This document shows positions 1 through 64,000 of a DNA stretch of 64,000 nucleotides, in pieces. Every line of letters starts with the position of its first letter. Positions within the stretch are counted from its first letter, which is position 1. The notes below the pieces were generated by a model, which had not been told where the DNA came from, searched no databases, and saw only the letters and a program-made list of their open reading frames with translations. The position numbers were made by a program, and so were the translations under genes. Origin of the DNA: Streptomyces kanamyceticus (GTDB lineage Bacteria > Actinomycetota > Actinomycetes > Streptomycetales > Streptomycetaceae). Location of the stretch: positions 5,642,001-5,706,000 of the forward strand of contig NZ_CP023699.1 of assembly GCF_008704495.1 (NCBI RefSeq). The letters are read 5' to 3'.

Positions 1-793
1 GCTCACGCGCGGTGCGGCGAAGCACTCGCGCACGCGGGTCCTCGGCCCGGTAGACCCGGTGCCCGAAGCCCATGAGGCGCTCGCCCTTGTCCAGGGCCTG
101 CTTCACGTACGCGACCGCGTCCCCCGTGCGCTCGATCTCCTCGATCATGCCGAGGACCCGGGACGGCGCCCCGCCGTGCAGCGGTCCCGACATCGCGCCC
201 ACGGCCCCGCTCAGCGACGCCGCGACATCGGCCCCCGTGGAGGCGATGACGCGCGCCGTGAACGTGGAGGCGTTCATGCCGTGCTCGGCGGCCGAGGTCC
301 AGTACGCGTCGACGGCCTGCACGTGCTTGGGATCGGGCTCTCCGCGCCAGCGCTTCATGAAGCGCTCGACGACCGTGTCGGCCTTGTCGATCTCCCGCTG
401 CGGCACCATCGGCAGACCCTGGCCGCGCGCGGACTGGGCGACGTAGGAGAGGGCCATGACGGCGGCGCGCGCGAGGTCGTCGCGGGCCTGCTGCTCAGTG
501 ATGTCGAGCAGCGGGCGCAGCCCCCACACGGGCGCGAGCATCGCGAGCGCGGACTGGACGTCGACGCGGATGTCGCCGGAGTGCACCGGGATCGGGAAGG
601 GCTCGGCGGGCGGCAGACCGGGGTTGAAGGCGCCGTCGACGAGCAGGCCCCACACGTTCCCGAAGGAGACGTGGCCGACCAGGTCCTCGATGTCGACGCC
701 CCGGTAGCGAAGGGCGCCGCCCTCCTTGTCCGGTTCGGCGATCTCCGTCTCGAACGCGACGACTCCTTCAAGTCCGGGTACGAAGTCGGACAT
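1..793 (-). CDS. Citrate synthase family protein, 3' part outside window
   Basis: Reading the minus strand from the ATG at 793 gives a citrate synthase-like protein (N-terminus MSDFVPGLEGVVAFETEIAE, with the GVDIEDL and FNPGLPPAEP stretches and later HGGAPSRVLGMIEE and GFGHRVY). The last two are the conserved His-containing active-site regions of the family, which condenses acetyl-CoA (or propionyl-CoA) with a keto acid. The start is backed by a GAGGAG ribosome site about 8 bases upstream. The frame is still open at base 1, so roughly 265 residues are present and the C-terminal catalytic Asp region is missing from the window. It is divergent from pdxH. The family is clear; whether it is the main citrate synthase, a 2-methylcitrate synthase or one of the extra Streptomyces paralogues cannot be told here. 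Confidence 0.9.
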   Translation of the reverse strand, partial: MSDFVPGLEGVVAFETEIAEPDKEGGALRYRGVDIEDLVGHVSFGNVWGLLVDGAFNPGLPPAEPFPIPVHSGDIRVDVQSALAMLAPVWGLRPLLDITEQQARDDLARAAVMALSYVAQSARGQGLPMVPQREIDKADTVVERFMKRWRGEPDPKHVQAVDAYWTSAAEHGMNASTFTARVIASTGADVAASLSGAVGAMSGPLHGGAPSRVLGMIEEIERTGDAVAYVKQALDKGERLMGFGHRVYRAEDPRARVLRRTARE

Positions 794-1124
794 CAGGCGG
801 CTCCTCGTGATGTGTTCGACAAGATGGTTTCGAGAGATGGGGTTGCGATCAGCTCGTGACCATGTGTCAGAAGTGGGCAATTTCGGTCCGGTTCCGCGGT
901 CGTGTGCGTCGACTTCGCCGACTCGCGGTCCGGAACGGTCATCCCGGTGATGCCCCGTGAGGCTGGTGGTCACCCAACCGATTCGGCAGCAGGACGATAT
1001 CCCTTGGTGCCACCTTTGGCGATCGAATGCGGCACTCAGTGCCACACGTCACCTCTCCGTGGCGTAGTGCGCCCCGTCGAGCGCCCCTGCGTCCGCGCTC
1101 CTACGTATACGGCAAGATGACCGC
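794..1124. promoter_or_regulatory. Divergent intergenic region, citrate synthase / pdxH
   Basis: This 331-base gap separates two divergent genes and must hold both promoters. I see no coding frame. A short perfect hairpin, GGCAC-TCA-GTGCC, lies at 1031-1043. A relatively AT-rich stretch, TACGTATAC, lies about 15 bases before the pdxH GTG and could be its -10 region, which would leave a very short leader. Confidence 0.4.
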
Positions 1125-1796
1125 GTGACCGACTCCAGTGCCCCCGTTCCCGAACCGGCCTACATGCGAGAGCAGTACGTCACCGACGGGCTCGCCGAGG
1201 CCGCGCTGCCCGGCGACCCCCTGGAGCAGTTCGCGCTCTGGTTCAAGGAGGCGGCACGCGCGACGGGCGCCGTCCACGAGCCGAACGCCATGGTCGTCTC
1301 CACGGCCGACGCCGAGGGCAGGCCCAGCTCCCGCACGGTGCTCCTGAAGGGCTTCGACGAGCGCGGCTTCGTCTTCTTCACCAACTACGAGTCCCGCAAG
1401 GCCCGCGAGCTGTCCGCCAACCCGTACGTCTCGCTGCTCTTCCCCTGGCACCCCATGGCCCGCCAGGTCATCGTCTCGGGCACGGCGGCACGCGTGGCCC
1501 GCGAGGAGACCGTCGCCTACTTCCGCACCCGCCCACACGGCTCCCAGCTGGGCGCCTGGGCCAGCGCGCAGTCCTCCGTACTCACCTCGCGGCGAGAACT
1601 CGACCGCGCGTACGCGGACTTGGCGGCGCGCTACCCGGAGGGCGAACAGGTCCCGGCCCCACCGAACTGGGGCGGCTTCCGGGTGACCCCGACGGCGGTG
1701 GAGTTCTGGCAGGGGCGATCGGACCGCTTGCACGACCGTTTGAGGTACGTACGCGAGGCGGGCCAGGGGTGGCACCTGGAGCGCCTCAGCCCGTGA
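1125..1796 (+). CDS. pdxH: Pyridoxamine 5'-phosphate oxidase
   Basis: The 223-residue protein is full length for PdxH, the FMN enzyme that oxidises pyridoxine or pyridoxamine 5'-phosphate to pyridoxal 5'-phosphate in the cytosol. Family landmarks are present in order: MREQY near the N-terminus, [20 protein letters not shown] (FMN contacts), [16 protein letters not shown], the [12 protein letters not shown] loop, and the C-terminal [19 protein letters not shown] and W-x-LERLSP signature that binds the PLP phosphate and dimer partner. The GTG at 1125 is chosen because it restores the usual N-terminal arm; an ATG at 1161 would remove it. It stands alone, divergent from citrate synthase. A second PNPOx-fold protein is encoded at 49619-50392. 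Confidence 0.95.
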
Positions 1797-1798
1797 GA

Positions 1799-1903
1799 TT
1801 TCCAGCCGGGCCGGAAAATTCGGCTGGACCGGGCAATTTCCCCGGGCCGGGCAATTTCAGCCGGGCCGGGGAAAAATCAGCCCGTCCGGCGTTTGAGGAC
1901 GAG
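1799..1903. repeat. GGCCGGG/AATTT minisatellite plus dispersed repeat
   Basis: Between the convergent ends of pdxH and the hydrolase, units of the form GCCGGGCC-GG-CAATTTC recur about four times (1799-1876). They are followed by CAGCCCGTCCGGCG and TTTGAGGACGAG (1878-1903), which I recognise as a sequence found many times in Streptomyces chromosomes, often near gene ends. The AATTT blocks stand out against the local G+C. Confidence 0.6.
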
Positions 1904-1950
1904 CCAGGCCGCAGGCCGCGACCGGCATCAGCCCACCCGCGGACCGGCCG

Positions 1951-2814
1951 CTACCCCGTCAGGACCCCGTCCAGAAACGGCTCGATCGCCGCGCGCCAAG
2001 CGCCCGGCTGGTCATAGTGAACGAGATGCCCCGCATCGGCCACCTCCGCGTACTCCCCACGCGGCAGCACCCGCACCATCTCCTGCGACTCGGCGCGGCC
2101 CAGCTCGCCGTCCAGGCCGCGTACGACGAGGGTGGGGCAGCGGACCTGGATCAGCTCCTCCCAGTGCGCGTCGTGCACCCACGTCTCGCGGGACTTGAGC
2201 ATCTGGGCGCGGTCGAAGACGGGCCGCCAGCCGTCCTTGCCCTCGGTCATCACCTCGGCGAAGAACTCGCCGCGCGCGGGGTTGGGGCGCTCCACCCAGG
2301 GGTCGTCCTCACCGAACCACTTGCGGACGTCGGCGAGGGTGGCGAAGGGAACGGGCCAGGACTTGAACCAGTCCTCCCACTCGCGCTGCGACGCGGCGCC
2401 GAGCGCGGAGGCCCGCATGTCGCAGATGATCAGGCCCCGGACGAGGTCGGGGCGGCGCGCGGCGAGCTGCCAGGCGGTGAGCGCGCCCATGGAGTGGCCG
2501 ATGAGCACGGCGGGCGCGAGGCCGAGCTGGTCGAGGGCGGCCTCGGCGTCGTCCACGTAGGCGTCGCGGCTGTAGGGGCCCTCGGGGGGCTTCTCGCTCT
2601 GTCCGTGGCCGCGCTGGTCGAGTGCGACCGCGCGGTGGCGTTCGGAGAGCCAGCGGGCGGTGTCCGCCCAGTGGGACGCGCGGCCCATGAGGCCGTGCAG
2701 TAACAGCACTCCGCCTGACGAGCCCTCGACCTCCCTGAGCTTGGGAGGGTCGGCGTACTCCCAGGCGGCGAGGCGTACGCCACCCGCACCTGTCACGTCG
2801 ATGCGCCGCACCAT
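1951..2814 (-). CDS. Alpha/beta hydrolase
   Basis: A 287-residue alpha/beta-hydrolase fold enzyme. The oxyanion strand is LLLHGLMGRASHW (HG at about residue 40), the DQRGHGQSEKP turn follows, and the nucleophile elbow is GHSMG with Ser at about 108. The acid lies in the GLDGELG region (about 235) and the catalytic His in DAGHLVHYDQP (about 265), so the triad is complete. Start chosen at ATG 2814 (MVRRIDVTGAGG), which begins just before the fold; an upstream ATG at 2871 would add 19 residues of low-complexity Arg/Gly. There is no signal peptide. It is a single gene convergent with pdxH. The substrate is unknown; esterase, lactonase or haloperoxidase-like activities are all possible for this fold. 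Confidence 0.85.
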   Translation of the reverse strand: MVRRIDVTGAGGVRLAAWEYADPPKLREVEGSSGGVLLLHGLMGRASHWADTARWLSERHRAVALDQRGHGQSEKPPEGPYSRDAYVDDAEAALDQLGLAPAVLIGHSMGALTAWQLAARRPDLVRGLIICDMRASALGAASQREWEDWFKSWPVPFATLADVRKWFGEDDPWVERPNPARGEFFAEVMTEGKDGWRPVFDRAQMLKSRETWVHDAHWEELIQVRCPTLVVRGLDGELGRAESQEMVRVLPRGEYAEVADAGHLVHYDQPGAWRAAIEPFLDGVLTG

Positions 2815-3065
2815 GATTCCTGGCACCCCCCTTGATTCCGCTCGGGTTCCACGCCTGGTCCTGCTCCGCACCCCCGCACGCTATCGAACTCCCTTTCGAA
2901 AGCGCCCGGATCGGCGATAACACCCCTCGTTCGGGTGACCGGTCTCAAGGATTGGCCGGCGCTGCCGAGGGGAGATCTTCATCGGGGGGCGGGCCGCTCG
3001 GGGAAGCCGGTCCGAGGGGAATGACCTTGAGAGCTCGGGGCTCCAGGTCAGCACAGGGGAGGACA

Positions 3066-3093
3066 GGCCCCGGCGCTCTTGGGCGCCGGGGCC
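3066..3093 (-). terminator. Rho-independent-like hairpin without U tract
   Basis: GGCCCCGGCGC (3066-3076) pairs perfectly with GCGCCGGGGCC (3083-3093) across a 6-base loop. GC-only hairpins without a U tract are common terminators in Streptomyces. Its likely role is to end transcripts coming from dmdR1 or from the small frame just upstream on the minus strand. Confidence 0.65.
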
Positions 3094-3329
3094 CTCTACT
3101 GGTCCGCGGGCGGTACGAGCCCGTCCATCGGACGGACGTTCGTGCTCACCAGACGGGCACATACTTCTGCCCCCTCTCCGGCCGTGCGGCCAGACCCGGT
3201 GCCGACACGGTCAAGAGCCCTCAGGTCATATGCCTCTCGCGACAGCCTTGCACGCAAAACGCTCGGCCGCTGCGATTCCGCACACTGAATCTTGGACTCC
3301 GAGAGATCTCGTGGAGATCCCGGGGTCTT

Positions 3330-3360
3330 GTCAACTTCCCCTCTAGTAACGGAAGTTGAC
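3330..3360. promoter_or_regulatory. 10-bp inverted repeat, possible operator
   Basis: GTCAACTTCC (3330-3339) and GGAAGTTGAC (3351-3360) are perfect inverted copies separated by 11 bases (CCTCTAGTAAC). The element is AT-richer than its surroundings. On the minus strand a TTGACA hexamer overlaps one arm, so it could be a promoter-operator reading toward 3300. No regulator for it is evident in the window. Confidence 0.4.
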
Positions 3361-3459
3361 CTCAGTGCCCGCATCCGGCGACGTACGCCCCAACAACGGG
3401 TGGCCGCCGCCCGAAGCGGAACCCTCCCAGCGCTCGATCGGCGCCGGGTCAGTGCTTGA

Positions 3460-4152
3460 TCAACGCTTGGCGACGAAGACGTGCGAGGCGATGTCCGAGG
3501 CCAGCTCCGCGGCCTCACCGCTGCTGCCCACGAGCACACCGCCCGCGGACTCCGTCACGCTCACCACGGAGCCGGGCTGCACGCCCGCACGCCGCAGCGT
3601 GTACATCAGCTGGGCGTCCGTCTGGATCGGCTCGCCGATGCGGCGGACGACGACGGTCTTGCCCTCGGCGCCCGGGTCCAGCTCCATCAGAGAGACCATG
3701 CCCTCGTCCAGGAACGGATCCGCGCCGTCCTTCTCGCCCAGCTCCTCCAGGCCCGGGATCGGGTTGCCGTACGGCGACTCGGTCGGATGGCGGAGCAGCT
3801 CCAGGACGCGGCGCTCCACCGCCTCGCTCATCACGTGCTCCCATCGGCACGCCTCGGCGTGCACCTGCTCCCACTCGAGCCCGATCACGTCGACGAGCAG
3901 GCACTCCGCGAGGCGGTGCTTGCGCATCACACGGGTGGCCAGACGGCGGCCCTCCTCGGTGAGCTCCAGGTGACGGTCGCTCGCGACCGCCACCAGGCCG
4001 TCGCGCTCCATGCGCGCCACGGTCTGGCTCACCGTCGGTCCGCTCTGGTCGAGCCGCTCGGCGATCCGGGCGCGCATGGGGACCACACCTTCCTCCTCAA
4101 GCTCGAGGATGGTGCGCAAATACATCTCAGTGGTGTCAATCAGCCCCGACAT
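3460..4152 (-). CDS. dmdR1: DtxR/IdeR-family iron-dependent repressor DmdR1
   Basis: The 230-residue protein has the DtxR plan: N-terminal winged helix (1-73), dimerisation and metal domain (74-140), and a C-terminal SH3-like domain (about 150-230). Every metal ligand of diphtheria DtxR is present at the same number: Met10, His79, Glu83, His98, Cys102, Glu105 and His106. In Streptomyces, DmdR1 with Fe(II) binds iron boxes and represses siderophore genes. GAGGGG sits about 5 bases before the ATG. The gene is divergent from the SIS protein. A long open frame runs antisense to it (3481-4269); in S. coelicolor such an antiparallel gene, adm, has been reported. No consensus iron box is visible in its own leader. 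Confidence 0.95.
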   Translation of the reverse strand: MSGLIDTTEMYLRTILELEEEGVVPMRARIAERLDQSGPTVSQTVARMERDGLVAVASDRHLELTEEGRRLATRVMRKHRLAECLLVDVIGLEWEQVHAEACRWEHVMSEAVERRVLELLRHPTESPYGNPIPGLEELGEKDGADPFLDEGMVSLMELDPGAEGKTVVVRRIGEPIQTDAQLMYTLRRAGVQPGSVVSVTESAGGVLVGSSGEAAELASDIASHVFVAKR

Positions 4153-4161
4153 GGGTGCCCC

Positions 4162-4201
4162 TCAGAATTCGCTCGTGCGCTGGCCCTGCCCTCAATTCTG
4201 A
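4162..4201 (-). promoter_or_regulatory. Inverted repeat in dmdR1 leader
   Basis: TCAGAATT (4162-4169) and AATTCTGA (4194-4201) are perfect 8-bp inverted copies flanking a 24-base G+C-rich spacer, immediately before the dmdR1 ribosome site. The arms do not resemble the DmdR/IdeR iron box, so this could be a binding site for another regulator or an RNA stem in the leader. Confidence 0.35.
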
Positions 4202-4265
4202 CGCATACCACTGACAACCGTGCCGCGCCGGTGGAATTCCCGCCGCTGAGGGGCCTGAGACAGTG

Positions 4266-4302
4266 TTGACAGGGCATAGGTCCAGACCGCAACGTGAGGC
4301 GA
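4266..4302 (+). promoter_or_regulatory. Putative promoter of SIS gene
   Basis: A perfect -35 hexamer TTGACA (4266-4271) lies 18 bases from CAACGT (4290-4295). A start of transcription about 7 bases further on would fall at or next to the ATG at 4303, which predicts a leaderless mRNA. The -10 match is weak. Confidence 0.35.
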
Positions 4303-5067
4303 ATGAGCTCCAAGAGCGAGAGTAAATTGGTCGGCCGGTACTTCGACGCCGCCATCGGGCTGCTCCAGCGTGTCCGTGACGAGGAGTCCGGGCACGTCGC
4401 GGAGGCGGGCACCGTGCTCGCCGACGCCGTCGAGGGCGGCGGGCGGCTCTTCGCCTTCGGCGCCGGGCACTCCTCGCTCGCCGCGCAGGACGTCGTCTAC
4501 CGCGCGGGCGGCCTCGCCCTGATGAACCTGCTCGCCGTGCCGGGCGTCGTCGGCGTCGACGTCATGCCCGCCACGCTCGGCTCCGCCCTGGAGCGCGTCG
4601 ACGGGCTCGCGGGCGCCGTCCTCGACTCGTCCCCGGCCCGCTCCGGCGACGTACTGGTGATCATCTCGCTCTCGGGCCGGAACTCGCTGCCGGTGGAGAT
4701 GGCGATGAACGCCCGCGCGCTGGGCCTGCGGGTCATCGGCGTCACCTCCGTGGCGTACGCCACCGAGACCAGGTCGCGGCACACCTCGGGCACCTTCCTC
4801 AAGGACCACTGCGACGTCGTGATCGACTCCAAGATCGCGGTGGGCGACGCGGAGCTCGCCGTCGACGGGGTCGACGCGCCGTTCGGCCCCGCGTCCAGCG
4901 TGGTCACCAACGCGCTGATGCAGGCCATGATGGCCGCCGCCGTCGAGGAGCTCGTCGCCCGCGGCAAGCAGCCGCCCCTGCTCCGTTCGGCGAACGTGGA
5001 CGGCGGGCACGACTGGAACGGCCGGGTCTTCGAGGAGTACGGGGACCGGATCTTCTACCGTCGATAG
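4303..5067 (+). CDS. SIS domain protein (phosphosugar-binding)
   Basis: About 254 residues with one SIS (sugar isomerase) domain: FAFGAGHSSLAAQDV near the start and GDVLVIISLSGRNSLPVEMA in the middle form the phosphosugar pocket, and the protein ends with GGHDWNGRVFEEYGDRIFYRR. Proteins of this kind bind or isomerise amino-sugar phosphates, or act as N-acetylmuramic acid 6-phosphate etherase-like or regulatory proteins. ATG 4303 is preferred over the GTG at 4294 because of the predicted transcription start, although neither has a well-spaced ribosome site. It is divergent from dmdR1 and convergent with the sensor kinase, with a repeat element between them. The substrate is not known. Confidence 0.8.
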   Translation: MSSKSESKLVGRYFDAAIGLLQRVRDEESGHVAEAGTVLADAVEGGGRLFAFGAGHSSLAAQDVVYRAGGLALMNLLAVPGVVGVDVMPATLGSALERVDGLAGAVLDSSPARSGDVLVIISLSGRNSLPVEMAMNARALGLRVIGVTSVAYATETRSRHTSGTFLKDHCDVVIDSKIAVGDAELAVDGVDAPFGPASSVVTNALMQAMMAAAVEELVARGKQPPLLRSANVDGGHDWNGRVFEEYGDRIFYRR

Positions 5068-5130
5068 TCGCTGGTCGCTGCGCTTGGCTTGAGCGGTGTT
5101 GGTTGTGGGGTCGCTGCGGGTCCGTTGTGG

Positions 5131-5200
5131 CCGGGCGCGCAGTTCCCCGCGCCCCTTACGGGGCGCGCCCGGTCCGTACCGTGGCCCTTACGGGGCGAAT
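5131..5200. repeat. Dispersed GTTCCCCGCGCCCC palindromic repeat
   Basis: The stretch 5131-5172 reads CCGGGCGCGC-AGTTCCCC-GCGCCCC-TTAC-GGGGCGC-GCCCGG, a self-complementary element. A second partial copy, CCCTTACGGGGCG, follows at 5185-5197. The TTA of this second copy is the stop codon (TAA on the minus strand) of the sensor kinase. Similar elements occur at 44776-45030 and 60311-60375. Located between convergent genes, it probably serves as a two-way terminator. Confidence 0.7.
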
Positions 5201-6408
5201 CTGATGCGTACCGTCAAGCCTCCGCCCTCCCTGTTCGCCTCGGCGGTGGCCTCCGCCCCGTGCGCCCGCGCGATCGCCGCCACGATCGACAGACCGAGAC
5301 CGGCACCCTCCCCGCGCGCGTGGGTGCGTTCGGTCAGCCGCCGGAACGGCTCGAAGAGGTGCGGGACGGTCTCCGGAGGGACCTCGGGGCCCGTGTTGGT
5401 GACCTCCAGCGTGCCGTCCCCCTCGACCCGCACGGTGACGCTGCCGTCCGGCACGTTGTAGCGCACCCCGTTCGCCACCAGGTTGTGGACGAGACGGTCC
5501 AGGAGCACCCCGTCGCCCTCCACCGTCAACGGCTCGGCCCGCACCGTCACGGCGACGTTCCAGGCGGCCGCCTCCGCACCCAGGCCGTCCGCGACCGCGT
5601 GCGCGAGGACGTCGAGCGCGACGGGCTCGCGCCGCTCCAGGCCCTGCTCCGACGCGGCGAGCAGCAGCAGCCCCTCGATCAGCTGCTCGCTGTCGTCCGC
5701 CACGGAGATCAGCTTCTTGCGGATCATCGCCACCCGCTCCGCGTCGGGCTCACCGGCGAGGCCGATCTCGGCGGCCGCCCGCTGCACGGCGAGCGGCGTG
5801 CGCAGCTCGTGCGCCGCGTTGGCCGCGAACCGCTGCTGCGCGCCGACCAGACGCTCTATCCGGTCCAGCATCTCGTCGAAGGTGTCGGCCAGGTGCTTCA
5901 GCTCGCCCGGCGGGGCGTCCAGGCCGATCCGCTCGTGCAGATTGGCCCCGGAGAGCCGCCGCGCGGTGCCGGTGATCACCGCGACGGGGCGGAGCACCCG
6001 GCCCGCCATCCACCAGGCGAGGGCGATCGACAGCACGGCGTACGCGGCGAAGACGATGACGGAGACGGTCAGGAGACGGTTGAGCGCGGCCTCGCCCGCG
6101 AGGTCGCTGACCTTCGCGATGGCCAGGCCCTCGGTGTCCGCGGACGGCAGCGTGCGCCGCACCGGGGTCGCGGGCACCACCTGAAGGGCCGGGAGCGAAG
6201 CGGCGGTGTCCTTCCACGGCGGCCGGGGATCCCCGGGGACGGCGGTGGTCACCGCCGTACTGATGGACGAGTAGAGCCCCTGCTCCACCAGCAGGTACAC
6301 GAGCCCGGTCAGGAGCGCCCCGGCAAGGACGAGCAGCCCGCCGTACAGCGCGGTCAGCCGGGCCCGTTCGCTGCTCATCCCCACCGACGGCAGGCGCCCG
6401 CGCCTCAC
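5188..6408 (-). CDS. Two-component sensor histidine kinase
   Basis: A 406-residue membrane kinase. Transmembrane helices lie at about 19-41 and 112-135 and enclose a short extracytoplasmic loop of about 70 residues. A HAMP segment (about 137-190) and the HisKA box with phospho-accepting His200 (AANAAHELRTPLA) follow, then the ATPase domain with its N box around Asn309 (NLVANGVRYN) and the glycine box GEGAGLGLSIV near 367-376. The GTG start overlaps the response regulator stop by four bases (GTGA), so translation is coupled. The stop codon lies inside a dispersed repeat. The short sensor loop and the divergent lipoprotein/ABC operon suggest it senses cell-envelope stress or a compound handled by that exporter; this is inference from context. 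Confidence 0.9.
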   Translation of the reverse strand: MRRGRLPSVGMSSERARLTALYGGLLVLAGALLTGLVYLLVEQGLYSSISTAVTTAVPGDPRPPWKDTAASLPALQVVPATPVRRTLPSADTEGLAIAKVSDLAGEAALNRLLTVSVIVFAAYAVLSIALAWWMAGRVLRPVAVITGTARRLSGANLHERIGLDAPPGELKHLADTFDEMLDRIERLVGAQQRFAANAAHELRTPLAVQRAAAEIGLAGEPDAERVAMIRKKLISVADDSEQLIEGLLLLAASEQGLERREPVALDVLAHAVADGLGAEAAAWNVAVTVRAEPLTVEGDGVLLDRLVHNLVANGVRYNVPDGSVTVRVEGDGTLEVTNTGPEVPPETVPHLFEPFRRLTERTHARGEGAGLGLSIVAAIARAHGAEATAEANREGGGLTVRIRFAP

Positions 6409-7073
6409 AGGGACCGCCCCGTGACCCGGTACCCGGCGCCCGGCACCGTCTCCACCACCGAAGGCTCGCCCAGCTTCGCGCGGAGCTTGGAGAGGGTGAC
6501 GCGGACCGCGTTGGTGCGGTAGCTGGTGTCCTCCTCCCAGACCTGTTCGATCAGGTCCTCGCCGCTGACCACCGCGCCGTCCGCCCGCAGCAGCGCCTCA
6601 AGGACCGCGAACTCCTTGCGGGACAGCGCGAGATGACGCCCGTCCCTGCTGGCCTGGCGGCGCGCGGTGTCCAGGACGAGCCCGGCCCGTTCGAGCACGG
6701 GCGGCAGCGCGGGCCGGGCCCGGCGGCCGAGCGCGATGACGCGGGCGAGCAGCTCGTCGTACGCGAACGGCTTGGTCAGGTAGTCGTCGGCGCCCAGGCC
6801 GAGCCCGGCCACCCGGTCACGCACCGTGCCCGCCGCCGTCAGCATCAGGACCCGGGTGAGCAGCCGCTGCTGTACGACGCGGCGGCACACCTCGTCGCCG
6901 TGCAGGCCCGGCAGATCGCGGTCGAGGATCAGCACGTCGTACTCCCCGAGCTGCAGCTTGCGTAGCGCTGTCAGGCCGTCGGAGGCGATGTCGACGGCCA
7001 CCGCGTCGCGCCGGAGCCCCTCGGCGATCATCTCGGCCAGGAAGTCCTCGTCCTCCACCAGAAGTACGCGCAT
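6405..7073 (-). CDS. OmpR-family response regulator
   Basis: A 222-residue regulator. The receiver domain (1-115) has the acidic pocket ED at 7-8, the phosphorylation site Asp51 (LILDRDLPG), Thr in LMLTAAG and Lys in YLTKPFAYDEL. The C-terminal winged helix (about 125-220) shows the OmpR pattern LALSRKEFAVLEALL and RTNAVRVTLSKLRAKLGEPSVVETVPGAGYR (quoted in pieces: the recognition helix is about TNAVRVTLSKLRAKL). It is the first gene of the pair with the kinase and is divergent from the lipoprotein operon across a 123-base gap, so it may control both directions. No duplicated operator is obvious in that gap. Confidence 0.92.
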   Translation of the reverse strand: MRVLLVEDEDFLAEMIAEGLRRDAVAVDIASDGLTALRKLQLGEYDVLILDRDLPGLHGDEVCRRVVQQRLLTRVLMLTAAGTVRDRVAGLGLGADDYLTKPFAYDELLARVIALGRRARPALPPVLERAGLVLDTARRQASRDGRHLALSRKEFAVLEALLRADGAVVSGEDLIEQVWEEDTSYRTNAVRVTLSKLRAKLGEPSVVETVPGAGYRVTGRSL

Positions 7074-7196
7074 GCCGACCTGTGTACCGGAGAGTGACCT
7101 TTCGCCGGTGTAAGCGTCCCCGTGGAGAGAAACGAAACCCCGCTTCCCGCCAGCCTGTGGCCGTCACCCACGCCCCATGTGAAGGGAAGCCACGCC

Positions 7197-7694
7197 ATGA
7201 GGACTCGCCAGCGCTCAGCGGTACTCGCGTCAGGATTCGCCGCCCTCGCCCTCTTCGCGGGGGCCTGCTCCGGAGGCTCGGGATCGGACGACGGATCCGG
7301 CTCCAAGAAGAACAGCGCCGACGGCGGAAAGGGTTCCGACGCCGACAAGGCGTTCAAGGAGCGCGAGTGCCTGCGCAAGCACGGCATGAAGGTGGACGAG
7401 CCCAAGTCGGGACAGGACGCCGCGGGCATCACCATCGGCGGCGACATGAGCCAGGACAAGATGCAGAAGATCATGAAGGACTGCGGCATGGGCGGCGGAG
7501 CCAAGGGCGGCGGCGTCTCGCAGGCCGACAAGGACAAGATGCTCAAGTACGCCCAGTGCATGCGCAAGAACGGCTACAACATGCCGGACCCAAAGTTCGA
7601 CGGCAAGGCCATGGAGGCACTGCCGATGCCCAAGGGTGCTGAGGCCAAGAAGATGGAGAAGGCCGCCGAGGCGTGCAAGGGCATCGTCAAGTGA
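7197..7694 (+). CDS. Secreted lipoprotein with duplicated Cys motif
   Basis: A 165-residue lipoprotein. Positively charged N-terminus, hydrophobic stretch and a lipobox-like LFAGAC place the lipidated Cys at residue 24, followed by a Gly/Ser/Lys linker. The mature part holds two related motifs: KERECLRKHGMKVDEPK and YAQCMRKNGYNMPDPKF, i.e. C-x-R-(K)-x-G-x-x-x-(D/P)-(E/D)-P, each with one Cys, so a disulfide between repeats is possible. GAAGGGAAG precedes the ATG. It is the first gene of a four-gene operon whose members overlap by 4 bases. Such lipoproteins commonly accompany MacAB-type exporters in Streptomyces; its exact role is unknown. Confidence 0.85.
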   Translation: MRTRQRSAVLASGFAALALFAGACSGGSGSDDGSGSKKNSADGGKGSDADKAFKERECLRKHGMKVDEPKSGQDAAGITIGGDMSQDKMQKIMKDCGMGGGAKGGGVSQADKDKMLKYAQCMRKNGYNMPDPKFDGKAMEALPMPKGAEAKKMEKAAEACKGIVK

Positions 7695-8761
7695 GGCGGC
7701 GCACCGCCGTCGTCGCCACGGTCGTGGCCCTCCTCGCCGTCACCGGCGGCGGCATCGCGGTCACCGCGCTCGCCGACGCGGGCGGCAAGGAGGACTCCAC
7801 CCGGCAGGACGCCGGGCTGCCCGCCGCCACCGCGTCCGTCGAGCGCGGCGACCTCACGAGCGGCTCCCAGGTCGACGGCACCCTCGGCTACGCCAAGGAA
7901 CGCAAGGTCAACGCGGGCGCCACGGGCACCCTCACCTGGTCCGCCGAGACCGGCTCCACGGTGCGCCAGGACGGCCGCCTGTACGAGGTGAACGGCGTTC
8001 CCGTCCGCCTCATGTACGGCACCGAGCCCATGTACCGCACGCTGAAAGTCGGCGACAAGGGCAACGACGTACGGCAGTTGGAGCAGAACCTGACCGACCT
8101 CGGCTACGGGGCGTGGCTCACCGTCGACGACACCTACACCGACGGCACCGCCGCCGCGGTCAAGCGGTGGCAGAAGGCCCACGACCGCAAGCAGACCGGG
8201 CGCGTGGGACCCGAGCAGATCTCCTTCCAGCCCTCCGCGGTCCGGGTGAAGTCCGCGGACTCGGCGGTCGGCGACCAGGTCGCGCCCGGCAAGCCCGTGC
8301 TCTCCACGACCGGTTCCGAGCGGGTCGTGCGCGTGCAGCTCGACGTCGCCGAGGGCAAGCTCGCGAAGAAGGGCGCGAAGGTGACCGTCACGCTGCCGGA
8401 CGGCACGACCGTCGACGGCGAGATCGCCTCCGTCGGCAGGACCGCCAAGCCCGGCGACGACCCCAACGACAAGACCCCCAAGATCCCGGTCACCGTCACC
8501 TTCGCCGACCCCGGCAAGGTCGAGGGCTTCGACCAGTCGCCGGTCACCGTCAACCTCGCCGGGGAGAAGCGCGCGGACGTCCTGTCCGTGCCCGTCAACG
8601 CGCTCCTCGCGCTGCCCGGCGGCGGCTTCGGCGTCCAGGTCGTCGAGGGCGGCCGCACGCGTGAGGTGAAGGTCAAGCTCGGCATGTTCGGGCAGGGCAG
8701 GGTCGAGGTGAGCGGTGGGGGGCTGCGGGCGGGGATGAAGGTCGGGGTGCCGAAGGTATGA
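7691..8761 (+). CDS. Exporter adaptor with peptidoglycan-binding domain
   Basis: A 356-residue membrane-anchored extracellular protein. One N-terminal transmembrane/signal segment (about 6-28) is followed by a HlyD/MacA-like beta-barrel region beginning ATASVERGDLTSGSQVDGTL. A PG_binding_1 domain lies at about 120-175 (GDKGNDVRQLEQNLTDLGY and AVKRWQKAHDRKQTG), then the barrel strands return (VTVTLPDGTTVDGEI, PVTVTF). It would link the MacB-like transporter to the cell wall. The GTG start overlaps the lipoprotein stop (GTGA). The insertion of a peptidoglycan-binding module into a MacA-type adaptor is a Gram-positive variation, consistent with a single-membrane exporter. Confidence 0.85.
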   Translation: MRRRTAVVATVVALLAVTGGGIAVTALADAGGKEDSTRQDAGLPAATASVERGDLTSGSQVDGTLGYAKERKVNAGATGTLTWSAETGSTVRQDGRLYEVNGVPVRLMYGTEPMYRTLKVGDKGNDVRQLEQNLTDLGYGAWLTVDDTYTDGTAAAVKRWQKAHDRKQTGRVGPEQISFQPSAVRVKSADSAVGDQVAPGKPVLSTTGSERVVRVQLDVAEGKLAKKGAKVTVTLPDGTTVDGEIASVGRTAKPGDDPNDKTPKIPVTVTFADPGKVEGFDQSPVTVNLAGEKRADVLSVPVNALLALPGGGFGVQVVEGGRTREVKVKLGMFGQGRVEVSGGGLRAGMKVGVPKV

Positions 8762-9462
8762 GCACCGAGCTTGCGTCCGTGGAAAGCGGTGTCGGTCAAC
8801 CGCCGCCTCCCGTCGTCGAGTTGACCGGCGTCACCAAGGAGTACCCCGGCGGCGTCGCCGCCCTGCGCGGCGTCGATCTGACCGTCACGCAGGGGGAGCT
8901 GCTCGCCATCGTCGGGCCCTCCGGGTCAGGGAAGTCGACGCTCCTCCACATCGTCGGCACCCTCGACCGCCCCACCGCGGGCTCCGTCGCCATCGCCGGG
9001 CACGACGTCGCCGCCCTCGCCGACCGCAGCCTGTCCGCGCTGCGCGCCCGGCACATCGGCTTCGTCTTCCAGGCGTTCCACCTGGTGCCCGGCATCAGCG
9101 CCCGCGACAACGTCGCCGAGGGGCTGCTCTACTCCGGCCTGCCGCGCGCCGAACGCCGTCGCAGGGCCGCGGACGCCCTGGAGCGCGTCGGGCTCGCCGA
9201 CCGCATGAGGCACCGGCCGCACGAACTCTCCGGCGGCCAGAAACAGCGCGTCGCCATCGCCCGCGCCGTCGTCGGCGAACCGGACCTGCTCCTCGCCGAC
9301 GAGCCGACCGGCGCGCTCGACTCGGAGTCCGGCGACGCGGTCATGAACCTGCTGCACGACCTGAACGCGGAGGGCGCGACCATCGCCGTCATCACCCATG
9401 ACTCGGAGATCGCCGAACGGCTGCCACGGCAGGTGCGGATGCGGGACGGGCGGGTCGTGTGA
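8758..9462 (+). CDS. MacB/LolD-type ABC transporter ATPase
   Basis: A 234-residue nucleotide-binding subunit with Walker A GPSGSGKST (53-61), Q-loop Gln105 (FVFQAFHLVP), signature LSGGQKQR (157-164), Walker B LLLADEPTGALDSE (177-190) and the switch His in VITHDSE. The FQAFHLVP and ADEPTGALD wording is typical of the MacB/LolD/FtsE branch. ATG overlaps the adaptor stop (ATGA). It drives the permease encoded immediately downstream. Confidence 0.93.
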   Translation: MSTELASVESGVGQPPPPVVELTGVTKEYPGGVAALRGVDLTVTQGELLAIVGPSGSGKSTLLHIVGTLDRPTAGSVAIAGHDVAALADRSLSALRARHIGFVFQAFHLVPGISARDNVAEGLLYSGLPRAERRRRAADALERVGLADRMRHRPHELSGGQKQRVAIARAVVGEPDLLLADEPTGALDSESGDAVMNLLHDLNAEGATIAVITHDSEIAERLPRQVRMRDGRVV

Positions 9463-10682
9463 TGCGCGGTCGTAGTGAGCGGTTTCGCAGTGAGCGGTTG
9501 AAGGCGGCCCGGCTCGGGCCCAGGGACGTTCTGCACGTCGGCTCCGCCGGGCTGCGCAGTCGGCCCGTACGCGTCGTGCTGTCCGCCCTCGGGATCGCCA
9601 TCGGGATCGCGACCATGGTCGCGGTGGTGGGCATCTCGTCGTCCAGCCAGGCCAAACTCATGCGGGAACTCGACGAGTTGGGTACGAACATGCTGGTCGC
9701 CGCCCCCGGCGAGCCGATGTTCTCCGGGGAGAAGGTGACCCTGCCGCGAGATGCCGTAGGGCGGATCGGGCGGATCGACGGGGTCCAGGACGTCGGCGCC
9801 ACGGGGGACCTCGAACGGTCCGTGCGGCGCAGCGAGAAGATCTCCGAGGACGAGACGGGCGGCATCTCCGTGAAGGCGGCCACGGAGGGACTGCTGAAGG
9901 TGCTGCGCGGGGAGATGGCGCGCGGCAGCTGGTTCAACGCCGCGAACAGCCGCTATCCGTCGGTCGTGCTCGGCGATGTGGCGGCGGAGCGGCTCGGCAT
10001 CACCTCGCCCGGGCAGCAGGTGTGGCTCGGCGACCGGTACTTCACCGTCATCGGCATCCTCGGTCCGCTGCCGCTCGCGCCGGACGTGGAGCGCTCCGCG
10101 CTGACGGGCTGGGACGCGTCGAGGAAGCTGCTCGGGTTCGACGGGCATCCGACGTCGGTGTACGAGCGGTCCACGGACGCGTCGGTGCGTGCGGTACGGA
10201 GCTTGCTGGCCCCGTCGGTCGATCCGGAGAACCCGCGCAACGTCCAGGTGACCGACCCGTCGTCGGCACTTCAGGCGAAGGCGGCCACGGAGGGAGCCTT
10301 CTCGACCCTGCTGCTCGGTCTCGGCGGGATCGCGCTCCTGGTGGGCGGTGTCGGGGTCGCCAACACCATGATCATCTCGGTGTTGGAGCGGCGCTACGAG
10401 ATCGGCCTTCGCCGATCCCTAGGGGCGACACGGGGCCAGATCCGGATCCAGTTCGTCACGGAGTCCCTGATGCTGTCCGGGCTCGGGGGCCTTGCCGGGG
10501 TGGTGCTGGGCGCGGGGGCGACGGCGGTGTACGCGGTGTCGGGCGGCCTGCCGTGGGTGGTGCCGCCGTGGTCGATGGCGGGCGGCTTCGGCGCGACGCT
10601 GCTGATCGGCACGGTGGCGGGCTTGTACCCGGCGGTACGGGCGTCGCGCTTGTCACCGACGTTGGCGCTGCACGCGGTGTAG
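9459..10682 (+). CDS. MacB-type ABC permease (FtsX family)
   Basis: About 407 residues with the MacB plan: a transmembrane helix near 40-60 (VVLSALGIAIGIATMVAVVGI), a large extracellular domain (about 65-275), and three C-terminal helices (about 285-305, 330-355 and 370-395) forming the FtsX domain, with RRYEIGLRRSLGATRGQI between them. GTG 9459 overlaps the ATPase stop; an ATG follows at 9462. MacB exporters use ATP hydrolysis to move substrates outside the membrane (antimicrobial peptides, macrolides, lipoproteins). The divergent two-component system probably regulates it. Confidence 0.9.
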   Translation: MMRGRSERFRSERLKAARLGPRDVLHVGSAGLRSRPVRVVLSALGIAIGIATMVAVVGISSSSQAKLMRELDELGTNMLVAAPGEPMFSGEKVTLPRDAVGRIGRIDGVQDVGATGDLERSVRRSEKISEDETGGISVKAATEGLLKVLRGEMARGSWFNAANSRYPSVVLGDVAAERLGITSPGQQVWLGDRYFTVIGILGPLPLAPDVERSALTGWDASRKLLGFDGHPTSVYERSTDASVRAVRSLLAPSVDPENPRNVQVTDPSSALQAKAATEGAFSTLLLGLGGIALLVGGVGVANTMIISVLERRYEIGLRRSLGATRGQIRIQFVTESLMLSGLGGLAGVVLGAGATAVYAVSGGLPWVVPPWSMAGGFGATLLIGTVAGLYPAVRASRLSPTLALHAV

Positions 10683-11078
10683 GCACCGTGGCTTGTGCCC
10701 CCGTTCCGTCCCTCGGCGCCGGGCTGGGCCCCGCCTGCGACGGGTGGATGCCTTGGTTATCGCCCCTCGGCGCCGGGGGCTGTGCCCACCCGTGCCGCCC
10801 AGCGGCACGATTGCCCACAGCGGCGGAGCCCCCACCGGCCCGCAGCCGCGTCGCTACGCGAGGGGACGTGGCGGTATGTTCGCCCGGAGCACTGGGGGCC
10901 TCGTGCCGAGGTGCCCAAGCCGTGGCGGTGCGCCTGGGACGGCGAGGACGGACATACCGCCGCGGCCCCGCCCCACAGCCGAACCCAAGGCGGGTTGCTC
11001 CTACAGGGGCGGTCCGTCGCGGAGATACGGGTGGGCGGGTGGGAAAGGTTCCTACAGGGGGAGACCGGCGCCGAGGGG
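10683..11078. other. Intergenic region with structured repeats
   Basis: No gene is visible in this 396-base convergent gap. It holds the hairpin element at 10775-10820. There is also an imperfectly nested structure: GGCGGTATGT (10870-10879) is inverted at 10952-10961, enclosing an inner hairpin CCTCG-TGC-CGAGG (10899-10911). A short repeat CTCCTACAGGGGC / TTCCTACAGGGGG appears around 11000 and 11050. It probably terminates both flanking transcripts. Confidence 0.45.
10775..10820. repeat. Conserved hairpin element, copy A
   Basis: The core is CTGTGCCCACC, then the hairpin GTGCCGC-CCA-GCGGCAC (10792-10808), then TTGCCCACAG. A second copy is at 15377-15422 with GTTCCGC-CCT-GCGGAAC in the hairpin. 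The changes in the two arms compensate each other, so the stem itself is being preserved. Confidence 0.65.
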
Positions 11079-12443
11079 CTAGCCCCGTACGGCCTGGGCC
11101 AGGTCAAGCGCCGCCGCCACCCGCGCCGCAACGCTCTCCGCGTACGCCGCATCAGGCCGCTCGAACGCCACCCGCCCCGCCCCCCGGAGGAACGTCACGA
11201 CGCCCAACGTCCGCCCCCTGCTCCGCAACACCGCGCACAACGCGTGCACCGACCCCTCCGGCCACTGCCGCACCTCGGCCCAATCCCGCACCCCCGCCCC
11301 CGCGCTGGCCCGTACGGACCCCACCCGCGCCACGCACTGCGGCGCGGGATGGCCCTCGGGGTAGCGCACCGGAATGCCCGCCTTGCTGACCGGCAGGCAC
11401 GGCCCCGGCGTCCCCGCGGGCGTCGCCGCGACCCGGACGAGGCGGACGGGGTCCTCGCCCGCGAGCAGGTCGACCAGCGCGTGATCGGCGAAGCCCGCCA
11501 GGGCGAAGTCGAGGTGGACCGTGGCCGCCTCCGTGGGGTCCTCGCATTCGGCCGCGGCCCGCGCCGCCCGGTGCAACTGCTGGGAGCGGAAGCGCAGTTG
11601 GGACGCCTCCTGCTCGGTCTGCTTGGCTTCCGTCACGTCCAGGAAGAGCCAGCCGACGCCGAGCGGCACCGGCTCCTCGGCGAGCGGCGAGGCCAGTCGT
11701 ACGAAGCCACTGCGCCAGCAGCGTCGCTCGAAGCCGCCGCCCGACTTGTCGGCGCCGGAGCGTACGGACACCCACAGTTCGGCGGGTGCGGGCGGCGAAC
11801 CCTCGCCGAGGACGTGGGCGAGCGCGCTCTCCAGCTCCTCCACGCCCTGCCCGAGCAGATCGGCGAGCGGCCGCCCGAGCACGGCCGTGCGGCCGACTCC
11901 CAGCGCGCGCGCCGCGTGTTCGTTGACGACGGCGGGCCGCAGGTCGGCGTCGACGAGCACGACGCCCCAGGACGCGTGCTCGAAGAGGGCCTCGCTCAGG
12001 GCGATGGACCGCTCCAGGTCTATCTGCGCGTGGACCTCGCTGAAGGCGCAGTACACCCCGGCGGGCTTGCCGTCCCCGCCCCGTACGGCCGCGGACTGCA
12101 TCCGCACGAGGACCCGGCCGCCGTCCTTGGTGACCAGCGCGAACTCGTGCACCTGCCGCCCCGGGGCGTCCATCGCGGCCAGCAGCCGCCCCCGGACCTC
12201 CTCCGCGTCCGCGGTCCGCACGGCCCAGCCGGAGAACCCCTGCCGCCCGACGGCCTCCGCCGCCGACCAGCCGAGTATCCGCTCGGCCTCGCGGTTCCAG
12301 TGCGTCACCACGCCGTCCGCGTCGAGCGCGCACAGCGCCGCGTCCATGCCGTCGAGCAGCGCCGCGAGCAGCTCGGCGCCGCCCGGCTCGGGCTCTTCTG
12401 GGCCCAGCTCGTCGGTAGTTCCGCTCCGTCGGGAAGCACTCAC
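11079..12443 (-). CDS. PAS-PAS-GAF sensor protein without output domain
   Basis: A 454-residue soluble protein. The first PAS domain (about 25-140) has the family wording LCALDADGVVTHWNREAERILGW. A second PAS follows (about 150-285; LVDADLRPAVVNEHAARALGVGR). The C-terminal half (about 300-450) looks like GAF, ending in SVHALCAVLRSRGRTLGVVTFLRG. Streptomyces relatives often carry a PP2C phosphatase or kinase domain after this arrangement; here the protein stops right after GAF. It might act by protein contact, or be a shortened descendant. Start at ATG 12443. It is convergent with the MacB operon and lies beyond the ABC exporter on the same strand, separated by 477 bases. Confidence 0.75.
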   Translation of the reverse strand: MSASRRSGTTDELGPEEPEPGGAELLAALLDGMDAALCALDADGVVTHWNREAERILGWSAAEAVGRQGFSGWAVRTADAEEVRGRLLAAMDAPGRQVHEFALVTKDGGRVLVRMQSAAVRGGDGKPAGVYCAFSEVHAQIDLERSIALSEALFEHASWGVVLVDADLRPAVVNEHAARALGVGRTAVLGRPLADLLGQGVEELESALAHVLGEGSPPAPAELWVSVRSGADKSGGGFERRCWRSGFVRLASPLAEEPVPLGVGWLFLDVTEAKQTEQEASQLRFRSQQLHRAARAAAECEDPTEAATVHLDFALAGFADHALVDLLAGEDPVRLVRVAATPAGTPGPCLPVSKAGIPVRYPEGHPAPQCVARVGSVRASAGAGVRDWAEVRQWPEGSVHALCAVLRSRGRTLGVVTFLRGAGRVAFERPDAAYAESVAARVAAALDLAQAVRG

Positions 12444-12692
12444 CTGGGACCCCCTGCAGGCCGTGTCCTCGTCCTCATGAGCTGCCTGTACTGCATGAGC
12501 CGCGCCAACTGCGTATACCGCACGTCAGATCATTCAACTCGAACGTGACGCACCCCACAGGGGGTTCCCGGAAGTTGGAGCGAAATATGTGGGGGAGAAA
12601 TGCGGGACCGCGGCCCGGCGAATAAATCGGTTGAGCATCGACGGCCCGCTTCCTAGGGTGTTCATCACTCGACGAAAGGAGGTGATCCGGCA

Positions 12693-12731
12693 GTGATTTC
12701 ATTGCGGACGCGAGAGGTGGCTGCGGGCTAG
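12693..12731 (+). CDS. Candidate 12-residue mini-ORF with extended SD
   Basis: GAAAGGAGGTGATCC (12674-12688) is a 15-base complement to the 3' end of 16S rRNA, far longer than a usual ribosome site. Ten bases after GGAGG a GTG opens a 12-codon frame, MISLRTREVAAG, ended by TAG at 12729-12731. The stop falls in the loop of a small GGGC/GCCC hairpin. No gene follows on this strand; the next 1.6 kb is antisense to the ABC permease. It could be a leader peptide, a ribosome-binding decoy or chance. I do not recognise the peptide. Confidence 0.35.
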   Translation: MISLRTREVAAG

Positions 12732-12812
12732 CGGCCCGTCACCACACCGAGTGCGGTGCCGGACCAGTGCGCGATACGAGCGTGCGGCCGGCCCAATCCC
12801 AAGCAGTCACCC

Positions 12813-12886
12813 GACCCGCGAGCCGCCGGTACGTCCGGCCGGCTTCCGCCCGTCTCGTACGGGCGGAACCACATGGCTCGCGGGTC
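12813..12886. ncRNA. Three-way-junction inverted repeat (possible structured RNA)
   Basis: A 12-bp perfect outer stem, GACCCGCGAGCC (12813-12824) with GGCTCGCGGGTC (12875-12886), encloses two further perfect hairpins: GCCGG-TACGT-CCGGC (12825-12839) and TTCCGCCCGT-CTCGT-ACGGGCGGAA (12844-12868). Strand is undecided: on plus it follows the mini-ORF by 80 bases; on minus it lies 35 bases after the ABC permease stop and could be its terminator. An ordinary terminator would not need a three-way junction. Confidence 0.4.
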
Positions 12887-12895
12887 GCCTGCGTG

Positions 12896-12940
12896 TCAGC
12901 CCCTGCTGACCGCCGCCGTGTCAGCCCCTGCTGACCGCCG
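12896..12940. repeat. 25-bp tandem duplication at permease 3' end
   Basis: TCAGCCCCTGCTGACCGCCG occurs at 12896-12915 and again at 12921-12940, a period of 25 bases. The second copy encodes the permease C-terminus (LTAVSRG and stop), and the first is a duplicate lying just past the stop codon. Confidence 0.7.
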
Positions 12941-14522
12941 TGAGGATCTCCGGAAGACGCTTCGCCAGGCGGGGCGCCGCGAGCCGCGAGCCCGCCTCGG
13001 TGATCGCCGCCCCGTAGACCGCGCCCACCGGCAGCAGCAGCCAGCTCAAGGACGCCGAGCCCGAGGCGTGCAGCCAGATCGCGAGGGCGATGATCGGGGC
13101 GCAGAGCAGGGCCGCCGCGACCATGCCGCCGAAGATCGAGATCCAGGCGAGGCCCGCCTGGCCGGGGGCCACGTTCTTGTAGCCCTCCTGCGGGATCGAG
13201 TAGGGGAAGCGCGTCGAGGACCACGCGCCGGTCGCCAGCATCGCGCCGAGCAGCGCGAAGGAGAGCCCGAGCACCTCGGGCAGGGCGTGCCACTCGCCGA
13301 GCAGCGCCGTCGTGAGGACCGTGACCAGCGTCGCGTACGGCAGGGTGATCAGGAGGAGGGCGAGGGCCCGGCCCCGGATTTCGACGTACGCGTCGCGCGG
13401 CGAGGAAATGGTCATCGCGACCATCCAGAACGCCGAGGTGTCCTGCCCGAACTGGTTGTACATCAAGATCCCGAGCATTCCCGCCGCGAAGCACGCGAAG
13501 TAGACGGACCCGGTGCCCTGGAGCGCGTTGAACAGCGGCACGATCAGGCCGATGGCCAGGGACGTCACCCAGGCCGCCTTCGTCTTCGGGTCGCGCCACA
13601 CGTAGCGCAGGCTGCGCTCCATGACGGTGCCGGTGCGGCCCTGGGGGAGCAGCGCGCCGAGTGCGCCCGAGGTGCGGGAGGTGCCCTTGTCCGGCTCCGC
13701 GGCCGCGAGGGTCGAGCCGTCCGGTGTCGTCATCAGGCGCGTCAGGCTGTGCTGCCAGAGGGCGAGCAGGGCGAACAGGGCCAGGGCGGAGAGGACGAGT
13801 TGGGCCGCCCCCGTCGCGTACGACCCCTCGCTGACCGAGTCGACCGCGCCGAGCGCGGCGGCGGGCGGGATCCAGCGCACCACGTCCGCCGCCGGGTCGA
13901 GCGTGTCGAGCCCGGACGAACCGAGCTTCTGCGCCCCGAAGTTCACGACCTGCGCGCCGACCGCGATGACGAGGCCGCTGAGTACGGCGAGGTCGCGGCC
14001 CTTGCGGCTGGTCAGCAGGCGGATGTTGGCGGCCGCGACCGCGCGCGCGAGCGCCACGCAGACCAGCACCGTCAGGGCGACGGCGAGCACGGCGACGACG
14101 GTCGCCGCCGCGCCGTGCGCGAGCGCGATCGCCGCGCCGAGCGCCAGACAGAGCGTGAACAGCGGCCCGATGCCCACCAGCGAGGCCACGAGCAGCGCCC
14201 GGACGAGCGGTCGTGGCCGCAGCGGCAGCATCACCAGGCGGGTGGGGTCGAGGGTCTCGTCGCCGCTGGGAAAGAACAGCGGCATCACCGCCCAGCCGAG
14301 CGCGAGGATCGCGACGAGCAGCACGCAGACCGTCGTGGCGTGTTCGTTGCCGCGCAGCGCGATCAGGCCGAGGAGTTGCACCGCGGCGAAGAGCAGGGCG
14401 ACGGTGACGGACGCGATGTAGGCGGCGCGCCGTCCCGCGGACTGGCGCAGGCCGTTGCGGAGCAGCGACAGCTTCAGGCGTACGAAGACGGGGGTGATCC
14501 CCGGGGTGGCCGCGGCGCTCAT
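12921..14522 (-). CDS. ABC exporter permease, large multi-span
   Basis: A 533-residue polytopic membrane protein with about 12 hydrophobic helices, starting MSAAATPGITPVFVRLKLSL. Cytoplasmic loops carry short basic stretches (TSRKGRDLAVL, RFPYSIPQEGYKN). It resembles the actinobacterial ABC-2-like transporter permeases encoded together with a single ATPase. ATG overlaps the ATPase stop by four bases (ATGA), so both subunits are translationally coupled. No substrate can be assigned from sequence. The stop codon lies in a 25-bp tandem duplication, and a strong inverted repeat lies just downstream. Confidence 0.82.
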   Translation of the reverse strand: MSAAATPGITPVFVRLKLSLLRNGLRQSAGRRAAYIASVTVALLFAAVQLLGLIALRGNEHATTVCVLLVAILALGWAVMPLFFPSGDETLDPTRLVMLPLRPRPLVRALLVASLVGIGPLFTLCLALGAAIALAHGAAATVVAVLAVALTVLVCVALARAVAAANIRLLTSRKGRDLAVLSGLVIAVGAQVVNFGAQKLGSSGLDTLDPAADVVRWIPPAAALGAVDSVSEGSYATGAAQLVLSALALFALLALWQHSLTRLMTTPDGSTLAAAEPDKGTSRTSGALGALLPQGRTGTVMERSLRYVWRDPKTKAAWVTSLAIGLIVPLFNALQGTGSVYFACFAAGMLGILMYNQFGQDTSAFWMVAMTISSPRDAYVEIRGRALALLLITLPYATLVTVLTTALLGEWHALPEVLGLSFALLGAMLATGAWSSTRFPYSIPQEGYKNVAPGQAGLAWISIFGGMVAAALLCAPIIALAIWLHASGSASLSWLLLPVGAVYGAAITEAGSRLAAPRLAKRLPEILTAVSRG

Positions 14523-15298
14523 CGGGCGCCGCCGCCCAGCCAGTCGAGGTCGGAGCCCGCGTCGCGCCCGTTCGCGCCGACGAGTTCGAGGAACGCCTGC
14601 TGCAGGGAGGCCGCATCGCCGCGCACCTCGGCGAGGGTGCCCTGGGCGCGGATGCGGCCCGCGGCCATCACGGCGACCCAGTCGCAGAGCGATTCGACGA
14701 GCTCCATGACGTGCGAGGAGAAGACCACCGTGGCGCCGGAGGCGGTGTAGCGCTCCAGGACGCCGCGGATGGTCTGGGCGGAGACGGGGTCGACGCCCTC
14801 GAACGGCTCGTCGAGGAAGAGCACTTCGGGGTTGTGCAGGAGCGCCGCGGCGAGGCCGATCTTCTTGCGCATGCCCGTCGAGTAGTCGACGACGAGTTTG
14901 TGCTGGGCGCCCGCGAGGTCGAGTACGTCGAGGAGCTGGGTGGCGCGCTTGTCGACCTCGGCGCCCGGCAGTCCGCGCAGGCGTCCGGTGTACGCGAGCA
15001 GTTCGCGCCCCGAGAGCCGCTCGAAGAGCCGCAGGCCCTCGGGGAGTACGCCGATGCGGGCCTTGACCTCCACCGGGTCGCGCCACACGTCGTGGCCGAC
15101 GACCTCCACGGTGCCCTGGTCCGGCCTGAGCAGTCCGGTGACCATGGAGAGCGTGGTCGTCTTGCCCGCGCCGTTCGGGCCGACCAGGCCGATGAACTTG
15201 CCCGCGGGCAGGCTCAGATCGATCCCGGCGACCGCGACCTGTTCGCCGAACCGCTTCCAGAGCCCTGTCACCCGTACGGCTGGTGCTGTCTCGGTCAC
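14519..15298 (-). CDS. ABC transporter ATPase
   Basis: A 259-residue ATPase with Walker A GPNGAGKTTT (about 39-48), a variant signature YSTGMRKKIGLAAALLHNP in place of LSGGQ, Walker B VLFLDEPFEGVDPVSA, and the switch His in VVFSSHVMELVE. The Y-S-x-GM-(R/K)-(K/R)-K signature is typical of ABC-2 exporters of the NatA/drug/antibiotic self-protection type. It is the first gene of a two-gene operon with the permease. The exporter probably moves a hydrophobic compound or peptide; this is family-level inference. Confidence 0.9.
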   Translation of the reverse strand: MTETAPAVRVTGLWKRFGEQVAVAGIDLSLPAGKFIGLVGPNGAGKTTTLSMVTGLLRPDQGTVEVVGHDVWRDPVEVKARIGVLPEGLRLFERLSGRELLAYTGRLRGLPGAEVDKRATQLLDVLDLAGAQHKLVVDYSTGMRKKIGLAAALLHNPEVLFLDEPFEGVDPVSAQTIRGVLERYTASGATVVFSSHVMELVESLCDWVAVMAAGRIRAQGTLAEVRGDAASLQQAFLELVGANGRDAGSDLDWLGGGAR

Positions 15299-15376
15299 GC
15301 TTCTGCCCCTCGTTGTCGGCCCGTGCTCGAAACCCTACGTCGGGTAGCTCGCCGTCGACTCTGAGTTGCTCGGCAC

Positions 15377-15422
15377 CGGGGCTGTGCCCACCCGTTCCGC
15401 CCTGCGGAACAACTGCCCACAG
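15377..15422. repeat. Conserved hairpin element, copy B
   Basis: The core is CTGTGCCCACC, then the hairpin GTTCCGC-CCT-GCGGAAC (15394-15410), then ACTGCCCACAG. It pairs with copy A at 10775-10820, with compensatory arm changes. It lies between the end of the primase-like gene and the ABC ATPase start, 15 bases after the primase-like stop codon on the minus strand. Confidence 0.65.
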
Positions 15423-15436
15423 GGCAGCCGGATCTG

Positions 15437-16120
15437 CTACCGGCGGGCCTCGCGGCCGCAGGCGTACGCCAACGGGGAGATGATCTCCTCCGCGTCCGGG
15501 AGCCAGCGGTTGGCGGCTGTGGGGCGGCAGGCCCACTGGACCGCGCCCGACGCGCCGAAGCGGGTCGGCGGCGCCGCCACGTACGCGCCCTCGCCGAGCG
15601 TCACCAGGTCGATCGCGGCAGGCGGCCAGCCCAGCTTGCGGACCAGGTCGGGGACCTTGACCAGGGCGCCGGGGAGTACGAAGAACTGCATGCGCCGGTC
15701 GGGCGTGCAGGTGACGGGCCCGAGCGTCAGCTCCATGCGCTCCATGCGGGCGAGCGCGAGGAACCCGGCGGTCTCGGGCACGTCGATCGCGTCGAAGGTA
15801 CGCCCGGTGGGCAGCAGGATCGACGCGGTGGGCTGCTTCTGCCACAGCCGCCTGGCCACCGTCGCGCTGCCGGTGGCCTGCGTCGCCCAGTCCTCGCGCG
15901 CCGGGTGTGCGCCGGGCGAGGCGCACGCGGTCTCCCCGCACGAGCACTGCTCGGCGCCCTCCGCGGACTCCAGCCAGGTGCCGGGGAACACGTCCCAGTG
16001 ACGCTCTTCCGCGTATCGCACGGCCGTGTCCAGCAGGGCTTCTCCGCGCTGCTTCGGGATCTGCGCGGCTGACGTGACTCCGATGGTCTCTTCCACGGAG
16101 TTCTCAACTCCCGCCGCCAC
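15437..16120 (-). CDS. Primase/polymerase-like (prim-pol N-terminal) protein
   Basis: Up to 227 residues. The core, ALLDTAVRYAEERHWDVFPGTWLE followed by C-x-C...C pattern ECSCGETACASPGAHPARED (cysteines about 60-68), matches the N-terminal part of actinobacterial bifunctional DNA primase/polymerase (AEP) proteins. It then has IDVPETAGFLALARMER and GEGAYVAAPPTRFG. It lacks the long helicase domain of plasmid prim-pols, so it may be a chromosomal stand-alone version with unknown activity. The start is uncertain: GTG 16120 is the longest frame and GTG 16096 (VEETIGVTSAAQIPKQRG) matches the usual N-terminus of relatives as I recall them. It is divergent from a TPR regulator. Confidence 0.75.
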   Translation of the reverse strand: MAAGVENSVEETIGVTSAAQIPKQRGEALLDTAVRYAEERHWDVFPGTWLESAEGAEQCSCGETACASPGAHPAREDWATQATGSATVARRLWQKQPTASILLPTGRTFDAIDVPETAGFLALARMERMELTLGPVTCTPDRRMQFFVLPGALVKVPDLVRKLGWPPAAIDLVTLGEGAYVAAPPTRFGASGAVQWACRPTAANRWLPDAEEIISPLAYACGREARR

Positions 16121-16380
16121 CTCGGGTTACGGGCGCACGCGAGGGCGGAGGAGGAGCATCGATCCTGCGAACGGGGCGCATGGGTGCACTGGTGGGGGCG
16201 CGCAGGGGAAATGGCTTCCATGCGCGGGTAGCCAGGTCAGGGGCAACCAGAGGACGCCCGGGTTCGTACTTATCGCCCGTTTGTGGCGCATCTTCCGTTT
16301 GCCCCAAGGGCATTGATCATCGAGAAGCGGTCCACGGTGGCCGTTCGGTTCGATGGTCCCGGTGCACACAGGGGGTACCC

Positions 16381-17769
16381 ATGGCCGCCAGGCCACTCGT
16401 CGCGCGGCAGCCCAACGAAAGGCTGCAGGCGCTCATTCAGGAAGCCGGCTGTTCCAATGCCGGACTGGCCCGCCGGGTCAACATGTGCGGCGCGGAGCAC
16501 GGTCTCGACCTGCGCTACGACAAGACATCGGTGGCCCGCTGGCTGCGCGGGCAGCAGCCGCGCGGGAGGGCGCCCGGCATCATCGCGGAGGCGCTAGGCC
16601 GCAAGCTCGGCCGCACCGTCACCATCGACGAGATCGGCATGGCGAACGGCAAGAACCTCGCATCCGGCGTGGGACTGCAGTTCTCGCCCACCGTTCTCGG
16701 CGCCATCGAGCAGGTCTGCGAGCTGTGGCGCAGCGACGTGGGCCGCAGGGACTTCCTCTCCGGCTCGTCCGTGGCCGCGTCCGCGCTCGTCGAGCCCAGC
16801 CGCGACTGGCTGATCTCCTCGCCGGACCCGCAGGTCGGACGCACGGCGGGGCCGCGCGTCGGGCTCTCGGACGTGGCGGCCGTCAAGGCGATGACGGAGG
16901 CGCTGACCCAGCTCGACCACCAGTTCGGCAGCGGTCATGTGCGTCCGGTCGTCGTCCACTACCTCAACTCCGTGGTCTCCGGTCTGCTCGCGGGCTCCTA
17001 CCGGGAAGCGGTCGGCCGTGAACTGTTCGCGGCCGTCGCACGGTTGACCGAGCTCGCCGGTTACATGGCCGTCGACACGGGCCAGCCGGGACTCGCCCAG
17101 CGCTACTACATCCAGGCACTGCGCCTGGCCCAGGCGGCCGGGGACAGGGGGTACGGCGGGTACGTGCTCGCCGCCTCGATGAGTCACCTCGCCGCCCAGC
17201 TCGGCAACCCGCGCGAGATCGCACAGCTGGCGCGCGCCGCCCAGGAGGGTACGCGCGGGCGGGTCACGCCCCGCGCGGAGGCGATGTTCTACGCCGCCGA
17301 GGCGCGCGGCCACGCGCTGCTCGGCGACGCGCGCGCGACCCAGGTGGTCGCGGGCCGTGCGGTCGAGGCGATGGACCGGGCGTCCGGCGAAGCGGGGTCC
17401 GGTGACGACCCGGTGTGGATCCGGCACTTCGACCACGCGTATCTGGCCGATGAAATGGCGCATTGCCACCGTGACCTGGGGCAGGCCGACGCGGCGGCCC
17501 GCAGCGCGCAGGAATCCCTCGAAGGCCACCCGGAGACCCGGGCACGGCGCCGCGCGATCGGCCTCGTGCTGCTCGCCACGGCGCAGGTGCAGCGGCGCGA
17601 GGTGGAACAGGCCTGCCACACGGGCCTGAAGGCCGTCGAACTCCTCGGCACGCTGCGGTCCAACCGCGGCGCGGAGTACCTCGACGACTTCCAGCAGCGT
17701 CTCGAGCCCTACCGGGAGGAGCCGGTGGTACGGGAGTTCGGGGCGCGCGTCGACCTCCAGGCGGCGTGA
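16381..17769 (+). CDS. TPR-containing regulator (NsdA-like)
   Basis: A 462-residue protein. The N-terminal 90 residues hold an atypical helix-turn-helix-like region (RLQALIQEAGCSNAGLARRVN, then VARWLRGQQPRGRAPGIIAEAL). A RRDFLSGSSVAASAL stretch follows near 122-136. The remainder is helical and TPR-like (LTELAGYMAVDTGQPGLAQRYYIQALRLA, about 225-450). Similar proteins in Streptomyces include the sporulation/antibiotic regulator NsdA; this may be one of its paralogues. ATG 16381 is preceded by AGGGGG at a good distance; an upstream in-frame ATG at 16180 would overlap the promoter region of the divergent gene. Its DNA targets are unknown. Confidence 0.75.
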   Translation: MAARPLVARQPNERLQALIQEAGCSNAGLARRVNMCGAEHGLDLRYDKTSVARWLRGQQPRGRAPGIIAEALGRKLGRTVTIDEIGMANGKNLASGVGLQFSPTVLGAIEQVCELWRSDVGRRDFLSGSSVAASALVEPSRDWLISSPDPQVGRTAGPRVGLSDVAAVKAMTEALTQLDHQFGSGHVRPVVVHYLNSVVSGLLAGSYREAVGRELFAAVARLTELAGYMAVDTGQPGLAQRYYIQALRLAQAAGDRGYGGYVLAASMSHLAAQLGNPREIAQLARAAQEGTRGRVTPRAEAMFYAAEARGHALLGDARATQVVAGRAVEAMDRASGEAGSGDDPVWIRHFDHAYLADEMAHCHRDLGQADAAARSAQESLEGHPETRARRRAIGLVLLATAQVQRREVEQACHTGLKAVELLGTLRSNRGAEYLDDFQQRLEPYREEPVVREFGARVDLQAA

Positions 17770-17928
17770 GGAACCGCCCGCGGCACCCATAGACAGCGTC
17801 GGGGAGTGAGGATGTGTTACTGCCGCCGCTGAGCGTGAGGCGGCGTTCTGAGCTGCGTGGCAGAGGGATGTGGCGACCCGGTAGCGTGACCCGACGGTTC
17901 CGTAGGTCCCCCATATGTAGGAGTCCCG

Positions 17929-19920
17929 GTGACGCAGCAGAGCGGTCAGGGCGCTGCTTCCTCCGATCCGCAGCAGCCCGCGGACCGGCCCGCCCACGAG
18001 GGCGTCGTGCTGCCCGCGGACGGCAGTGAACCGCTGCTGCCCGGCTCCGCGGGCCGCCACACCGCCCCGGCGGGCGGCAGCCCCTGGGGCCAGCCCTGGG
18101 GTCCCGAGACGGCGGGCCCGCCGCCCGGCCACGGCCAGGGCCAGGCCTGGGGCGCGCCCGCGCCCCAGCCGGGACAGGCGATGCCCCTCCCTCCGGAGGG
18201 CGCGGCTCCGCCCGCCGACCCGTACGCGCCGCAGCACGGCGGGTACGCCCCCGCGGGCAACGCGGACGCCTCGTACGGCGGCCAGCCTGCCCAGGGTTCG
18301 TACGGCTACCCGGCGCAGGCCGCCGGGCAGGGCTCGTACGGCGGGCATCCTGCCCAGGGCGCGTACCCGGCGCAGCCCGCGCACGGCGCGCACGCCGGTC
18401 AGCCGGAACAGGGCGCGCAGCCTCCTCAGCCCGCCCAGGGTTCGTACGGCTACCCGGCTCAGGCGGCCGGGCAGGATTCGTACGGTGGGCAGCCGGGCCA
18501 GGGTTCGTACGGCTACCCGGCCCAGGCCGCCGGGCAGGGCTCGTACGGCGGGCAGCCCGCCCAGGGGCCGTACGGCGGTCAGCCCGCCCAGGGTTCGTAC
18601 GGCTACCCGGCCCAGGCAGCGGGGCAGGAACCCTACGCCGCCCAGCCCCGGCACGGTGCCCACGCGGCGCCGCCCGCTCAGGGCGAACCCGGTCAGCCCG
18701 GCCAGCCCGGACACGGGAGACACGGCGGAGCCGGTCAGGAGCTGCCCCCCGTCGCGCAGGCGCATCAGCTGCCCGCCGCGGGAGCCTCGCAGAGCATGCC
18801 GCTGCCGCCCGTCGCCGCGCCCGGTGCCGGGTCGGACGCCGACGCGACGCAGTTCATCGCCCCCGTGCCCGCCGCCCCCGGTGGCGACGAGGGGGCCACG
18901 CAGTACATACCCCCGGTGGGACCCGGCGCCCTGCCGCCCGAGGCTTCCGCCGCCGATGCCACGCAGTTCCTGGGCCGCGCGAACACACCCGCCGCACCCG
19001 CACCCGGTGCCCCGGTGTCCGACAGCGACCCCACCCAGTTCATCGCGCCCGTCCCCAGCGGGAACGGGCCCCCGCCCGAGCCGGGCACCGCGCCCTACGG
19101 CATCCGCCCCGGCGCCCCCGGCGACCGGCAGCCGCCCGCCGAGTTCGACAGCCTCTTCCGCACCGAGGCGGCGGCCGAAGGCCCCGCCTCCACGCAGCAG
19201 ATGCCCCGCGTCCAGGTCCCGGAGCACCCCGCGCCCGCCCCCGCCCCCGAGCCGGGTGGCAGCGGCGGCAGGGGCGGCGGCCGCCGCGGCGGCACCGGCT
19301 CGAAGGTGCCGCTGATCGCGGCCGTCGGCATCGGCATCGCCGTGCTCGGCGTCGGAGCGGGCGCGCTGCTGAGCTCCGGCGGTGACGACGACGAGAAGAA
19401 GGACGACGGCAAGCCGGTCTCCGCGTCGGCCCCCGCCGACGACAAGCCCTCGCCGACCGCCGACCCGGCCAAGGAGCAGGCGGTCGCCCTCGACAAGCTC
19501 CTGGCCGACAGCAACAACAGCCGTGACTCGGTCATCGCCGCCGTACGCAACGTCGGCAAGTGCCAGAACCTCGGCCCGTCGGCCACCGACCTGCGCAACG
19601 CGGCCAAGCAGCGCAACGGCCTCGTCAGCAGGCTCGCCGGGCTGAAGGTCGACAAGCTCCCGGCCAACGACCAGCTGGTCAACTCGCTCAACAAGGCGTG
19701 GAAGGCGTCGGCGGCCGCCGACAACCACTACGCGGCGTGGGCGCAGCAGGTGGGGGGCAAGAAGGGCTGCAAGAAGGGCCACGCCCGCACCACCTCGCAG
19801 ACCGTGGCGGGCAACAAGCAGAGCAACGCGGCGACCACCGCCAAGGAGCAGGCCGCCAACCACTGGAACGCGATCGCCCGCAAGTACCAGCTGACCGAGC
19901 GGAACAAGACCCAGCTCTGA
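17929..19920 (+). CDS. Repeat-rich single-span membrane protein
   Basis: A 663-residue protein. The first 450 residues are low complexity (Pro, Gln, Gly, Ala, Tyr) with 4-5 copies of QGSYGYPAQAAGQ (about 115-240). Then come three motifs of the type DATQFIAP/GATQYIPP/DPTQFIAP (about 300-370), a form that in Streptomyces membrane proteins resembles phosphorylatable TQ(F/Y) sites. One transmembrane helix (about 460-481, VPLIAAVGIGIAVLGVGAGALL) follows, and an extracytoplasmic domain of about 180 residues ends the protein, with Cys in VGKCQNLG and GKKGCKKG. GTG 17929 is preceded by AGGAG at 5 bases. Function unknown. The DNA repeats may vary in copy number between strains. Confidence 0.75.
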   Translation: MTQQSGQGAASSDPQQPADRPAHEGVVLPADGSEPLLPGSAGRHTAPAGGSPWGQPWGPETAGPPPGHGQGQAWGAPAPQPGQAMPLPPEGAAPPADPYAPQHGGYAPAGNADASYGGQPAQGSYGYPAQAAGQGSYGGHPAQGAYPAQPAHGAHAGQPEQGAQPPQPAQGSYGYPAQAAGQDSYGGQPGQGSYGYPAQAAGQGSYGGQPAQGPYGGQPAQGSYGYPAQAAGQEPYAAQPRHGAHAAPPAQGEPGQPGQPGHGRHGGAGQELPPVAQAHQLPAAGASQSMPLPPVAAPGAGSDADATQFIAPVPAAPGGDEGATQYIPPVGPGALPPEASAADATQFLGRANTPAAPAPGAPVSDSDPTQFIAPVPSGNGPPPEPGTAPYGIRPGAPGDRQPPAEFDSLFRTEAAAEGPASTQQMPRVQVPEHPAPAPAPEPGGSGGRGGGRRGGTGSKVPLIAAVGIGIAVLGVGAGALLSSGGDDDEKKDDGKPVSASAPADDKPSPTADPAKEQAVALDKLLADSNNSRDSVIAAVRNVGKCQNLGPSATDLRNAAKQRNGLVSRLAGLKVDKLPANDQLVNSLNKAWKASAAADNHYAAWAQQVGGKKGCKKGHARTTSQTVAGNKQSNAATTAKEQAANHWNAIARKYQLTERNKTQL

Positions 19921-19970
19921 GGCGCCCGGCGGCGGGCCCTGCGGGGCTCGCCGCTACGCCGCCCCCGTGG

Positions 19971-21245
19971 CTACGCCGTCTGTTCCAGCGTCTTCTCCAC
20001 GTTCACGAACCCCTTGCGCGCCGGGACGAGCCGTCCGTCGCGCACCACCTGGAACGTGACGTCCGAGTTGATCAGGCGCGGGAACTCGCTGGCCGCGAGC
20101 ATGTCCTCGAAGCGCCAGCTCAGCGTGGGCGTGAGGCCCCCGGTCTCGACCTTGAGGCCGTCGTCGAGGGCGCGGCGCAGCGTGCTCGCCGAGACCTCGC
20201 CGCCGTCGAGCGACTCGACGACCCGCTTCAGGACGGTGTACGCGATCCAGGTCGTCTGCACGCCCGCGTCCGCCGGGTCGACCCGGTTGTCGCCGAACGC
20301 CTGCTCGCGGACGACCTCGCGCATCTGGGACCACCGGGGATCGCTGGAGGCGGGGTACCAGCCGGTGACGTACGCCCCTTCGTAGGGGCCCGTCGCGCCG
20401 CCGGCGCGGTCGACGAGGGACTGGTCGACGCTGCCGAGCACCGAGGAGGTCCGTACCGGCGGATAGTCGTCCTTGATGCGCCTGAACGAGTCGTAGAACG
20501 TGTCCGTGCGCGCCCCGAGCGTCGCCGTCACGCAGCCGTCGGCCGCGCCCGCGTGGCGCAGGGCCTGTTCGGCCTGGGGCGTGAGGTCGGTGCCGTCCTC
20601 GGGCGCGCGGATGTCCGCGACGGGCTTGTGGTGGCCGTCGGCGAGGCCCGCGTTGAGCAGCTTGGGCTGTTCGTCACCGGCCAGGGTGTCGGGGCGTACG
20701 AGGGAGACGCGGTCGCAGCGGGCGGCGAGCTGGCGGCCGTTGCCCGCGAGGAGCGCGGGCTCGCCGCCGTTGACGGGGTACGAGAGCGGGCTGCTGAACT
20801 CGTCCTCGGTGATCCCGTAGCCGCCGATGTAGGGGATGCCCGCGACCTCCAGCGGGGACAGGAAGGACCGGCCGTGCTGGCTGTAGGCGCCGACGACGGC
20901 CACCACGTTCTTGTCGACGGCCTCGCGCGCGCAGTCCGCGGCACCCGCCGAGTCGTTGTGGTCGTTGCAGGTGATGACCCGCAGCTCGCGTCCTTTGAGG
21001 CCGCCGTGGGCGTTGACCCAGCGTGCGTACGCCTGTGCCATCGCGGGGACGCCGGGCTTGTTGGTGGCCTTGGTCTTCTCGGGGGCCCAGGTCATGACGG
21101 TGATGGGGTCTTCCCTGGAACCCCCCGTGGTTCCAGGGATGACCCCGCACCCGGCTATCAGTGACGTACACGCCGCCGCCGCTGCCGCGGAGAGTGCCGC
21201 GGTTCGGGAGGGGCGGGGGAAGAAGGTGCGTCGCCTGCCGGTCAT
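19971..21245 (-). CDS. ABC substrate-binding lipoprotein (Leu/Ile/Val-binding type)
   Basis: A 424-residue secreted lipoprotein: an Arg-rich N-terminus, a hydrophobic core and the lipobox LIAGC with Cys33. The mature part has the type I periplasmic-binding fold seen in branched-chain amino acid receptors: MAQAYARWVNAHGGLKGRELRVITCNDHND, then VVAVVGAYSQHG and ASGIPYIGGYG-like strands, and ADGCVTATLG in the second lobe. Start at ATG 21245; the frame extends upstream to 21296 but would bury the signal peptide. No permease or ATPase genes lie nearby, so it may be a sensor or an orphan receptor. The ligand is unknown. Confidence 0.85.
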   Translation of the reverse strand: MTGRRRTFFPRPSRTAALSAAAAAACTSLIAGCGVIPGTTGGSREDPITVMTWAPEKTKATNKPGVPAMAQAYARWVNAHGGLKGRELRVITCNDHNDSAGAADCAREAVDKNVVAVVGAYSQHGRSFLSPLEVAGIPYIGGYGITEDEFSSPLSYPVNGGEPALLAGNGRQLAARCDRVSLVRPDTLAGDEQPKLLNAGLADGHHKPVADIRAPEDGTDLTPQAEQALRHAGAADGCVTATLGARTDTFYDSFRRIKDDYPPVRTSSVLGSVDQSLVDRAGGATGPYEGAYVTGWYPASSDPRWSQMREVVREQAFGDNRVDPADAGVQTTWIAYTVLKRVVESLDGGEVSASTLRRALDDGLKVETGGLTPTLSWRFEDMLAASEFPRLINSDVTFQVVRDGRLVPARKGFVNVEKTLEQTA

Positions 21246-21363
21246 GGGTATGCACGATTGCGGTGGCTTGCCAACCGTGGCGTGACGCGTTCTCAACGGA
21301 CAGTGACATCAAGGTGAACGTGTGGGGGCTGGTTCGAGTGCAGAGAGTGGGAACGTACGATCG

Positions 21364-21864
21364 ATGACCGTGCAAGGTTCGGATAAGTCTTCCCGTCGCG
21401 GCCGTCGCTCCAGCACCATGGGTGGCATGCCGACCAACGACATGCCGTGGTGGCGCTGGCGCAGCAACGTGCGCTCGGCGCTGCACATGCTCTCCGACCC
21501 CGAATTCCAGCGCGCGTGCTGGCTCGCGGGGCGTGAGGAGTACGGGGACGTGACCGATGCCGTGTACCGGCTCGTCGAGGACACCTGGCTGGACAACTGG
21601 TCCGCGGAGAAATACGTCGGGACGATCTTCCGGGATCCGCAGGAGGCGGCGCTCGTCGACACGGCCGTGCTGCGGGTCCTGCGGATCATGCACGAGGTCG
21701 GGCCCGACGCGATGGTCTCCGTCTACCTCGAGCACCCGGGGTGGCCGGAAGCGGTGCACGCGGCGCGCGAGGCGCATGTTCGCCTCGCGGCCGGCGACGG
21801 GGAGGATCCGGATGTGGAACCCCGGACCCTTGAGGTGCTGCGGATTCTGACGCGGTCCGCCTGA
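21364..21864 (+). CDS. Conserved hypothetical protein upstream of purU
   Basis: About 166 residues, starting near MTVQGSDKSSRRGRRSS; alternative starts are ATG 21418 and 21427. The core is acidic-helical with tryptophans (MPWWRWRSNVRSALHMLSDPEFQRACWLAGREEYGDVTDAVYRLVEDTWLDNW in outline, about residues 22-75) and ends in REAHVRLAAGD. No signal peptide, membrane segment or recognised domain is seen. It lies 42 bases before purU on the same strand, so the two may be co-transcribed. I do not recognise its function. Confidence 0.7.
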   Translation: MTVQGSDKSSRRGRRSSTMGGMPTNDMPWWRWRSNVRSALHMLSDPEFQRACWLAGREEYGDVTDAVYRLVEDTWLDNWSAEKYVGTIFRDPQEAALVDTAVLRVLRIMHEVGPDAMVSVYLEHPGWPEAVHAAREAHVRLAAGDGEDPDVEPRTLEVLRILTRSA

Positions 21865-21906
21865 GCGCGCTCCGAGCGCGCTCGCGCGTATGGGAACCTT
21901 GGGCGC

Positions 21907-22788
21907 ATGAACGAGCAGTCCGTCGCGCCCGCCGCACCCGCTGAGCAGTACGTCCTCACCCTCTCCTGCCCCGACAAGCAGGGCATCGTGCACGCCGTGT
22001 CGAGTTATCTCTTCATGACCGGATGCAACATCGAGGACAGCCAGCAGTTCGGCGATCACGACACCGGACTGTTCTTCATGCGGGTGCACTTCTCGGCCGA
22101 GGCGCCGGTGACCGTCGAGAAGCTGCGGGCCAGCTTCGCCGCGATCGGGGACTCCTTCCACATGGACTGGCAGCTCCACCGCGCCGAGGACCGGATGCGG
22201 ATCGTGCTGCTCGTCTCGAAGTTCGGACACTGCCTGAACGACCTGCTGTTCCGCTCCCGGATCGGCGCGCTGCCGGTGGACATCGCCGCGGTCGTCTCCA
22301 ACCACACGGACTTCGCCGAGCTCGTCGCCTCGTACGACATCCCCTTCCACCACCTTCCGGTGAACAAGGAGAACAAGCCGCAGGCCGAGGCGCGGCTCCT
22401 GGAGATCGTGCGCGAGGAGGACGTGGAGCTCGTCGTCCTCGCCCGCTACATGCAGGTGCTCTCGGACGACCTGTGCAAGGCGCTCAGCGGCCGGATCATC
22501 AACATCCACCACTCGTTCCTGCCGAGCTTCAAGGGCGCGAAGCCGTACCACCAGGCGCACGCGCGCGGTGTGAAGCTGATCGGTGCCACCGCGCACTACG
22601 TGACGGCCGACCTCGACGAGGGGCCGATCATCGAGCAGGAGGTCGAGCGGGTCGGCCACGACGTGACCCCCGACCAGCTGGTCGCGATCGGCCGCGACGT
22701 GGAGTGCCAGGCCCTGGCCCGCGCCGTGAAGTGGCACGCGGAGCACCGCATCCTGCTGAACGGGCGCCGGACCGTCGTCTTCGCTTAA
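21907..22788 (+). CDS. purU: Formyltetrahydrofolate deformylase
   Basis: The 293-residue protein has the PurU plan: an N-terminal ACT domain (about 15-95, LTLSCPDKQGIVHAVSSYLF) and a formyltransferase/hydrolase catalytic domain (about 95-290). Catalytic residues are visible: Asn and His in INIHHSFLPSFKGAKPYHQA and Asp in ADLDEGPIIEQE. RMRIVLLVSKFGHCLNDLL opens the catalytic part. PurU hydrolyses 10-formyl-THF to formate and THF, balancing one-carbon pools. Length and order are normal for the family. Confidence 0.95.
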   Translation: MNEQSVAPAAPAEQYVLTLSCPDKQGIVHAVSSYLFMTGCNIEDSQQFGDHDTGLFFMRVHFSAEAPVTVEKLRASFAAIGDSFHMDWQLHRAEDRMRIVLLVSKFGHCLNDLLFRSRIGALPVDIAAVVSNHTDFAELVASYDIPFHHLPVNKENKPQAEARLLEIVREEDVELVVLARYMQVLSDDLCKALSGRIINIHHSFLPSFKGAKPYHQAHARGVKLIGATAHYVTADLDEGPIIEQEVERVGHDVTPDQLVAIGRDVECQALARAVKWHAEHRILLNGRRTVVFA

Positions 22789-22800
22789 CCCCCCGCCGGG

Positions 22801-24135
22801 CTACATCCGGCTCAGCGAGGCCGCCGCGAACAGCACGTCGCGGATGGCCTCGCGGTCGCCGTCCTGACCGGCGGCCGCCTCCTCCGGTGAGACGTGGCCC
22901 GCGGCGAGGCGGCAGAACTCCACGCCGTCGAGCGCCACGTGCGCCACTTCCTCCTCGGCGGACGCGCTCGCGGCGGGGGAGTCGAGCGGGATGAACCATT
23001 CGCCGCCGCCGAGCCCCTCGATCTCCAGGCGCAGACTGCGGCCCGGCGCGCCCGCCGCCACCAGGCCGCGGGACGGGGCCGCGAGCCCCGAACGGCGCCG
23101 GTCGGCCAGCGTGCCGGGGAGCATCCGCGCGGCGAGGTCGATCATGCGGTGCAGATGGCGCGGCGCGGGCGGTGCGTACGGGTAGTCCACGGCGTCGGCG
23201 ATGTCGCCCGCGTGGATCCAGCACTCGAAGGCGCGGTCCACCATCGAGTCCCGCAGCGGCAGCTCGATCCTCTGGACCTCGTCGGATCCCGCGCCCGAGC
23301 CCGGGTCCGGTCCGGGCGCGGCCACCGTCCCGTACGGCACGGGGAGCGTTCCCGAGCCGCCGCCCGCGAACGACACCGTGCGGATCACCTCGTGGGTCTG
23401 CTCGCGCCAGGGGCCCCGCACCGCGCGCGTGGGCGGGAAGTACGAGGCGCGCCAGTACGCCTCGGTGCGGTGGGCCGGGTCGCGCGGGCCCTTGGTCTCC
23501 GGGCCCAGCGGGTCGTCAAGGCCGAGGGCGAGGCCGACCAGGCCGTCGACGGCGAGGAGGTGCGCGATGACTCCGGCCACGGTCGTCTTGCGGGTCACCG
23601 GGCCGTTCTCCTCGAACCAGCGCAGCCGCACCGGGGCGTGCCACTCCGAGTCGCCGATGTCCTGGAGGAGGGCGTCGAGCCGGGCGGTCTCCGCGTCGTA
23701 GGGCACGGCCCACTCGGGCACCGGGATGCGCGGCGGACGGCGGCCCAGGCAGCTCTCCAGGACCCGGGTGCGCAGACCGGGGTCGAGGTCGAGGCTCTCC
23801 TCGGGGTGCAGCAGGCCGACGGCGTCGCGCAGCCGCAGCGCCTCCTGCGCGCAGGGGCCGCAGTCGCCCAGGTGGTCATCGACGGCCGCGGACTCCGCCG
23901 CGGAGCACGCGGCGAGCGCCCAGGCGCCGAGCAGGGACTTCAGGACGCGGTGCTCCAGGACGAGCGGCTCCACGGGCTCCGGGGGCGAGGGGTCGGGCAG
24001 GGGCTCTCCGGTGTCCTCTATCGAGGAGCGCGGCATCGGTATGCGCGGCACGGCCGCGCCCCCTGGAGTGCCGGTGTTCGCGTCCTCGGGGCGGTCCGGA
24101 CCTTCGAACGGCTCGGGGGTGTCGGCGCCGCTCAC
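22801..24135 (-). CDS. Zinc-finger anti-sigma-like protein fused to MDMPI-like domain
   Basis: A 444-residue protein encoded with the sigma factor (GTGA overlap). After a Pro-rich N-terminus comes a short zinc-finger anti-sigma motif, H-x3-C-x2-C (DHLGDCGPCAQEALRLRDAV, about 86-105). The rest (about 140-440) resembles the mycothiol-dependent maleylpyruvate isomerase N-terminal/DinB-like fold: VRLRWFEENGP..TVAGVIAHLLAVDGLVGLALGL, and WIHAGDIADAVDYPYAPP. No transmembrane helix is seen, so this would be a cytosolic, thiol-linked anti-sigma factor. Redox sensing through the zinc site and a mycothiol-type domain is an attractive inference but is not shown by the sequence alone. Confidence 0.8.
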   Translation of the reverse strand: MSGADTPEPFEGPDRPEDANTGTPGGAAVPRIPMPRSSIEDTGEPLPDPSPPEPVEPLVLEHRVLKSLLGAWALAACSAAESAAVDDHLGDCGPCAQEALRLRDAVGLLHPEESLDLDPGLRTRVLESCLGRRPPRIPVPEWAVPYDAETARLDALLQDIGDSEWHAPVRLRWFEENGPVTRKTTVAGVIAHLLAVDGLVGLALGLDDPLGPETKGPRDPAHRTEAYWRASYFPPTRAVRGPWREQTHEVIRTVSFAGGGSGTLPVPYGTVAAPGPDPGSGAGSDEVQRIELPLRDSMVDRAFECWIHAGDIADAVDYPYAPPAPRHLHRMIDLAARMLPGTLADRRRSGLAAPSRGLVAAGAPGRSLRLEIEGLGGGEWFIPLDSPAASASAEEEVAHVALDGVEFCRLAAGHVSPEEAAAGQDGDREAIRDVLFAAASLSRM

Positions 24136-24707
24136 AGCGCCGTCCCGTATCCGGGCGAGGTGCCGGGGGACGTGTCGTTCGCCGTGGACAGGAGCTGCAG
24201 GCCGAGGCGGAGCCTGCGCCGGGCCTCGTCCTCGGTGACGCCGAGGTCGGCGGCGGCCTGGCGGTAGTCGCGCCGCTGGAAGTACGCGAGCTCCAGGGCG
24301 GCCCGCAGCGGGGTGGGCATGGCCGTGACGATGTAGTCGGCGCGGGCGGCCGCGGAGGCGCGGCGGACCTTGCGCTCCAGGTCTTCCTTGGTGCCCTCGC
24401 CGCCGCGGGCGAGGGCGGCCGACTCGGTCTGGCGGAGCCTGCGCACGGCCTGCTGGTGGGCGAGCGTGGCGATCCAGGAGCGCAGCGGGCCCTGCTTGGG
24501 GTCGTACGCGTCGGGGTTCTCCCAGACGTGCGCGAAGACCTCGCGGGTGATGCGGTCGGCGGCGCTCTCGTCGCCGAGGACGCGGTGGGCCAGGCCGTGC
24601 ACCAGCGAGGCGAAGCGGTCGTACAGCTCGCCGAGCGCGGCGGCTTCCCCGTGCGCGAGCCGCTGCTGCATCCTGCGGTCCCAGCGCCGCGGCGCGTCCT
24701 TCGGCAT
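24132..24707 (-). CDS. ECF-family RNA polymerase sigma factor
   Basis: A 191-residue sigma factor with region 2 at about 25-95 (ALGELYDRFASLVHGLAHRVLGDE, then REVFAHVWENPDAYDPKQGPLRSWIATLAHQQAVRRLR) and region 4 at about 130-180 (MPTPLRAALELAYFQRRDYRQAAADLGVTEDEARRRLR), quoted by landmark. ATG 24707 is preceded by AGGAGGGGG, which decides the start over an upstream ATG. It is co-transcribed with the zinc-finger protein that probably holds it inactive. Its target promoters cannot be read from this window. Confidence 0.9.
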   Translation of the reverse strand: MPKDAPRRWDRRMQQRLAHGEAAALGELYDRFASLVHGLAHRVLGDESAADRITREVFAHVWENPDAYDPKQGPLRSWIATLAHQQAVRRLRQTESAALARGGEGTKEDLERKVRRASAAARADYIVTAMPTPLRAALELAYFQRRDYRQAAADLGVTEDEARRRLRLGLQLLSTANDTSPGTSPGYGTAL

Positions 24708-24965
24708 GCGGCCCCCTCCTGCGTACCGTTTCTGACCCTCACTCGAATGTAGTCGGCGCCGCTGACAGCGCACTCCTGTTTACGGCAAAGGGCGCCCCCG
24801 GCGGGCACCGGATGATAGTGACGGTGACCTGCTGGTGTTTCATGGGAGACAGCTGGGGCAGCCGAAGCAGAACGAAGCGTAGGGATTGCTTCCGGATCAC
24901 CGTGCTGAGCAGGGCGGACAGACCGAGTCGGCGGAACAGGGCAGGGCGAGCGAGAGGCGTGACGC

Positions 24966-25340
24966 GTGACGCTCAAGGTGACGATGGACGAGCGGTCCGG
25001 CTGGGCCGTGCTGTGCGTCTCGGGCGAGATGGACCTGCTGACCTCGCCCGTGGTGCGTCAACACGTGCACGACTTCGTGGCCGAAGGCCGCCGCAGCATC
25101 GTCCTCGACCTCTCCGAAGTGCTGTTCTGCGACTCCAGCGGCGTCGGCGTACTGATCGCCACGCGCCGTCTGATCCGTTCCTGCCAGGGCAGGTTGCGCC
25201 TGATCCTGCCCGCGCGCGGCGCGGAGGACGGCTCGCACGTGAACCGCGTCCTCGCGGCCCTGGGCGTACGACGGCTCTTCGAGGTCTACCCGGACGTCGG
25301 CGCCGCGCTCGACGAGACGGCGGCACCGCTCTCCGCGTGA
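24966..25340 (+). CDS. STAS-domain anti-sigma factor antagonist
   Basis: A 124-residue single STAS domain. The phosphorylatable serine is in the conserved DSSG (Ser57/Ser58) within LDLSEVLFCDSSGVGVLI. Such proteins bind a partner anti-sigma kinase and free a sigma factor when unphosphorylated. GTG start with GAGAGG upstream. No cognate kinase is adjacent; the nearest RsbW-like ATPase is encoded at 30717-31211. Confidence 0.9.
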   Translation: MTLKVTMDERSGWAVLCVSGEMDLLTSPVVRQHVHDFVAEGRRSIVLDLSEVLFCDSSGVGVLIATRRLIRSCQGRLRLILPARGAEDGSHVNRVLAALGVRRLFEVYPDVGAALDETAAPLSA

Positions 25341-25344
25341 GCGG

Positions 25345-25806
25345 TCACACGTGCCGCTTGGCCGCCGCCACGAAGGAGTTGATGGCCTCGCGCGAGACCC
25401 GGCGCCGCTCGGCGAGCGCGTCCCTGTCGGCGGCCTTGTGCACCTCGGCGACGTCTTCGAGGGCCGCTGCCGCCTGCCGCACGAGCGCGTCGTCCGCGGT
25501 CAGCAACTGCACCCGGAACAGCGCCTCCTGAGCTTCGGAGCGCAGCTCGTAGGACTGGAAGCGCGCCGCCTCGCTCTCCTCGTGCCGGTTCTCCTCGCGC
25601 CGGAACCAGCGGTCGACCAGGAGCCGCCGGTAGCCGACGAGCGCACCCGCGTAAGCGCAGTACGCGTCGATCCGTTCCTGCCGCAGCTTCTCGCCGCGCG
25701 TGAACTCCTCCGTCCGCTCGATCGCCCGCCGCTGAAAGGAGTGCGTGACCCCCGCACCGAGCAGGGTTCCCAACACCGCTATGACACTCGCCGCAACCGC
25801 TTCCAC
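25345..25806 (-). CDS. Small membrane-anchored hypothetical protein
   Basis: A 153-residue protein with one N-terminal hydrophobic segment (about 3-22, VAASVIAVLGTLLGAGVTHSF) followed by a charged, helical and probably coiled-coil cytoplasmic domain (RRAIERTEEFTRGEKLRQERIDAYCAYAGALVGYRRLL...). GTG start at 25806. It is convergent with the STAS gene, four bases apart. I recognise no domain; similar short proteins are widespread in Streptomyces. Confidence 0.7.
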   Translation of the reverse strand: MEAVAASVIAVLGTLLGAGVTHSFQRRAIERTEEFTRGEKLRQERIDAYCAYAGALVGYRRLLVDRWFRREENRHEESEAARFQSYELRSEAQEALFRVQLLTADDALVRQAAAALEDVAEVHKAADRDALAERRRVSREAINSFVAAAKRHV

Positions 25807-25988
25807 GCGGAACAGTGCAGCACATCACGGCTGTGCCACACCCGTGTCGCGGAATTTCCGCGGTCTTGGCACAAGCGCCGGTTTCCCGTCTCCCCGGCGT
25901 CTTCGAAGACGTACGCTCGCTGCGAGAAGTACCAGGCAGCACCAGGAAAGACACCCCCCAACCGCGGAAGTGAGGCGGCCCGAAGATC

Positions 25989-26501
25989 ATGGACAGTGCC
26001 GAGTACGAGCGTAGGATCGCGGCCCGGTTCGCCACCTTCGACCAGGACGGCAACGGCTACATCTCCCGTGAGGACTTCAGCACGGCGGCGGCCGCGCTGT
26101 GTGCGGAGTTCGGCGCCACGGCGCGCTCCGAGAAGGGCCAGGCCCTCTACATCGGTGCCGAGGCGTTCTGGCAGGGCATGGCCGGGATCGCGGACCGGGA
26201 CGGGGACCAGCGCATCACCCGGGACGAGTTCGTGGGCGGCGCGGTGAAGCGGCTGCGGGACAACCCCGGCCGGTTCGCGGAGATCGCGCGCCCCTTCCTG
26301 CTCGCGGTGCTGCGCGTCGCCGACAGCGACGGCGACGGCTCGGCGAGCCCCCAGGAGGCCCAGCGCGCGCTGAAGGCCCTCGGCGTGCCCGAGGACATCG
26401 CGGCCGCGGCGGCCGCCGCGCTCGACGCCGACCGTGACGGCCGGGTCTCCGAGGAGGAGATCGTGCGGGCCTTCGCGGCGTACTTCACGGTGCCCGAGTG
26501 A
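25989..26501 (+). CDS. Four-EF-hand calcium-binding protein (calerythrin-like)
   Basis: A 170-residue protein with four EF-hand loops: DQDGNGYISRED (18-29), DRDGDQRITRDE (69-80), DSDGDGSASPQE (112-123) and DADRDGRVSEEE (146-157). Loops 1, 2 and 4 keep the bidentate Glu/Asp at position 12; loop 3 is also acidic there. Spacing matches calerythrin and other actinobacterial Ca2+-binding proteins that buffer or signal calcium in the cytosol. There is no signal peptide. It is a single gene. Confidence 0.93.
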   Translation: MDSAEYERRIAARFATFDQDGNGYISREDFSTAAAALCAEFGATARSEKGQALYIGAEAFWQGMAGIADRDGDQRITRDEFVGGAVKRLRDNPGRFAEIARPFLLAVLRVADSDGDGSASPQEAQRALKALGVPEDIAAAAAAALDADRDGRVSEEEIVRAFAAYFTVPE

Positions 26502-26525
26502 TCCGTTGTTGAGCGCGGTCGCTGC

Positions 26526-28103
26526 CTAGGGCCGCGAGAAGCGTTCCCGCAGGCGGTACTTGAGCACCTTGCGCAGTGTCTCGTTGCGCGGGAGGGCCTC
26601 CACCACCTCCAGTTGCTCCGGCAGCTTGTAGGTGGCGAGGCCCTCCTCGCGCAGGTACGAGGTGACCGCGGCCAGCGTCAATTCCGGTGCGCCCGGCGGC
26701 TGTTCGAGGACCGCGCAGACCCGTTCCCCGCGCTCGGGGTCGGGCAGCCCGACGACCGCCGCGTCGCCGACGGCCGGGTGCTGGTGGAGCAGGTCCTCGA
26801 TCTCCTTGGCCGAGATGTTCTCGCCCTTGCGGATGATGATGTCCTTGGCCCGCCCGGTCAGGACCAGATGGCCGCTCTCCTTGACGTGGCCGAGGTCGCC
26901 GGTGATCAGGAAGCCGTCCGCGTCGAAGACGCCCGCGCTCTGCCCGGGGTCCAGGTAGCCCTGGCAGACGGCCTCGCCGCGCAGCCGCACCTCGCCGTCC
27001 GTCCCGGGCGGCAGCTCCTTGCCCTCGGCGTCCGTGACGCGGATCCGCATGCCGTCGGGCGGCAGCCCCTCGGTCGTCGCGAGGTTCTCCGCCGTGTCGT
27101 CGGGCGCGCCCATCGTGATCATCGGCACTTCGGTCATGCCGTAGCCGTGGGTGAGCTGGCAGCCCATCTCGCGTACGACGGCGTGATAGATCTCCGGAGG
27201 CTTGGGCGCCCCGCCGCCCGCGAGGAGGCGCAGCGTGGGTATGAGCCGTTCGCCGGGCGGCAGTTGGCGCTGCTGGGTGAGGAACATCGAGTAGAACGCC
27301 GTCGAGCCGCCCGCCACCGTCACGCCGTGCCGCCGGTAGCCGTCGAGCGAGTCCGGCAGCGCGAACCGCTCGAACATCACCGCGGGGAAGCCGTAGAGCA
27401 GCAGCATCACGGTGTAGTCGGGGCCCGCGATGTGCGCGAAGGGGAACGCCATCGAGCCGACGTCGGACGAGGTCAGGTGCAGCGCGTGGGCCAGGCACGA
27501 GCCGCCCGCGATCAGCGAACGGTCGGTGTGCAGCACGCCCTTGGGGTCGGAGGTGGTGCCCGACGTCCAGTAGATCCAGCGTACGGAGGTGCCGTCGGCG
27601 GGCGGCGCGGGCAGCACCGCGGGGTCGCCGTCGGGCAGCTCGTCGTACGCCTCGAAGACCGTGAATCGGCCCTGCTCGGCGAGGCTCCGGGCCATCGTCG
27701 TGTGGTCGAAGCCGCGCCAGACGCCGGGCACCGCGAAGAACTCCGCCTTCGACTCCCGCAGCGCGAAGCCGACTTCGCGGTCGCGGTAGAAGGGGATCAC
27801 CGGGGACTGGACCGCGCCGATGCGGGCAAGGGCGAAGGAGAGCAGCGCCGTCTCGATGCGGGTGGGCAGCTGCCAGGCGACGACCGTGCCGGGGCGTACG
27901 CCCATCGCGTACAGGCCCGCCGCGACGCGTTCGGCGCGGTCCCGCAGCCCGCCGAAGGTCAGCGTTTTGTCGTCGGCGGGGTCGTCGGCCGACTGGATGA
28001 GGACGGGCGCTTCGGGGGTGAGTGCGGCGCGGCGCTCGATGAGCTCCCAGAGGGTGCGGGAGGCGCCCAGTTCGTACGCGGTCTCGTTCTCCGAGGTCCT
28101 CAT
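26526..28103 (-). CDS. AMP-forming acyl-CoA synthetase (alicyclic-acid type)
   Basis: A 525-residue class I adenylate-forming enzyme: phosphate loop YWTSGTTSDPKGV (about 178-190), GYGMTEVPMITMG, TGDLGHVKESGHLVLTGRAKD and a hinge/catalytic Lys region in ALPRNETLRKVLKYRLRE. It activates a carboxylic acid to its CoA thioester. The wording is closest to cyclohexanecarboxylate/cyclohexene-carboxylate CoA ligases and to actinobacterial FadD relatives. It is divergent from an acyl-CoA dehydrogenase pair, and a CTGAC-N5-GTCAG palindrome lies 31 bases before its ATG. The catalytic motifs are intact. The true substrate is unknown. Confidence 0.9.
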   Translation of the reverse strand: MRTSENETAYELGASRTLWELIERRAALTPEAPVLIQSADDPADDKTLTFGGLRDRAERVAAGLYAMGVRPGTVVAWQLPTRIETALLSFALARIGAVQSPVIPFYRDREVGFALRESKAEFFAVPGVWRGFDHTTMARSLAEQGRFTVFEAYDELPDGDPAVLPAPPADGTSVRWIYWTSGTTSDPKGVLHTDRSLIAGGSCLAHALHLTSSDVGSMAFPFAHIAGPDYTVMLLLYGFPAVMFERFALPDSLDGYRRHGVTVAGGSTAFYSMFLTQQRQLPPGERLIPTLRLLAGGGAPKPPEIYHAVVREMGCQLTHGYGMTEVPMITMGAPDDTAENLATTEGLPPDGMRIRVTDAEGKELPPGTDGEVRLRGEAVCQGYLDPGQSAGVFDADGFLITGDLGHVKESGHLVLTGRAKDIIIRKGENISAKEIEDLLHQHPAVGDAAVVGLPDPERGERVCAVLEQPPGAPELTLAAVTSYLREEGLATYKLPEQLEVVEALPRNETLRKVLKYRLRERFSRP

Positions 28104-28133
28104 GCGGTCCAGATCCCCTCTTGAAGGGCGTAA

Positions 28134-28148
28134 CTGACGGATAGTCAG
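28134..28148. promoter_or_regulatory. TetR-type operator, site 1
   Basis: CTGACGGATAGTCAG, perfect 5-bp arms, upstream of the CoA ligase encoded at 26526-28103. It is identical to site 12 at 61586. On the minus strand it overlaps a plausible -10 (TATCCG). Confidence 0.75.
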
Positions 28149-28211
28149 ATCAGGTCGAGAGCGTAAGCTTCGACGCCTTGTCGGTCCAGGGGTGCGGGGC
28201 TAGCCTGCCTT

Positions 28212-28226
28212 CTGACGGGTCATCAG
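28212..28226. promoter_or_regulatory. TetR-type operator, site 2
   Basis: CTGACGGGTCATCAG, one arm mismatch (ATCAG for GTCAG), 34 bases before the acyl-CoA dehydrogenase GTG at 28261. Confidence 0.7.
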
Positions 28227-28260
28227 ATAGCCCGGTGGGGCTGTGGGAGGTAGGCGCCGC

Positions 28261-29424
28261 GTGGACCTCACGTACACCGCGGAGGAGGACGAGTTCCGGG
28301 CGCGCCTGAGCCGGTGGCTCGCCCGGACGCTCCCCGAACTGCCGCCGCCCCCCGACCCGCTGGACTGGCCGGGGCGGCGGGCGTACGACATGGGGTGGCA
28401 GCGCAGGCTGTACGACGCCGGGTACGCCGGCCTGCACTGGCCCGTCGACGCGGGCGGCCGGGGCGCGACGCCCACGCAGCACCTGATCTACCTGGAGGAG
28501 ACGGAGAAGGCGGGCGCACCCTACGTAGGGGCCAATTTCGTCGGCCTGCTGCACGCGGGCCCGACCATCGCCTCCGAAGGGAGCGCCGAACAGCGCGCGC
28601 GGTGGCTGCCGCCGGTGCTGCGCGGCGACGAGGTGTGGTGCCAGGGCTTCAGCGAGCCCGACGCCGGATCCGACCTCGCGTCGCTGCGCACGCGCGCGTG
28701 GCGCGACGGCGACCACTACGTAGTGAGCGGATCCAAGATCTGGACCTCGCACGCCGAGGTCGCCGACTGGTGCGAACTCCTGGTCCGCACCACCCCGGTG
28801 AGCGAGTCCGTGCCCAAGCACCGCGGCATCTCCTGGCTCGCGATGCCGATGGACGCGCCCGGGATCACCGTGCGTCCCTTGCGTACGCTCGCCGGGTCCA
28901 CGGAGTTCGCCGAGATGTTCCTCGACGAGGTCAGGGTGCCGGTGGCCAACCGGGTCGGCGACGAGAACGACGGCTGGCGCGTGACGATGGTGACCCTGTC
29001 GTACGAGCGGGGCACCGCCTTCGTGGGGGAGGTGGTGGCCTGTCGGCGCGTCCTTGGCGAACTCGCCCGCGAGGCAAGCAAGAACGGCCGCTGGGACGAC
29101 GCGGTCCTGCGCCGCAGGCTCGGGCGCCTCAGCGCGGAGTTCGGCGCCCTGTGGCGGCTCACCCAGTGGAACGTGAGCGAGTCCCAGCACACCGGCGGGG
29201 TGCCGGGCGTCGGCGGCTCGGTCTTCAAACTGCGCTACTCGCACGCGCGCCAGGAGCTGTACGACGCGGCCGCCGACGTGCTCGGCCCCGGCGCGCTCGA
29301 CCTCGGCCACCCGTGGGCCCTCGACCGGCTCTCCTCGCTGTCCTACACGATCGCCGCGGGGACCTCGCAGATCCAGCAGAACATCGTCGCCGAGCGGATA
29401 CTCGGCCTCCCGAAGGGGCGGTGA
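28261..29424 (+). CDS. Acyl-CoA dehydrogenase, large-type subunit
   Basis: A 387-residue FAD-dependent acyl-CoA dehydrogenase: an N-terminal helical domain, a middle beta domain with WCQGFSEPDAGSDLASLRT (about 130-148) and KIWTSHAEVADW, and a C-terminal domain ending in TIAAGTSQIQQNIVAERILGLP. Where the medium-chain family has the catalytic Glu (YEGTSQIQ), this protein has Ala (AAGTSQIQ), so its base must lie elsewhere or the enzyme works as a heteromer, as in actinobacterial steroid FadE pairs. GTG 28261 has GGGAGG upstream. The next gene, 7 bases away, encodes a short partner subunit. Confidence 0.9.
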   Translation: MDLTYTAEEDEFRARLSRWLARTLPELPPPPDPLDWPGRRAYDMGWQRRLYDAGYAGLHWPVDAGGRGATPTQHLIYLEETEKAGAPYVGANFVGLLHAGPTIASEGSAEQRARWLPPVLRGDEVWCQGFSEPDAGSDLASLRTRAWRDGDHYVVSGSKIWTSHAEVADWCELLVRTTPVSESVPKHRGISWLAMPMDAPGITVRPLRTLAGSTEFAEMFLDEVRVPVANRVGDENDGWRVTMVTLSYERGTAFVGEVVACRRVLGELAREASKNGRWDDAVLRRRLGRLSAEFGALWRLTQWNVSESQHTGGVPGVGGSVFKLRYSHARQELYDAAADVLGPGALDLGHPWALDRLSSLSYTIAAGTSQIQQNIVAERILGLPKGR

Positions 29425-29431
29425 GGTCCGT

Positions 29432-30328
29432 ATGGATTTCCAACTCACAGAGGATCAGCGCGCGTTGCGGGACGGCGTGCGCGACCTCCTGGAGGGGCGG
29501 TTCGACCGCGCGGCGCTGCGGGCCGCCGTGGACGCGTCCGAGCGGGCGGGGACCGCACCGCTCGACCGGGAGCTGTGGCGCGAGCTCGGCGCCGCCGGGT
29601 TCTTCTCGCTGACCCTGCCGGAGGCCGAGGGTGGCGTCGGGCTCGGGCTCCCCGAGGCGGTGCTCGCCTTCGAGGAGGCAGGGCGGGTGCTGCTGCCGGG
29701 GCCCTTGGTGGCCACCTTCCTCGCCGCGGGGGACATTCCGGGCGCCGCGTCCGGGGACGTGATGGTGACGTCCGCCGACGGGTCGCTGGTCGCCTGGCTC
29801 GACGAGGCCGACGTCGTACGCGGGGACGTGAGCGGCGCCGTCCCCGCCCGGTCGGTTGACCCGCTGACACCGCTGCACCGGCTGCCTGCTGGTGGCTCCG
29901 GGGCCTCCGGCGGCGCTTTCCGGGCCGGTGCCGGTGCGCTGCTCACCGCCGCCGAGCAGCTCGGCAGCGCCGCGCGCACCACGGAGATGGCCGTTCAATA
30001 TGCCCGCGAACGGGCACAGTTCGGACAGTTGATCGGTGCCTTCCAGGCCGTGAAGCACCTCTGCGCACAGATGCTCGTACGCGCGGAGACCGCCCGCGCC
30101 GCCGTCTACGCGGCGGCCGTCACCGGGGACCCGCTGGAGGTGTGCGGGGCCAAGCTGCTCGCCGACGACGCCGCGGTGCGCAACGCGAGGGACTGCCTCC
30201 AGGTGCACGGCGGGATGGGCTTCACCTGGGAGGCGGACGTGCACCTGCATCTGAAGCGGGCCTGGGTGCGGGCCGGTGCCGGGCGGTCGGCGGGCGACGC
30301 CGAGGAGGCGCTCGCCGCCGCGCTGTGA
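29432..30328 (+). CDS. Acyl-CoA dehydrogenase, short partner subunit
   Basis: A 298-residue protein, about 80 residues shorter than a standard acyl-CoA dehydrogenase: the middle beta domain is largely missing (after LLPGPLVATFLAAGD it passes quickly to GAGALLTAAEQLG). The C-terminal helical domain is intact, with YARERAQFGQLIGAFQAVKHLCA and HGGMGFTWEADVHLHLKRAW. This resembles the partner subunits of alpha2beta2 steroid-type FadE enzymes, in which the two chains share FAD sites. It follows its large-type subunit by 7 bases, so the two surely form one operon. Confidence 0.88.
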   Translation: MDFQLTEDQRALRDGVRDLLEGRFDRAALRAAVDASERAGTAPLDRELWRELGAAGFFSLTLPEAEGGVGLGLPEAVLAFEEAGRVLLPGPLVATFLAAGDIPGAASGDVMVTSADGSLVAWLDEADVVRGDVSGAVPARSVDPLTPLHRLPAGGSGASGGAFRAGAGALLTAAEQLGSAARTTEMAVQYARERAQFGQLIGAFQAVKHLCAQMLVRAETARAAVYAAAVTGDPLEVCGAKLLADDAAVRNARDCLQVHGGMGFTWEADVHLHLKRAWVRAGAGRSAGDAEEALAAAL

Positions 30329-30716
30329 CCGCGCGCTGTGACGTCACGGAGCGTCGATATCGGGTTGTGTCCTACGCGTGACTCGTCACGGCACGGAGTC
30401 GGTGTCCGCCTCGGGTACCTTGTGTGAGATGCGAGTGGTTCTGAGGCTGAGCCATCCCGGTGTTGCCCCTGAGGCCGCGCCGGACCCGGCAATGCGCGCC
30501 GCTCGCAGGGCGGGGAGGGATTTCGAACCCCCCTGTTCGACCCCCGGCGGGACGCGTCGCACAGTATGCAGCACGCGTACTCCTTCGCGCTGGAATATGC
30601 CCGAAGCGCTTGTTGGGGTGACTGAACGTCAATCATGCTGTCTCCCAAGGGGATCACGTTCGGTGACCCTGTGGAGTCGCGAGGCGATGTGTCCGCCGGT
30701 TCGGATGGTGTGAGCG
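30329..30716. other. Intergenic region before RsbW-like gene
   Basis: This 388-base gap holds no convincing gene. It contains a small palindrome, CGTGACTCGTCACG (30376-30389), and a stretch at 30516-30534 resembling a reverse tRNA T-arm that does not fold into a tRNA. The promoter of the ATP-binding protein is presumably in its right half. A TGA lies in frame two codons before the GTG at 30717, so the gene cannot extend upstream. Confidence 0.4.
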
Positions 30717-31211
30717 GTGCAGGTGCTTCAAGTTCAGCTGGAGGTCGGGGCCGACCCGGCAGAGGTGGGACGGGCCAGGCGATGGGCCCGTTCGCGGCTC
30801 GCCGGCTCGGGGATACAGGCGGACGAGCCGGTCGCCGAGACGCTCATCCTGCTGATCTCGGAGCTCGTCACCAACGCCGTTGTGCACACGGGCTGTCCGG
30901 CCGTTCTGCGCATGCTGCTCCCGGACGTTCCCGGCCCCGCCGACGCACCCGGCACGGTCCGGGTCGAGGTGGCCGACAGCAGCGCCCGTCCGCCCAGGCC
31001 CCGGCACGCGGAGGGCGACGACACCAACGGCCGCGGTCTTGAACTCGTCGACGGCCTCGCCGACCGGTGGGGCTGGCAGCACGAGGGTGCGGGCAAGAGC
31101 ATCTGGTGCGAGATCGACCGGTGTGACGCGGGCGTCGCCGCGGCCACGTTCGACGGGACGACCTATGACGACGCCGACGCGGGCGCCGATGCCGCGTACG
31201 AGGCCGTCTGA
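30717..31211 (+). CDS. RsbW-like ATP-binding regulatory protein
   Basis: A 164-residue HATPase_c_2 protein of the anti-sigma/serine kinase type common in Streptomyces. The N box is ELVTNAVVHTG (about 49-59), the G1 region is VRVEVADSSARPPRPRH, and GRGLELVDGLADRWGWQ gives the G2 box. The C-terminal 30 residues are an acidic tail rich in Asp and Ala. It may phosphorylate a STAS protein such as that encoded at 24966-25340, but no partner is adjacent. The GTG start is imposed by an upstream in-frame TGA. Confidence 0.85.
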   Translation: MQVLQVQLEVGADPAEVGRARRWARSRLAGSGIQADEPVAETLILLISELVTNAVVHTGCPAVLRMLLPDVPGPADAPGTVRVEVADSSARPPRPRHAEGDDTNGRGLELVDGLADRWGWQHEGAGKSIWCEIDRCDAGVAAATFDGTTYDDADAGADAAYEAV

Positions 31212-31615
31212 GCCGGTGCGCGCCCAGGTGGCCGGGCCGGTCTGAGCCCCCTGCCTGGACTTCTGCCCCCGTATGCGCCGTCGCGTGCCACGATGCGCGC
31301 GCCCGTGCGCGGGTAGGCCAAAGCAGGCATAAGCCGTTAATCGCCGAACAGGTATTGACGTAGCGTGTCCGATTGATCACGCTTGTGTGCAGCGATTCGC
31401 TGCGAGGGGACGTCGAGGGTGCTCAGTGACGGGAGGGTCCTTGACGAGACGTGGGTCGTGATTCGGCGTCGGTCCCTTCGGGGGCACGAGGGGCAGGGTC
31501 AAGCGCCGGAGCCGGATGGCGGCGCGCGCGGCATCGCGCTCGGGGCGGAAGCCGACGCGCCGCCTTTCCGGAGGGTCCCGGGAGGTTCCGGGAGGCTTGG
31601 GAGCCCTGAGGCTCG
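31212..31615. other. Intergenic region, no clear gene
   Basis: This 404-base gap lies between the RsbW-like gene and the end of the cyclase gene (convergent). A TTGACG hexamer (31355-31360) and the near-palindrome GCAGCGA-T-TCGCTGC (31389-31403) suggest a plus-strand promoter. A frame from the GTG at 31420 (VLSDGRVLDETWVVIRRRSL) looks protein-like for 20 residues but then becomes low complexity, so it is not called. Confidence 0.35.
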
Positions 31616-32575
31616 CTACAGCACGGCGACCGGTGCCACCGGCGTCCCCGTGCCGCCGATGAACGGCTCGGGCATCGCCGAGAGCAGGAAGGCGTAGCGG
31701 GATTCTTCTGCACAGGCTGTGGACAACTTTTCCAGATCCCAGTTCTGGCCCTGCAGCATCCCCATCTCGACCAGGTCGAGCGCGTGCACGGGCAGCCACA
31801 GGTTCTCGATCTCCGGCGGGAAGATCTCGAAGGTCAGGGTGTCGTTGGCGACCGCCGCGACGTCGTGCGCGTGGAACCACTCGGGCGTGCGCAGCGAGAG
31901 GCCCGGTGAGGGGTAGGCGTACGCGTGCTTGTCGCCCGCCAGATAGACCTGGAGCTGTCCGGTGCGGACGAGCACGATGTCCCCGGCCCGCACCGTGACA
32001 CCCCCGAACTCCGCTGCCTCGTCCAGTTCTTCGGGCGTGACCGCGTGATCGCCGGGCAGCCGGTCGAGGCCCTTGGCGCGCGCGACGTCGAGCAGGACGC
32101 CGCGCGAGACGACGTACGGCACCTTGTCGATGCCGCTGTGCCGGGCGCCCGCGTGTGCGGTGATGCTGTCCGCGGGGCGGCCGTTGTAGATCTTTCCCGA
32201 GTGCGAGACATGGGTGAGCGCGTCCCAGTGGGTGGCCGTCTGCAGGCCCATGGTGACCGCGTCGTCGCTGGTGGCGACCGTGCCGGGGCCGAAGATCTGC
32301 TGGTTGATCTGCACCATCGTGTGGAGCGGGTTGACCCGCCCGGGGATCATCCCGGTCTGTACGCCGTCCTCCTTGAGCGGCAGCGCGAGCGGCACGCGCC
32401 GACCGCTGCGGACGGTCGCCGCGGCCTCGCGCACGACCTCGTCGGTGACGAGGTTGAGCGTGCCGATCTCGTCGTTCGACCCCCAACGGCCCCAGTTGTT
32501 CACGCGCTTGGCGATGTCGTGGAACTCGGGCGGCAGCGCGCTGGGTGCCGCGTCCGCGCCTGGTGAGTCTGACAT
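31616..32575 (-). CDS. Cyclase-family metal-dependent hydrolase
   Basis: A 319-residue protein of the cyclase family (kynurenine formamidase-like fold). The metal motif appears as THWDALTHVSHSGK (about 110-123), a form of H-x-G-T-H-x-D-x-x-x-H, and further ligand candidates lie in VVSRGVLLDV and VRAGDIVLVRTG. Members hydrolyse amides, lactones or cyclic diketones. ATG 32575 follows GGGGAGGA, and the longer upstream frame is spurious. It is divergent from the SDR operon with two operator sites in between, so it probably belongs to the same catabolic regulon, perhaps opening a ring or lactone. That role is inference. Confidence 0.85.
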   Translation of the reverse strand: MSDSPGADAAPSALPPEFHDIAKRVNNWGRWGSNDEIGTLNLVTDEVVREAAATVRSGRRVPLALPLKEDGVQTGMIPGRVNPLHTMVQINQQIFGPGTVATSDDAVTMGLQTATHWDALTHVSHSGKIYNGRPADSITAHAGARHSGIDKVPYVVSRGVLLDVARAKGLDRLPGDHAVTPEELDEAAEFGGVTVRAGDIVLVRTGQLQVYLAGDKHAYAYPSPGLSLRTPEWFHAHDVAAVANDTLTFEIFPPEIENLWLPVHALDLVEMGMLQGQNWDLEKLSTACAEESRYAFLLSAMPEPFIGGTGTPVAPVAVL

Positions 32576-32605
32576 GAGTCCTCCCCGGGGCTTGTCTTTC
32601 GGTAT

Positions 32606-32637
32606 CTGACGGGTCATAGAATCTAACGGTCCGTCAG
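32606..32637. promoter_or_regulatory. TetR-type operators, sites 3 and 4
   Basis: Two adjacent sites lie in the divergent promoter region of the cyclase and SDR genes: CTGACGGGTCATAGA (32606-32620, right arm degenerate) and CTAACGGTCCGTCAG (32623-32637, one mismatch). Confidence 0.65.
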
Positions 32638-32659
32638 AAACCGCGGGAAGGGGCCGGGC

Positions 32660-33571
32660 GTGGGGAACTTCTTGGCAGGCAAGGTGGTGGCCGTGACCGG
32701 CGCCGGGCGCGGCATCGGCAGGGCCGTCGCGCTCGCCGCGGCAGCCGAGGGAGCGAGGGTCGTCGTCAACGACTACGGCGTCTCCATGGAAGGCGGCGAG
32801 CCGACCAGCGAGATAGCCGACGCCGTGGTCAAGGAGATCCAGGCCGCGGGCGGCGAGGCCGTCGCCGTCGCCGACGACATCTCCACCATGGCGGGCGGCC
32901 AGCGCATCGTCGACGTCGCGCTCGCCGAGTACGGGCGCGTCGACGGCGTCGTCTGCGTCGCCGGGATCCTGCGCGAACGCATGCTCTTCAACATGTCCGA
33001 ACAGGAGTGGGACCCCGTCGTCGCCACCCACCTGAAGGGCACCTTCACCGTCTTCAGGGCCGCGTCCGCCGTCATGCGCAAGCAGGGCACCGGCACGCTC
33101 ATCGGCTTCACCAGCGGCAACCACCAGGGCTCCGTCGCGCAGGCCAACTACAGCGCGGCCAAGGGCGGGATCATCTCGCTGGTGCGCAGCGCGGCGCTCG
33201 GCCTCAACAAGTACGGCGTGACCGCCAACGCCGTCGCGCCCGTCGCCCGTACGCGCATGTCGGCGAACGTGCCGATGGAGCTCAAGGAGATCGGCGAGCC
33301 CGAGGACGTCGCCGCCCTCGTCACCTATCTGCTCAGCGACCGGGCCCGCGAGGAGAAGATCACCGGGCAGGTCTACACGATCGCCGGACCCAAGATCGCC
33401 GTCTGGGCGCAGCCGCGCGAGCTGCGGGCCGGGTACGCGGACGGCGCATGGACCCCGGAGAAGATCGCCGACTTCCTGCCGGGGACGGTCGGCGTCGACC
33501 CCATGCCGATGCTGGCGCAGCTGGAGGCCATGGCCAAGGCGGCGGCCGCCAAAGACCGGCCGAACGCGTAG
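32660..33571 (+). CDS. SDR-family 3-hydroxyacyl-CoA dehydrogenase-like
   Basis: A 303-residue short-chain dehydrogenase: NAD(P) motif TGAGRGIG (13-20), VAGIL (100-104), and the catalytic triad Ser152, Tyr164, Lys168 (NYSAAKGG). The C-terminus is about 50 residues longer than a classical SDR and reads YTIAGPKIAVWAQPRELRAGY, as in the Hsd4A/multifunctional-enzyme type that oxidises 3-hydroxyacyl-CoA or 17-hydroxysteroid groups. GTG start. It is the first gene of an SDR-acyl-CoA dehydrogenase-alcohol dehydrogenase operon. Confidence 0.88.
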   Translation: MGNFLAGKVVAVTGAGRGIGRAVALAAAAEGARVVVNDYGVSMEGGEPTSEIADAVVKEIQAAGGEAVAVADDISTMAGGQRIVDVALAEYGRVDGVVCVAGILRERMLFNMSEQEWDPVVATHLKGTFTVFRAASAVMRKQGTGTLIGFTSGNHQGSVAQANYSAAKGGIISLVRSAALGLNKYGVTANAVAPVARTRMSANVPMELKEIGEPEDVAALVTYLLSDRAREEKITGQVYTIAGPKIAVWAQPRELRAGYADGAWTPEKIADFLPGTVGVDPMPMLAQLEAMAKAAAAKDRPNA

Positions 33572-33579
33572 GCGGGGCC

Positions 33580-34851
33580 GTGGAGTTCGGCTTCGCGGCG
33601 GCCGACGAGGAGTTCCGTGCCGAGGCGCGGTCCTGGCTCGCCGAGCACCTCACCGGTCCCTTCGCCGCCTCGGTCGGCCGGGGCGGTCCCGGCAGCGAGC
33701 ACGAGGACAGTGCGCAACGCAGGGCCTGGGAGCGCGAGTTGGGGCGCGGCGGCTGGATCGGCATCGGCTGGGACTCCGACGCGTACGGGAACCGGCGCGC
33801 CACTTTGACCCAGCAGGTCGTCTGGGCCGAGGAGTACGCGCGCGTGGGCGCCCCCGGACGCTACGGACACATCGGCGAGAACCTCCTCGCGCCCACCCTC
33901 CTCGCGTACGGAACCCAGGAGCAGCGGGACGAGTTCCTGCCGCCCATCGCGCGCGGCGACGCCCTCTGGTGCCAGGGCTACAGCGAGCCGGGCGCCGGAT
34001 CCGACCTGGCCGGGCTGCGTACGGCCGCCGTGCGGGACGGGGACGCGTACCGGATCAGCGGCCAGAAGGTGTGGACGTCGCTCGCCCACGACGCCGACTG
34101 GTGCTTCGTCCTCGCGCGTACGGAGGAGGGCTCCCAGGGGCACCACGGCCTGTCGTTCCTGCTCGTCCCGATGGACCAGCCGGGGCGGATCGAGGTGCGC
34201 CCCATCCGGCAGCTGACGGGCACGAGCGAGTTCAACGAAGTCTTCTTCGACGGGGCACGCGCGCGTAGCGCCCATGTGGTGGGCGGCGAGGGCAACGGCT
34301 GGCGCGTCGCCATGGGGCTGCTCGGCTTCGAACGCGGGGTCTCCACGCTCGTCCAGCAGATCGGGTTCGCCGAGGAGCTCGGGGGCGTGCTGCGCGAGGC
34401 CGTCGCGGGCGGGGCGGCCGACGACCCCGTGCTGCGCGACCGGCTCGTACGGCAGTGGGCGGAGCTGCGGGTGATGCGGTGGAACGCGCTGCGGACGCTG
34501 GGCGGTTCGGGTTCGGGTTCGGGATCGGCTTCGGCTTCGGCTTCGGAGAAGGGCGGCTCTTCGGAGAAGGGCGGCGGGCAGGGCGACGCGGGCGCGCCGA
34601 GCGTCGCCAAGCTGCTGTGGGGGCGCTGGCACCAGCGGCTCGGGGAGCTCGCGATGAGCGTCAGGGGCGCGGCGGCCACCGTCGGGCCCTCGGACTGGTC
34701 CGAGGCATCCCCGTACGAACTCGACGCCCTGCAAAGGCTCTTCCTCTTCACCCGCGCCGACACGATCTACGGCGGCTCGGACGAGATCCAGCGGAACATC
34801 ATCGCCGAGCGCGTGCTCGGTCTGCCGAGAGAGGCCAGGGGGCCTCGGTGA
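33580..34851 (+). CDS. Acyl-CoA dehydrogenase with Ser/Gly insert
   Basis: A 423-residue acyl-CoA dehydrogenase, with WCQGYSEPGAGSDLAGLRTA (about 128-147), KVWTSLAHDADW and IRQLTGTSEFNEVFFD. The C-terminus is IYGGSDEIQRNIIAERVLGLP, where Gly replaces the catalytic Glu of YEGTxQIQ. A low-complexity insert (about 305-335: alternating Gly-Ser, then Ala-Ser, then repeated EKGG) comes from hexanucleotide repeats at about 34504-34580 and lies in a C-terminal helical region. GTG 33580 is 8 bases after the SDR stop. It is likely paired with a partner subunit, perhaps that encoded at 51864-53201. Confidence 0.88.
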   Translation: MEFGFAAADEEFRAEARSWLAEHLTGPFAASVGRGGPGSEHEDSAQRRAWERELGRGGWIGIGWDSDAYGNRRATLTQQVVWAEEYARVGAPGRYGHIGENLLAPTLLAYGTQEQRDEFLPPIARGDALWCQGYSEPGAGSDLAGLRTAAVRDGDAYRISGQKVWTSLAHDADWCFVLARTEEGSQGHHGLSFLLVPMDQPGRIEVRPIRQLTGTSEFNEVFFDGARARSAHVVGGEGNGWRVAMGLLGFERGVSTLVQQIGFAEELGGVLREAVAGGAADDPVLRDRLVRQWAELRVMRWNALRTLGGSGSGSGSASASASEKGGSSEKGGGQGDAGAPSVAKLLWGRWHQRLGELAMSVRGAAATVGPSDWSEASPYELDALQRLFLFTRADTIYGGSDEIQRNIIAERVLGLPREARGPR

Positions 34852-34858
34852 GGGGTGC

Positions 34859-35911
34859 GTGGTGAGGGGTGTCGTCTTCGACGGGAAGCGGGTCGAGGTC
34901 GTGGATGACCTGGAGATACGTGATCCGGGTCCCGGCGAGGTGCTGGTCGCGATCGCCGCGGCCGGGCTCTGCCACAGCGATCTCTCGGTGATCGACGGGA
35001 CCATTCCGTTCCCGCCGCCCGTGGTGCTCGGGCACGAGGGGGCCGGGGTCGTGGAGGCCGTGGGCGCCGGGGTGAGCCACGTCGCGCCCGGCGACCACGT
35101 GGCCCTGTCGACCATCGCGAGCTGCGGGGCCTGCGCGGAGTGCAACAGGGGGCGGCCGACCATGTGCCGCAAGGCCATCGGCAGGCCCGACAAGACGTTC
35201 TCGCGCGGTGGGCGGCCGATCTACCAGTTCGCCGCCAACTCCGCCTTCGCCGAACGCACGATCGTCAAGGCCGTGCAGGCGGTGAAGATCGCCGATGACA
35301 TTCCGCTGACCTCGGCCGCGCTGATCGGCTGCGGCGTGGTCACCGGCGTCGGCGCCGTGCTCAACCGGGCCAAGGTCGACCGGGGCGAATCCGTGGTGGT
35401 GATCGGCACGGGTGGCATCGGGCTCAACGTCCTCCAGGGCGCGCGGATCGCCGGTGCGACGCGCATCGTCGCGGTGGACGCCAACCCCGAAAAGGAAGCC
35501 GTGGCACGGCAGTTCGGGGCCACGCACTTCCTGCGCTCCACCGAGGGCGTCAAGGAGATCCTGCCGGACGGCGCCGACCACGCCTTCGAGTGCGTGGGCC
35601 GCGTCGAGCTGGTGCGCGAGGCGATCGACCTGCTCGACCGGCACGGCCAGGCGGTGCTTCTCGGCATGCCCGCCGCCACGGCCGAGGCGTCGTTCGTGGT
35701 CGCGTCGATGTTCCTCGACAAGTCCATCCTCGGCTGCCGCTACGGATCGGCGCGCCCCCAGCGGGACTTCGCGCTCTACGCCGAGCTGTACCGCGCGGGA
35801 CGGCTCATGCTGGACGAACTGGTCACCGCCACCTACCCGGTCGAGGACTTCGCCAAGGCCGTGCAGGACGCGGAGGCGGGACGGGTGGCGCGCGGGGTGC
35901 TGACGTTCTGA
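34859..35911 (+). CDS. Zinc-dependent alcohol dehydrogenase
   Basis: About 350 residues of the MDR zinc family. Catalytic zinc ligands are Cys in AGLCHSD (about 37) and His-Glu in GHEGAGVVEAVG (about 59-60); the structural zinc site is CGACAECNRGRPTMC. The nucleotide fold GTGGIGLNVLQGARIAGA (about 180) is NAD-type, followed by VAVDANPEK with Asp. It ends the SDR operon. It could oxidise an alcohol intermediate or reduce an aldehyde released by retro-aldol cleavage in the pathway; this is inference. Two GTG codons (34859, 34862) are possible starts. Confidence 0.9.
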   Translation: MVRGVVFDGKRVEVVDDLEIRDPGPGEVLVAIAAAGLCHSDLSVIDGTIPFPPPVVLGHEGAGVVEAVGAGVSHVAPGDHVALSTIASCGACAECNRGRPTMCRKAIGRPDKTFSRGGRPIYQFAANSAFAERTIVKAVQAVKIADDIPLTSAALIGCGVVTGVGAVLNRAKVDRGESVVVIGTGGIGLNVLQGARIAGATRIVAVDANPEKEAVARQFGATHFLRSTEGVKEILPDGADHAFECVGRVELVREAIDLLDRHGQAVLLGMPAATAEASFVVASMFLDKSILGCRYGSARPQRDFALYAELYRAGRLMLDELVTATYPVEDFAKAVQDAEAGRVARGVLTF

Positions 35912-35992
35912 AGCCGTTCGAGAGGCGGCCGGTCGCGAGGCGCCTGTGGATAACCCGTGGGCATTGTCAGTGCCGTCGCCTAGCTTCGGAAC

Positions 35993-37282
35993 ATGAGCTA
36001 TCGCGAGGTCATGACCAAGGAGGTCGTCCGCTGGGGCGTCGTGGCCGTCGGCGCCCGGATGCCGGTGGCCGCGGCGCCGCTCGCGGTGGTCTTCCTCGTG
36101 CGCGAGCGGCCCGGCGGCTATGCGCTGGGCGCGGTGCTCGCCGCGGTGTACGTGATCGGCGAGATCATCGGCGCCCCGCTGCTCGGCGTGCGGCTGCGGG
36201 CCGAGCGGGCGCGGCCGCAGCTGGCCGTGGGGCTCGCCGTGGGCGCGCTCGGATTCGCCGCGCTCGGCGCGCTGCCCGGCGCGCACCCCGTGGCCCTCGG
36301 GCTCTTCGCCTTCGTCGCGGGCGCCGCCCCCGCCGCCGCGACCGGCGGCCTGCGCGCGCTCCTGAACAGCGTGGTGCCGGAGAAGGCCGCCGCGCAGGCG
36401 CTGTCCGTCGAGTCGATGCTGACCTTCGGGATATGGGCCGTCGCGCCCGCCGCCGTCACCGGGCTCGCCCTCGGCGTCTCACCCGCGCTCCCGCTCCTGC
36501 TCGCCGCCGCGCTCATGGCGTCCGCCGTCGCGGGGCTCTGGCTGCTGCCCGTCGGCTGGGATTCCGACGCGGACGACCGGGGCGGCGAGCCGATGACGCG
36601 GATCCTCGTGCGGGCCTGGCCGATCTACGTCACGGGCGCGGCCAGCCTGTCCATGCTCGCCCTCGCCGAGCTGGTGCTGCCCGCCCTCCTCGAACAGCGC
36701 GGCATAGCCGTGGGCTGGGCGGGGCCGCTGCTCGCCGGGCTCGCGCTCGGCTCCGCCGTCGGATCGTTCTGCTACGGCCTTCGCTCGTGGCCGGGGCGGC
36801 TGCGGACGCAGAGCATGGTGCTGATGTTCGCCGTCTCGGGCTGCCTCGCCCTGGTCGCCCTGCTGCCGTCCCTCGGCTGGCTGTTCGGCGCGCTCGGCGT
36901 CGCGGGAGTGCTGCAGGCGGGCGCGATGCTCACCCGGAACCTGTCGCTGCGCGAGGTCCTGCCGCCGAGCGCGCTCGCGGCGGGCTATTCGGTGATGTAC
37001 GCGGCGGTGGGCGCGGGTTACGCGGCGAGCGGCTCCCTGGCGGGCGCCCTGCTCAGCGTCGCGTCGCCGTCGACGGCGATCCTGGCGGGCGTCGGCCTCA
37101 GCGTGGTCCTCACGGTGGTCGGGCTGCTCGGTGAGGTGCGGCCCGCACCGTCCACGGGGCAGGTCGTGTCCAGCGGGGCCGGCGCCTCCCCGGCTTCAGC
37201 GGACGGCGTCGGCGGGCGCGGCGACGACATCGCGGAACGTGCGGCGATACGCGGTGGGGGTGACGCCGAGCGCGGCCTGTAG
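35993..37282 (+). CDS. MFS transporter
   Basis: A 429-residue major facilitator protein with about 12 helices, starting MSYREVMTKEVVRWGVV. No drug-specific motif was identified. Its last 29 codons overlap the 3' end of the AraC-type gene on the other strand (37196-37282) and read as low-complexity Gly/Ala/Arg, so the membrane part ends near LLGEVRP. No palindromic operator precedes it, so it is probably outside the catabolic regulon. Substrate unknown. Confidence 0.82.
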   Translation: MSYREVMTKEVVRWGVVAVGARMPVAAAPLAVVFLVRERPGGYALGAVLAAVYVIGEIIGAPLLGVRLRAERARPQLAVGLAVGALGFAALGALPGAHPVALGLFAFVAGAAPAAATGGLRALLNSVVPEKAAAQALSVESMLTFGIWAVAPAAVTGLALGVSPALPLLLAAALMASAVAGLWLLPVGWDSDADDRGGEPMTRILVRAWPIYVTGAASLSMLALAELVLPALLEQRGIAVGWAGPLLAGLALGSAVGSFCYGLRSWPGRLRTQSMVLMFAVSGCLALVALLPSLGWLFGALGVAGVLQAGAMLTRNLSLREVLPPSALAAGYSVMYAAVGAGYAASGSLAGALLSVASPSTAILAGVGLSVVLTVVGLLGEVRPAPSTGQVVSSGAGASPASADGVGGRGDDIAERAAIRGGGDAERGL

Positions 37283-38230
37283 GTGCTGGCGCATCGACTG
37301 CGCCGTGCCGAAGCCCGCGTTCCGCGCCACCTGGTCGACGGAGAGGCCGCTTGACTCAAGGAGGTGCCGCGCCCGCTCCACGCGCTGCTGGGTGAGCCAC
37401 TGCCCGGGGCTGATGCCGACCTCCTCGCGGAAGCGGCGGGTGAACGTGCGCACCGACATGGCCTCCTGCTCGGCCAGGTCGCGCAGCTGGAGCGGCCGGT
37501 CGAGGCGGTCGAGCGCCCAGGCCCGCGCGGTGCTCGTGGTCGCCAACTGGGGCTCGGGGACCGGGCGTTCGATGTACTGCGCCTGGCCGCCGTCGCGGTG
37601 CGGGGGGACGACGGTGAGGCGGGCCACGGCGTTGGCGACGGCCGTGCCGTGGTCGCGGCGCACGATGTGGACGCAGAGGTCGACGCCGGACGCCACGCCC
37701 GCCGACGTCAGGACGTCACCGTCGTCGATGAACAGCACGTCCGCGTCGACCTTGATCTTCGGGAAGAGCCGCTGGAAGTGCTCGGCGGAGCTCCAGTGCG
37801 TGGTCGCGGGGCGGCCGTCGAGGTATCCGGCGGCGGCCAGGACGTACCCGCCCGTGCAGATGGAGATGAGCCGGGTGCCCGGCCTGATGTGCGCGAGTGC
37901 GGCGGTGAGCTCGTCGGTCAGCCGCCCCTCCTCGTACACGGGACCCAGTTCGTACGAGGCGGGCACCACGACGGTGTCCGCATCGGCCAGGGCCCCCGGC
38001 CCGTGTTCGACGAGGATCGCGTAGTCCGCGTCCGTCCGCACCGGCCCCGGTGGCCGGACGGAGCAGGTCACCACCTCGTACAGCCGGTGCCCCGCGGCGT
38101 CCCTGGCCCGCCCGAAGATCCGCTGAGGGATGCCCAGTTCGAACGGGATGACGCCGTCGAGGGCGAGGACGACGATGCGGTGGCGTGCGGGGGCGGGGTC
38201 TGTCCGTGTTCCGGGACGGTCGGCGGCCAT
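37196..38230 (-). CDS. GlxA-type AraC-family regulator with DJ-1/PfpI domain
   Basis: A 344-residue regulator. The N-terminal DJ-1/PfpI-like domain (about 17-190) has the elbow ISICTGGYVLAAAG with Cys, and the C-terminal AraC helix-turn-helix pair (about 225-325) reads AEQEAMSVRTFTRRFREEVG and VDQVARNAGFGTAQSMRQHLQAALGVTPTAYRRTF (quoted by landmark). Start at 38230. It is divergent from the MFS gene at 38302, 71 bases away, which it may control. Its 3' end overlaps that of the other MFS gene by 87 bases. Confidence 0.9.
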   Translation of the reverse strand: MAADRPGTRTDPAPARHRIVVLALDGVIPFELGIPQRIFGRARDAAGHRLYEVVTCSVRPPGPVRTDADYAILVEHGPGALADADTVVVPASYELGPVYEEGRLTDELTAALAHIRPGTRLISICTGGYVLAAAGYLDGRPATTHWSSAEHFQRLFPKIKVDADVLFIDDGDVLTSAGVASGVDLCVHIVRRDHGTAVANAVARLTVVPPHRDGGQAQYIERPVPEPQLATTSTARAWALDRLDRPLQLRDLAEQEAMSVRTFTRRFREEVGISPGQWLTQQRVERARHLLESSGLSVDQVARNAGFGTAQSMRQHLQAALGVTPTAYRRTFRDVVAAPADAVR

Positions 38231-38301
38231 GGCCCGATCCTAGCGAAGGCTGACCATCGGGCCACTCGTTCGGGTCGGATTCCGGCCGGATCCTTGCTGA
38301 C

Positions 38302-39621
38302 GTGACCCAGACAATCGACCCGGCCGACGCGACGCGGACTCCCGGACCCGAGCGCGGGCGCCGCGCGTCCCGCATCCACCGCGCGTGGTTCGTCGCCGCG
38401 GTGACCTTCGTGACGATCATCGGCGCGGCCGCCTTCCGCTCCCTCCCCGGGCTGCTCATCGACCCGCTGAACGACGAATTCCACTGGTCGCGCGGCACCA
38501 TCGGGCTCGCGGTCTCCATCAACCTCGCGCTGTACGGCCTGACCGCCCCGTTCGCCGCCGCGCTGATGGACCGCTTCGGCATCCGCAGGGTCGTCGCGGT
38601 CGCCCTCGTCGTCATCGCGTGCGGCTCGGGCCTGACGTACTGGATGGACTCGGCCTGGCAGCTGCTGCTCTGCTGGGGGCTGCTCGTGGGCCTCGGCTCC
38701 GGGTCGATGGCGCTCGCCTTCGCGGCCACCGTCACCAACCGCTGGTTCACGGCGCGGCGCGGCCTGGTCACCGGCATCCTCACGGCGGCCTCCGCCTCCG
38801 GTCAGCTGATCTTCCTGCCGGTGCTCTCCTGGATCGTCGAGGAGCACGACTGGCGCCCCGCCGCGGTGACGGTCGCGCTCGCGGCCCTCGCCGTGGTCCC
38901 CTTCGTCTGGCTGCTGCTGCGCGACCACCCGGCCGACGTGGGCCTGAAGCCGTACGGGTCAAAGGAGTTCGTGCCGAAGCCGCCGCCCGTCACGGGGGCC
39001 GCACGGCGCACGATCGGGGTGCTGGTCAAGGCCGCCCGCACGGGCCCCTTCTGGCTGCTCGCGGGCACCTTCGCGATCTGCGGCGCCTCCACGAACGGCC
39101 TGGTCCAGACGCACTTCGTGCCCGCGGCGCACGACCACGGCATGAAGATCACGACGGCCGCCTCGCTGCTCGCCGTCATCGGGGTCTTCGACGTCGTGGG
39201 GACGATCGCGTCCGGCTGGTTCACGGACCGCTTCGACGCCCGGCGGCTGCTCGCCGTCTACTACGCGCTGCGCGGCATCTCGCTGCTCTTCCTGCCGATG
39301 CTCCTCATGGAGACCGTCCACCCGCCGATGATCTTCTTCATCGTCTTCTACGGCCTCGACTGGGTGGCGACGGTCCCGCCGACGCTGGCCCTGTGCCGCG
39401 AGCAGTACGGCGACGACAGCGCGATCGTGTTCGGCTGGGTCCTGGCGTCGCACCAGGTGGGCGCGGCCTTGGTCGCCTTCCTCGGCGGTCTGGCGCGGGA
39501 CACCTTCGGCTCGTACGACGTGGTCTGGTATGCCTCGGGCGCCCTGTGCGCGGCGGCGGCGCTGATGGCCCTGGTGATCAGGAGCGGCGATCAGGCGAAG
39601 GTGGGGCCCGTCGCGGCGTGA
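38302..39621 (+). CDS. MFS transporter (monocarboxylate/OFA-like)
   Basis: A 439-residue, 12-helix MFS protein: RIHRAWFVAAVTFVTIIGAAAFRSLPGLLIDPL opens the first helix, and loop 2-3 has DRFGIRRVVAV, while the mirrored loop 8-9 has DRFDARRLLAVYY. The RSLPGLLIDPLNDEFHWSRGTIG region resembles OFA-type and monocarboxylate transporters, so uptake of an organic acid is a reasonable guess. GTG start. It is divergent from the AraC-type regulator. It has no CTGAC palindrome upstream. Confidence 0.85.
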   Translation: MTQTIDPADATRTPGPERGRRASRIHRAWFVAAVTFVTIIGAAAFRSLPGLLIDPLNDEFHWSRGTIGLAVSINLALYGLTAPFAAALMDRFGIRRVVAVALVVIACGSGLTYWMDSAWQLLLCWGLLVGLGSGSMALAFAATVTNRWFTARRGLVTGILTAASASGQLIFLPVLSWIVEEHDWRPAAVTVALAALAVVPFVWLLLRDHPADVGLKPYGSKEFVPKPPPVTGAARRTIGVLVKAARTGPFWLLAGTFAICGASTNGLVQTHFVPAAHDHGMKITTAASLLAVIGVFDVVGTIASGWFTDRFDARRLLAVYYALRGISLLFLPMLLMETVHPPMIFFIVFYGLDWVATVPPTLALCREQYGDDSAIVFGWVLASHQVGAALVAFLGGLARDTFGSYDVVWYASGALCAAAALMALVIRSGDQAKVGPVAA

Positions 39622-39653
39622 CCGGTGGGACGGTCGGGTCAGGTCGGGTCGGG

Positions 39654-40322
39654 TCAGGTCGTGAACCGGCCGAACTTGCCGCGGTGGAAGAGCAGCGGCT
39701 CTCCGTCGGCATCGGCGGAGTCGGTGCCGAGCGCGTCGACGCGGCCGACCACGATCAGGTGGTCGCCGCCGGTGTGCACGGCCTGGACCGTGCAGTCGAT
39801 CCAGGCGGGCGCACCGGTGAGGCGCGGCGAACCGGACACCGGGGCCGCGTCGTAGACCACCCCGGCGAACTTGTCGGCGCCGCTCACCGCGAAGCCGCGG
39901 CAGAGCTCGCCCTGGTCGGCGCCCAGGACGTTCACGCAGAAGACGCCCGCGCGCGCGATCCGGGGCCACGTCGTCGACGTACGCGCGACCATGAAGGAGA
40001 CCAGCGGCGGGTCGAGGGAGAGCGAGGAGAAGGACTGGCAGGCGAAACCGGCGGGGCCCGCCTCGCCGTCCGCGGCGGGTGCGGTGACAACGGTCACGCC
40101 CGTCGCGAAGTTCCCCAGCACACGCCGGAATTCGCCCGGATCGAGCGGCGCCCGCTCGTCGTCGCCGACCGCGCGCAGTCGGGGGCGCGGCGGCGCGCCC
40201 GGGTACGGCCCGGCGGCGGCCGGGGAAGTTTCGACGGGCCCCGTAGTGGTGGGGGCCCCGACCGACCTGAGGTATCGGACGGCGGTGGCCGCCATCCCTG
40301 CGTGTCCCATCACATCCACCAT
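39654..40322 (-). CDS. Flavin reductase family protein
   Basis: Up to 222 residues. The flavin reductase domain (about 62-222) has FRRVLGNFATGVTVVTAP, GFACQSFSSLSLDPPLVSFMV, FCVNVL and the C-terminal PLLFHRGKFGRF. Such proteins reduce FMN/FAD with NAD(P)H for a separate monooxygenase (HpaC/HsaB type). About 55 residues of Pro/Ala/Arg-rich N-terminal extension precede the domain. Starts at 40322 (MVDV) or 40310 (MGHAG) are both possible. An operator lies 6 bases upstream of the first, so it is probably part of the catabolic regulon, but no two-component monooxygenase partner is encoded next to it. Confidence 0.88.
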   Translation of the reverse strand: MVDVMGHAGMAATAVRYLRSVGAPTTTGPVETSPAAAGPYPGAPPRPRLRAVGDDERAPLDPGEFRRVLGNFATGVTVVTAPAADGEAGPAGFACQSFSSLSLDPPLVSFMVARTSTTWPRIARAGVFCVNVLGADQGELCRGFAVSGADKFAGVVYDAAPVSGSPRLTGAPAWIDCTVQAVHTGGDHLIVVGRVDALGTDSADADGEPLLFHRGKFGRFTT

Positions 40323-40327
40323 TGAAG

Positions 40328-40342
40328 CTGACGGGGTGTCAG
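40328..40342. promoter_or_regulatory. TetR-type operator, site 5
   Basis: CTGACGGGGTGTCAG, perfect arms, between the divergent flavin reductase and the hypothetical membrane protein. Confidence 0.75.
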
Positions 40343-40393
40343 ATGGGAAGGGTGCTGCCGGACCTCACCGGCCCCTTGCGTATCTTCAGGCCC

Positions 40394-41380
40394 ATGAACT
40401 GGGGGAATGCCGTCGGAGCCGCGTCGCGGGGCGGCACGGGAGACGTCGCGGGCGGCGGCACGCGAGACGTCCGGGGCAGCATGGGAGACGTCTGGGACGG
40501 CAGCGGCATGACGGCCGCTGCTGCCGCGTGCGCGGCGCAGCTGCCGGTGGCGGGCTTCCTCGCGTACGTCCTCTCCCTCGACAACGACGACTACGGAGCG
40601 GGCGGCGGGCCCTACATCGGCCTCGCCTGCGTGATCGTCTTCGCGCCGCTGCTGCTGCCGCTCGCCGGAGTGGTGCACTCCGCGCTGCAGACGCTGCCCG
40701 CGATGGCACTGGGGCGCCTCGCGGACCGGTGGCGGCGGCGCCGGGGCAGGGGCAGGGGGCATGAGCGGGCCTGGTCCCTCGGGCTCTCGCTGGTCGGTCT
40801 GCTGCCGGTGGGCGCCGCGTGGGCGGCCTTCTTCGCCCTCCTGGGCGGCCCGTTCGTGGCACTGGCGCTGGGTGCCGCGGCGAGCGGCGTGGTGCCCGTC
40901 CTCGCGGTCGCGTACTGGCGGCGGCAGGCCGAACGCCTCGGCGCCACACCGCGCCGACGCGGGATCTGGCTCCGCTCGGCCCTCGCGTCCGTGGTCCTCG
41001 GCGTCGCGGTCGTGGGGCTCGCGGTGCCCGCCACGATGGCGGGCCTCATCAAGGAGTACGAGCCGCCGCAGCCCTCACCCCGGCAACTGGCGGGGGCCTG
41101 GCGGTCCGACGACGGAAAGGTCGCGTTCACGCTGGCGGCGGACGGGCGAGCGGTGGTGCCACGCGCGCGTGCGTCGTGCGGGGGCACCGGGACGTGGACG
41201 GTCGGCACCGGCGAGCCGATGAACGGCACGCCGCGGCGCCCGACGGTCGTGATCGAGGTCGGCACGTGCGGAGACGGCGCTCGGTCCTGGATGATCGGCG
41301 GCACGGAGGACGACCTCGAACTCTTCGTGGCGACCGGGGACATGGACGCGCCGGACATCGAGAAGCTGCATCAGAGGTAG
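40394..41380 (+). CDS. Hypothetical membrane protein
   Basis: About 328 residues from ATG 40394 (MNWGNAVGAAS); earlier in-frame starts exist (TTG 40322, ATG 40343) but overlap the operator or run into low complexity. Four to five hydrophobic helices lie at about 45-210 (including ACVIVFAPLLLPLAGVVHSAL and LASVVLGVAVVGLAVPATMAGL). A soluble C-terminal domain follows (LAGAWRSDDGKVAFTLAADGRA, with two Cys in RASCGGTGTW and VGTCGDG that could form a disulfide), so the tail is probably outside. Function unknown. It may share the operator at 40328. Confidence 0.7.
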   Translation: MNWGNAVGAASRGGTGDVAGGGTRDVRGSMGDVWDGSGMTAAAAACAAQLPVAGFLAYVLSLDNDDYGAGGGPYIGLACVIVFAPLLLPLAGVVHSALQTLPAMALGRLADRWRRRRGRGRGHERAWSLGLSLVGLLPVGAAWAAFFALLGGPFVALALGAAASGVVPVLAVAYWRRQAERLGATPRRRGIWLRSALASVVLGVAVVGLAVPATMAGLIKEYEPPQPSPRQLAGAWRSDDGKVAFTLAADGRAVVPRARASCGGTGTWTVGTGEPMNGTPRRPTVVIEVGTCGDGARSWMIGGTEDDLELFVATGDMDAPDIEKLHQR

Positions 41381-41470
41381 GGGGCGGGTCGGGCCTCGGG
41401 GGAAGGGGGGCGTCAGCACCCTCCGTACGTAGTGGTCGGCAATGCCCTCCGTACCCGTACGTAGGGGTCG

Positions 41471-42292
41471 TCAACGCCCTTCGTACGACGGCGACCGGCG
41501 CTCCACAAAGCTCGCCACGCCCTCGTTCGAGTCCGCCGTGGTCATGTTGATCTCCTGCGCCGCGGCCTCGGCGGCGAACGCCGTGGCGCGGTCCGACTCC
41601 AGCGCGGCGTTGACCAGTTGCTTGGTCATCGCGAGCGCGCGCGTCGGCCCGGCGGCCAGGCGCTCCGCCCACTCCCGGGCCGTCTTCTCCAGCTCGTCGG
41701 CGGGCACCACGCGATTGACGAGCCCCAGCCGCTCGGCGTCCGCCGCGGACACCGCGTCCCCGAAGAACATCAGCTCCTTGGCGCGCTGCGGCCCGATGAG
41801 CCGGGGCAGCAGATAGGCGCCGCCGCCGTCCGGCACGAGGCCGCGGCGCACGAACACCTCGATGAACTTCGCGGGTTCGGCGGCGATGACCAGATCGCAG
41901 GCGAACGCCAGATGGGCGCCGATGCCCGCCGCGGTCCCGTTCACCGCGGCGATCACCGGCTTCTCGCAGTCGAGGACCGCGGCGATCAGCCGCTGCGCGC
42001 CCCGCTTGATGGTGCGGGCGACGTCGCCCGGCACGCGCTCACCGGTGGCGGGCGCGCCGCGCAGGTCGGCGCCCGCGCAGAACCCCTTGCCGGTCGCGGT
42101 GATCACCACGGCCCGCACGGCGGGGTCGGCCGAGGCGTCGGAGAGCAGCGAGATGACGCGTTCGCGCTGGTCCCAGGTGACGGCGTTCATGGCATCGGGA
42201 CGGTTGAGCGTGATCCACGAGACGCCGTTGTCAGTGGTGTGGAGTATCAATGAGTCGAGGGGATCGCGGGGGGCTTCGGGGGAGGGTGTCAT
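41471..42292 (-). CDS. Enoyl-CoA hydratase/isomerase
   Basis: A 273-residue crotonase-fold protein: SWITLNRPDAMNAVTW, the oxyanion loops GKGFCAGADLRG and AAVNGTAAGIGAHLAFACD, and FVRRGLVPDGGGAYLLPRLIG. The two catalytic glutamates of the classical hydratase are not at their usual places; GLVPDGG keeps an Asp as in PaaG-like isomerases/hydratases, so double-bond shift activity is possible. It lies 85 bases after the ADP-forming CoA ligase on the same strand and is probably co-transcribed with it. Confidence 0.9.
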   Translation of the reverse strand: MTPSPEAPRDPLDSLILHTTDNGVSWITLNRPDAMNAVTWDQRERVISLLSDASADPAVRAVVITATGKGFCAGADLRGAPATGERVPGDVARTIKRGAQRLIAAVLDCEKPVIAAVNGTAAGIGAHLAFACDLVIAAEPAKFIEVFVRRGLVPDGGGAYLLPRLIGPQRAKELMFFGDAVSAADAERLGLVNRVVPADELEKTAREWAERLAAGPTRALAMTKQLVNAALESDRATAFAAEAAAQEINMTTADSNEGVASFVERRSPSYEGR

Positions 42293-42377
42293 GGGGGATC
42301 GGCTCCGTTTCGTGCGGGCGGGAGTGCGGTGGCGTCGCGGGCCGGGCGGGCCTTCGGGCCGTTCACCGGCGGTCCGT

Positions 42378-44603
42378 TCAGCGGCAGACGGCGAGCGCGT
42401 CGAGCGCCACGGCGCCCTGCCCGCGGGGCAGCACCATCAAGGGGTTGATGTCGAGTTCGGCGAGGTCGTCGCCCAGTTCCAGGGCCATCCGCTGCACCCG
42501 CAGGACGACTTCGACGAGCGCGTCGACATCGGCGGGCGGCGCCCCCCTGACCCCGTCGAGCAGGGCGCGCCCCCGCAGTTCGGACAGCATCGTCTTCGCC
42601 TGGTCCTCCCCGAAGGGCGGCACGCGCACGGCCGCGTCCCTGAGGACCTCGACGAGCACGCCGCCGAGCCCGACGGTCACCGTCGGGCCGAACAGGGAGT
42701 CGTGGGTGACGCCGACGACCATCTCGACCCCCGGCTCGACCATCTGGCAGACCAGTACGCCGTCCAGCGCGATGCCCTCGTAGCGGGCGATGTCGGTGAG
42801 CTCCCGGTAGGCGTCGCGGATCTGGCTCGCCGAGGTCAACCCGACCTTCACCAGGCCCAGTTCGGTCTTGTGCGCGAGCTGCGGGCCGGACGCCTTCATG
42901 ACGACGGGGTAGCCGACGAGCCCGGCCGCGCGGACGGCCGCCGCCGCGCTGGTCACCAACTGCTCGCGCGGTACGCGAATCCCGTACGCGCGCAGCAGCT
43001 GCTTCGCCGCGTGCTCGCTGAGCTGCTGGCCGGGCCGCATCAGGGCCTGGGCCTTGCGGAAGGAGGGCGAGGGGGAGCGCGGCGCCTCGTCGAAGGGCGA
43101 GCGGTAGCCGGCCGTGAAGCGGTGGTGGTCGAGATAGGCGCCCACCGCCGTGATGCAGTTGGCGAACGTGCGGAAGGTGGCGACGCGCGAGGAGCCGAGC
43201 AGCGTGTGGCGGTAGGCGTCCTCGGTGCCGACCGGCGAGCCCCACACCACGCACACCAGCTTGTCCGTCTGCTCCGCCGCGTCCACCAGGTCCTGCGCGA
43301 GCTTGTCGCTCATCGGCGGGAAGGGGCCGGTGATCGGACAGATCAGCACCCCCACCTCAGGGTCGTCGAGGATGGCGTCGATGATCTTGCGGCCGCGCCA
43401 GTCGCCGACCGGGTGGCCGCCGTTGTCGACGGGGTTGGCGACGTTCAGGTACTCCGGTATCCACTGGTGCAGTTCCGCCTGCTTGGCGGCGGAGAGCGTG
43501 GGAAGCCGCAGCCCGCGCTCGCTCGCCAGGTCGGAGAAGTGCGCGCCCGTGCCGCCCGAGATCGAATAGACGACGACGCCGTCGGCGCTCGGCCTGCGCG
43601 CCCTCGCCAACAGGGCGGAGGTGTCCTGGAGTTCATCGAGCCCGTCCACGCGGATCACGCCGAACTGCCGCATCGCCGCGTCCACCACCGCGTCGGCGCC
43701 GGTCAGTTTGCCGGTGTGTGAGGCGGCCATGCGGGCGCCGGTCTCGGTGCGGCCCACCTTGACGGCGACGACGGGCACCCCGCGCCGGGCCGCCCGGTCG
43801 GCGGCGAGCAGGAACGAGCGGCCGTCCTTGAGGCCCTCCACGTAGCAGGCGATGGCGCCGACCTCGGGGCGCTCGGCGAAGTAGGAGATGAAGTCGGCGG
43901 TCTCCAGGTCGGCCTCGTTGCCGGTGGGCGCCCAGTGCGAGAGGCGGACGCCGAGTTCCTGCATGGTGAAGACGGGGCGGCCCTGGTGCCCGGACTGGGT
44001 GATCAGCGCGATGGCGGGGCCTTCGAGGTCGTCGCGGAACCTCTCGAAGGCGTTGAGGTTGGTGTTCGGCCCGAGCAGCCTGAGCCCGGAGCGTCCTACG
44101 GCCGCGGCGAGCCTGGCCTGGGCGGCCGCGCCTGCCTCGCCGGTCTCGGCGAACCCGGAGGCGAAGGCGACGGCGAAGCGCACCTTCTCCTCGGCGAGCT
44201 GCTCGATCACGGGCCCCGGGTCGCCGACCAACAGCACGGCCAGATCGACCTGTTCGGGCAGGTCCGCGACGGAGGGGAAGCAGGGGATGCCGAAGACGGA
44301 CTGACGGGTGGGGTGCACGGGATGCAGTCGCGCGCCGACCCGCTCGGACCAGGCGATCAGCTGCCGGGTGATGCCGGTGTTGGGGCGGCCCTCGGCGTCC
44401 GACGCGCCGATGACGGCGACGGACTCGGGCCGGAAGAAGCGATCGAGGTCGGGTACGTCGGAGTGCAGCGGTCGGCCGCTGACGTCCAGGTCGTCCGCCG
44501 TGGCGGCCCTGCCGTGGACGGCGGGGGGTGGGAGTTCGCCGCAGGCCACAACATGCGCGCGGCGGGGGTCGGTGGTGAAGGTGCCGTGAGTCGATCCAAG
44601 CAT
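42378..44603 (-). CDS. ADP-forming acyl-CoA synthetase (ACD type)
   Basis: A 741-residue fused acyl-CoA synthetase (NDP-forming). It has a CoA-binding Rossmann domain (about 55-160, PESVAVIGASDAEGRPNTGI), a succinyl-CoA ligase-like domain (about 190-400, with the phospho-His candidate in AASHTGKLTG), and a C-terminal ATP-grasp domain (about 505-735, KQLLRAYGIRVPRE, GYPVVMKASGPQLAHKTELG, LDINPLMV). It forms an acyl-CoA from acid, ATP and CoA reversibly. Two perfect operators lie upstream (44636-44674). It is probably the first gene of an operon with the enoyl-CoA hydratase. The substrate is unknown. Confidence 0.9.
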   Translation of the reverse strand: MLGSTHGTFTTDPRRAHVVACGELPPPAVHGRAATADDLDVSGRPLHSDVPDLDRFFRPESVAVIGASDAEGRPNTGITRQLIAWSERVGARLHPVHPTRQSVFGIPCFPSVADLPEQVDLAVLLVGDPGPVIEQLAEEKVRFAVAFASGFAETGEAGAAAQARLAAAVGRSGLRLLGPNTNLNAFERFRDDLEGPAIALITQSGHQGRPVFTMQELGVRLSHWAPTGNEADLETADFISYFAERPEVGAIACYVEGLKDGRSFLLAADRAARRGVPVVAVKVGRTETGARMAASHTGKLTGADAVVDAAMRQFGVIRVDGLDELQDTSALLARARRPSADGVVVYSISGGTGAHFSDLASERGLRLPTLSAAKQAELHQWIPEYLNVANPVDNGGHPVGDWRGRKIIDAILDDPEVGVLICPITGPFPPMSDKLAQDLVDAAEQTDKLVCVVWGSPVGTEDAYRHTLLGSSRVATFRTFANCITAVGAYLDHHRFTAGYRSPFDEAPRSPSPSFRKAQALMRPGQQLSEHAAKQLLRAYGIRVPREQLVTSAAAAVRAAGLVGYPVVMKASGPQLAHKTELGLVKVGLTSASQIRDAYRELTDIARYEGIALDGVLVCQMVEPGVEMVVGVTHDSLFGPTVTVGLGGVLVEVLRDAAVRVPPFGEDQAKTMLSELRGRALLDGVRGAPPADVDALVEVVLRVQRMALELGDDLAELDINPLMVLPRGQGAVALDALAVCR

Positions 44604-44635
44604 CGGTCCGCCCGCTCCTGTGTGACAGCATTTAA

Positions 44636-44674
44636 CTGACGCATAGTCAGATTACTGAACTGACGCTGTGTCAG
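44636..44674. promoter_or_regulatory. TetR-type operators, sites 6 and 7
   Basis: CTGACGCATAGTCAG (44636-44650) and CTGACGCTGTGTCAG (44660-44674), both with perfect arms, centres 24 bp apart, upstream of the ADP-forming ligase. This spacing places the two centres on similar faces of the helix. Confidence 0.78.
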
Positions 44675-44775
44675 GAACAGGGCTGCAGGCAAAGGCTCGG
44701 CTCTGGCGGGGGCGCCTTGGGTGGTGGGTCGTGGGGTGGTGGGGTCGTGGGGTGGGTGCGGGCCTCGTTGTGGTT

Positions 44776-44930
44776 GCTCGCGCCGTTCCCCTCGCCCCTT
44801 GCGCCGTTCCTCGCGCCCCTAAACAGCTGCGCCGTTCCCCGCGCCCCTAAACGGCTGCGCCGTTCCTCGCGCCCCTAAACGGCTGCGCAGTTCCCCGCGC
44901 CCCTAAACGGCTGCGTTCCCTGCGCGAGCA
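44776..44930. repeat. 28-bp tandem array of GTTCC(C/T)CGCGCCCC units
   Basis: Three complete 28-bp units lie at 44826-44853, 44854-44881 and 44882-44909, each reading GCTGCGC(C/A)GTTCC then (C/T)CGCGCCCCTAAACG. Degenerate units occur at 44776-44825 and 44910-44930. It fills most of the 355-base gap between the ligase promoter and the monooxygenase end; I see no gene there. The unit is related to the dispersed repeats at 5131 and 60311. Confidence 0.8.
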
Positions 44931-45001
44931 ACCCAGTGAAAAGCCGCACCCGCCAAGGAGCCTGGCGCGGCAGACGCGACCGCGGGTCTGTGAGGGCTGG
45001 C

Positions 45002-45030
45002 CGCGCAGTTCCCCGCGCCCCTTCGGGGGC
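45002..45030. repeat. Dispersed GTTCCCCGCGCCCC repeat
   Basis: CGCGCAGTTCCCCGCGCCCC followed by TTCGGGGGC, ending at the stop codon of the flavin monooxygenase. The CCCC-TT-CGGGGG part forms a small hairpin and may act as its terminator. Confidence 0.65.
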
Positions 45031-46196
45031 TATCCGTGGCGGCGCGCTATCGCCTTCGCGATCTTCTCCGCGTCTCGGGAGAGTTCGCGGAGCATTCCGC
45101 TGATGGGGTTGGTGAAGCCGGTGAAGTAGAGGTCGGGGGTCTGGCGGAGGGTGTGGGGGCCGTGGGTGGTGGGACGGCCTCGGGGGTCCAGGGGGGTGAG
45201 GTCGCCGACCAGGTCTTCCAGGGCGCGACGGTAGCCCGTCGCGGCGATGACGGCCTCCGGGGCGATCAGGGTGCCGTCGGCGAGGGCGACCTTGCCGTCC
45301 TCGAAGGACTCCACCGCGGCGACCGGCTCGACGCGCCCCGCGCGCACGGCGTCGATCAGGCCCACGTCCTGGACCGGGATCGCCCCCTCGTTGACCCGCG
45401 AGTACAGGCCCGTGGCGGGGCGGGGCAGACCCTTGGCCGACAAGTCGGGGACGCTGATCCTGGCGAGCGGGCCCGACAGGCGGTCGACCAGGGCGACCGG
45501 GAGCCGTCGGCACAGGATGCCCGTGCGCTGCGCGGGCCACCCGGCCGTGGCCCTGCGCACGATGTGCGGCGCCGTGCGCACCGCGAGCCGCACCCGGGAC
45601 GCGCCGCCCTCGACGAGGTCGACGGCGATCTCGGCGCCGGTGTTGCCGACGCCGACGACCAGGACGTCCTTGCCCGCGAAGGGGGCGGGGTTGCGATAGG
45701 CGCTCGCGTGCAGGAGTTCGCCGGAGTACGTGTCGAGGCCGGGCCAGTCGGGGAGGTGCGGGGTGTGGTTGTAGCCGGTGGCGACGACGACCGCGCTGCC
45801 CGTCAACTGCCGCCCGCCGGTGGCGTGCAGGAGCCAGCCGGTGCCGTCGGGCGCACGCTCGAGGCCGGTCACCTCGACGCCGGTGACGACGTCGAGGCGG
45901 TGGTACTCGGCGTACTTCTCCAGGTAGCGGACCACGTTGTCACGTGCCACCCAGCGGCCGAACGACCGGGGAATGGCCAGTCCCGGCAGGCTGGAGAGTC
46001 GACGTGTCGTATGCAGCCGGAGGCGGTCGTAGTGGCCGCGCCAGGAGGCGCCGACGCGTTCGGACTTCTCCAGGACGACCGCGCGTACGCCTCGTGCGCG
46101 CAGGGCCGCCGCCACGGAGAGCCCGCCGGGACCGCCGCCGATGACGTAGACGGGGCGGTCCTGCTGGGTCGTTAGCGGAGGTGTCGAGTCGGCCAT
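45030..46196 (-). CDS. Flavin-containing monooxygenase (FMO/NAD(P)-binding)
   Basis: A 388-residue flavoprotein: FAD motif GGGPGGLSVAAAL (about 20-32), RVGASWRGHYDRLRLHT, an NADPH motif VVGVGNTGAEIA (about 178-189), and AVIAATGYRRALEDL near the end. Order and length fit class B-like single-component monooxygenases/YUC-type proteins, which hydroxylate or do Baeyer-Villiger-type oxidations. A perfect 18-bp palindrome lies 8 bases before the ATG and a CTGAC operator 122 bases before it. No good ribosome site is visible, so the message may be nearly leaderless. It could begin the attack on a ketone or hydrocarbon substrate; that is inference. Confidence 0.9.
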   Translation of the reverse strand: MADSTPPLTTQQDRPVYVIGGGPGGLSVAAALRARGVRAVVLEKSERVGASWRGHYDRLRLHTTRRLSSLPGLAIPRSFGRWVARDNVVRYLEKYAEYHRLDVVTGVEVTGLERAPDGTGWLLHATGGRQLTGSAVVVATGYNHTPHLPDWPGLDTYSGELLHASAYRNPAPFAGKDVLVVGVGNTGAEIAVDLVEGGASRVRLAVRTAPHIVRRATAGWPAQRTGILCRRLPVALVDRLSGPLARISVPDLSAKGLPRPATGLYSRVNEGAIPVQDVGLIDAVRAGRVEPVAAVESFEDGKVALADGTLIAPEAVIAATGYRRALEDLVGDLTPLDPRGRPTTHGPHTLRQTPDLYFTGFTNPISGMLRELSRDAEKIAKAIARRHG

Positions 46197-46204
46197 GACT
46201 GGAG

Positions 46205-46222
46205 AGTAATCGCGCGATTACT
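46205..46222. promoter_or_regulatory. 18-bp perfect palindrome, putative operator
   Basis: AGTAATCGCGCGATTACT is fully self-complementary and lies 8 bases upstream of the monooxygenase ATG. It differs from the CTGAC-N5-GTCAG family, so a second regulator (TetR/MarR-like) probably acts here. Confidence 0.7.
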
Positions 46223-46317
46223 TGATGGGTGACGGTCAAGTCCGGAACCGGTTGCGAATTGATCACGGGGTGTGTGCGGCTCCGGCCCCTTGCGCATCGG
46301 CCGCCCCGTGCGCTGAA

Positions 46318-46332
46318 CTGACGTACCGTCAG
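46318..46332. promoter_or_regulatory. TetR-type operator, site 8
   Basis: CTGACGTACCGTCAG, perfect arms, between the monooxygenase and the divergent DoxX/DUF35 operon; 61 bases before the DoxX-like ATG. Confidence 0.75.
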
Positions 46333-46393
46333 AAACGCGTAACCGCCGACCGACGTGCGCGTACCCGCAAGCCGAAGTGGAAGAGGCCACGGC

Positions 46394-46843
46394 ATGGACT
46401 CGATCTGGCTCACCGGCGCCGAATGGCTCGCCGTGCTCCGCATAGGCCTCGGTCTGTGGTGGCTGGAGAGCTGGCGCCACAAGGACAAGAAAGGCTGGTT
46501 CGAGCGGGGTACGGGCATCGCGTGGGCGTCCGACGTGGCCGCCAAGCACAAGTGGAACGCGGTCCGCAGCGGCTTCGACACGGTCGTCGCGCCCCGGCCG
46601 AAGACGATGGCGTACGTCGTCGTCTATGCCGAACTCGCCCTCGGGCTAGGCCTGATCGTCGGCCTCCTCACCCCGATCGCGCTGCTCGGCGGCCTGCTCC
46701 TCAACCTCCTCTACCTCGTCCTGATGATCCACGACTGGGCCGAGCAGGGGCAGAACGCGATGATGGCGCTCGCCTCGCTCGTCGCCCTCTTCGCCATGTC
46801 CTGGCAGAGCTGGTCGCTCGACAACGCGATCGGACTCTTCTGA
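46394..46843 (+). CDS. DoxX-like membrane protein
   Basis: A 149-residue protein with about four helices: WLAVLRIGLGLWWLESW near the start, then TMAYVVVYAELALGLGLIVGLLTPIALLGGLLLNLLYLVLMI (quoted as two adjacent helices, about 73-115) and ASLVALFAMSW. This is the DoxX/DoxD family, associated with thiosulfate:quinone oxidoreductases and with redox partners of membrane enzymes. Its stop overlaps the next start (TGATG). A place in the catabolic regulon suggests an electron-transfer or membrane-anchoring job, not shown directly. Confidence 0.82.
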   Translation: MDSIWLTGAEWLAVLRIGLGLWWLESWRHKDKKGWFERGTGIAWASDVAAKHKWNAVRSGFDTVVAPRPKTMAYVVVYAELALGLGLIVGLLTPIALLGGLLLNLLYLVLMIHDWAEQGQNAMMALASLVALFAMSWQSWSLDNAIGLF

Positions 46844-47346
46844 TGGGCGGCGGCATGGGCGGCGGCGTGAGCGGCGGCATGAGCGGTGGGGCGGGCGGCG
46901 TGCGGTTCGACCTTCCGGAGGCCGATGCCTTCACCCGCCCCTACTGGGACGCGGCGGCGGAGGGGCGGCTCCTGATCCGCCGCTGCGGGGCGTGCGGCGC
47001 CGCGCACCACTATCCGCGCGAGTTCTGCCCGCACTGCTGGAGCGAGGACGTCACCTGGGAGCGGGCGAGCGGCCGGGCCACGCTCTACACGTGGTCGGTG
47101 GTGCACCGCAACGACCTGCCCCCCTTCGGCAGCCGCGTCCCCTACGTCGCCGCGGTCGTCGATCTCGCCGAGGGCCCGCGCATGATGACGGAGATCGTCG
47201 GCTGTGCGGAGGGGGCGGGGGAGAGGGAGGGGGAAGGCCGGTCGCAGGGGGGAGGAGAGCTGCGGATGGGGATGGCTTTGGAGGTGGGGTTCCGGGAGGT
47301 CGGGGAGTTCGTGGTGCCGGTGTTCGGGCCCGCGGGGCGCGGGTAG
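46843..47346 (+). CDS. DUF35 OB-fold protein with zinc ribbon
   Basis: A 167-residue protein. After a Met/Gly-rich start come FDLPEADAFTRPYWDAAAEG and a rubredoxin-like zinc ribbon C-x2-C-x11-C-x2-C (CGACGAAHHYPREFCPHC, about 48-65), followed by the OB-fold (ATLYTWSVVHRNDLPP, VDLAEGPRMMTEIVG). DUF35 proteins pair with SCP-x/Ltp-type thiolases, as ChsH2 pairs with the retro-aldolase Ltp2 in steroid side-chain breakdown. An acidic/Gly insert (AGEREGEGRSQGGGE) interrupts the OB-fold. The nearest unpaired thiolase is encoded at 50478-51659. Confidence 0.88.
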   Translation: MGGGMGGGVSGGMSGGAGGVRFDLPEADAFTRPYWDAAAEGRLLIRRCGACGAAHHYPREFCPHCWSEDVTWERASGRATLYTWSVVHRNDLPPFGSRVPYVAAVVDLAEGPRMMTEIVGCAEGAGEREGEGRSQGGGELRMGMALEVGFREVGEFVVPVFGPAGRG

Positions 47347-47449
47347 CGACGGGCCGTGGGGCGGGGCCTGGGTGGCGCCTCGGTCGTCACCCAGGATGCG
47401 TCGCCGAAAAGTTTTTGTGCAGGTGGAGCGGCCCCATGCACCATGGTTC

Positions 47450-48334
47450 ATGCCCTCCGAACCGCACCACGCCTGGCAGTTGACCACCGACCTCGACGGT
47501 TTTCTCGCGCGCGCCGAAGAGTTCCTGCACTCCGCGCCCGCCCCGCACACCGTCCTGCTCAGCGTCACGGAAACCCTGCGTGTGCGGGGGCTCCAGGTGT
47601 ACGGGGAGGGGGCGCCGCTCTTCGGTACGTACGCCGATGCCGATGCCGATGCCGACGGCGACGTCCGCGGCGCCTTCGTGTGGACCCCTCCGCACCGCCT
47701 CTCCCTCAGCCCGCTCGCCCCCGAGGCCGCCGAGGATCTCGCCCGGCAGCTCGCCGACGTCAGCCCGGACCTGCCGGGAGTCGCCGCCGATGTCGCCACC
47801 GGGGAGGCGTTCGTCCGGGCCTGGCAGAAGCACACCGGGGCCTCCGCGTCGGCCGGAATCCACCAGCGTCTGTACCGGCTCGGCACCCTCACCCCGCCCG
47901 AGCCCGCACCCCCCGGCCGCGCCCGCGTCGCCACCGGGGCGGACCGGGAGCTCCTGTCGCGCTGGCACCAGGAGTTCGGCGAGGCGGTCGGCGAGCGCCC
48001 GGCGATGAACCCCGGCGAGTGGACGGACTCCCGCCTCACCTACGGAGGCATCACCCTCTGGGAGACCCCCGACGGCACCCCCGCCGCGATGGCCGGTGTC
48101 ACCCGCCGCACCGCGGGCCAGGTCCGCGTCGCCCCCGTCTACACCCCGGCGGCCCTGCGAGGCCGTGGCTACGGGGGCGCGGCCACGGTGGCGGTCAGCC
48201 GCGCCGCCCTCGACGCGGGCGCGTCCGACGTCCTGCTCTTCACCGACCTCGACAACCCGACGAGCAACAGCCTCTACCAACGCATCGGCTACCGGCCCGT
48301 CCGCGACTACACCCAGTACGACTTCGCCTACTAG
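47450..48334 (+). CDS. GNAT-family acetyltransferase
   Basis: About 294 residues from ATG 47450 (MPSEPHHAWQL). The C-terminal GNAT domain (about 165-294) has AGVTRRTAGQVRVAPVYTPAALRGRGYGGAATVAVSRA, in which RGRGYGGAA is the acetyl-CoA-binding loop, and DLDNPTSNSLYQRIGYRPVRD. The N-terminal half may be a degenerate second GNAT fold. A DADADADADGD stretch comes from a short DNA repeat. It has no link to the catabolic regulon and no operator. GTG codons upstream of the ATG are possible starts. The acceptor substrate is unknown. Confidence 0.82.
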   Translation: MPSEPHHAWQLTTDLDGFLARAEEFLHSAPAPHTVLLSVTETLRVRGLQVYGEGAPLFGTYADADADADGDVRGAFVWTPPHRLSLSPLAPEAAEDLARQLADVSPDLPGVAADVATGEAFVRAWQKHTGASASAGIHQRLYRLGTLTPPEPAPPGRARVATGADRELLSRWHQEFGEAVGERPAMNPGEWTDSRLTYGGITLWETPDGTPAAMAGVTRRTAGQVRVAPVYTPAALRGRGYGGAATVAVSRAALDAGASDVLLFTDLDNPTSNSLYQRIGYRPVRDYTQYDFAY

Positions 48335-48385
48335 TGGGGCATCAGCTACCCGGCAACGGACGGACATTGGCTCCGCCGACGAGGC

Positions 48386-48958
48386 TCAGTCGAGTAGGAG
48401 CGTCACATCCCCCGAGCCGGCAGCCCGTCCGAGGTGCCGGAAAGTGAAGGACTGGCCGTGCTCCAGAGCGACGGGCCGGTCAAGTGTGATCGTCACATCG
48501 CCCCTGTGGAGCGGATGCAAGGTGTCCGATTCCCGGCTGAGCGTCACGTCACCCGTTACTACAGCGGTGCCGATGTAGCAGTGGAGCCGCTCACCAGTGC
48601 GTACTTCAGCAGCGCCGTGTTCCTCGGACAGCAGCGATATGTCCGCGGCGAAACGGGTGTGTTCGCTGATGGAGCCAGGTGCCGCCAGCGCCTGCCCTCG
48701 CTCAACCGCACCGGCCGCCGCCCCACGTATCAACAGGCCCACATTCATGCCCGTACTCGCCTCGTCGACGTACCGACGGCAAGCTTCGATGTCTCCTACG
48801 GTGACGATGGCGTCGCCGCCGAAGCCGACGATCTCCACCTCGTCGCCCTTGCGAACCCGCCCGCGCTCGATCCGGCCCGTCAGCATGACGATCCTGCCCT
48901 GGTTCCGGCGGAAGACATCCTCGACGCGCATCAGGAACGGCTTGCCCGGTGCGTCCAT
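48386..48958 (-). CDS. Orphan EF-Tu-like protein, domains II-III only
   Basis: A 190-residue protein that starts at the point where EF-Tu domain II begins: MDAPGKPFLMRVEDVFRRNQ, then IVMLTGRIERGRVRKGDEVEIVGFG, then MNVGLLIRGAAAGAVERGQALA, RLHCYIGTAVVTGDVTL and a domain III-like end (PVALEHGQSFTFRHLGRAAGSGDVTLLL). In complete EF-Tu these parts hold aminoacyl-tRNA. There is no GTPase domain: no P-loop or NKxD lies upstream, and the ATG at 48958 has a good GGGAGGGG site, so it is not a simple 5' truncation. The function is unknown; competition for tRNA or a decoy for EF-Tu-binding toxins or antibiotics are ideas only. Confidence 0.8.
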   Translation of the reverse strand: MDAPGKPFLMRVEDVFRRNQGRIVMLTGRIERGRVRKGDEVEIVGFGGDAIVTVGDIEACRRYVDEASTGMNVGLLIRGAAAGAVERGQALAAPGSISEHTRFAADISLLSEEHGAAEVRTGERLHCYIGTAVVTGDVTLSRESDTLHPLHRGDVTITLDRPVALEHGQSFTFRHLGRAAGSGDVTLLLD

Positions 48959-49084
48959 CCGGGTTCCCCTCCCCACGGCCAGCCATCAGCGGATCGCCGA
49001 GGATAACAGTGATCACAGGCCGAGCACCGTCCTCCTCGTCGGCCGGATCCCGTAGCGGATCGGTCAGATGTAATAATCGTCGTC

Positions 49085-49603
49085 ATGACGATAACGGTCG
49101 AGGGTGTGCGGGCCGCGGTGCACGACATGTCCGCGAAGCTCTACGACGGGCAGAGGCGCGACCTGGTCGGGTTCACCATCCGCGACGGCTCCTACCCCTG
49201 GATCGAGGTCCACGACGGCGTCATCCACTGGACCCTGATGGAGCGCGGCGTGAAATTCGGCCCCACCACCACCGAGGACCTGCACGAGGCCATGCACTGG
49301 GTCGCCCTCGACGCCACCAGGTCCATGGCCATGTACTGGGAGCTGGGCCAGCGGGACAGGTGGCCCGAGGACCGGGACACTCGGATCGGCTGGAACGCCA
49401 AGCAGGTCGGACTCCTGCGCCTCCTCGACGATCAGTGGGCCGAGGAGTACCGGGCGGAGATCCCCGAGCGATGCCCGGGGGTCCGGCTGGAGGACGTGGA
49501 CGCCCACCCCCTCGACGGCTGGGTCGCGATCGAAGCCGCCGACGAGTCCTTCCTCGCCCGGCGCTGGCGCAAGCTCCGCGACAAGCTCCGCGAACCCTAC
49601 TGA
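49085..49603 (+). CDS. Small hypothetical protein, possible Imm63-like immunity protein
   Basis: A 172-residue acidic, Trp-rich cytosolic protein: GSYPWIEVHDGVIHWTLMERG, MHWVALDATRSMAMYWELGQRD, RIGWNAKQVGLLRLLDDQWAEEYRAEIPERCPG. The W-N-x-K-Q-x-x-LL-x-LL pattern with a following EI-P reminds me of Imm63-type immunity proteins, but this is a weak recollection. No toxin gene is adjacent. TAATAAT (49071-49077) close to the ATG suggests a -10 and a leaderless message. It is divergent from the EF-Tu-like gene. Confidence 0.6.
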   Translation: MTITVEGVRAAVHDMSAKLYDGQRRDLVGFTIRDGSYPWIEVHDGVIHWTLMERGVKFGPTTTEDLHEAMHWVALDATRSMAMYWELGQRDRWPEDRDTRIGWNAKQVGLLRLLDDQWAEEYRAEIPERCPGVRLEDVDAHPLDGWVAIEAADESFLARRWRKLRDKLREPY

Positions 49604-49618
49604 GCGTCAGCGGCGACG

Positions 49619-50392
49619 CTAAGGCCACAGCAACTCGCGCACCCAGTCGGCGCGTTCGGAGGCCTCGCCGTTCCGTCGGTAGCGCAGTCGCACATGTCGT
49701 CGTCGCACGTCCCCCTGGAAGTACTCCACCTCGACCGGGTCGAGCACGTACAGCGTCCACGACGCCGCGTCCGCGTCCGGCTCGGCCGCCGCCCGCTCCC
49801 AGGCGCCCGTCGATGCCCGCGCCAACTCGTCCGAGGAGCTGAGGACTTCGCTCTGGTGTCCCACGAGCGCCGCCGCGAGGGCGCCGGTCGAGCGGGCGTG
49901 CAGATCCGCGATGCCCTCGTGGTGCGGGGCCTCGGCGACCCGGCCACGGACGCGGATCTGGCGGGCCTGCGCGGGCCAGTAGAAGTGCAGGGCGGCCTCC
50001 GGGCGGGCGGCGAGCTGGCGGCCCTTCGCGCTGGTCGCGTGTGAGGCGAAGTGCCAGCCGCGGTCGTCGGCGTCGTGCAGCATCACCGTGCGTACGTCGG
50101 GCAGGCCCGTCTCGTCCACCGTCGCCAGGCCCATGGTGTGCGGCTCGGCCTGCCCGGCGGCCACGGCCTCCGCGAACCACTCGTGGAAGAGGGGCAGCGG
50201 GTTTGCCGGTGCCTCCGCCGGGTCGAAGGCGGGCAGGTCGATGTCCCAGACCCGCTGCGCCCGCAGGAGGCGCTGAAACTCTGTGGGGGAGGTGGGGGAG
50301 GTGGGGGAGGTGGGGGAGGTGGGGGAGGTGGGGGATGCAGGGGAGGGAGGGGATGGGTGGGGAGGAGAGGGCTGTGCGCCGGATGAAGTCAT
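49619..50392 (-). CDS. PNPOx-fold flavin protein (pdxH paralogue)
   Basis: A 257-residue protein. The PNPOx-like domain (about 55-257) has PLPLFHEWFAEAVAAGQ, GLPDVRTVMLHDADDRGWHFASH, SAKGRQLAARPEAALHFYWP, ARQIRVRGRV, and the C-terminal VEYFQGDVRRRHVRLRY. The last pieces replace the PdxH signatures WGGFRV and RLHDR, so it may not be a true PdxH and may bind another cofactor or substrate. A repeated Ser-Pro-Thr tail at the N-terminus (about 15-37) is encoded by a 9-bp DNA repeat. It is a single gene. Confidence 0.82.
   Translation of the reverse strand: MTSSGAQPSPPHPSPPSPASPTSPTSPTSPTSPTSPTEFQRLLRAQRVWDIDLPAFDPAEAPANPLPLFHEWFAEAVAAGQAEPHTMGLATVDETGLPDVRTVMLHDADDRGWHFASHATSAKGRQLAARPEAALHFYWPAQARQIRVRGRVAEAPHHEGIADLHARSTGALAAALVGHQSEVLSSSDELARASTGAWERAAAEPDADAASWTLYVLDPVEVEYFQGDVRRRHVRLRYRRNGEASERADWVRELLWP
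50283..50336. repeat. 9-bp minisatellite inside coding region
   Basis: GGTGGGGGA is repeated six times in a row, encoding Ser-Pro-Thr repeats in the N-terminus of the PNPOx-fold protein on the minus strand. Such arrays are prone to copy-number change, and each unit is a multiple of three, so the frame would be kept. Confidence 0.85.
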
Positions 50393-50477
50393 GTGCCGAT
50401 TGTGGCGCGTGGGGCTCTGTGCCTGGTGGGGGGACGAGTCGCATGGGCGCTGTTCACCCCCTCACCCCGTCACCCCC

Positions 50478-51659
50478 TCACCCCCGCCCCAACACCACCG
50501 TCCCCGAAGAGCAGAACCACCCACCCGTCCCCGAAGCCACCGCCAGTTTCGGCAGGTCGCCGTCGGGGCGGCGGACCTGTCCTTCGCCCGCCTGGCCGCG
50601 CAGTTGCCGTACCGCCTCCACGAGCAGGAACAGGCCCCGCATGCCCGGGTGTTGGGCGGAGAGGCCGCCGCCGTCCGTGTTGGTCGGCAGTTCGCCGTCC
50701 CGCAGCAGTCTGCCCTTCTCCACGAAGGCGCCGCCCTCGCCCTTGGCGCAGAAGCCGAGGTCCTCCAGGGTCACCATCGTCATATAGGTGAAGGCGTCGT
50801 AGATCTGCGCGATGTCGATGTCGGCGGGCCGCACGCCCGCGCGTTCGAACGCGAGGCGGCCGCTGATCGCTGCCGGGGAGACCGTGAAGTCGTCCCACTC
50901 GGACATCGTGGTGTGCGAGACGTGCTCGCCCGCGCCGAGCACCCACACCGGCTCGGACGCGCAGTCCTGTACGTAGTCCTCGGCGGCCAGCAGGACCGCG
51001 CAGCCGCCGTCGGAGCGTATGCAGCAGTGCAGTTTGGTGAACGGGTCCGCGATCATCGGGCCGCTCAGGACGTCGTCGACGGTGATCGGGTCGCGGTACA
51101 TCGCGTCCGGATTGGCCGCCGCGTTCGCCCGTGCCTGGACGGCCACCGAGGCGAGCTGTTCGAGGGTCGTGCCGTATTCGTGCATGTGGCGGCGCGCGGC
51201 CATCGCGTACTTCGCGATCAGGGAGTGCCCGTAGGGGACTTCGAACTGCAGCGGGCCCCGCGCGCCGAACGACAGGTTGGACGTGCGCCGTTTCGCCTTG
51301 ATGTCCGCGCGGGCCGTCGAGCCGTACACGAGGAGCACGGCGTTCGCCCGACCCGCCGCGATCGCCTCCGCCGCGTGCGCCGCCATCACCTCCCAGGTGG
51401 CTCCGCCGACCGAAGTCGAGTCCACCCAAAGGGGTTTGAGCCCCAGGTACTCCGCGACCTCGACCGGTGCGAGCGTGCCGAGGCCCGCCGACGCGACCCC
51501 GTCGATCACCTCGCGGCCGAGCCCGGAGTCGGCGAGCGCGCGACGGGCGGCCTGGGCGTGCAGGGCGTAGGGCGTGGCCTCGTCGACCCGGCCGCAGTCC
51601 GAGAGGGCCACGCCGACGACGGCGACCTTGCGGGAGGTGGAGCGGGTAGCTGTAGCCAT
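50478..51659 (-). CDS. SCP-x/Ltp-type thiolase-fold protein
   Basis: A 393-residue thiolase-superfamily protein. VAVVGVALSDCG opens the fold, AAHAAEAIAAGRANAVLLVYG follows, and the C-terminal half has AQIYDAFTYMTMVTLEDLGFCAKGEGG and LPTNTDGGGLSAQHPG. At the position of the nucleophilic Cys of true thiolases it reads VGGATWEVMA, with no Cys. Loss of that Cys, together with DUF35 partners, is known for Ltp2-type retro-aldolases of steroid side-chain breakdown; this protein probably cleaves by the same kind of reaction. An operator lies 5 bases from its ATG. Confidence 0.88.
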   Translation of the reverse strand: MATATRSTSRKVAVVGVALSDCGRVDEATPYALHAQAARRALADSGLGREVIDGVASAGLGTLAPVEVAEYLGLKPLWVDSTSVGGATWEVMAAHAAEAIAAGRANAVLLVYGSTARADIKAKRRTSNLSFGARGPLQFEVPYGHSLIAKYAMAARRHMHEYGTTLEQLASVAVQARANAAANPDAMYRDPITVDDVLSGPMIADPFTKLHCCIRSDGGCAVLLAAEDYVQDCASEPVWVLGAGEHVSHTTMSEWDDFTVSPAAISGRLAFERAGVRPADIDIAQIYDAFTYMTMVTLEDLGFCAKGEGGAFVEKGRLLRDGELPTNTDGGGLSAQHPGMRGLFLLVEAVRQLRGQAGEGQVRRPDGDLPKLAVASGTGGWFCSSGTVVLGRG

Positions 51660-51663
51660 GATT

Positions 51664-51678
51664 CTGACGGTACATCAG
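51664..51678. promoter_or_regulatory. TetR-type operator, site 9
   Basis: CTGACGGTACATCAG, one arm mismatch, 5 bases before the thiolase ATG at 51659. A site this close to the start implies a very short or absent leader. Confidence 0.7.
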
Positions 51679-51807
51679 ATAACCACTGCCGGTGGAGGGG
51701 TGAGATCGCTCCGGAACTCCGGGATTCCAGGACTCCAGGAGGGCGGGACCCGCCCGCCACCCCACCTCCCGTCACCACTCTGTGCATATCGCCGCCACCG
51801 GCCTAAC

Positions 51808-51822
51808 ATGACGGCCCGTCAG
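51808..51822. promoter_or_regulatory. TetR-type operator, site 10
   Basis: ATGACGGCCCGTCAG, one arm mismatch, 41 bases before the acyl-CoA dehydrogenase ATG at 51864. Confidence 0.68.
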
Positions 51823-51863
51823 ATCTGGGTCCGGGTCGTCCGACCCGGGGGAGGAGCCTGCCG

Positions 51864-53201
51864 ATGGACGCCGCCTTCAGTGCGGAGCAGGGCGAGATCC
51901 GCCGCACTCTTCGCGAAGTGATCACCAAACGCTGCGGCCCCGACGAGGTCAAGGCCGCTGTGCGCACCCCTGCCGGGTACGACGCCGCCCTCTGGGCCGC
52001 CCTCGCCGAACAGCTCGGCCTTCCGGGGCTCGCGCTCCCGGACACGTATGGAGGCGTGGGCTGCACGCCCGCCGAACTAGCGCTTGGCTGCGAGGAGTTG
52101 GGGCGGGCCCTCGCGCCGTCCCCGCTCTTCGCCACCGCCGTGCTCGCCGCCCCGCTGATCCTCGCGCTCGGCACCGACGAACAGCGCGCCGAACTGCTTC
52201 CCCGCATCGCCGCGGGCGAGCTGACCGCGACGCTCGCCGTGCCCGGCGCCGGGCTCGCCACGGCGCTCGGCCTGGTCGGCGACAACACCGGCGACTGGGC
52301 CGGTGGCGGTCGCGCGGGCGGGGTGCAGGCCAGGCTCTCGGAGGGCGGGTGGCGGCTCTACGGGCAGGCCGAGCAGGTCCTCGACGGGCACAGCGCTGGG
52401 CTGCTCGTGGTGGCCGCGCACGCGGGTGGCTTCGCCCGTTCCCGTACGCTCCTCTTCCTCGTGCGCGAGGGAGCCGCGGGCATGGTGCGGGCGCGGCAGA
52501 CCGCACTCGACGAGACCCGCACCCAGGCGCGCGTCGAACTGCGCGACGTCGAGGCGGAGTTGTTGGGCGACGACCAGGTTGTCGGCCAGGATGTCGGCCA
52601 AGGTGACGGCCAGGGTGTCGGCCAAGGTGACGGCCAAGGCGATCAGCAGGGTGGCGACCGGGTCGACGTGCCCGCCGCGCTCGCCGCCGTCGGCGACGTC
52701 GCCGCCACCGTCGTCGCCGCAGAGGCCGTCGGCGCCGCCGACCGGGTCATGGAGCGCACCGTCGAATACGTCAAGCAGCGCGAGCAGTTCGGCCGCGCCA
52801 TCGGGTCCTTCCAGGCGGTCAAGCACCGCCTCGCCGACGTGTACGTCCAGGTGCAGGCCGCCAGGTCGGCCGCCTACTACGCGGCGTGGGCCGCGGGAGC
52901 CGAGGCCGCGGGCTTCGGCGGGCAGGGCGCCGAACGGGCCGGTGGGCTCGCCCTCGCGCAGGGCCTCGACGCGCTGCGCACCGCCGCGTCCGAGGCGGTA
53001 CAGCTGCACGGCGGCATCGGCTTCACCTGGGAGCACGAGGCCCATCTGTACTTCAAGCGGGCGTCGAGCGACGAGCTGCTCTTCGGGCCCGTCCACCGGC
53101 TGCGGGCCCGCGCGGCCGAACGCGCGGAGCTGTTCGAGGAGGGCGTACGACAGGAGGCGGCCGTGCCCCACGCCGCCGCCGAGCTCGGAGAGGCCGTCTG
53201 A
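51864..53201 (+). CDS. Acyl-CoA dehydrogenase with Gly/Gln insert
   Basis: A 445-residue acyl-CoA dehydrogenase of the partner-subunit type: LGLPGLALPDTYGGVGCTPAEL, LRDVEAELLG in the middle, YVKQREQFGRAIGSFQAVKHRLADVYVQ, and HGGIGFTWEHEAHLYFKRA near the end. Between LLG and VPAALAAV lies a low-complexity insert (about 235-268) in which VGQGDGQG repeats, encoded by a short DNA repeat (about 52575-52650). It lies at the junction of the middle and C-terminal domains. The next gene overlaps its stop (TGATG). It could pair with the subunit encoded at 33580-34851. Confidence 0.88.
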   Translation: MDAAFSAEQGEIRRTLREVITKRCGPDEVKAAVRTPAGYDAALWAALAEQLGLPGLALPDTYGGVGCTPAELALGCEELGRALAPSPLFATAVLAAPLILALGTDEQRAELLPRIAAGELTATLAVPGAGLATALGLVGDNTGDWAGGGRAGGVQARLSEGGWRLYGQAEQVLDGHSAGLLVVAAHAGGFARSRTLLFLVREGAAGMVRARQTALDETRTQARVELRDVEAELLGDDQVVGQDVGQGDGQGVGQGDGQGDQQGGDRVDVPAALAAVGDVAATVVAAEAVGAADRVMERTVEYVKQREQFGRAIGSFQAVKHRLADVYVQVQAARSAAYYAAWAAGAEAAGFGGQGAERAGGLALAQGLDALRTAASEAVQLHGGIGFTWEHEAHLYFKRASSDELLFGPVHRLRARAAERAELFEEGVRQEAAVPHAAAELGEAV

Positions 53202-53674
53202 TGCCACCGGGCGTACGTCTGATGCAGAAGGTGTCGTCCACCCGGACGTTCGCGAAAGTCGCGCCGCACTTCATCCCCGCGATGGACCGCGCGGTGCACC
53301 GGCTGACCCGCGGCAAGGTGCTGCTCAGCGCGAAGATGCTGCCGGGGGTGATCCTGACGGTGCGGGGGGCCAGGAGCGGGCTCCCCAGGCGTACGCCGCT
53401 GGCGTGCATGCCGCAGGAGAGCACGGGCGGCTGGGTGCTCATCGGCTCCAACTTCGGGCGCCCTGGGCACCCCGCCTGGACCGCCAACCTGCTGGCCCAC
53501 CCGGACGCCGACGTCAACTGGCGGGGCGCGGACATCCCGGTGCGGGCGCGGCTGTTGGAAGGGGAGGAGCGGGCGGCCGTATGGCAGGAGGCGCTGGTGT
53601 TCTGGCCGCCGTACGCCGCGTATCAATCCCGGATCGAGCGGGAGATCCGCCTGTTCAGGCTGGAGCGCCGCTGA
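53201..53674 (+). CDS. F420-dependent nitroreductase-family (Ddn-like) protein
   Basis: A 157-residue split-barrel protein. The family landmarks are LTRGKVLLSAKMLPGVILTVRGARSGLPRRTPLACMP (about 35-70), WVLIGSNFGRPGHPAWTANLLAHP (about 78-101) and ADIPVRARLL, where G-S-x-x-G-x-P-x-x-P-x-W-x-x-N-L is the F420-binding signature of DUF385/Ddn proteins. It would reduce quinones, enones or nitro compounds with F420H2. It is translationally coupled to the acyl-CoA dehydrogenase. A role in saturating a ring enone of the substrate is attractive but not shown. Confidence 0.88.
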   Translation: MPPGVRLMQKVSSTRTFAKVAPHFIPAMDRAVHRLTRGKVLLSAKMLPGVILTVRGARSGLPRRTPLACMPQESTGGWVLIGSNFGRPGHPAWTANLLAHPDADVNWRGADIPVRARLLEGEERAAVWQEALVFWPPYAAYQSRIEREIRLFRLERR

Positions 53675-53861
53675 GTGGACCACTGGGCGTGCGGCCGAGT
53701 GTGCCGCTGAGCGCGCCGCTCCCGAGCAGCGCTGAGACCACAGCGGCGGATCACCTCCATGAGGCTGATCCGCCGCGCGGCTGACAGGAATCGCGTGCTG
53801 CTGAGGTGCCGACGAAGTACCGCCGAGGCACCACAGGGAAGAGTGGAAGGGAGCCCTCGGG

Positions 53862-54509
53862 CTACTTCGTCGGCTTCTTCCCGGTCACGCCCAAATGCAC
53901 CAACAATGCCAGATTCGGCTTCAGTTCGGCCTGCTTCACACCCCAGGTCTGGAAGCCGCGCTGGTGCGAGGCGACCGCGGCGAGCATCGCGACCAGGGAA
54001 CCGGCCATCGCCGCGGGGCTGACGTCCTTGTCGACCTTCCCCTTGGCCTGCAGCTCCTTCACCGTGTCGGTAAGGGAGTTGTTGACCGAGTTGAGGATCT
54101 TCATCCGGATCTTGTAGAAGCGCTTGTCGCCCTCGGCGGCGCCCAGGTCGACGACGCGCAGGATCGCGTCGTTCTTGCGCCAGAAGTCGAGGAACCCGTC
54201 GACCAGGTCCTGGGAGGTCTGCCAGCCCGCCTTGCCGACCCATGAGCGGCCGTCGAGCAGCTGCGTCAACTCGGCGCCCTCCGCGGCCATTTGCTCCGCG
54301 ATTTCCAGGACCGCGCCTTCCACGTCCGGGAAGTACTGGTAGAACGTCGCGGGTGAAGTGCCCGCCTTCCGGGCGACGTCGATGACTTTGACGTCCCGGT
54401 AGGGCGAGGAGCTGAGCATCTCGCTGAGGCAGTCGAGCAGTTTCTGACGTGTCGCCTGACCACGTCGACCGGCCACACGGCCGTCGACGGTACGTACCTG
54501 TCCTGTCAT
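53862..54509 (-). CDS. TetR-family regulator, likely regulator of the acyl-CoA regulon
   Basis: A 215-residue TetR protein. The HTH is at about 16-65 (RRGQATRQKLLDCLSEML, then DVKVIDVARKAGTSPATFYQYFPDVEGAVLEI), and the ligand/dimer domain follows. The wording resembles regulators of mycobacterial FadE/steroid-type clusters. It is the only TetR gene in the 37-kb catabolic block, so it is the best candidate to bind CTGAC-N5-GTCAG; an acyl-CoA would be the expected inducer. A degenerate copy of the motif (CTGTCATGCCGTCAG, 54503-54517) overlaps its own start codon and could mediate autoregulation. Confidence 0.88.
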   Translation of the reverse strand: MTGQVRTVDGRVAGRRGQATRQKLLDCLSEMLSSSPYRDVKVIDVARKAGTSPATFYQYFPDVEGAVLEIAEQMAAEGAELTQLLDGRSWVGKAGWQTSQDLVDGFLDFWRKNDAILRVVDLGAAEGDKRFYKIRMKILNSVNNSLTDTVKELQAKGKVDKDVSPAAMAGSLVAMLAAVASHQRGFQTWGVKQAELKPNLALLVHLGVTGKKPTK

Positions 54510-54797
54510 GCCGTCAGCTTACCGAGGGGTGATCGGAGCGCGATTCGGCCGAGTGCAAATGGGGTTGGGGCGCGTAGGGGCGGCCCTCCGCGCGTCCGGA
54601 AATAATTGAGCAAATGTTCGAATCGTGGTGATGTGGGGGCGGGGATTTGTCCTTAGACACCCCGATCCCGCCCCGGGTTCGCCACGACCGGCTCGGACAG
54701 GAAGAATCAGGGTGCGTGCCGCCGTAGCGGCTCGGTGGTGAGACGCTGCACGGGGCTGCCTTGTACGGCGGCCGCGTACGGGGAGGTGGCAGGGCAA

Positions 54798-57170
54798 GTG
54801 GTGGATCAGCTGACGCAGCACGATCCCAGGCGGATCGGCCCGTTCGAGGTCCTCGGCAGGCTGGGCGCCGGAGGCATGGGCCTGGTCTATCTCGCGCGCT
54901 CCGCGTCGGGACGACGCGTGGCGATCAAGACAGTGCGGACCGAGCTCGCCGAGGACCAGCTGTTCCGCGTCCGCTTCACGCGCGAGGTGGAGGCGGCGCG
55001 GGCCGTGTCCGGCTTCTACACGGCGGCCGTCGTGGACGCCGACCCGCGCGCGGCGGTGCCGTGGCTCGCCACGGCGTACGTCCCCGCGCCCTCGCTCGAG
55101 GAAATAGTGAATGAACACGGGCCGCTGCCCACCCAGGCGGTGCGCTGGCTGGCGGCGGGCGTGGCCGAGGCCCTGGAGTCCATCCACGGCGCGGGCCTGG
55201 TCCACCGTGACCTCAAGCCGTCGAACGTCCTCGTGGTGGAGGACGGGCCGCGCGTCATCGACTTCGGCATCGCGTCCGGCGTCTCCAACACCCGGCTGAC
55301 CATGACGAACGTCGCCGTGGGCACCCCCGCGTACATGTCGCCCGAGCAGGCCAAGGACTCGCGGAGCGTGACCGGCGCCAGCGATGTCTTCTCGCTCGGC
55401 TCGATGCTCGTCTTCGCCGCCACCGGGCACGCGCCCTTCCACGGCGCGAACCCCGTCGAGACCGTCTTCATGCTGCTCCGCGAGGGCCCTGACCTCGAAG
55501 GACTCCCGGACGAGCTGCGTCCGCTCATCGAGACGTGCATGCAGATGGAGGCGGCGCTCCGGCCCACCCCCGCCGACCTCCAGGCCCAGCTCGCACCCCA
55601 CCTCTTCGCCTCCGAGAGCGCCGACGGCGACGACAGCGGCACCGCGTCCGCGTGGCTGCCCGAGCGGGCCGTCGCGCTCATCGAGGCGCGCAGGGGCGGC
55701 CGCCCGCCCGCCAGGGCGGCGGTCACCGGCGCGCGCAGCGGCGGCCGCGGCGCCGCCGCCCCGGTCACCGCGCCGCCGCCCCCGCAGCGGCCCCCGGCGC
55801 CCCCGGCGCCCGCGCCGTCCCAGGCGCCGTTCGCGCCCGCGCCCGACGCCGGGCCCGTGCGGCTCGCCGGGGCGAAGGTGTCGATCGGTCCCGGACCGCG
55901 GGTCGCCGCGGCCCGCTCGGCCCCCGGGCCCGGCGACACCGGGCTCGCCGCCTCCTGGTCGCGCTCCAAGGTCGCGGCCAACGGCATCGCGCCCGCGGCG
56001 CCCGCCCCGGTGCCCGCGCCCGCACCTGCCCCGGACACGACGTCCTGGCGGCCGTGGCGCTTCCGCATGTCCAACGACGTATGGGGCACGCCCGCCGTCG
56101 CCGGGAACCTCGTTTACGTCACCTCCTTCGAGGTGCACGCCCTGGACGTCTCCACCGGCCGCCGCAGCTTCAAGACGCGGGACGTCGCCTGGTCGCTCGC
56201 CGTCGCCGACGGACGCATCCACGCCTCGGACGGCCCCACGCTCTACGCCCTGGACGGTACCGACGGATCCGACCTGTGGCGCCTGCCGACCGACGCCTGG
56301 GTCTACTCCCTCCAGGCCGACAGGGGCACCGTCGTCACCGGCACGCGCGGCGGCGGCGTCCAGGCGTGGGAGGCGGCCAACGGCGAGAAGCTCTGGGAGA
56401 TCACCGGGGCGCAGACCGACTTCGAGACGCCGGAGGCCGGGCCCGCCGTGTTCGACGGCACGGTGTACGTCTGGAAGGACGCGCGCCTGCGCGCCCTGGA
56501 GGCACGCACCGGCGAGGAACGCTGGTCGTACCCCGTCGGCGACACGGCCTCCTGCGGCGGCGTCCCGGTGCGGCTCACCCAGGCGCAGGACGGCTACGTG
56601 TACGTCGCCGCGGGCAGCCGGGTCCTCGCGATCGACGTGGCGGGCGGCCACGTCCGCTGGCACTTCGAGGCGCCCGCCGCCTTCCTGTGCCCGCCCGCGT
56701 TCGCGCCGGGGCCCGCGGTGACGGGCGGCGGCGTCTACCTCGCCGACTACCTGGGCACGGTGTACGCGCTCGACGCGACCGACGGCCGCGACCGGTGGCG
56801 CATCGCCACCGAGTCCCGCTCCTCCATCGAGCCCGTCCTCGTCGCCGACGGCCACGTCCACGTGGGCAGCGGCAAGGGGCTCTACACCCTGGACGCGGTC
56901 ACGGGCACGCCGAAGTGGCGGTTCCAGGCGGGCGGCGAGATCGTCGGCACGCCCGTCGTCGCCGACCGGCGCATCCACTTCGGCTCCACGGACCACCTCC
57001 TCTACACGCTCAAGGCCGACGACGGCCGACTGCGCTGGAAGCTCGCCACGGGCGGGGAGATCACCGGGGCTCCGGTGGTGCGGGACGGGGTCGTGTACGC
57101 GTGCAGCAAGGACCGCTGCGTGTACGCGCTGGACGCGGAGCGGGGGACGGGGACGTCGCCGAGGTCCTGA
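54798..57170 (+). CDS. Ser/Thr protein kinase with PQQ beta-propeller
   Basis: About 790 residues. The Hanks-type kinase domain (about 12-270) has the glycine loop LGAGGMGLVY, Lys44, HRDLKPSN (136-143) and DFG (155-157). A Pro/Ala-rich linker (about 290-415) and an outer-membrane-BamB-like PQQ propeller (about 420-785) follow, with repeats such as VYALDATDGRDRWRIAT and LYTLDAVTGTPKWRFQAGG. No transmembrane helix is seen between kinase and propeller, unlike many bacterial kinases of this build, so both parts would be cytosolic. GTG 54798 (VVDQLTQHDPRRIGPFEV) is the usual start of relatives; longer frames start at 54735 or 54786. No targets are encoded nearby. Confidence 0.9.
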   Translation: MVDQLTQHDPRRIGPFEVLGRLGAGGMGLVYLARSASGRRVAIKTVRTELAEDQLFRVRFTREVEAARAVSGFYTAAVVDADPRAAVPWLATAYVPAPSLEEIVNEHGPLPTQAVRWLAAGVAEALESIHGAGLVHRDLKPSNVLVVEDGPRVIDFGIASGVSNTRLTMTNVAVGTPAYMSPEQAKDSRSVTGASDVFSLGSMLVFAATGHAPFHGANPVETVFMLLREGPDLEGLPDELRPLIETCMQMEAALRPTPADLQAQLAPHLFASESADGDDSGTASAWLPERAVALIEARRGGRPPARAAVTGARSGGRGAAAPVTAPPPPQRPPAPPAPAPSQAPFAPAPDAGPVRLAGAKVSIGPGPRVAAARSAPGPGDTGLAASWSRSKVAANGIAPAAPAPVPAPAPAPDTTSWRPWRFRMSNDVWGTPAVAGNLVYVTSFEVHALDVSTGRRSFKTRDVAWSLAVADGRIHASDGPTLYALDGTDGSDLWRLPTDAWVYSLQADRGTVVTGTRGGGVQAWEAANGEKLWEITGAQTDFETPEAGPAVFDGTVYVWKDARLRALEARTGEERWSYPVGDTASCGGVPVRLTQAQDGYVYVAAGSRVLAIDVAGGHVRWHFEAPAAFLCPPAFAPGPAVTGGGVYLADYLGTVYALDATDGRDRWRIATESRSSIEPVLVADGHVHVGSGKGLYTLDAVTGTPKWRFQAGGEIVGTPVVADRRIHFGSTDHLLYTLKADDGRLRWKLATGGEITGAPVVRDGVVYACSKDRCVYALDAERGTGTSPRS

Positions 57171-57195
57171 CCGGGGCCCGGACCTGGCTCTGGCG

Positions 57196-57729
57196 TTAGC
57201 CGCGCGGGGGCCAGCCGTCGCCGTCCAGGGTCGGGACCGGGGGTGCCGGTTCCGGTCCCCGTTCCGGTTCCTGTGCCGGTGCCGACTGCGGCTCCGGAGT
57301 CGTACGGCGGCGGGTTCGGCCCGACATGACCGCCGCGCCGAGCAGCAGGAAGACGCCACCGCCGAGGCTGTTCAGGAGCCCCTGGCCGAGGCCGGAGCCG
57401 TCGCCCGCCACCGTGAGGCTGCCCTCGGCCTGGCCCTGGCGGACCATCCACAGCACCGTGAAGCCGAGGACGAGCACGCCCGCGAGCGCCACCAGGAGGC
57501 GCGCCCGCAGGACCACCCCGACCAGCGCGAGCAGCGCGGCGACGGCGAACGGCAGGAAGACGGAGCCGAGGAGCTCGGCCCTCGCGTCCGTGATCCCGGC
57601 GCCCGAGAAGAGCTCGTCTAGGCGGAAGTAACGTCCGTGACGGCCGTCGTTCCAGGCTTGGAAGGGGCTCGAGACGGCGGCCGTCGCTCCGATGAGAGCG
57701 AGGATCGACCCGAGGACGTTGCGGACCAT
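57196..57729 (-). CDS. Hypothetical membrane protein
   Basis: A 177-residue protein with four hydrophobic helices (MVRNVLGSILALIGATAAVSS, then SVFLPFAVAALLALVGVVLRARLLVALAGVLVLGFTVLWM, and GLLNSLGGGVFLLLGAAVM) and a Pro/Glu-rich C-terminal tail. ATG 57729 has AGGAGG upstream, which decides it over a longer frame. It is convergent with the kinase, 25 bases away. Function unknown. Confidence 0.78.
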   Translation of the reverse strand: MVRNVLGSILALIGATAAVSSPFQAWNDGRHGRYFRLDELFSGAGITDARAELLGSVFLPFAVAALLALVGVVLRARLLVALAGVLVLGFTVLWMVRQGQAEGSLTVAGDGSGLGQGLLNSLGGGVFLLLGAAVMSGRTRRRTTPEPQSAPAQEPERGPEPAPPVPTLDGDGWPPRG

Positions 57730-57826
57730 GTCGGGCCTCCTCGTGGGTGCACCGTGCAACCGTGTGTCTCTCAAGATCGACGCTACGCCGGGTGCGTGAC
57801 CCCCGCCAGATGACGACACTTGCCCC

Positions 57827-58999
57827 ATGGACCCTCACCCGCGCGCCTGGTGGGCGCACCGCCAGGGACTGGACGGCACCCTGCTCGGGGCCGCGCCCGC
57901 CGACGTGCTCGCCCGCACCGGCTGGGCCCGCTCCGTCGGCGGTTCAGGACCCTACCTGGGGCTGCGCGCCCGCTGCGGCGCCTCGCGCGAGGAGATCGAC
58001 GCGGCCGTCGCCCGCCTGGAGATCCACGAGCTGCCCGCAGCCCGCGGCTGCGCCTACGTCCTGCCCGCCGCCGACTACGCCCTCGGCCTCACCGTGGGCG
58101 CCCACGCCCCGCTGGCCGAGGCCCGGCAGGCCGCGAAGCACCTGGGGGTGACGGAGGCCGAGGTGGAGGGCCTGTGCGTCGCGGTGCACGACGCGCTCGG
58201 CGACGTCCCGCTGGATCCCGCGAAGATCAAGGCCGCCACGGGCGACGCGGTCCGGAGCCTCGGTGCCGACGGCAAGAAGCGGGGCCTGAGCACCACGCTG
58301 CCGCTCGCGCTCGGGCTGCTCCAGGCCCGCGGCCTGATCCGCCGCGTGCCGGTGGGCGGCCGCCTCGACCAGCAGCGGTACGGGTACGTCCGCTGGGACC
58401 TGGACGTCGGCGCCCGCACGGTGGAGGAGGCCCGCGCGGAGCTCGCCGCGCGCTACTTCGACTGGGCGGCCCCGGCCACGCTCGCGCACTTCCGCTGGTT
58501 CTCCGGGTTCACCGCGGCGGCGGCCAGGGCGGCGGTCGCCGGGCTCGGGCTCGTCGACGTGGGGGAGGGGCTGCTGATGCCGCCGTATCTCGTCGACGAC
58601 TTCCGGGCGTACGCGCCGCCCACCACCCCTTCGTACGCACTGCTCGCCGGGCTCGACGGCATCCACCTGCTGCACCGCGACCTCGCCAGGATCCTCGAAC
58701 CGGCCGACGCCGAGCGGGAGTTCGGCGGCAGGCGGCTCGGCGGGCTCGCGGACGCGCCCGCGCACGTCATCGTCGACCGGGGGCGGCTCGTCGGGCTCTG
58801 GGAGTACGACGTGGCGGCGCGCGAGGTGGTCTGGCGCGTGTTCGACGGGGACGGTGATCGCGGTACGGCGGCCGCCGCGCTGCGTGCCGCCGTCGCCGCC
58901 ACCGAGACCTTCGTGCGCGACGAACTCGGTGACGCGCGCGCCTTCAGCCTCGACTCCCCGAAGAGCAGGGAGCCTCGGGTGGCCGAACTGCGGGGGTGA
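57827..58999 (+). CDS. Winged-helix DNA-binding protein (HTH_42/AlkZ-like)
   Basis: A 390-residue protein of the winged-helix HTH_42 family that includes the interstrand-crosslink glycosylases AlkZ/YcaQ. The pattern AWWAHRQGLDGTLLGAAPADVLARTGW opens the fold; KKRGLSTTLPLALGLLQARGLIRRVPVGGRLDQQRYGYVRW contains the recognition wing; YFDWAAPATLAHFRWFSGF is the typical middle. I cannot confirm the catalytic Gln-x-Gln of active glycosylases, so it may only bind DNA. It is a single gene, divergent from the membrane protein. Confidence 0.75.
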   Translation: MDPHPRAWWAHRQGLDGTLLGAAPADVLARTGWARSVGGSGPYLGLRARCGASREEIDAAVARLEIHELPAARGCAYVLPAADYALGLTVGAHAPLAEARQAAKHLGVTEAEVEGLCVAVHDALGDVPLDPAKIKAATGDAVRSLGADGKKRGLSTTLPLALGLLQARGLIRRVPVGGRLDQQRYGYVRWDLDVGARTVEEARAELAARYFDWAAPATLAHFRWFSGFTAAAARAAVAGLGLVDVGEGLLMPPYLVDDFRAYAPPTTPSYALLAGLDGIHLLHRDLARILEPADAEREFGGRRLGGLADAPAHVIVDRGRLVGLWEYDVAAREVVWRVFDGDGDRGTAAAALRAAVAATETFVRDELGDARAFSLDSPKSREPRVAELRG

Positions 59000-59049
59000 G
59001 GCGGGGAGTGGTGGCCGCTGCTCACCGTTCACTGCTCACGGTTCACCAT

Positions 59050-59826
59050 TCACCGGGTGCGGAAGTCGCCGTTGCGTCGCGTTCCGAAGAGTTCCGCCTG
59101 TCGGTCGGGAGGCAGGTTCCCGAGGGCGATCAGGTGCGGCGCGTGCGCGAGGGCCTGGGCGCGGGCCGCCTCCTTCGCCGACCAGAGCGCCCGCACCGTG
59201 CCCTGCACCGCCTCCGTCGGGTACGAGGCGATGACCTCGGCCGCACGGGTGGCCGCCGCCAACGCGCCGCCCGGCGCGGTGAGTTCGGAGACCAGTCCGG
59301 TCTCGTGGGCCCGGCGCGCGGAGATCCGTTCGGCCGTGCCCATCAGCGCCATCCTGGCCACCTCGCCGAACGGCATGCGCTGCGCCATGTGGATGGTTTC
59401 GAAGGCGCTGACCATGCCGTACGTGGTGTGCGGGTCGAAGAAGGTGGCGTGCTCGTCCGCGACGACGAACTCCGCCTCGCCGATGAGGTAGAAGGCGCCG
59501 CCGCACGCCATGCCGTTGACGGCCGCGATGACGGGTTTCCAGAGGTCGTTCGCCTTCGGCCCGATCGCGATCAGCGGATCGTCGATCGTGTACGGGGACG
59601 CGGGCTGCGGCACGTCGACGCCGCGGTCGATTCCGGTGCAGAAGGCCTTGTCGCCCGCGCCGGTCACCACGATCGTCCGTACGGTGTCGTCGAACCTGAA
59701 CTCCCGCCAGGCGTCCGCCAGTTCGGCCGCAGTCTCCAAGTCGATCGCGTTGTGCCGCGCCGGGCGGTCCAGCGTCAGGGTCGCCACGCCCGTGTCCTTG
59801 TCGGTGGCCTTGCGCAGCGCGCTCAC
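59050..59826 (-). CDS. Enoyl-CoA hydratase/isomerase
   Basis: A 258-residue crotonase-fold protein: TLTLDRPARHNAIDLETA, the oxyanion loops DKAFCTGIDRGVDVP and AAVNGMACGGAFYLIGEAEFVVA, and EHATFFDPHTTYGMVSAFE. The GTG start overlaps the DUF35 stop by four bases (GTGA). It is the last gene of a thiolase-DUF35-crotonase operon. It probably hydrates or isomerises the enoyl-CoA made by one of the acyl-CoA dehydrogenases of the cluster. Confidence 0.9.
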   Translation of the reverse strand: MSALRKATDKDTGVATLTLDRPARHNAIDLETAAELADAWREFRFDDTVRTIVVTGAGDKAFCTGIDRGVDVPQPASPYTIDDPLIAIGPKANDLWKPVIAAVNGMACGGAFYLIGEAEFVVADEHATFFDPHTTYGMVSAFETIHMAQRMPFGEVARMALMGTAERISARRAHETGLVSELTAPGGALAAATRAAEVIASYPTEAVQGTVRALWSAKEAARAQALAHAPHLIALGNLPPDRQAELFGTRRNGDFRTR

Positions 59827-60281
59827 GGCCGCTCCAGGACCCAGCGCGGGACCGTGTGGCCGTCGTCCAGCGTGGTGAAGGCGACCTGCACCTTCGCGCC
59901 GATGCGGAGCCGTTCCGGGGCGATGGAGTTCAAGGGGGCGTCGGGGGCGGTGACGAGGTTGCCGACCAGGCGGATGCGGGGGGCGTCGGCCAGCTCGACG
60001 ACGATCGCGTTGTAGCCGGGCTGTGCGGCGTAGGCGGGCAGCAGGGGCGGGTGCGGGAAGACGTACGACCAGATGCGGCCCCGGCCGCTCATCTTGCGCC
60101 ACTCGCTGTCGAAGGACTGGCAGTGGGGGCAGCAGGGCCTTGGCGGGAAGCGGAGTTCGCCGCAGGCGGTGCAGGATTGTATGCGTAGTTCGCCTCGGGC
60201 GGCGTGCTCCCAGAAGGGGGCGCCGTCGTCGTCGACGGTCGGTGTCAGGAGGGGTTCTTGTTTCGTCTTCGCGTCTGCCAT
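59823..60281 (-). CDS. DUF35 OB-fold protein with zinc ribbon
   Basis: A 152-residue DUF35 protein: DGAPFWEHAARGELRIQSC, zinc ribbon C-x2-C-x10-C-x2-C (CTACGELRFPPRPCCPHC, about 37-54), then the OB-fold (GRGRIWSYVFPHPPLLPAYA and IGAKVQVAFTTLDDGHTVPRW). Such proteins support the adjacent SCP-x/Ltp-type thiolase by holding its acyl-CoA or forming its complex. It lies 86 bases after the thiolase, and that gap holds a dispersed repeat. Confidence 0.9.
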   Translation of the reverse strand: MADAKTKQEPLLTPTVDDDGAPFWEHAARGELRIQSCTACGELRFPPRPCCPHCQSFDSEWRKMSGRGRIWSYVFPHPPLLPAYAAQPGYNAIVVELADAPRIRLVGNLVTAPDAPLNSIAPERLRIGAKVQVAFTTLDDGHTVPRWVLERP

Positions 60282-60310
60282 GTGGGTGTCCTTCGCCGGG
60301 TGCGGGTTTG

Positions 60311-60375
60311 TTGTGGTTGCTCGCGCTCACGCGGCGGAGCCGCATATTGATGCAGCCCCGCGCCCCTTACGGGGC
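60311..60375. repeat. Dispersed repeat overlapping thiolase stop codon
   Basis: TTGTGGTTGCTCGCGC (60311-60326) is shared with 44769-44784. CCCCGCGCCCC-TTAC-GGGGCCC (about 60356-60376) is the hairpin core shared with 5131-5200. The TTA at 60367-60369 is the TAA stop of the thiolase. The last two residues of both this thiolase and the sensor kinase, Ala-Pro, are encoded by the repeat. Confidence 0.7.
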
Positions 60376-61518
60376 CCTCAGCAGCACCGCCGACGTGGGG
60401 ACCCCTTCACCCGCCGTCACCAGACAAGTCGCCGCGTCCGGCACCTGGGCCGTGCTCGTGCCCCGTAGTTGCTTGACGCCCTCGTTGATGAGGTTGAAGC
60501 CGTGGACGTAGGCCTCGCTGAGGCCGCCGCCGCCGGTGTTGATGGGGAGGCGGCCGCCGCTCTCCAGGGCGCCGCCCTCGGTGAACGCGCCACCCTCGCC
60601 TCGGCCGCAGAAGCCGTAGCCCTCCAGGGAGAGCGGGATGAGTGGAGTGAAGGCGTCATAGATCTGCGCCACATCCACATCCTCCGGCCCGAAGTCGGCC
60701 TGCTTCCACAGGTGTCGGGCCGCCGTCCAGGCGGGTCCCGAGAGCGGGTCGTCGTTCCAGTAGTTGACCATGCCGTGGTGCTGGGCGGGCAGGCCCTGGG
60801 CGGTGGAGTGGACGTAGACGGGCTTCTGGCGGCAGTCGCGGGCGCGCTCGGCCGAGACGATGACGCACGCCAACGCCCCGTCGGTCTCCAGGCAGTTGTC
60901 GAAGAGGCAGAGGGGTTCGCTGATCCAGCGCGAGGTCATATACATGTCGCGGGTCAGTGGGCGCTCGTACATCATCGCGGCCGGGTTCTGGTTGGCGCGG
61001 TTGCGGCAGGCGAGGGCGACGTTGAAGAGGTGGTCGCGGGTCGTGCCGTACTCGTGCATGTGGCGGCGGGCCAGCATGGCTATCTCGTCGGCTGGGCGGA
61101 GCAGGCCGAAGGGTCGGGTCCACTGGGCCGGGGTGGGGAGTTGGACGGCCGTGTTCTTCCAGGGCCGGGGTCCGCTGCCGCGCTTGCGGGAGCGCCAGGC
61201 GATGCCGACGCTCGCCTGTCCGGTGGCGATCGCGGCGGCGAGGTGCGCGACCGTCGCGCACGAACCGCCGCCGCCGTAGCCGACCTTGCTGAAGAAGGTC
61301 ACGTCGCCGGCCCCGATGGCCTTGGCGACCTCGACCTCGTCGGTCTCCTCCATCGTGTACGAGGCGAACGCGTCGACCTCGGACGGGGCGATGCCCGCGT
61401 CGTCGAGCGCGGCGAGTATCGCCTTGCACGCCAACGTCTTCTCGCTGTCGGGGAGTTGTTTCGCGAAGGGGGTCTGGCCGATCCCGACTATCGCTGTAGC
61501 GTCCTTGAGTGAAGCCAT
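60367..61518 (-). CDS. SCP-x/Ltp-type thiolase
   Basis: A 383-residue thiolase-superfamily protein: TAIVGIGQTPFAK, then GYGGGGSCATVAHLAAAIATGQ, where a Cys is present at about the nucleophile position, and DVDVAQIYDAFTPLIPLSLEGYGFCGRGEGG and PINTGGGGLSEAYVHG. Unlike its paralogue at 50478-51659 it keeps the Cys, so it may be a true thiolase. ATG 61518 has GGAGG about 11 bases upstream; a GTG at 61530 is the alternative. It heads an operon with DUF35 and a crotonase. Two operators lie upstream, and the stop codon is inside a dispersed repeat. Confidence 0.9.
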   Translation of the reverse strand: MASLKDATAIVGIGQTPFAKQLPDSEKTLACKAILAALDDAGIAPSEVDAFASYTMEETDEVEVAKAIGAGDVTFFSKVGYGGGGSCATVAHLAAAIATGQASVGIAWRSRKRGSGPRPWKNTAVQLPTPAQWTRPFGLLRPADEIAMLARRHMHEYGTTRDHLFNVALACRNRANQNPAAMMYERPLTRDMYMTSRWISEPLCLFDNCLETDGALACVIVSAERARDCRQKPVYVHSTAQGLPAQHHGMVNYWNDDPLSGPAWTAARHLWKQADFGPEDVDVAQIYDAFTPLIPLSLEGYGFCGRGEGGAFTEGGALESGGRLPINTGGGGLSEAYVHGFNLINEGVKQLRGTSTAQVPDAATCLVTAGEGVPTSAVLLRAP

Positions 61519-61558
61519 GGGCAACGGCACCTCCGCCTTGTCGCGCGTGTCACCACTG

Positions 61559-61600
61559 CTGACAGCGCGTCAGGCTACAGCTAATCTGACGGATAGTCAG
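61559..61600. promoter_or_regulatory. TetR-type operators, sites 11 and 12
   Basis: CTGACAGCGCGTCAG (61559-61573) and CTGACGGATAGTCAG (61586-61600), both with perfect arms, centres 27 bp apart, in the divergent region between the thiolase operon and the FadD3-like ligase. Site 12 overlaps a plausible -10 (GATAGT) for the ligase. Confidence 0.78.
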
Positions 61601-61623
61601 CTACTGCAATGGGAGGGCTTGCG

Positions 61624-63228
61624 ATGCGCGGCGACCTGGAATGGGGCAGCATCCCGGCACTGGTGCGGGCGGCCGCCGCGCGGTACGGCGACCGGGAAGC
61701 GGTCGTCGAGGGCCGCACCCGCCTCTCGTACCGGGAACTGGGCGAGCGCGTGGAGCGGGCCGCCGCCGCGTGCATGGCCGACGGCGTCGAACCGGGCGAC
61801 CGCGTCGCCGTCTGGGCCCCGAACACCCTCGACTGGATCGTCTCCGCCCTCGGCGCGGTCTCGGCGGGCGCGGTCCTCGTCCCGCTCAACACCCGCTTCA
61901 AGGGCGCCGAGGCGGCCTACGTCCTGGAGCGCAGCCGCGCGAAACTCCTCTTCATCACGGGCACCTTCCTCGGTACGTCGTACGTCGCGTCCCTGCGCCG
62001 CGCGACGGCGGAGGGCCCCGGCGAGGGCCCGCTGCCCGGCCTTCCGCACCTGGAACGGGTCGTCGTGCTCTCGGACGACGCCCCCGACTCCTTCCGCACC
62101 TGGAAGGACTTCCTGGCGGGCGGCGACCGGGTGGCGGCCGACGCGGTCCGCGCGCGGGCGGCCTCGGTCGAGAGCTCGGCCCCCTCGGACATCATCTTCA
62201 CCTCGGGCACCACGGGGCGCCCCAAGGGTGCCGTCATCACCCACGCGCAGACCCTGCGCTGCTACGACGTGTGGAGCGAACTCGCGGGCCTGCGCGAGGG
62301 CGACCGCTATCTGATCGTGAACCCGTTCTTCCACACCTTCGGCTACAAGGCCGGGATCATCGCCTGCCTGATGCGCGGCGCGACGATGGTCCCGCAGCCC
62401 GTCTTCAACGTGGACACCGTCCTCGCCAACGTCGCCGCCGAGCGCATCTCCGTACTGCCGGGTCCCCCGACCCTGCACCAGTCGCTCCTGGACCACCCGG
62501 CGCGCGACCAACACGACCTGTCGGCGCTCCGCCTCGTGGTGACCGGCGCCGCGGTGGTGCCGCTCCAGCTCGTCGAGCGGCTCCGCAGCGAACTGCGGGT
62601 GGGCACCGTCCTGACGGCGTACGGACTCTCCGAGGCGAGCGGCTTCGTCACGATGTGCCGCAGGGGCGACCCGCTGGAGGTCATCGCGGCGACCTCGGGC
62701 CGCGCGATCCCCGGGACCGAGGTCCGCGTGGTCTCCCCCGCGGGGGAGACGCTGCCGCCCGGCAACCCCGGCGAGGTCCTCGTACGCGGCCACCACGTCA
62801 TGCGGGAGTACTTCGAGGACCCGGCGCAGACCGCCCTGGTGATCTCCCCGGACGGCTGGCTGCGGACCGGGGACGTGGGCGTGCTCGACGAACAGGGCAA
62901 CCTGCGCATCACGGACCGGATCAAGGACATGTTCATCGTCGGCGGCTTCAACGCCTACCCGGCCGAGATAGAGCAACTCCTCGGCGTCCACCCGGAGGTG
63001 GCGGACGTCGCGGTGATCGGCGTCCCCGACCCGCGCCTCGGCGAGGTGGGCAAGGCGTACGTGGTACGCCGCCCGGGCGCGCTCGTCACGGCGGACGACC
63101 TGATCGCCTGGTCGCGCCGGGAGATGGCGAACTACAAGGTGCCGAGGGCGGTGGAGTTCGTGGCGGAACTGCCGCGGAACGCGAGCGGGAAGGTGGTCAA
63201 GGGGGAGCTGCGGGGCGCGGCGCGCTAG
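61624..63228 (+). CDS. AMP-forming acyl-CoA ligase, FadD3-like
   Basis: A 534-residue acyl-CoA ligase with IIFTSGTTGRPKGAVITH (about 182-199), NPFFHTFGYKAGIIACL, VLPGPPTLHQSLLDHPAR, LTAYGLSEASGFVTMCRRGD, TGDVGVLDEQGNLRITDRIKDMFIVGGFNAYPAEIEQLLG, and the C-terminal PRNASGKVVKGELR with the catalytic Lys. From memory these blocks match mycobacterial FadD3, which activates the indane-propionate left from cholesterol rings. ATG 61624 has GGGAGGG at a good distance; the ATG at 61609 does not. The wording favours a bicyclic or alicyclic propionate as substrate, but that needs testing. Confidence 0.9.
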   Translation: MRGDLEWGSIPALVRAAAARYGDREAVVEGRTRLSYRELGERVERAAAACMADGVEPGDRVAVWAPNTLDWIVSALGAVSAGAVLVPLNTRFKGAEAAYVLERSRAKLLFITGTFLGTSYVASLRRATAEGPGEGPLPGLPHLERVVVLSDDAPDSFRTWKDFLAGGDRVAADAVRARAASVESSAPSDIIFTSGTTGRPKGAVITHAQTLRCYDVWSELAGLREGDRYLIVNPFFHTFGYKAGIIACLMRGATMVPQPVFNVDTVLANVAAERISVLPGPPTLHQSLLDHPARDQHDLSALRLVVTGAAVVPLQLVERLRSELRVGTVLTAYGLSEASGFVTMCRRGDPLEVIAATSGRAIPGTEVRVVSPAGETLPPGNPGEVLVRGHHVMREYFEDPAQTALVISPDGWLRTGDVGVLDEQGNLRITDRIKDMFIVGGFNAYPAEIEQLLGVHPEVADVAVIGVPDPRLGEVGKAYVVRRPGALVTADDLIAWSRREMANYKVPRAVEFVAELPRNASGKVVKGELRGAAR

Positions 63229-63266
63229 GCGCTGGCGTCGGCTTGGGGGGTGGCTGCGGAGTCGGC

Positions 63267-63368
63267 TCAGCCGTTGGCGCGCTCCTCGGCCGCGATGATG
63301 GCGGCGCGTTCGGCGGCGCCGCACTCCACGCAGAACTCGTTGCCCTCCGGGTCTCCCAGCACTCAGAA
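63267..63368 (-). pseudogene. Remnant of VOC (glyoxalase-fold) gene
   Basis: Reading the minus strand gives LGDPEGNEFCVECGAAERAA then IIAAEERANG and a TGA at 63267-63269. The DPEGNEFCV block is the conserved C-terminus of VOC-family proteins. Upstream of it the frame meets a TGA at the place where such proteins usually have Trp (KF-stop-VLGDPEG), and then the recombinase gene takes over. So only about the last 35 codons survive; the 5' part is gone from this side. Confidence 0.75.
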
Positions 63369-63391
63369 CTTGACGTTCTGGAGTGTGCGGC

Positions 63392-64000
63392 ATGGTGGCA
63401 TCAACGCTGGTCAAGGGCAGTAGCAGGCAACCTTTGCCCTCCACAGCGGGCATGGAAGAGACATCGAACCCGCTTGCGGGCACGGTCTACGAAACCGAGA
63501 CCCTGCGGGGTGTGCGGTGCGTACGCCTGTCCGTGCTCACCGACGAGACCACCAGCCCCGAGCGTCAGCGCGAGGCCGACGACATAGCAGCGGCAGCCCT
63601 CGGTATCGACTTTGGCGAGGGTGACCAGCTGCGCGAGGCCGTAGACCTTGACGTGAGTGCGTCCGAGTTCGGCCCGTTCGACCGTCCAGAGCTCGGCGGG
63701 TGGCTCGCGCGCCCCGATGACTTTGATGCACTGGTGTGGTGGCGGTTTGACCGTGCCATCCGGTCCATGGCGCACATGCACGAGCTTGCGAAATGGGCCA
63801 AGGAACACCGGAAGATGCTCGTCTTCGCCGAGGGCATCGGCGGGGGACGGCTGGTGTTCGACTTCCGCAACCCCATGGACCCCATGAGCGAACTCATGAT
63901 GCTCATGTTGGCGTTTGCCGCTCAGGTCGAGTCGCAGAGCATCAAGGACCGCGTGTTGGGCGCCATGGCCGCCATCCGGAAGATGCCCCTTCGGTGGCGT
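63392..64000 (+). CDS. Large serine recombinase (integrase), 3' part outside window
   Basis: From ATG 63392 (or 63452, 20 codons on) the frame is open to the window end. The resolvase domain is clear: VRCVRLSVLTDETTSPERQREADD, with the catalytic Ser at about 27 counted from the second ATG, then FGPFDRPELGGWLARPDDFDALVWWRFDRAIRSM and LVFDFRNPMDPMSELMMLML...QVESQSIKDR (quoted in landmarks). These are hallmarks of phage-type serine integrases. Its G+C is clearly lower than that of the neighbours. It reads away from the broken VOC gene, as expected when the attachment site lies before the integrase start. Confidence 0.9.
   Translation, partial: MVASTLVKGSSRQPLPSTAGMEETSNPLAGTVYETETLRGVRCVRLSVLTDETTSPERQREADDIAAAALGIDFGEGDQLREAVDLDVSASEFGPFDRPELGGWLARPDDFDALVWWRFDRAIRSMAHMHELAKWAKEHRKMLVFAEGIGGGRLVFDFRNPMDPMSELMMLMLAFAAQVESQSIKDRVLGAMAAIRKMPLRWR

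Follow-up and report, generated by a model that had tools for sequence, protein, structure and literature searches.

Among the described systems closest to the one analyzed here, KstR (Rv3574) of mycobacteria is presented, in the available part of its description, as a TetR repressor that controls its own gene and a large lipid and cholesterol regulon (PMC1995591). TetR-type FadR proteins of Thermus, Bacillus and Sulfolobus repress fatty-acid degradation and are released by acyl-CoA, which is the logic we propose for a locus of Streptomyces kanamyceticus. The TetR gene SCO4421 of S. coelicolor lies close to afsK, is whiA-dependent and is expressed in spores, and its deletion gave no phenotype; the accessible text of that study gives only developmental expression, with no target, operator or function (PMC3878966). 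The TetR gene at 53862-54509 of our locus resembles SCO4421 in its genomic position. In the open-access literature searched we found no known target of a SCO4421-type regulator and no earlier report of the regulator-site pairing described below.

The pairing concerns the palindrome CTGAC-N5-GTCAG. Results showed seven perfect copies (28134, 40328, 44636, 44660, 46318, 61559, and 61586) in the window, i.e., the whole 64-kb stretch of S. kanamyceticus DNA that was analyzed, vs. 0.13 on average over 100 dinucleotide-shuffled sequences, and 13 copies with at most one mismatch vs. 2.66 expected; neither 7 nor 13 was reached in any of the 100 shuffles. The one-mismatch additions are located at 28212, 32623, 51664, 51808, at 54503 over the TetR start, and at 856, beyond the gene block. 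The seven perfect-armed sites of the preliminary description, as well as their clustering beyond chance, were thus confirmed, while its chance level of about one copy per million bases proved somewhat low (the shuffles gave about 2 per Mb, and the median for genomes lacking a TetR_C_38 match was 1.3 per Mb). Copies with up to two mismatches were not in excess in the window (33 vs. 38.4 expected); therefore, the signal resides in the 0-1-mismatch sites only and the two-mismatch sites were dropped. The gap is specific: in 144 kb of the same genome (the window and four 20-kb stretches) 12 sites had a gap of 5, vs. 0.14 expected from 5-mer frequencies, and none had gaps of 2-4 or 6-8. Eleven of the 12 positions originally listed were recovered, the one at 32606 being a left half-site, and the nine promoter regions were reduced to eight, with the TetR start counted in (Table 1).

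Table 1. Candidate operators and neighboring genes (window positions; bits refer to profile matches)
Feature	Coordinates	Strand	Basis
Acyl-CoA ligase (FadD type)	26526..28103	-	NCBIfam matches, best one below its cut-off
Candidate operator, perfect, between divergent FadD (-) and FadE (+)	28134..28148		Motif scan
Candidate operator, 1 mismatch, before FadE 28243	28212..28226		Motif scan
Acyl-CoA dehydrogenase, nearest profile PimC	28243..29424	+	209.1 bits, below cut-off
Acyl-CoA dehydrogenase, nearest profile IpdE2	29432..30328	+	140 bits, below cut-off
Left half-site only, 4 mismatches to full palindrome	32606..32620		Mismatch count
Candidate operator, 1 mismatch, before SDR 32660	32623..32637		Motif scan
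SDR oxidoreductase	32660..33571	+	248.5 bits, below cut-off of best profile
Flavin reductase, nearest profile HsaB	39654..40322	-	189.5 bits, below cut-off 230
Candidate operator, perfect, flavin reductase (-) / ORF without Pfam match (+)	40328..40342		Motif scan
ADP-forming acyl-CoA ligase family	42378..44603	-	362.1 bits, below cut-off
Candidate operator, perfect, first of tandem pair (24 bp apart), before ADP-forming acyl-CoA ligase	44636..44650		Motif scan
Candidate operator, perfect, second of tandem pair with 44636	44660..44674		Motif scan
Candidate operator, perfect, FMO (-) / DoxX-like (+)	46318..46332		Motif scan
DoxX-like protein	46355..46843	+	Pfam DoxX 23 bits, just below cut-off 23.6
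Thiolase-domain protein	50478..51659	-	406 bits, below cut-off 421
Candidate operator, 1 mismatch, thiolase promoter	51664..51678		Motif scan
Candidate operator, 1 mismatch, FadE 51864 promoter	51808..51822		Motif scan
Acyl-CoA dehydrogenase, nearest profile IpdE2	51864..53201	+	195.7 bits, below cut-off
F420H2-dependent quinone reductase family (PF04075), downstream of FadE	53201..53674	+	88.9 bits, above cut-off
TetR regulator (TetR_C_38, PF19352), SCO4421-type, adjoins afsK	53862..54509	-	PF19352, 243.7 bits
Candidate autoregulatory operator, 1 mismatch, over TetR start codon	54503..54517		Same position in 80/80 orthologous loci
Lipid-transfer protein / thiolase (NF005892)	60367..61530	-	583.9 bits, above cut-off 469
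Candidate operator, perfect, first of pair (27 bp apart), lipid-transfer protein (-) / FadD3-family ligase (+)	61559..61573		Motif scan
Candidate operator, perfect, second of pair with 61559	61586..61600		Motif scan
FadD3-family acyl-CoA ligase (NF005801)	61609..63228	+	799.3 bits, above cut-off 657

To follow the sites in orthologues, promoters were anchored on gene starts; this comparison was used instead of an earlier arm-conservation table, which was biased in that its rows had been picked by their sites. A perfect site was present in every promoter of the FadD (36/36), Ltp (46/46) and ADP-forming ligase (21/21) orthologues, and a site within one mismatch in every promoter of the FadE (70/70) and thiolase (41/41) orthologues. 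Perfect sites were found in 13 of 18 DoxX and 5 of 25 FMO promoters and in none of three ECH promoters, and no site was found in 17 afsK promoters. Elsewhere in the S. kanamyceticus genome a DoxX-like paralogue (78% identical) is also located downstream of a perfect site. All sites had been assigned to acyl-CoA catabolism genes; 40328 and 46318 flank other gene types.

Outside the window, 17 of 31 perfect sites meet the promoter rule, vs. 20.3% of random positions, and 14 fail it. The predicted regulon reaches well outside the window and takes in F420-dependent and amidohydrolase genes. The proposal of one acyl-CoA regulon is supported, with a content that goes beyond acyl-CoA enzymes. A few promoter sites stand before genes with no obvious link to the others, judged by eye from translations (ABC transporters at loci L002 and L029, an mreB-like gene, and an rfbA-like sugar-nucleotide gene), and the number of sites per genome varies from 11 to 59 among 16 same-genus genomes. 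Together with the whiA dependence and spore expression of SCO4421 in the available text (PMC3878966), this would fit a broader global or developmental regulator for which acyl-CoA genes are one part of its role. We regard such a role as quite improbable: 12 of the 38 perfect sites listed fall within one 81-kb stretch with acyl-CoA and F420 genes, the odd sites may be due to chance (copies occur at about 1.3 per Mb where the gene is absent), and the same kinds of genes recur at sites in another family. In genome G013 of family f14, sites precede FadEs, an ECH, an F420H2 quinone reductase homologue, an amidohydrolase 64% identical to the site-bearing one of S. kanamyceticus, and F420 LLM enzymes (66 and 48% identical). 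In the f18 genome G100 few promoter sites were seen (15 of its 21 sites had loci), so that this genome contributes little.

The TetR protein encoded at 53862-54509 carries a TetR_N helix-turn-helix (PF00440, 26.8 bits, cut-off 24), and its AlphaFold model (mean pLDDT 91.8) has an all-helical fold with a ligand domain. The recognition-helix residues GTSxATFYQYF are invariant among 32 aligned proteins. Its gene is the sole TetR_C_38 gene of the genome by profile search; in a protein search of the genome it scored 467.5 bits and the next-best match 23.8 bits. SAV3818 is a possible orthologue in S. avermitilis. As is typical of TetR-family regulators, the palindrome is positioned, as a candidate operator, both at the gene itself and at its putative targets.

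The degenerate site over the TetR start noted in the preliminary description is one base off and strongly conserved. In all 80 named loci (79 Streptomyces by title) it spans the start codon; these loci are not independent because they are close relatives (91-99% identity). Of 15 additional genomes of the genus, 14 also have a site at the TetR start, the exception being L058. The predicted TetR-site pairing is also kept in other actinobacterial families, with a site at the start in 11 of 11 fetched TetR_C_38 genes from three of them. These comprise 6/6 in f14 (seven genomes have the domain, G130 giving no locus, and the gene in L064 and L065 was placed by the helix motif), 1/1 in f12, and 4/4 in f18; the f18 sites, with one mismatch, are centered 30 bp before the called start, and the value is 1/4 under the fixed-window rule and 4/4 counted from the called start, as the ORFs start earlier. 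By chance, start-window sites occurred in 390 of 7011 random windows. The single f22 gene (0/1) and the single f4 gene (0/1, with an in-frame stop) had no site at the start; a 0-1-mismatch site was absent at this position in L058, L070 (in-frame stop), and L071.

Site density was compared between genomes with and without the gene. The median was 4.16 per Mb in 29 genomes with TetR_C_38 (outside family f13) vs. 1.29 per Mb in 153 genomes without it, with overlapping ranges (1.47-8.00 vs. 0-5.77 per Mb) and statistics that ignore relatedness. Higher density with the gene also holds within f14, where G130, counted as a carrier, has a partial domain match only, and within f18, where two weak matches (G162, G181) are among the 11 genomes of the comparison group. 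Genomes G011 and G022 have the gene and no more than 7 and 5 sites, respectively. What the computation shows is the site with its spacing, promoter position and conservation, and its bond with the TetR family. The sites could also be real operators for a different protein, e.g., the AraC/FtrA-like regulator (37196-38230) that sits inside the gene block or an unrelated TetR, as the genome has four weak TetR-like matches and binding by the TetR protein at 53862-54509 is a prediction. We consider this very unlikely, since TetR_C_38 genes of several families have the site at their own start, site density follows the TetR_C_38 gene, a regular-expression scan of the 144 kb matched no second TetR, only the 53862-54509 gene, and the two-fold symmetry and constant gap of the site are in keeping with a TetR dimer. 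In total, seven computed lines support this TetR as the likely, predicted reader of the motif.

Five Sporichthyaceae genomes, which would have dominated the main density comparison, were excluded from it and are reported here separately. All five contain 232-473 perfect copies (48-93 per Mb) and a TetR of this family with an identical recognition helix; three of their five TetR genes have no 0-1-mismatch site at the start. In the Sporichthya genome G012, copies lay inside genes or between convergent genes in 23/30 and 14/17 cases (two samples), and the first 100 were placed like random scatter, with a gene caller that overcalls coding (95%). Methylation was considered as a reason for the excess; neither CTGAC nor GTCAG occurs in the main text of a methylation study that names Sporichthyaceae bins (PMC6329791). 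The excess raises the question of why hundreds of copies are kept in one family, many of them inside genes. Conversion of a catabolic repressor into a protein that binds all over the chromosome, and serves nucleoid organization or SlmA-like nucleoid occlusion, is a tentative and rather unlikely explanation. We know of no actinobacterial TetR protein with an SlmA-like nucleoid function, and the S. kanamyceticus protein scored 30.9 bits against the SlmA equivalog model NF007015 (cut-off 120). Action as RNA hairpins (terminators or attenuators) would fit some Sporichthya copies, which contain stop codons and are situated where two convergent genes end. For the palindromes as a whole such action is hardly credible, given window sites just upstream of often divergent start codons, arms of only 5 bp with a gap fixed at 5, and a density that follows a TetR gene.

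In the light of these data, CTGAC-N5-GTCAG is very probably the operator of the TetR protein at 53862-54509, predicted to be an autoregulated repressor of a dispersed acyl-CoA regulon; we infer its binding, repression rather than activation, and the ligand. The phenotype-free SCO4421 deletion counts against this reading (PMC3878966). A TetR dimer would sit on one or two copies of the palindrome close to the target start codons (at two window promoters, on two copies in tandem spaced by 24 or 27 bp) and block transcription, while a dimer across its own start codon would limit its own level. TetR would leave the DNA on binding a ligand, probably a free acid or a CoA thioester from the pathway, and the genes for acyl-CoA ligases, acyl-CoA dehydrogenases, lipid-transfer/thiolase proteins, amidohydrolases, F420-dependent oxidoreductases and DoxX-like proteins would then be switched on together. 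A conserved, developmentally expressed SCO4421-type regulator thereby gains a candidate operator, target list and ligand class, and scattered acyl-CoA, amidohydrolase and F420-dependent genes become one pathway candidate. The simplicity of the operator makes candidate targets readable from any genome carrying the TetR gene.

As for the pathway, hints of steroid degradation come from the FadD3- and Ltp-family genes, from an LLM enzyme above the Rv3520c-family cut-off, and from the IpdE2- and HsaB-nearest genes, which are below cut-off. This pathway was not adopted, as the steroid-ring gene KshA_C (PF19298), expected of a KstR-family regulon, had no match in the S. kanamyceticus genome and steroid pathways were reported absent from 55 of 57 Streptomyces genomes (available text of PMC4810484). 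The MftR operator, compared by its published description in the accessible part of PMC8728441, differs from CTGAC-N5-GTCAG. The best fold match to the TetR model is EthR of M. tuberculosis (TM about 0.78), with 16-17% identity and a weak sequence match over residues 15-79; TetR-type FadR proteins were found in the fold search with weaker scores (TM 0.54-0.69), and none of the 11 PDB sequence matches is a chain named KstR. The KstR operator, TnnAACnnGTTnnA, is also different from the site described here. Yet the two systems are alike in arrangement: in the available description of KstR, a short palindrome occurs in many intergenic regions, often between divergent genes, at lipid-catabolism genes, and one such region holds two copies (PMC1995591).

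The perfect CTGAC-N5-GTCAG palindrome (no mismatch in either arm) occurs seven times in the window vs. 0.13 expected from shuffles, and sites with at most one mismatch occur 13 times vs. 2.66, so the clustering claimed in the preliminary description is beyond chance. At up to two mismatches the count in the window was not above expectation. Eleven of the twelve positions first listed held; the one at 32606 is a half-site. The spacing is fixed: in 144 kb of the S. kanamyceticus genome 12 sites with a gap of 5 were found (0.14 expected) and none with gaps of 2–4 or 6–8.

The genome groups with Streptomyces both by its afsK and by the named relatives nearest to it. Over the whole 10.13-Mb chromosome, 41 perfect sites were counted vs. 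2 for a reversed-pattern control, and 411 vs. 183 when one mismatch was allowed. The 38 distinct places listed among the 41 were examined; an 81-kb stretch holds 12 of them, made up of the seven in the window and a further five past its edge. Of the 31 perfect sites that lie outside the window, 17 satisfied a promoter rule vs. 20.3% of random positions. Genes adjoining these outer sites include two amidohydrolases, SDRs, acyl-CoA dehydrogenases, a MaoC hydratase, a second DoxX-like gene and F420-dependent LLM enzymes, one of which scored higher than the cut-off of the Rv3520c family. There is also a thiolase, at locus L036, whose site missed the promoter rule narrowly. Other outer sites lie by ABC transporter, mreB-like and rfbA-like genes, seemingly unrelated as judged by eye from translations, and may be chance occurrences. 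A second site-bearing cluster just past the window and a DoxX-like paralogue were also observed.

Features of the S. kanamyceticus genome and the site in orthologous promoters
Feature	Position	Site or remark
TetR gene (TetR_C_38), next to afsK	53862-54509 (-)	
FadD	61609-63228	perfect, 36/36
Ltp	60367-61530	perfect, 46/46
ADP-forming ligase	42378-44603	perfect, 21/21
FadE	51864-53201	at most one mismatch, 70/70
Thiolase	50478-51659	at most one mismatch, 41/41
DoxX	46355-46843	perfect, 13/18; remainder at least three mismatches
DoxX-like paralogue	L009:1539-1985	78% identical to DoxX, perfect site before each; divergent from an amidohydrolase
Second cluster (amidohydrolase, LLM, SDR, LLM-like)	L032:15516-20000 (genome 5721516-5726000)	four perfect sites
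Imm63-type immunity protein gene	49085-49603	near thiolase
Rfam Ms_IGR-5 actinobacterial sRNA	12667-12893	76.8 bits

Position and conservation of the site come from a promoter comparison that took the starts of orthologous genes as anchors across 80 named loci, of which 79 are titled Streptomyces and one Actinobacteria bacterium OV450. FadD and Ltp share one intergenic region, as do FadE and the thiolase. In the FadD/Ltp region the arms are almost constant, as are the 12 bp that separate the two proposed operators, while the spacers vary. FMO promoters had a perfect site in 5 of 25 cases (at least three mismatches in the remainder). None of the three ECH promoters and none of the 17 of afsK had a perfect site (best for afsK, at least two mismatches), and the further control genes PNPOx and AlkZ-like yielded no orthologues. 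For G013, a genome of family f14, loci were obtained for 15 of 21 sites, and a called gene start lies within 160 bp of the site in 12 of the 15. Among the adjoining genes are those for an amidohydrolase and LLM enzymes (64% and 66% and 48% identical, respectively, to those of S. kanamyceticus), acyl-CoA dehydrogenases, an enoyl-CoA hydratase and an F420H2 quinone reductase homologue.

The TetR gene is the only TetR_C_38 gene in the S. kanamyceticus genome, where no close paralogue was found. In all 80 named loci its start codon lies within a one-mismatch site, and this start site is present in 14 of 15 further genomes of the genus (random windows, 390/7011). Elsewhere in the class it was found in 6/6 genes fetched from family f14, 1/1 from f12 and 4/4 from f18 (there with its centre 30 bp upstream of the called start), and in neither the single f22 gene nor the single f4 gene, which has a stop in frame. 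The TetR_C_38 gene at locus L070 (genome G031) contains one in-frame TGA and lacks a start site at 0–1 mismatch; this genome has only six perfect sites. The residues GTSxATFYQYF, covering the recognition helix and its turn, are the same in all 32 aligned members. A good AlphaFold model was available (pLDDT 91.8), with EthR as the nearest solved fold (16–17% identity) and FadR, FasR and DesT lower in the match list.

The bond between site and TetR family was evident in a 197-genome sample, with Sporichthyaceae left out of the with-domain group. The median density in genomes with TetR_C_38 (n = 29) was 4.16 perfect sites per Mb (range 1.47–8.00) vs. 1.29 (0–5.77) for those without (n = 153) and 1.27 for those with weak matches or a stop (n = 10). 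The difference also held within f14 (p 0.015) and f18 (p 0.011), p values that ignore relatedness. G150, an f14 genome that is 68% complete and gave no match, had 15 sites.

All five genomes of Sporichthyaceae, family f13 (G012, G035, G053, G069 and G085), carry a TetR_C_38 orthologue (that of G012 identical to a protein named Sporichthya polymorpha) and have 232–473 perfect sites each vs. 2–7 for the control. In 400 kb of G012, 17 sites with gap 5 (0.58 expected) were found and 0–1 at gaps 0–4 and 6–8. Ten of the 17 are coding vs. 92% of random positions, four lie between convergent genes vs. 1.5%, two are tandem and one is at an edge. Among the first 30 listed sites, which may share a few with that sample, 16 fall within genes, 7 are convergent, 5 tandem and 2 divergent; the first 100 show a uniform distribution along 2.06 Mb (KS p 0.42). 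A one-mismatch site lies near the TetR start in two g44 genomes and in none of three g13 genomes. That this TetR became a chromosome-wide binder, with a role in nucleoid organisation or in nucleoid occlusion like that of SlmA, is a rather unlikely reading of the excess and placement of these candidate sites. Several palindromes in G012 loci L073–L102 and L218–L237 have stop codons inside, and AAGGG-N6-CCCTT is likewise far over expectation in L218–L237 (19 vs. 0.09).

For S. kanamyceticus, the best reading is that the TetR protein would act as an autoregulated repressor, binding single or tandem operators at promoters until released by a pathway metabolite. Some of the gene kinds, named from profile matches, resemble those of the mycobacterial cholesterol cluster; KshA_C had no matches in the S. 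kanamyceticus genome. Searches of the open literature for five exact strings found no paper on the motif. For SCO4421, the probable S. coelicolor counterpart, one study describes expression in spores, reduced in a whiA mutant, a deletion without phenotype and an unclear function (PMC3878966). KstR works like the proposed TetR repressor, but at an operator other than CTGAC-N5-GTCAG (PMC1995591).
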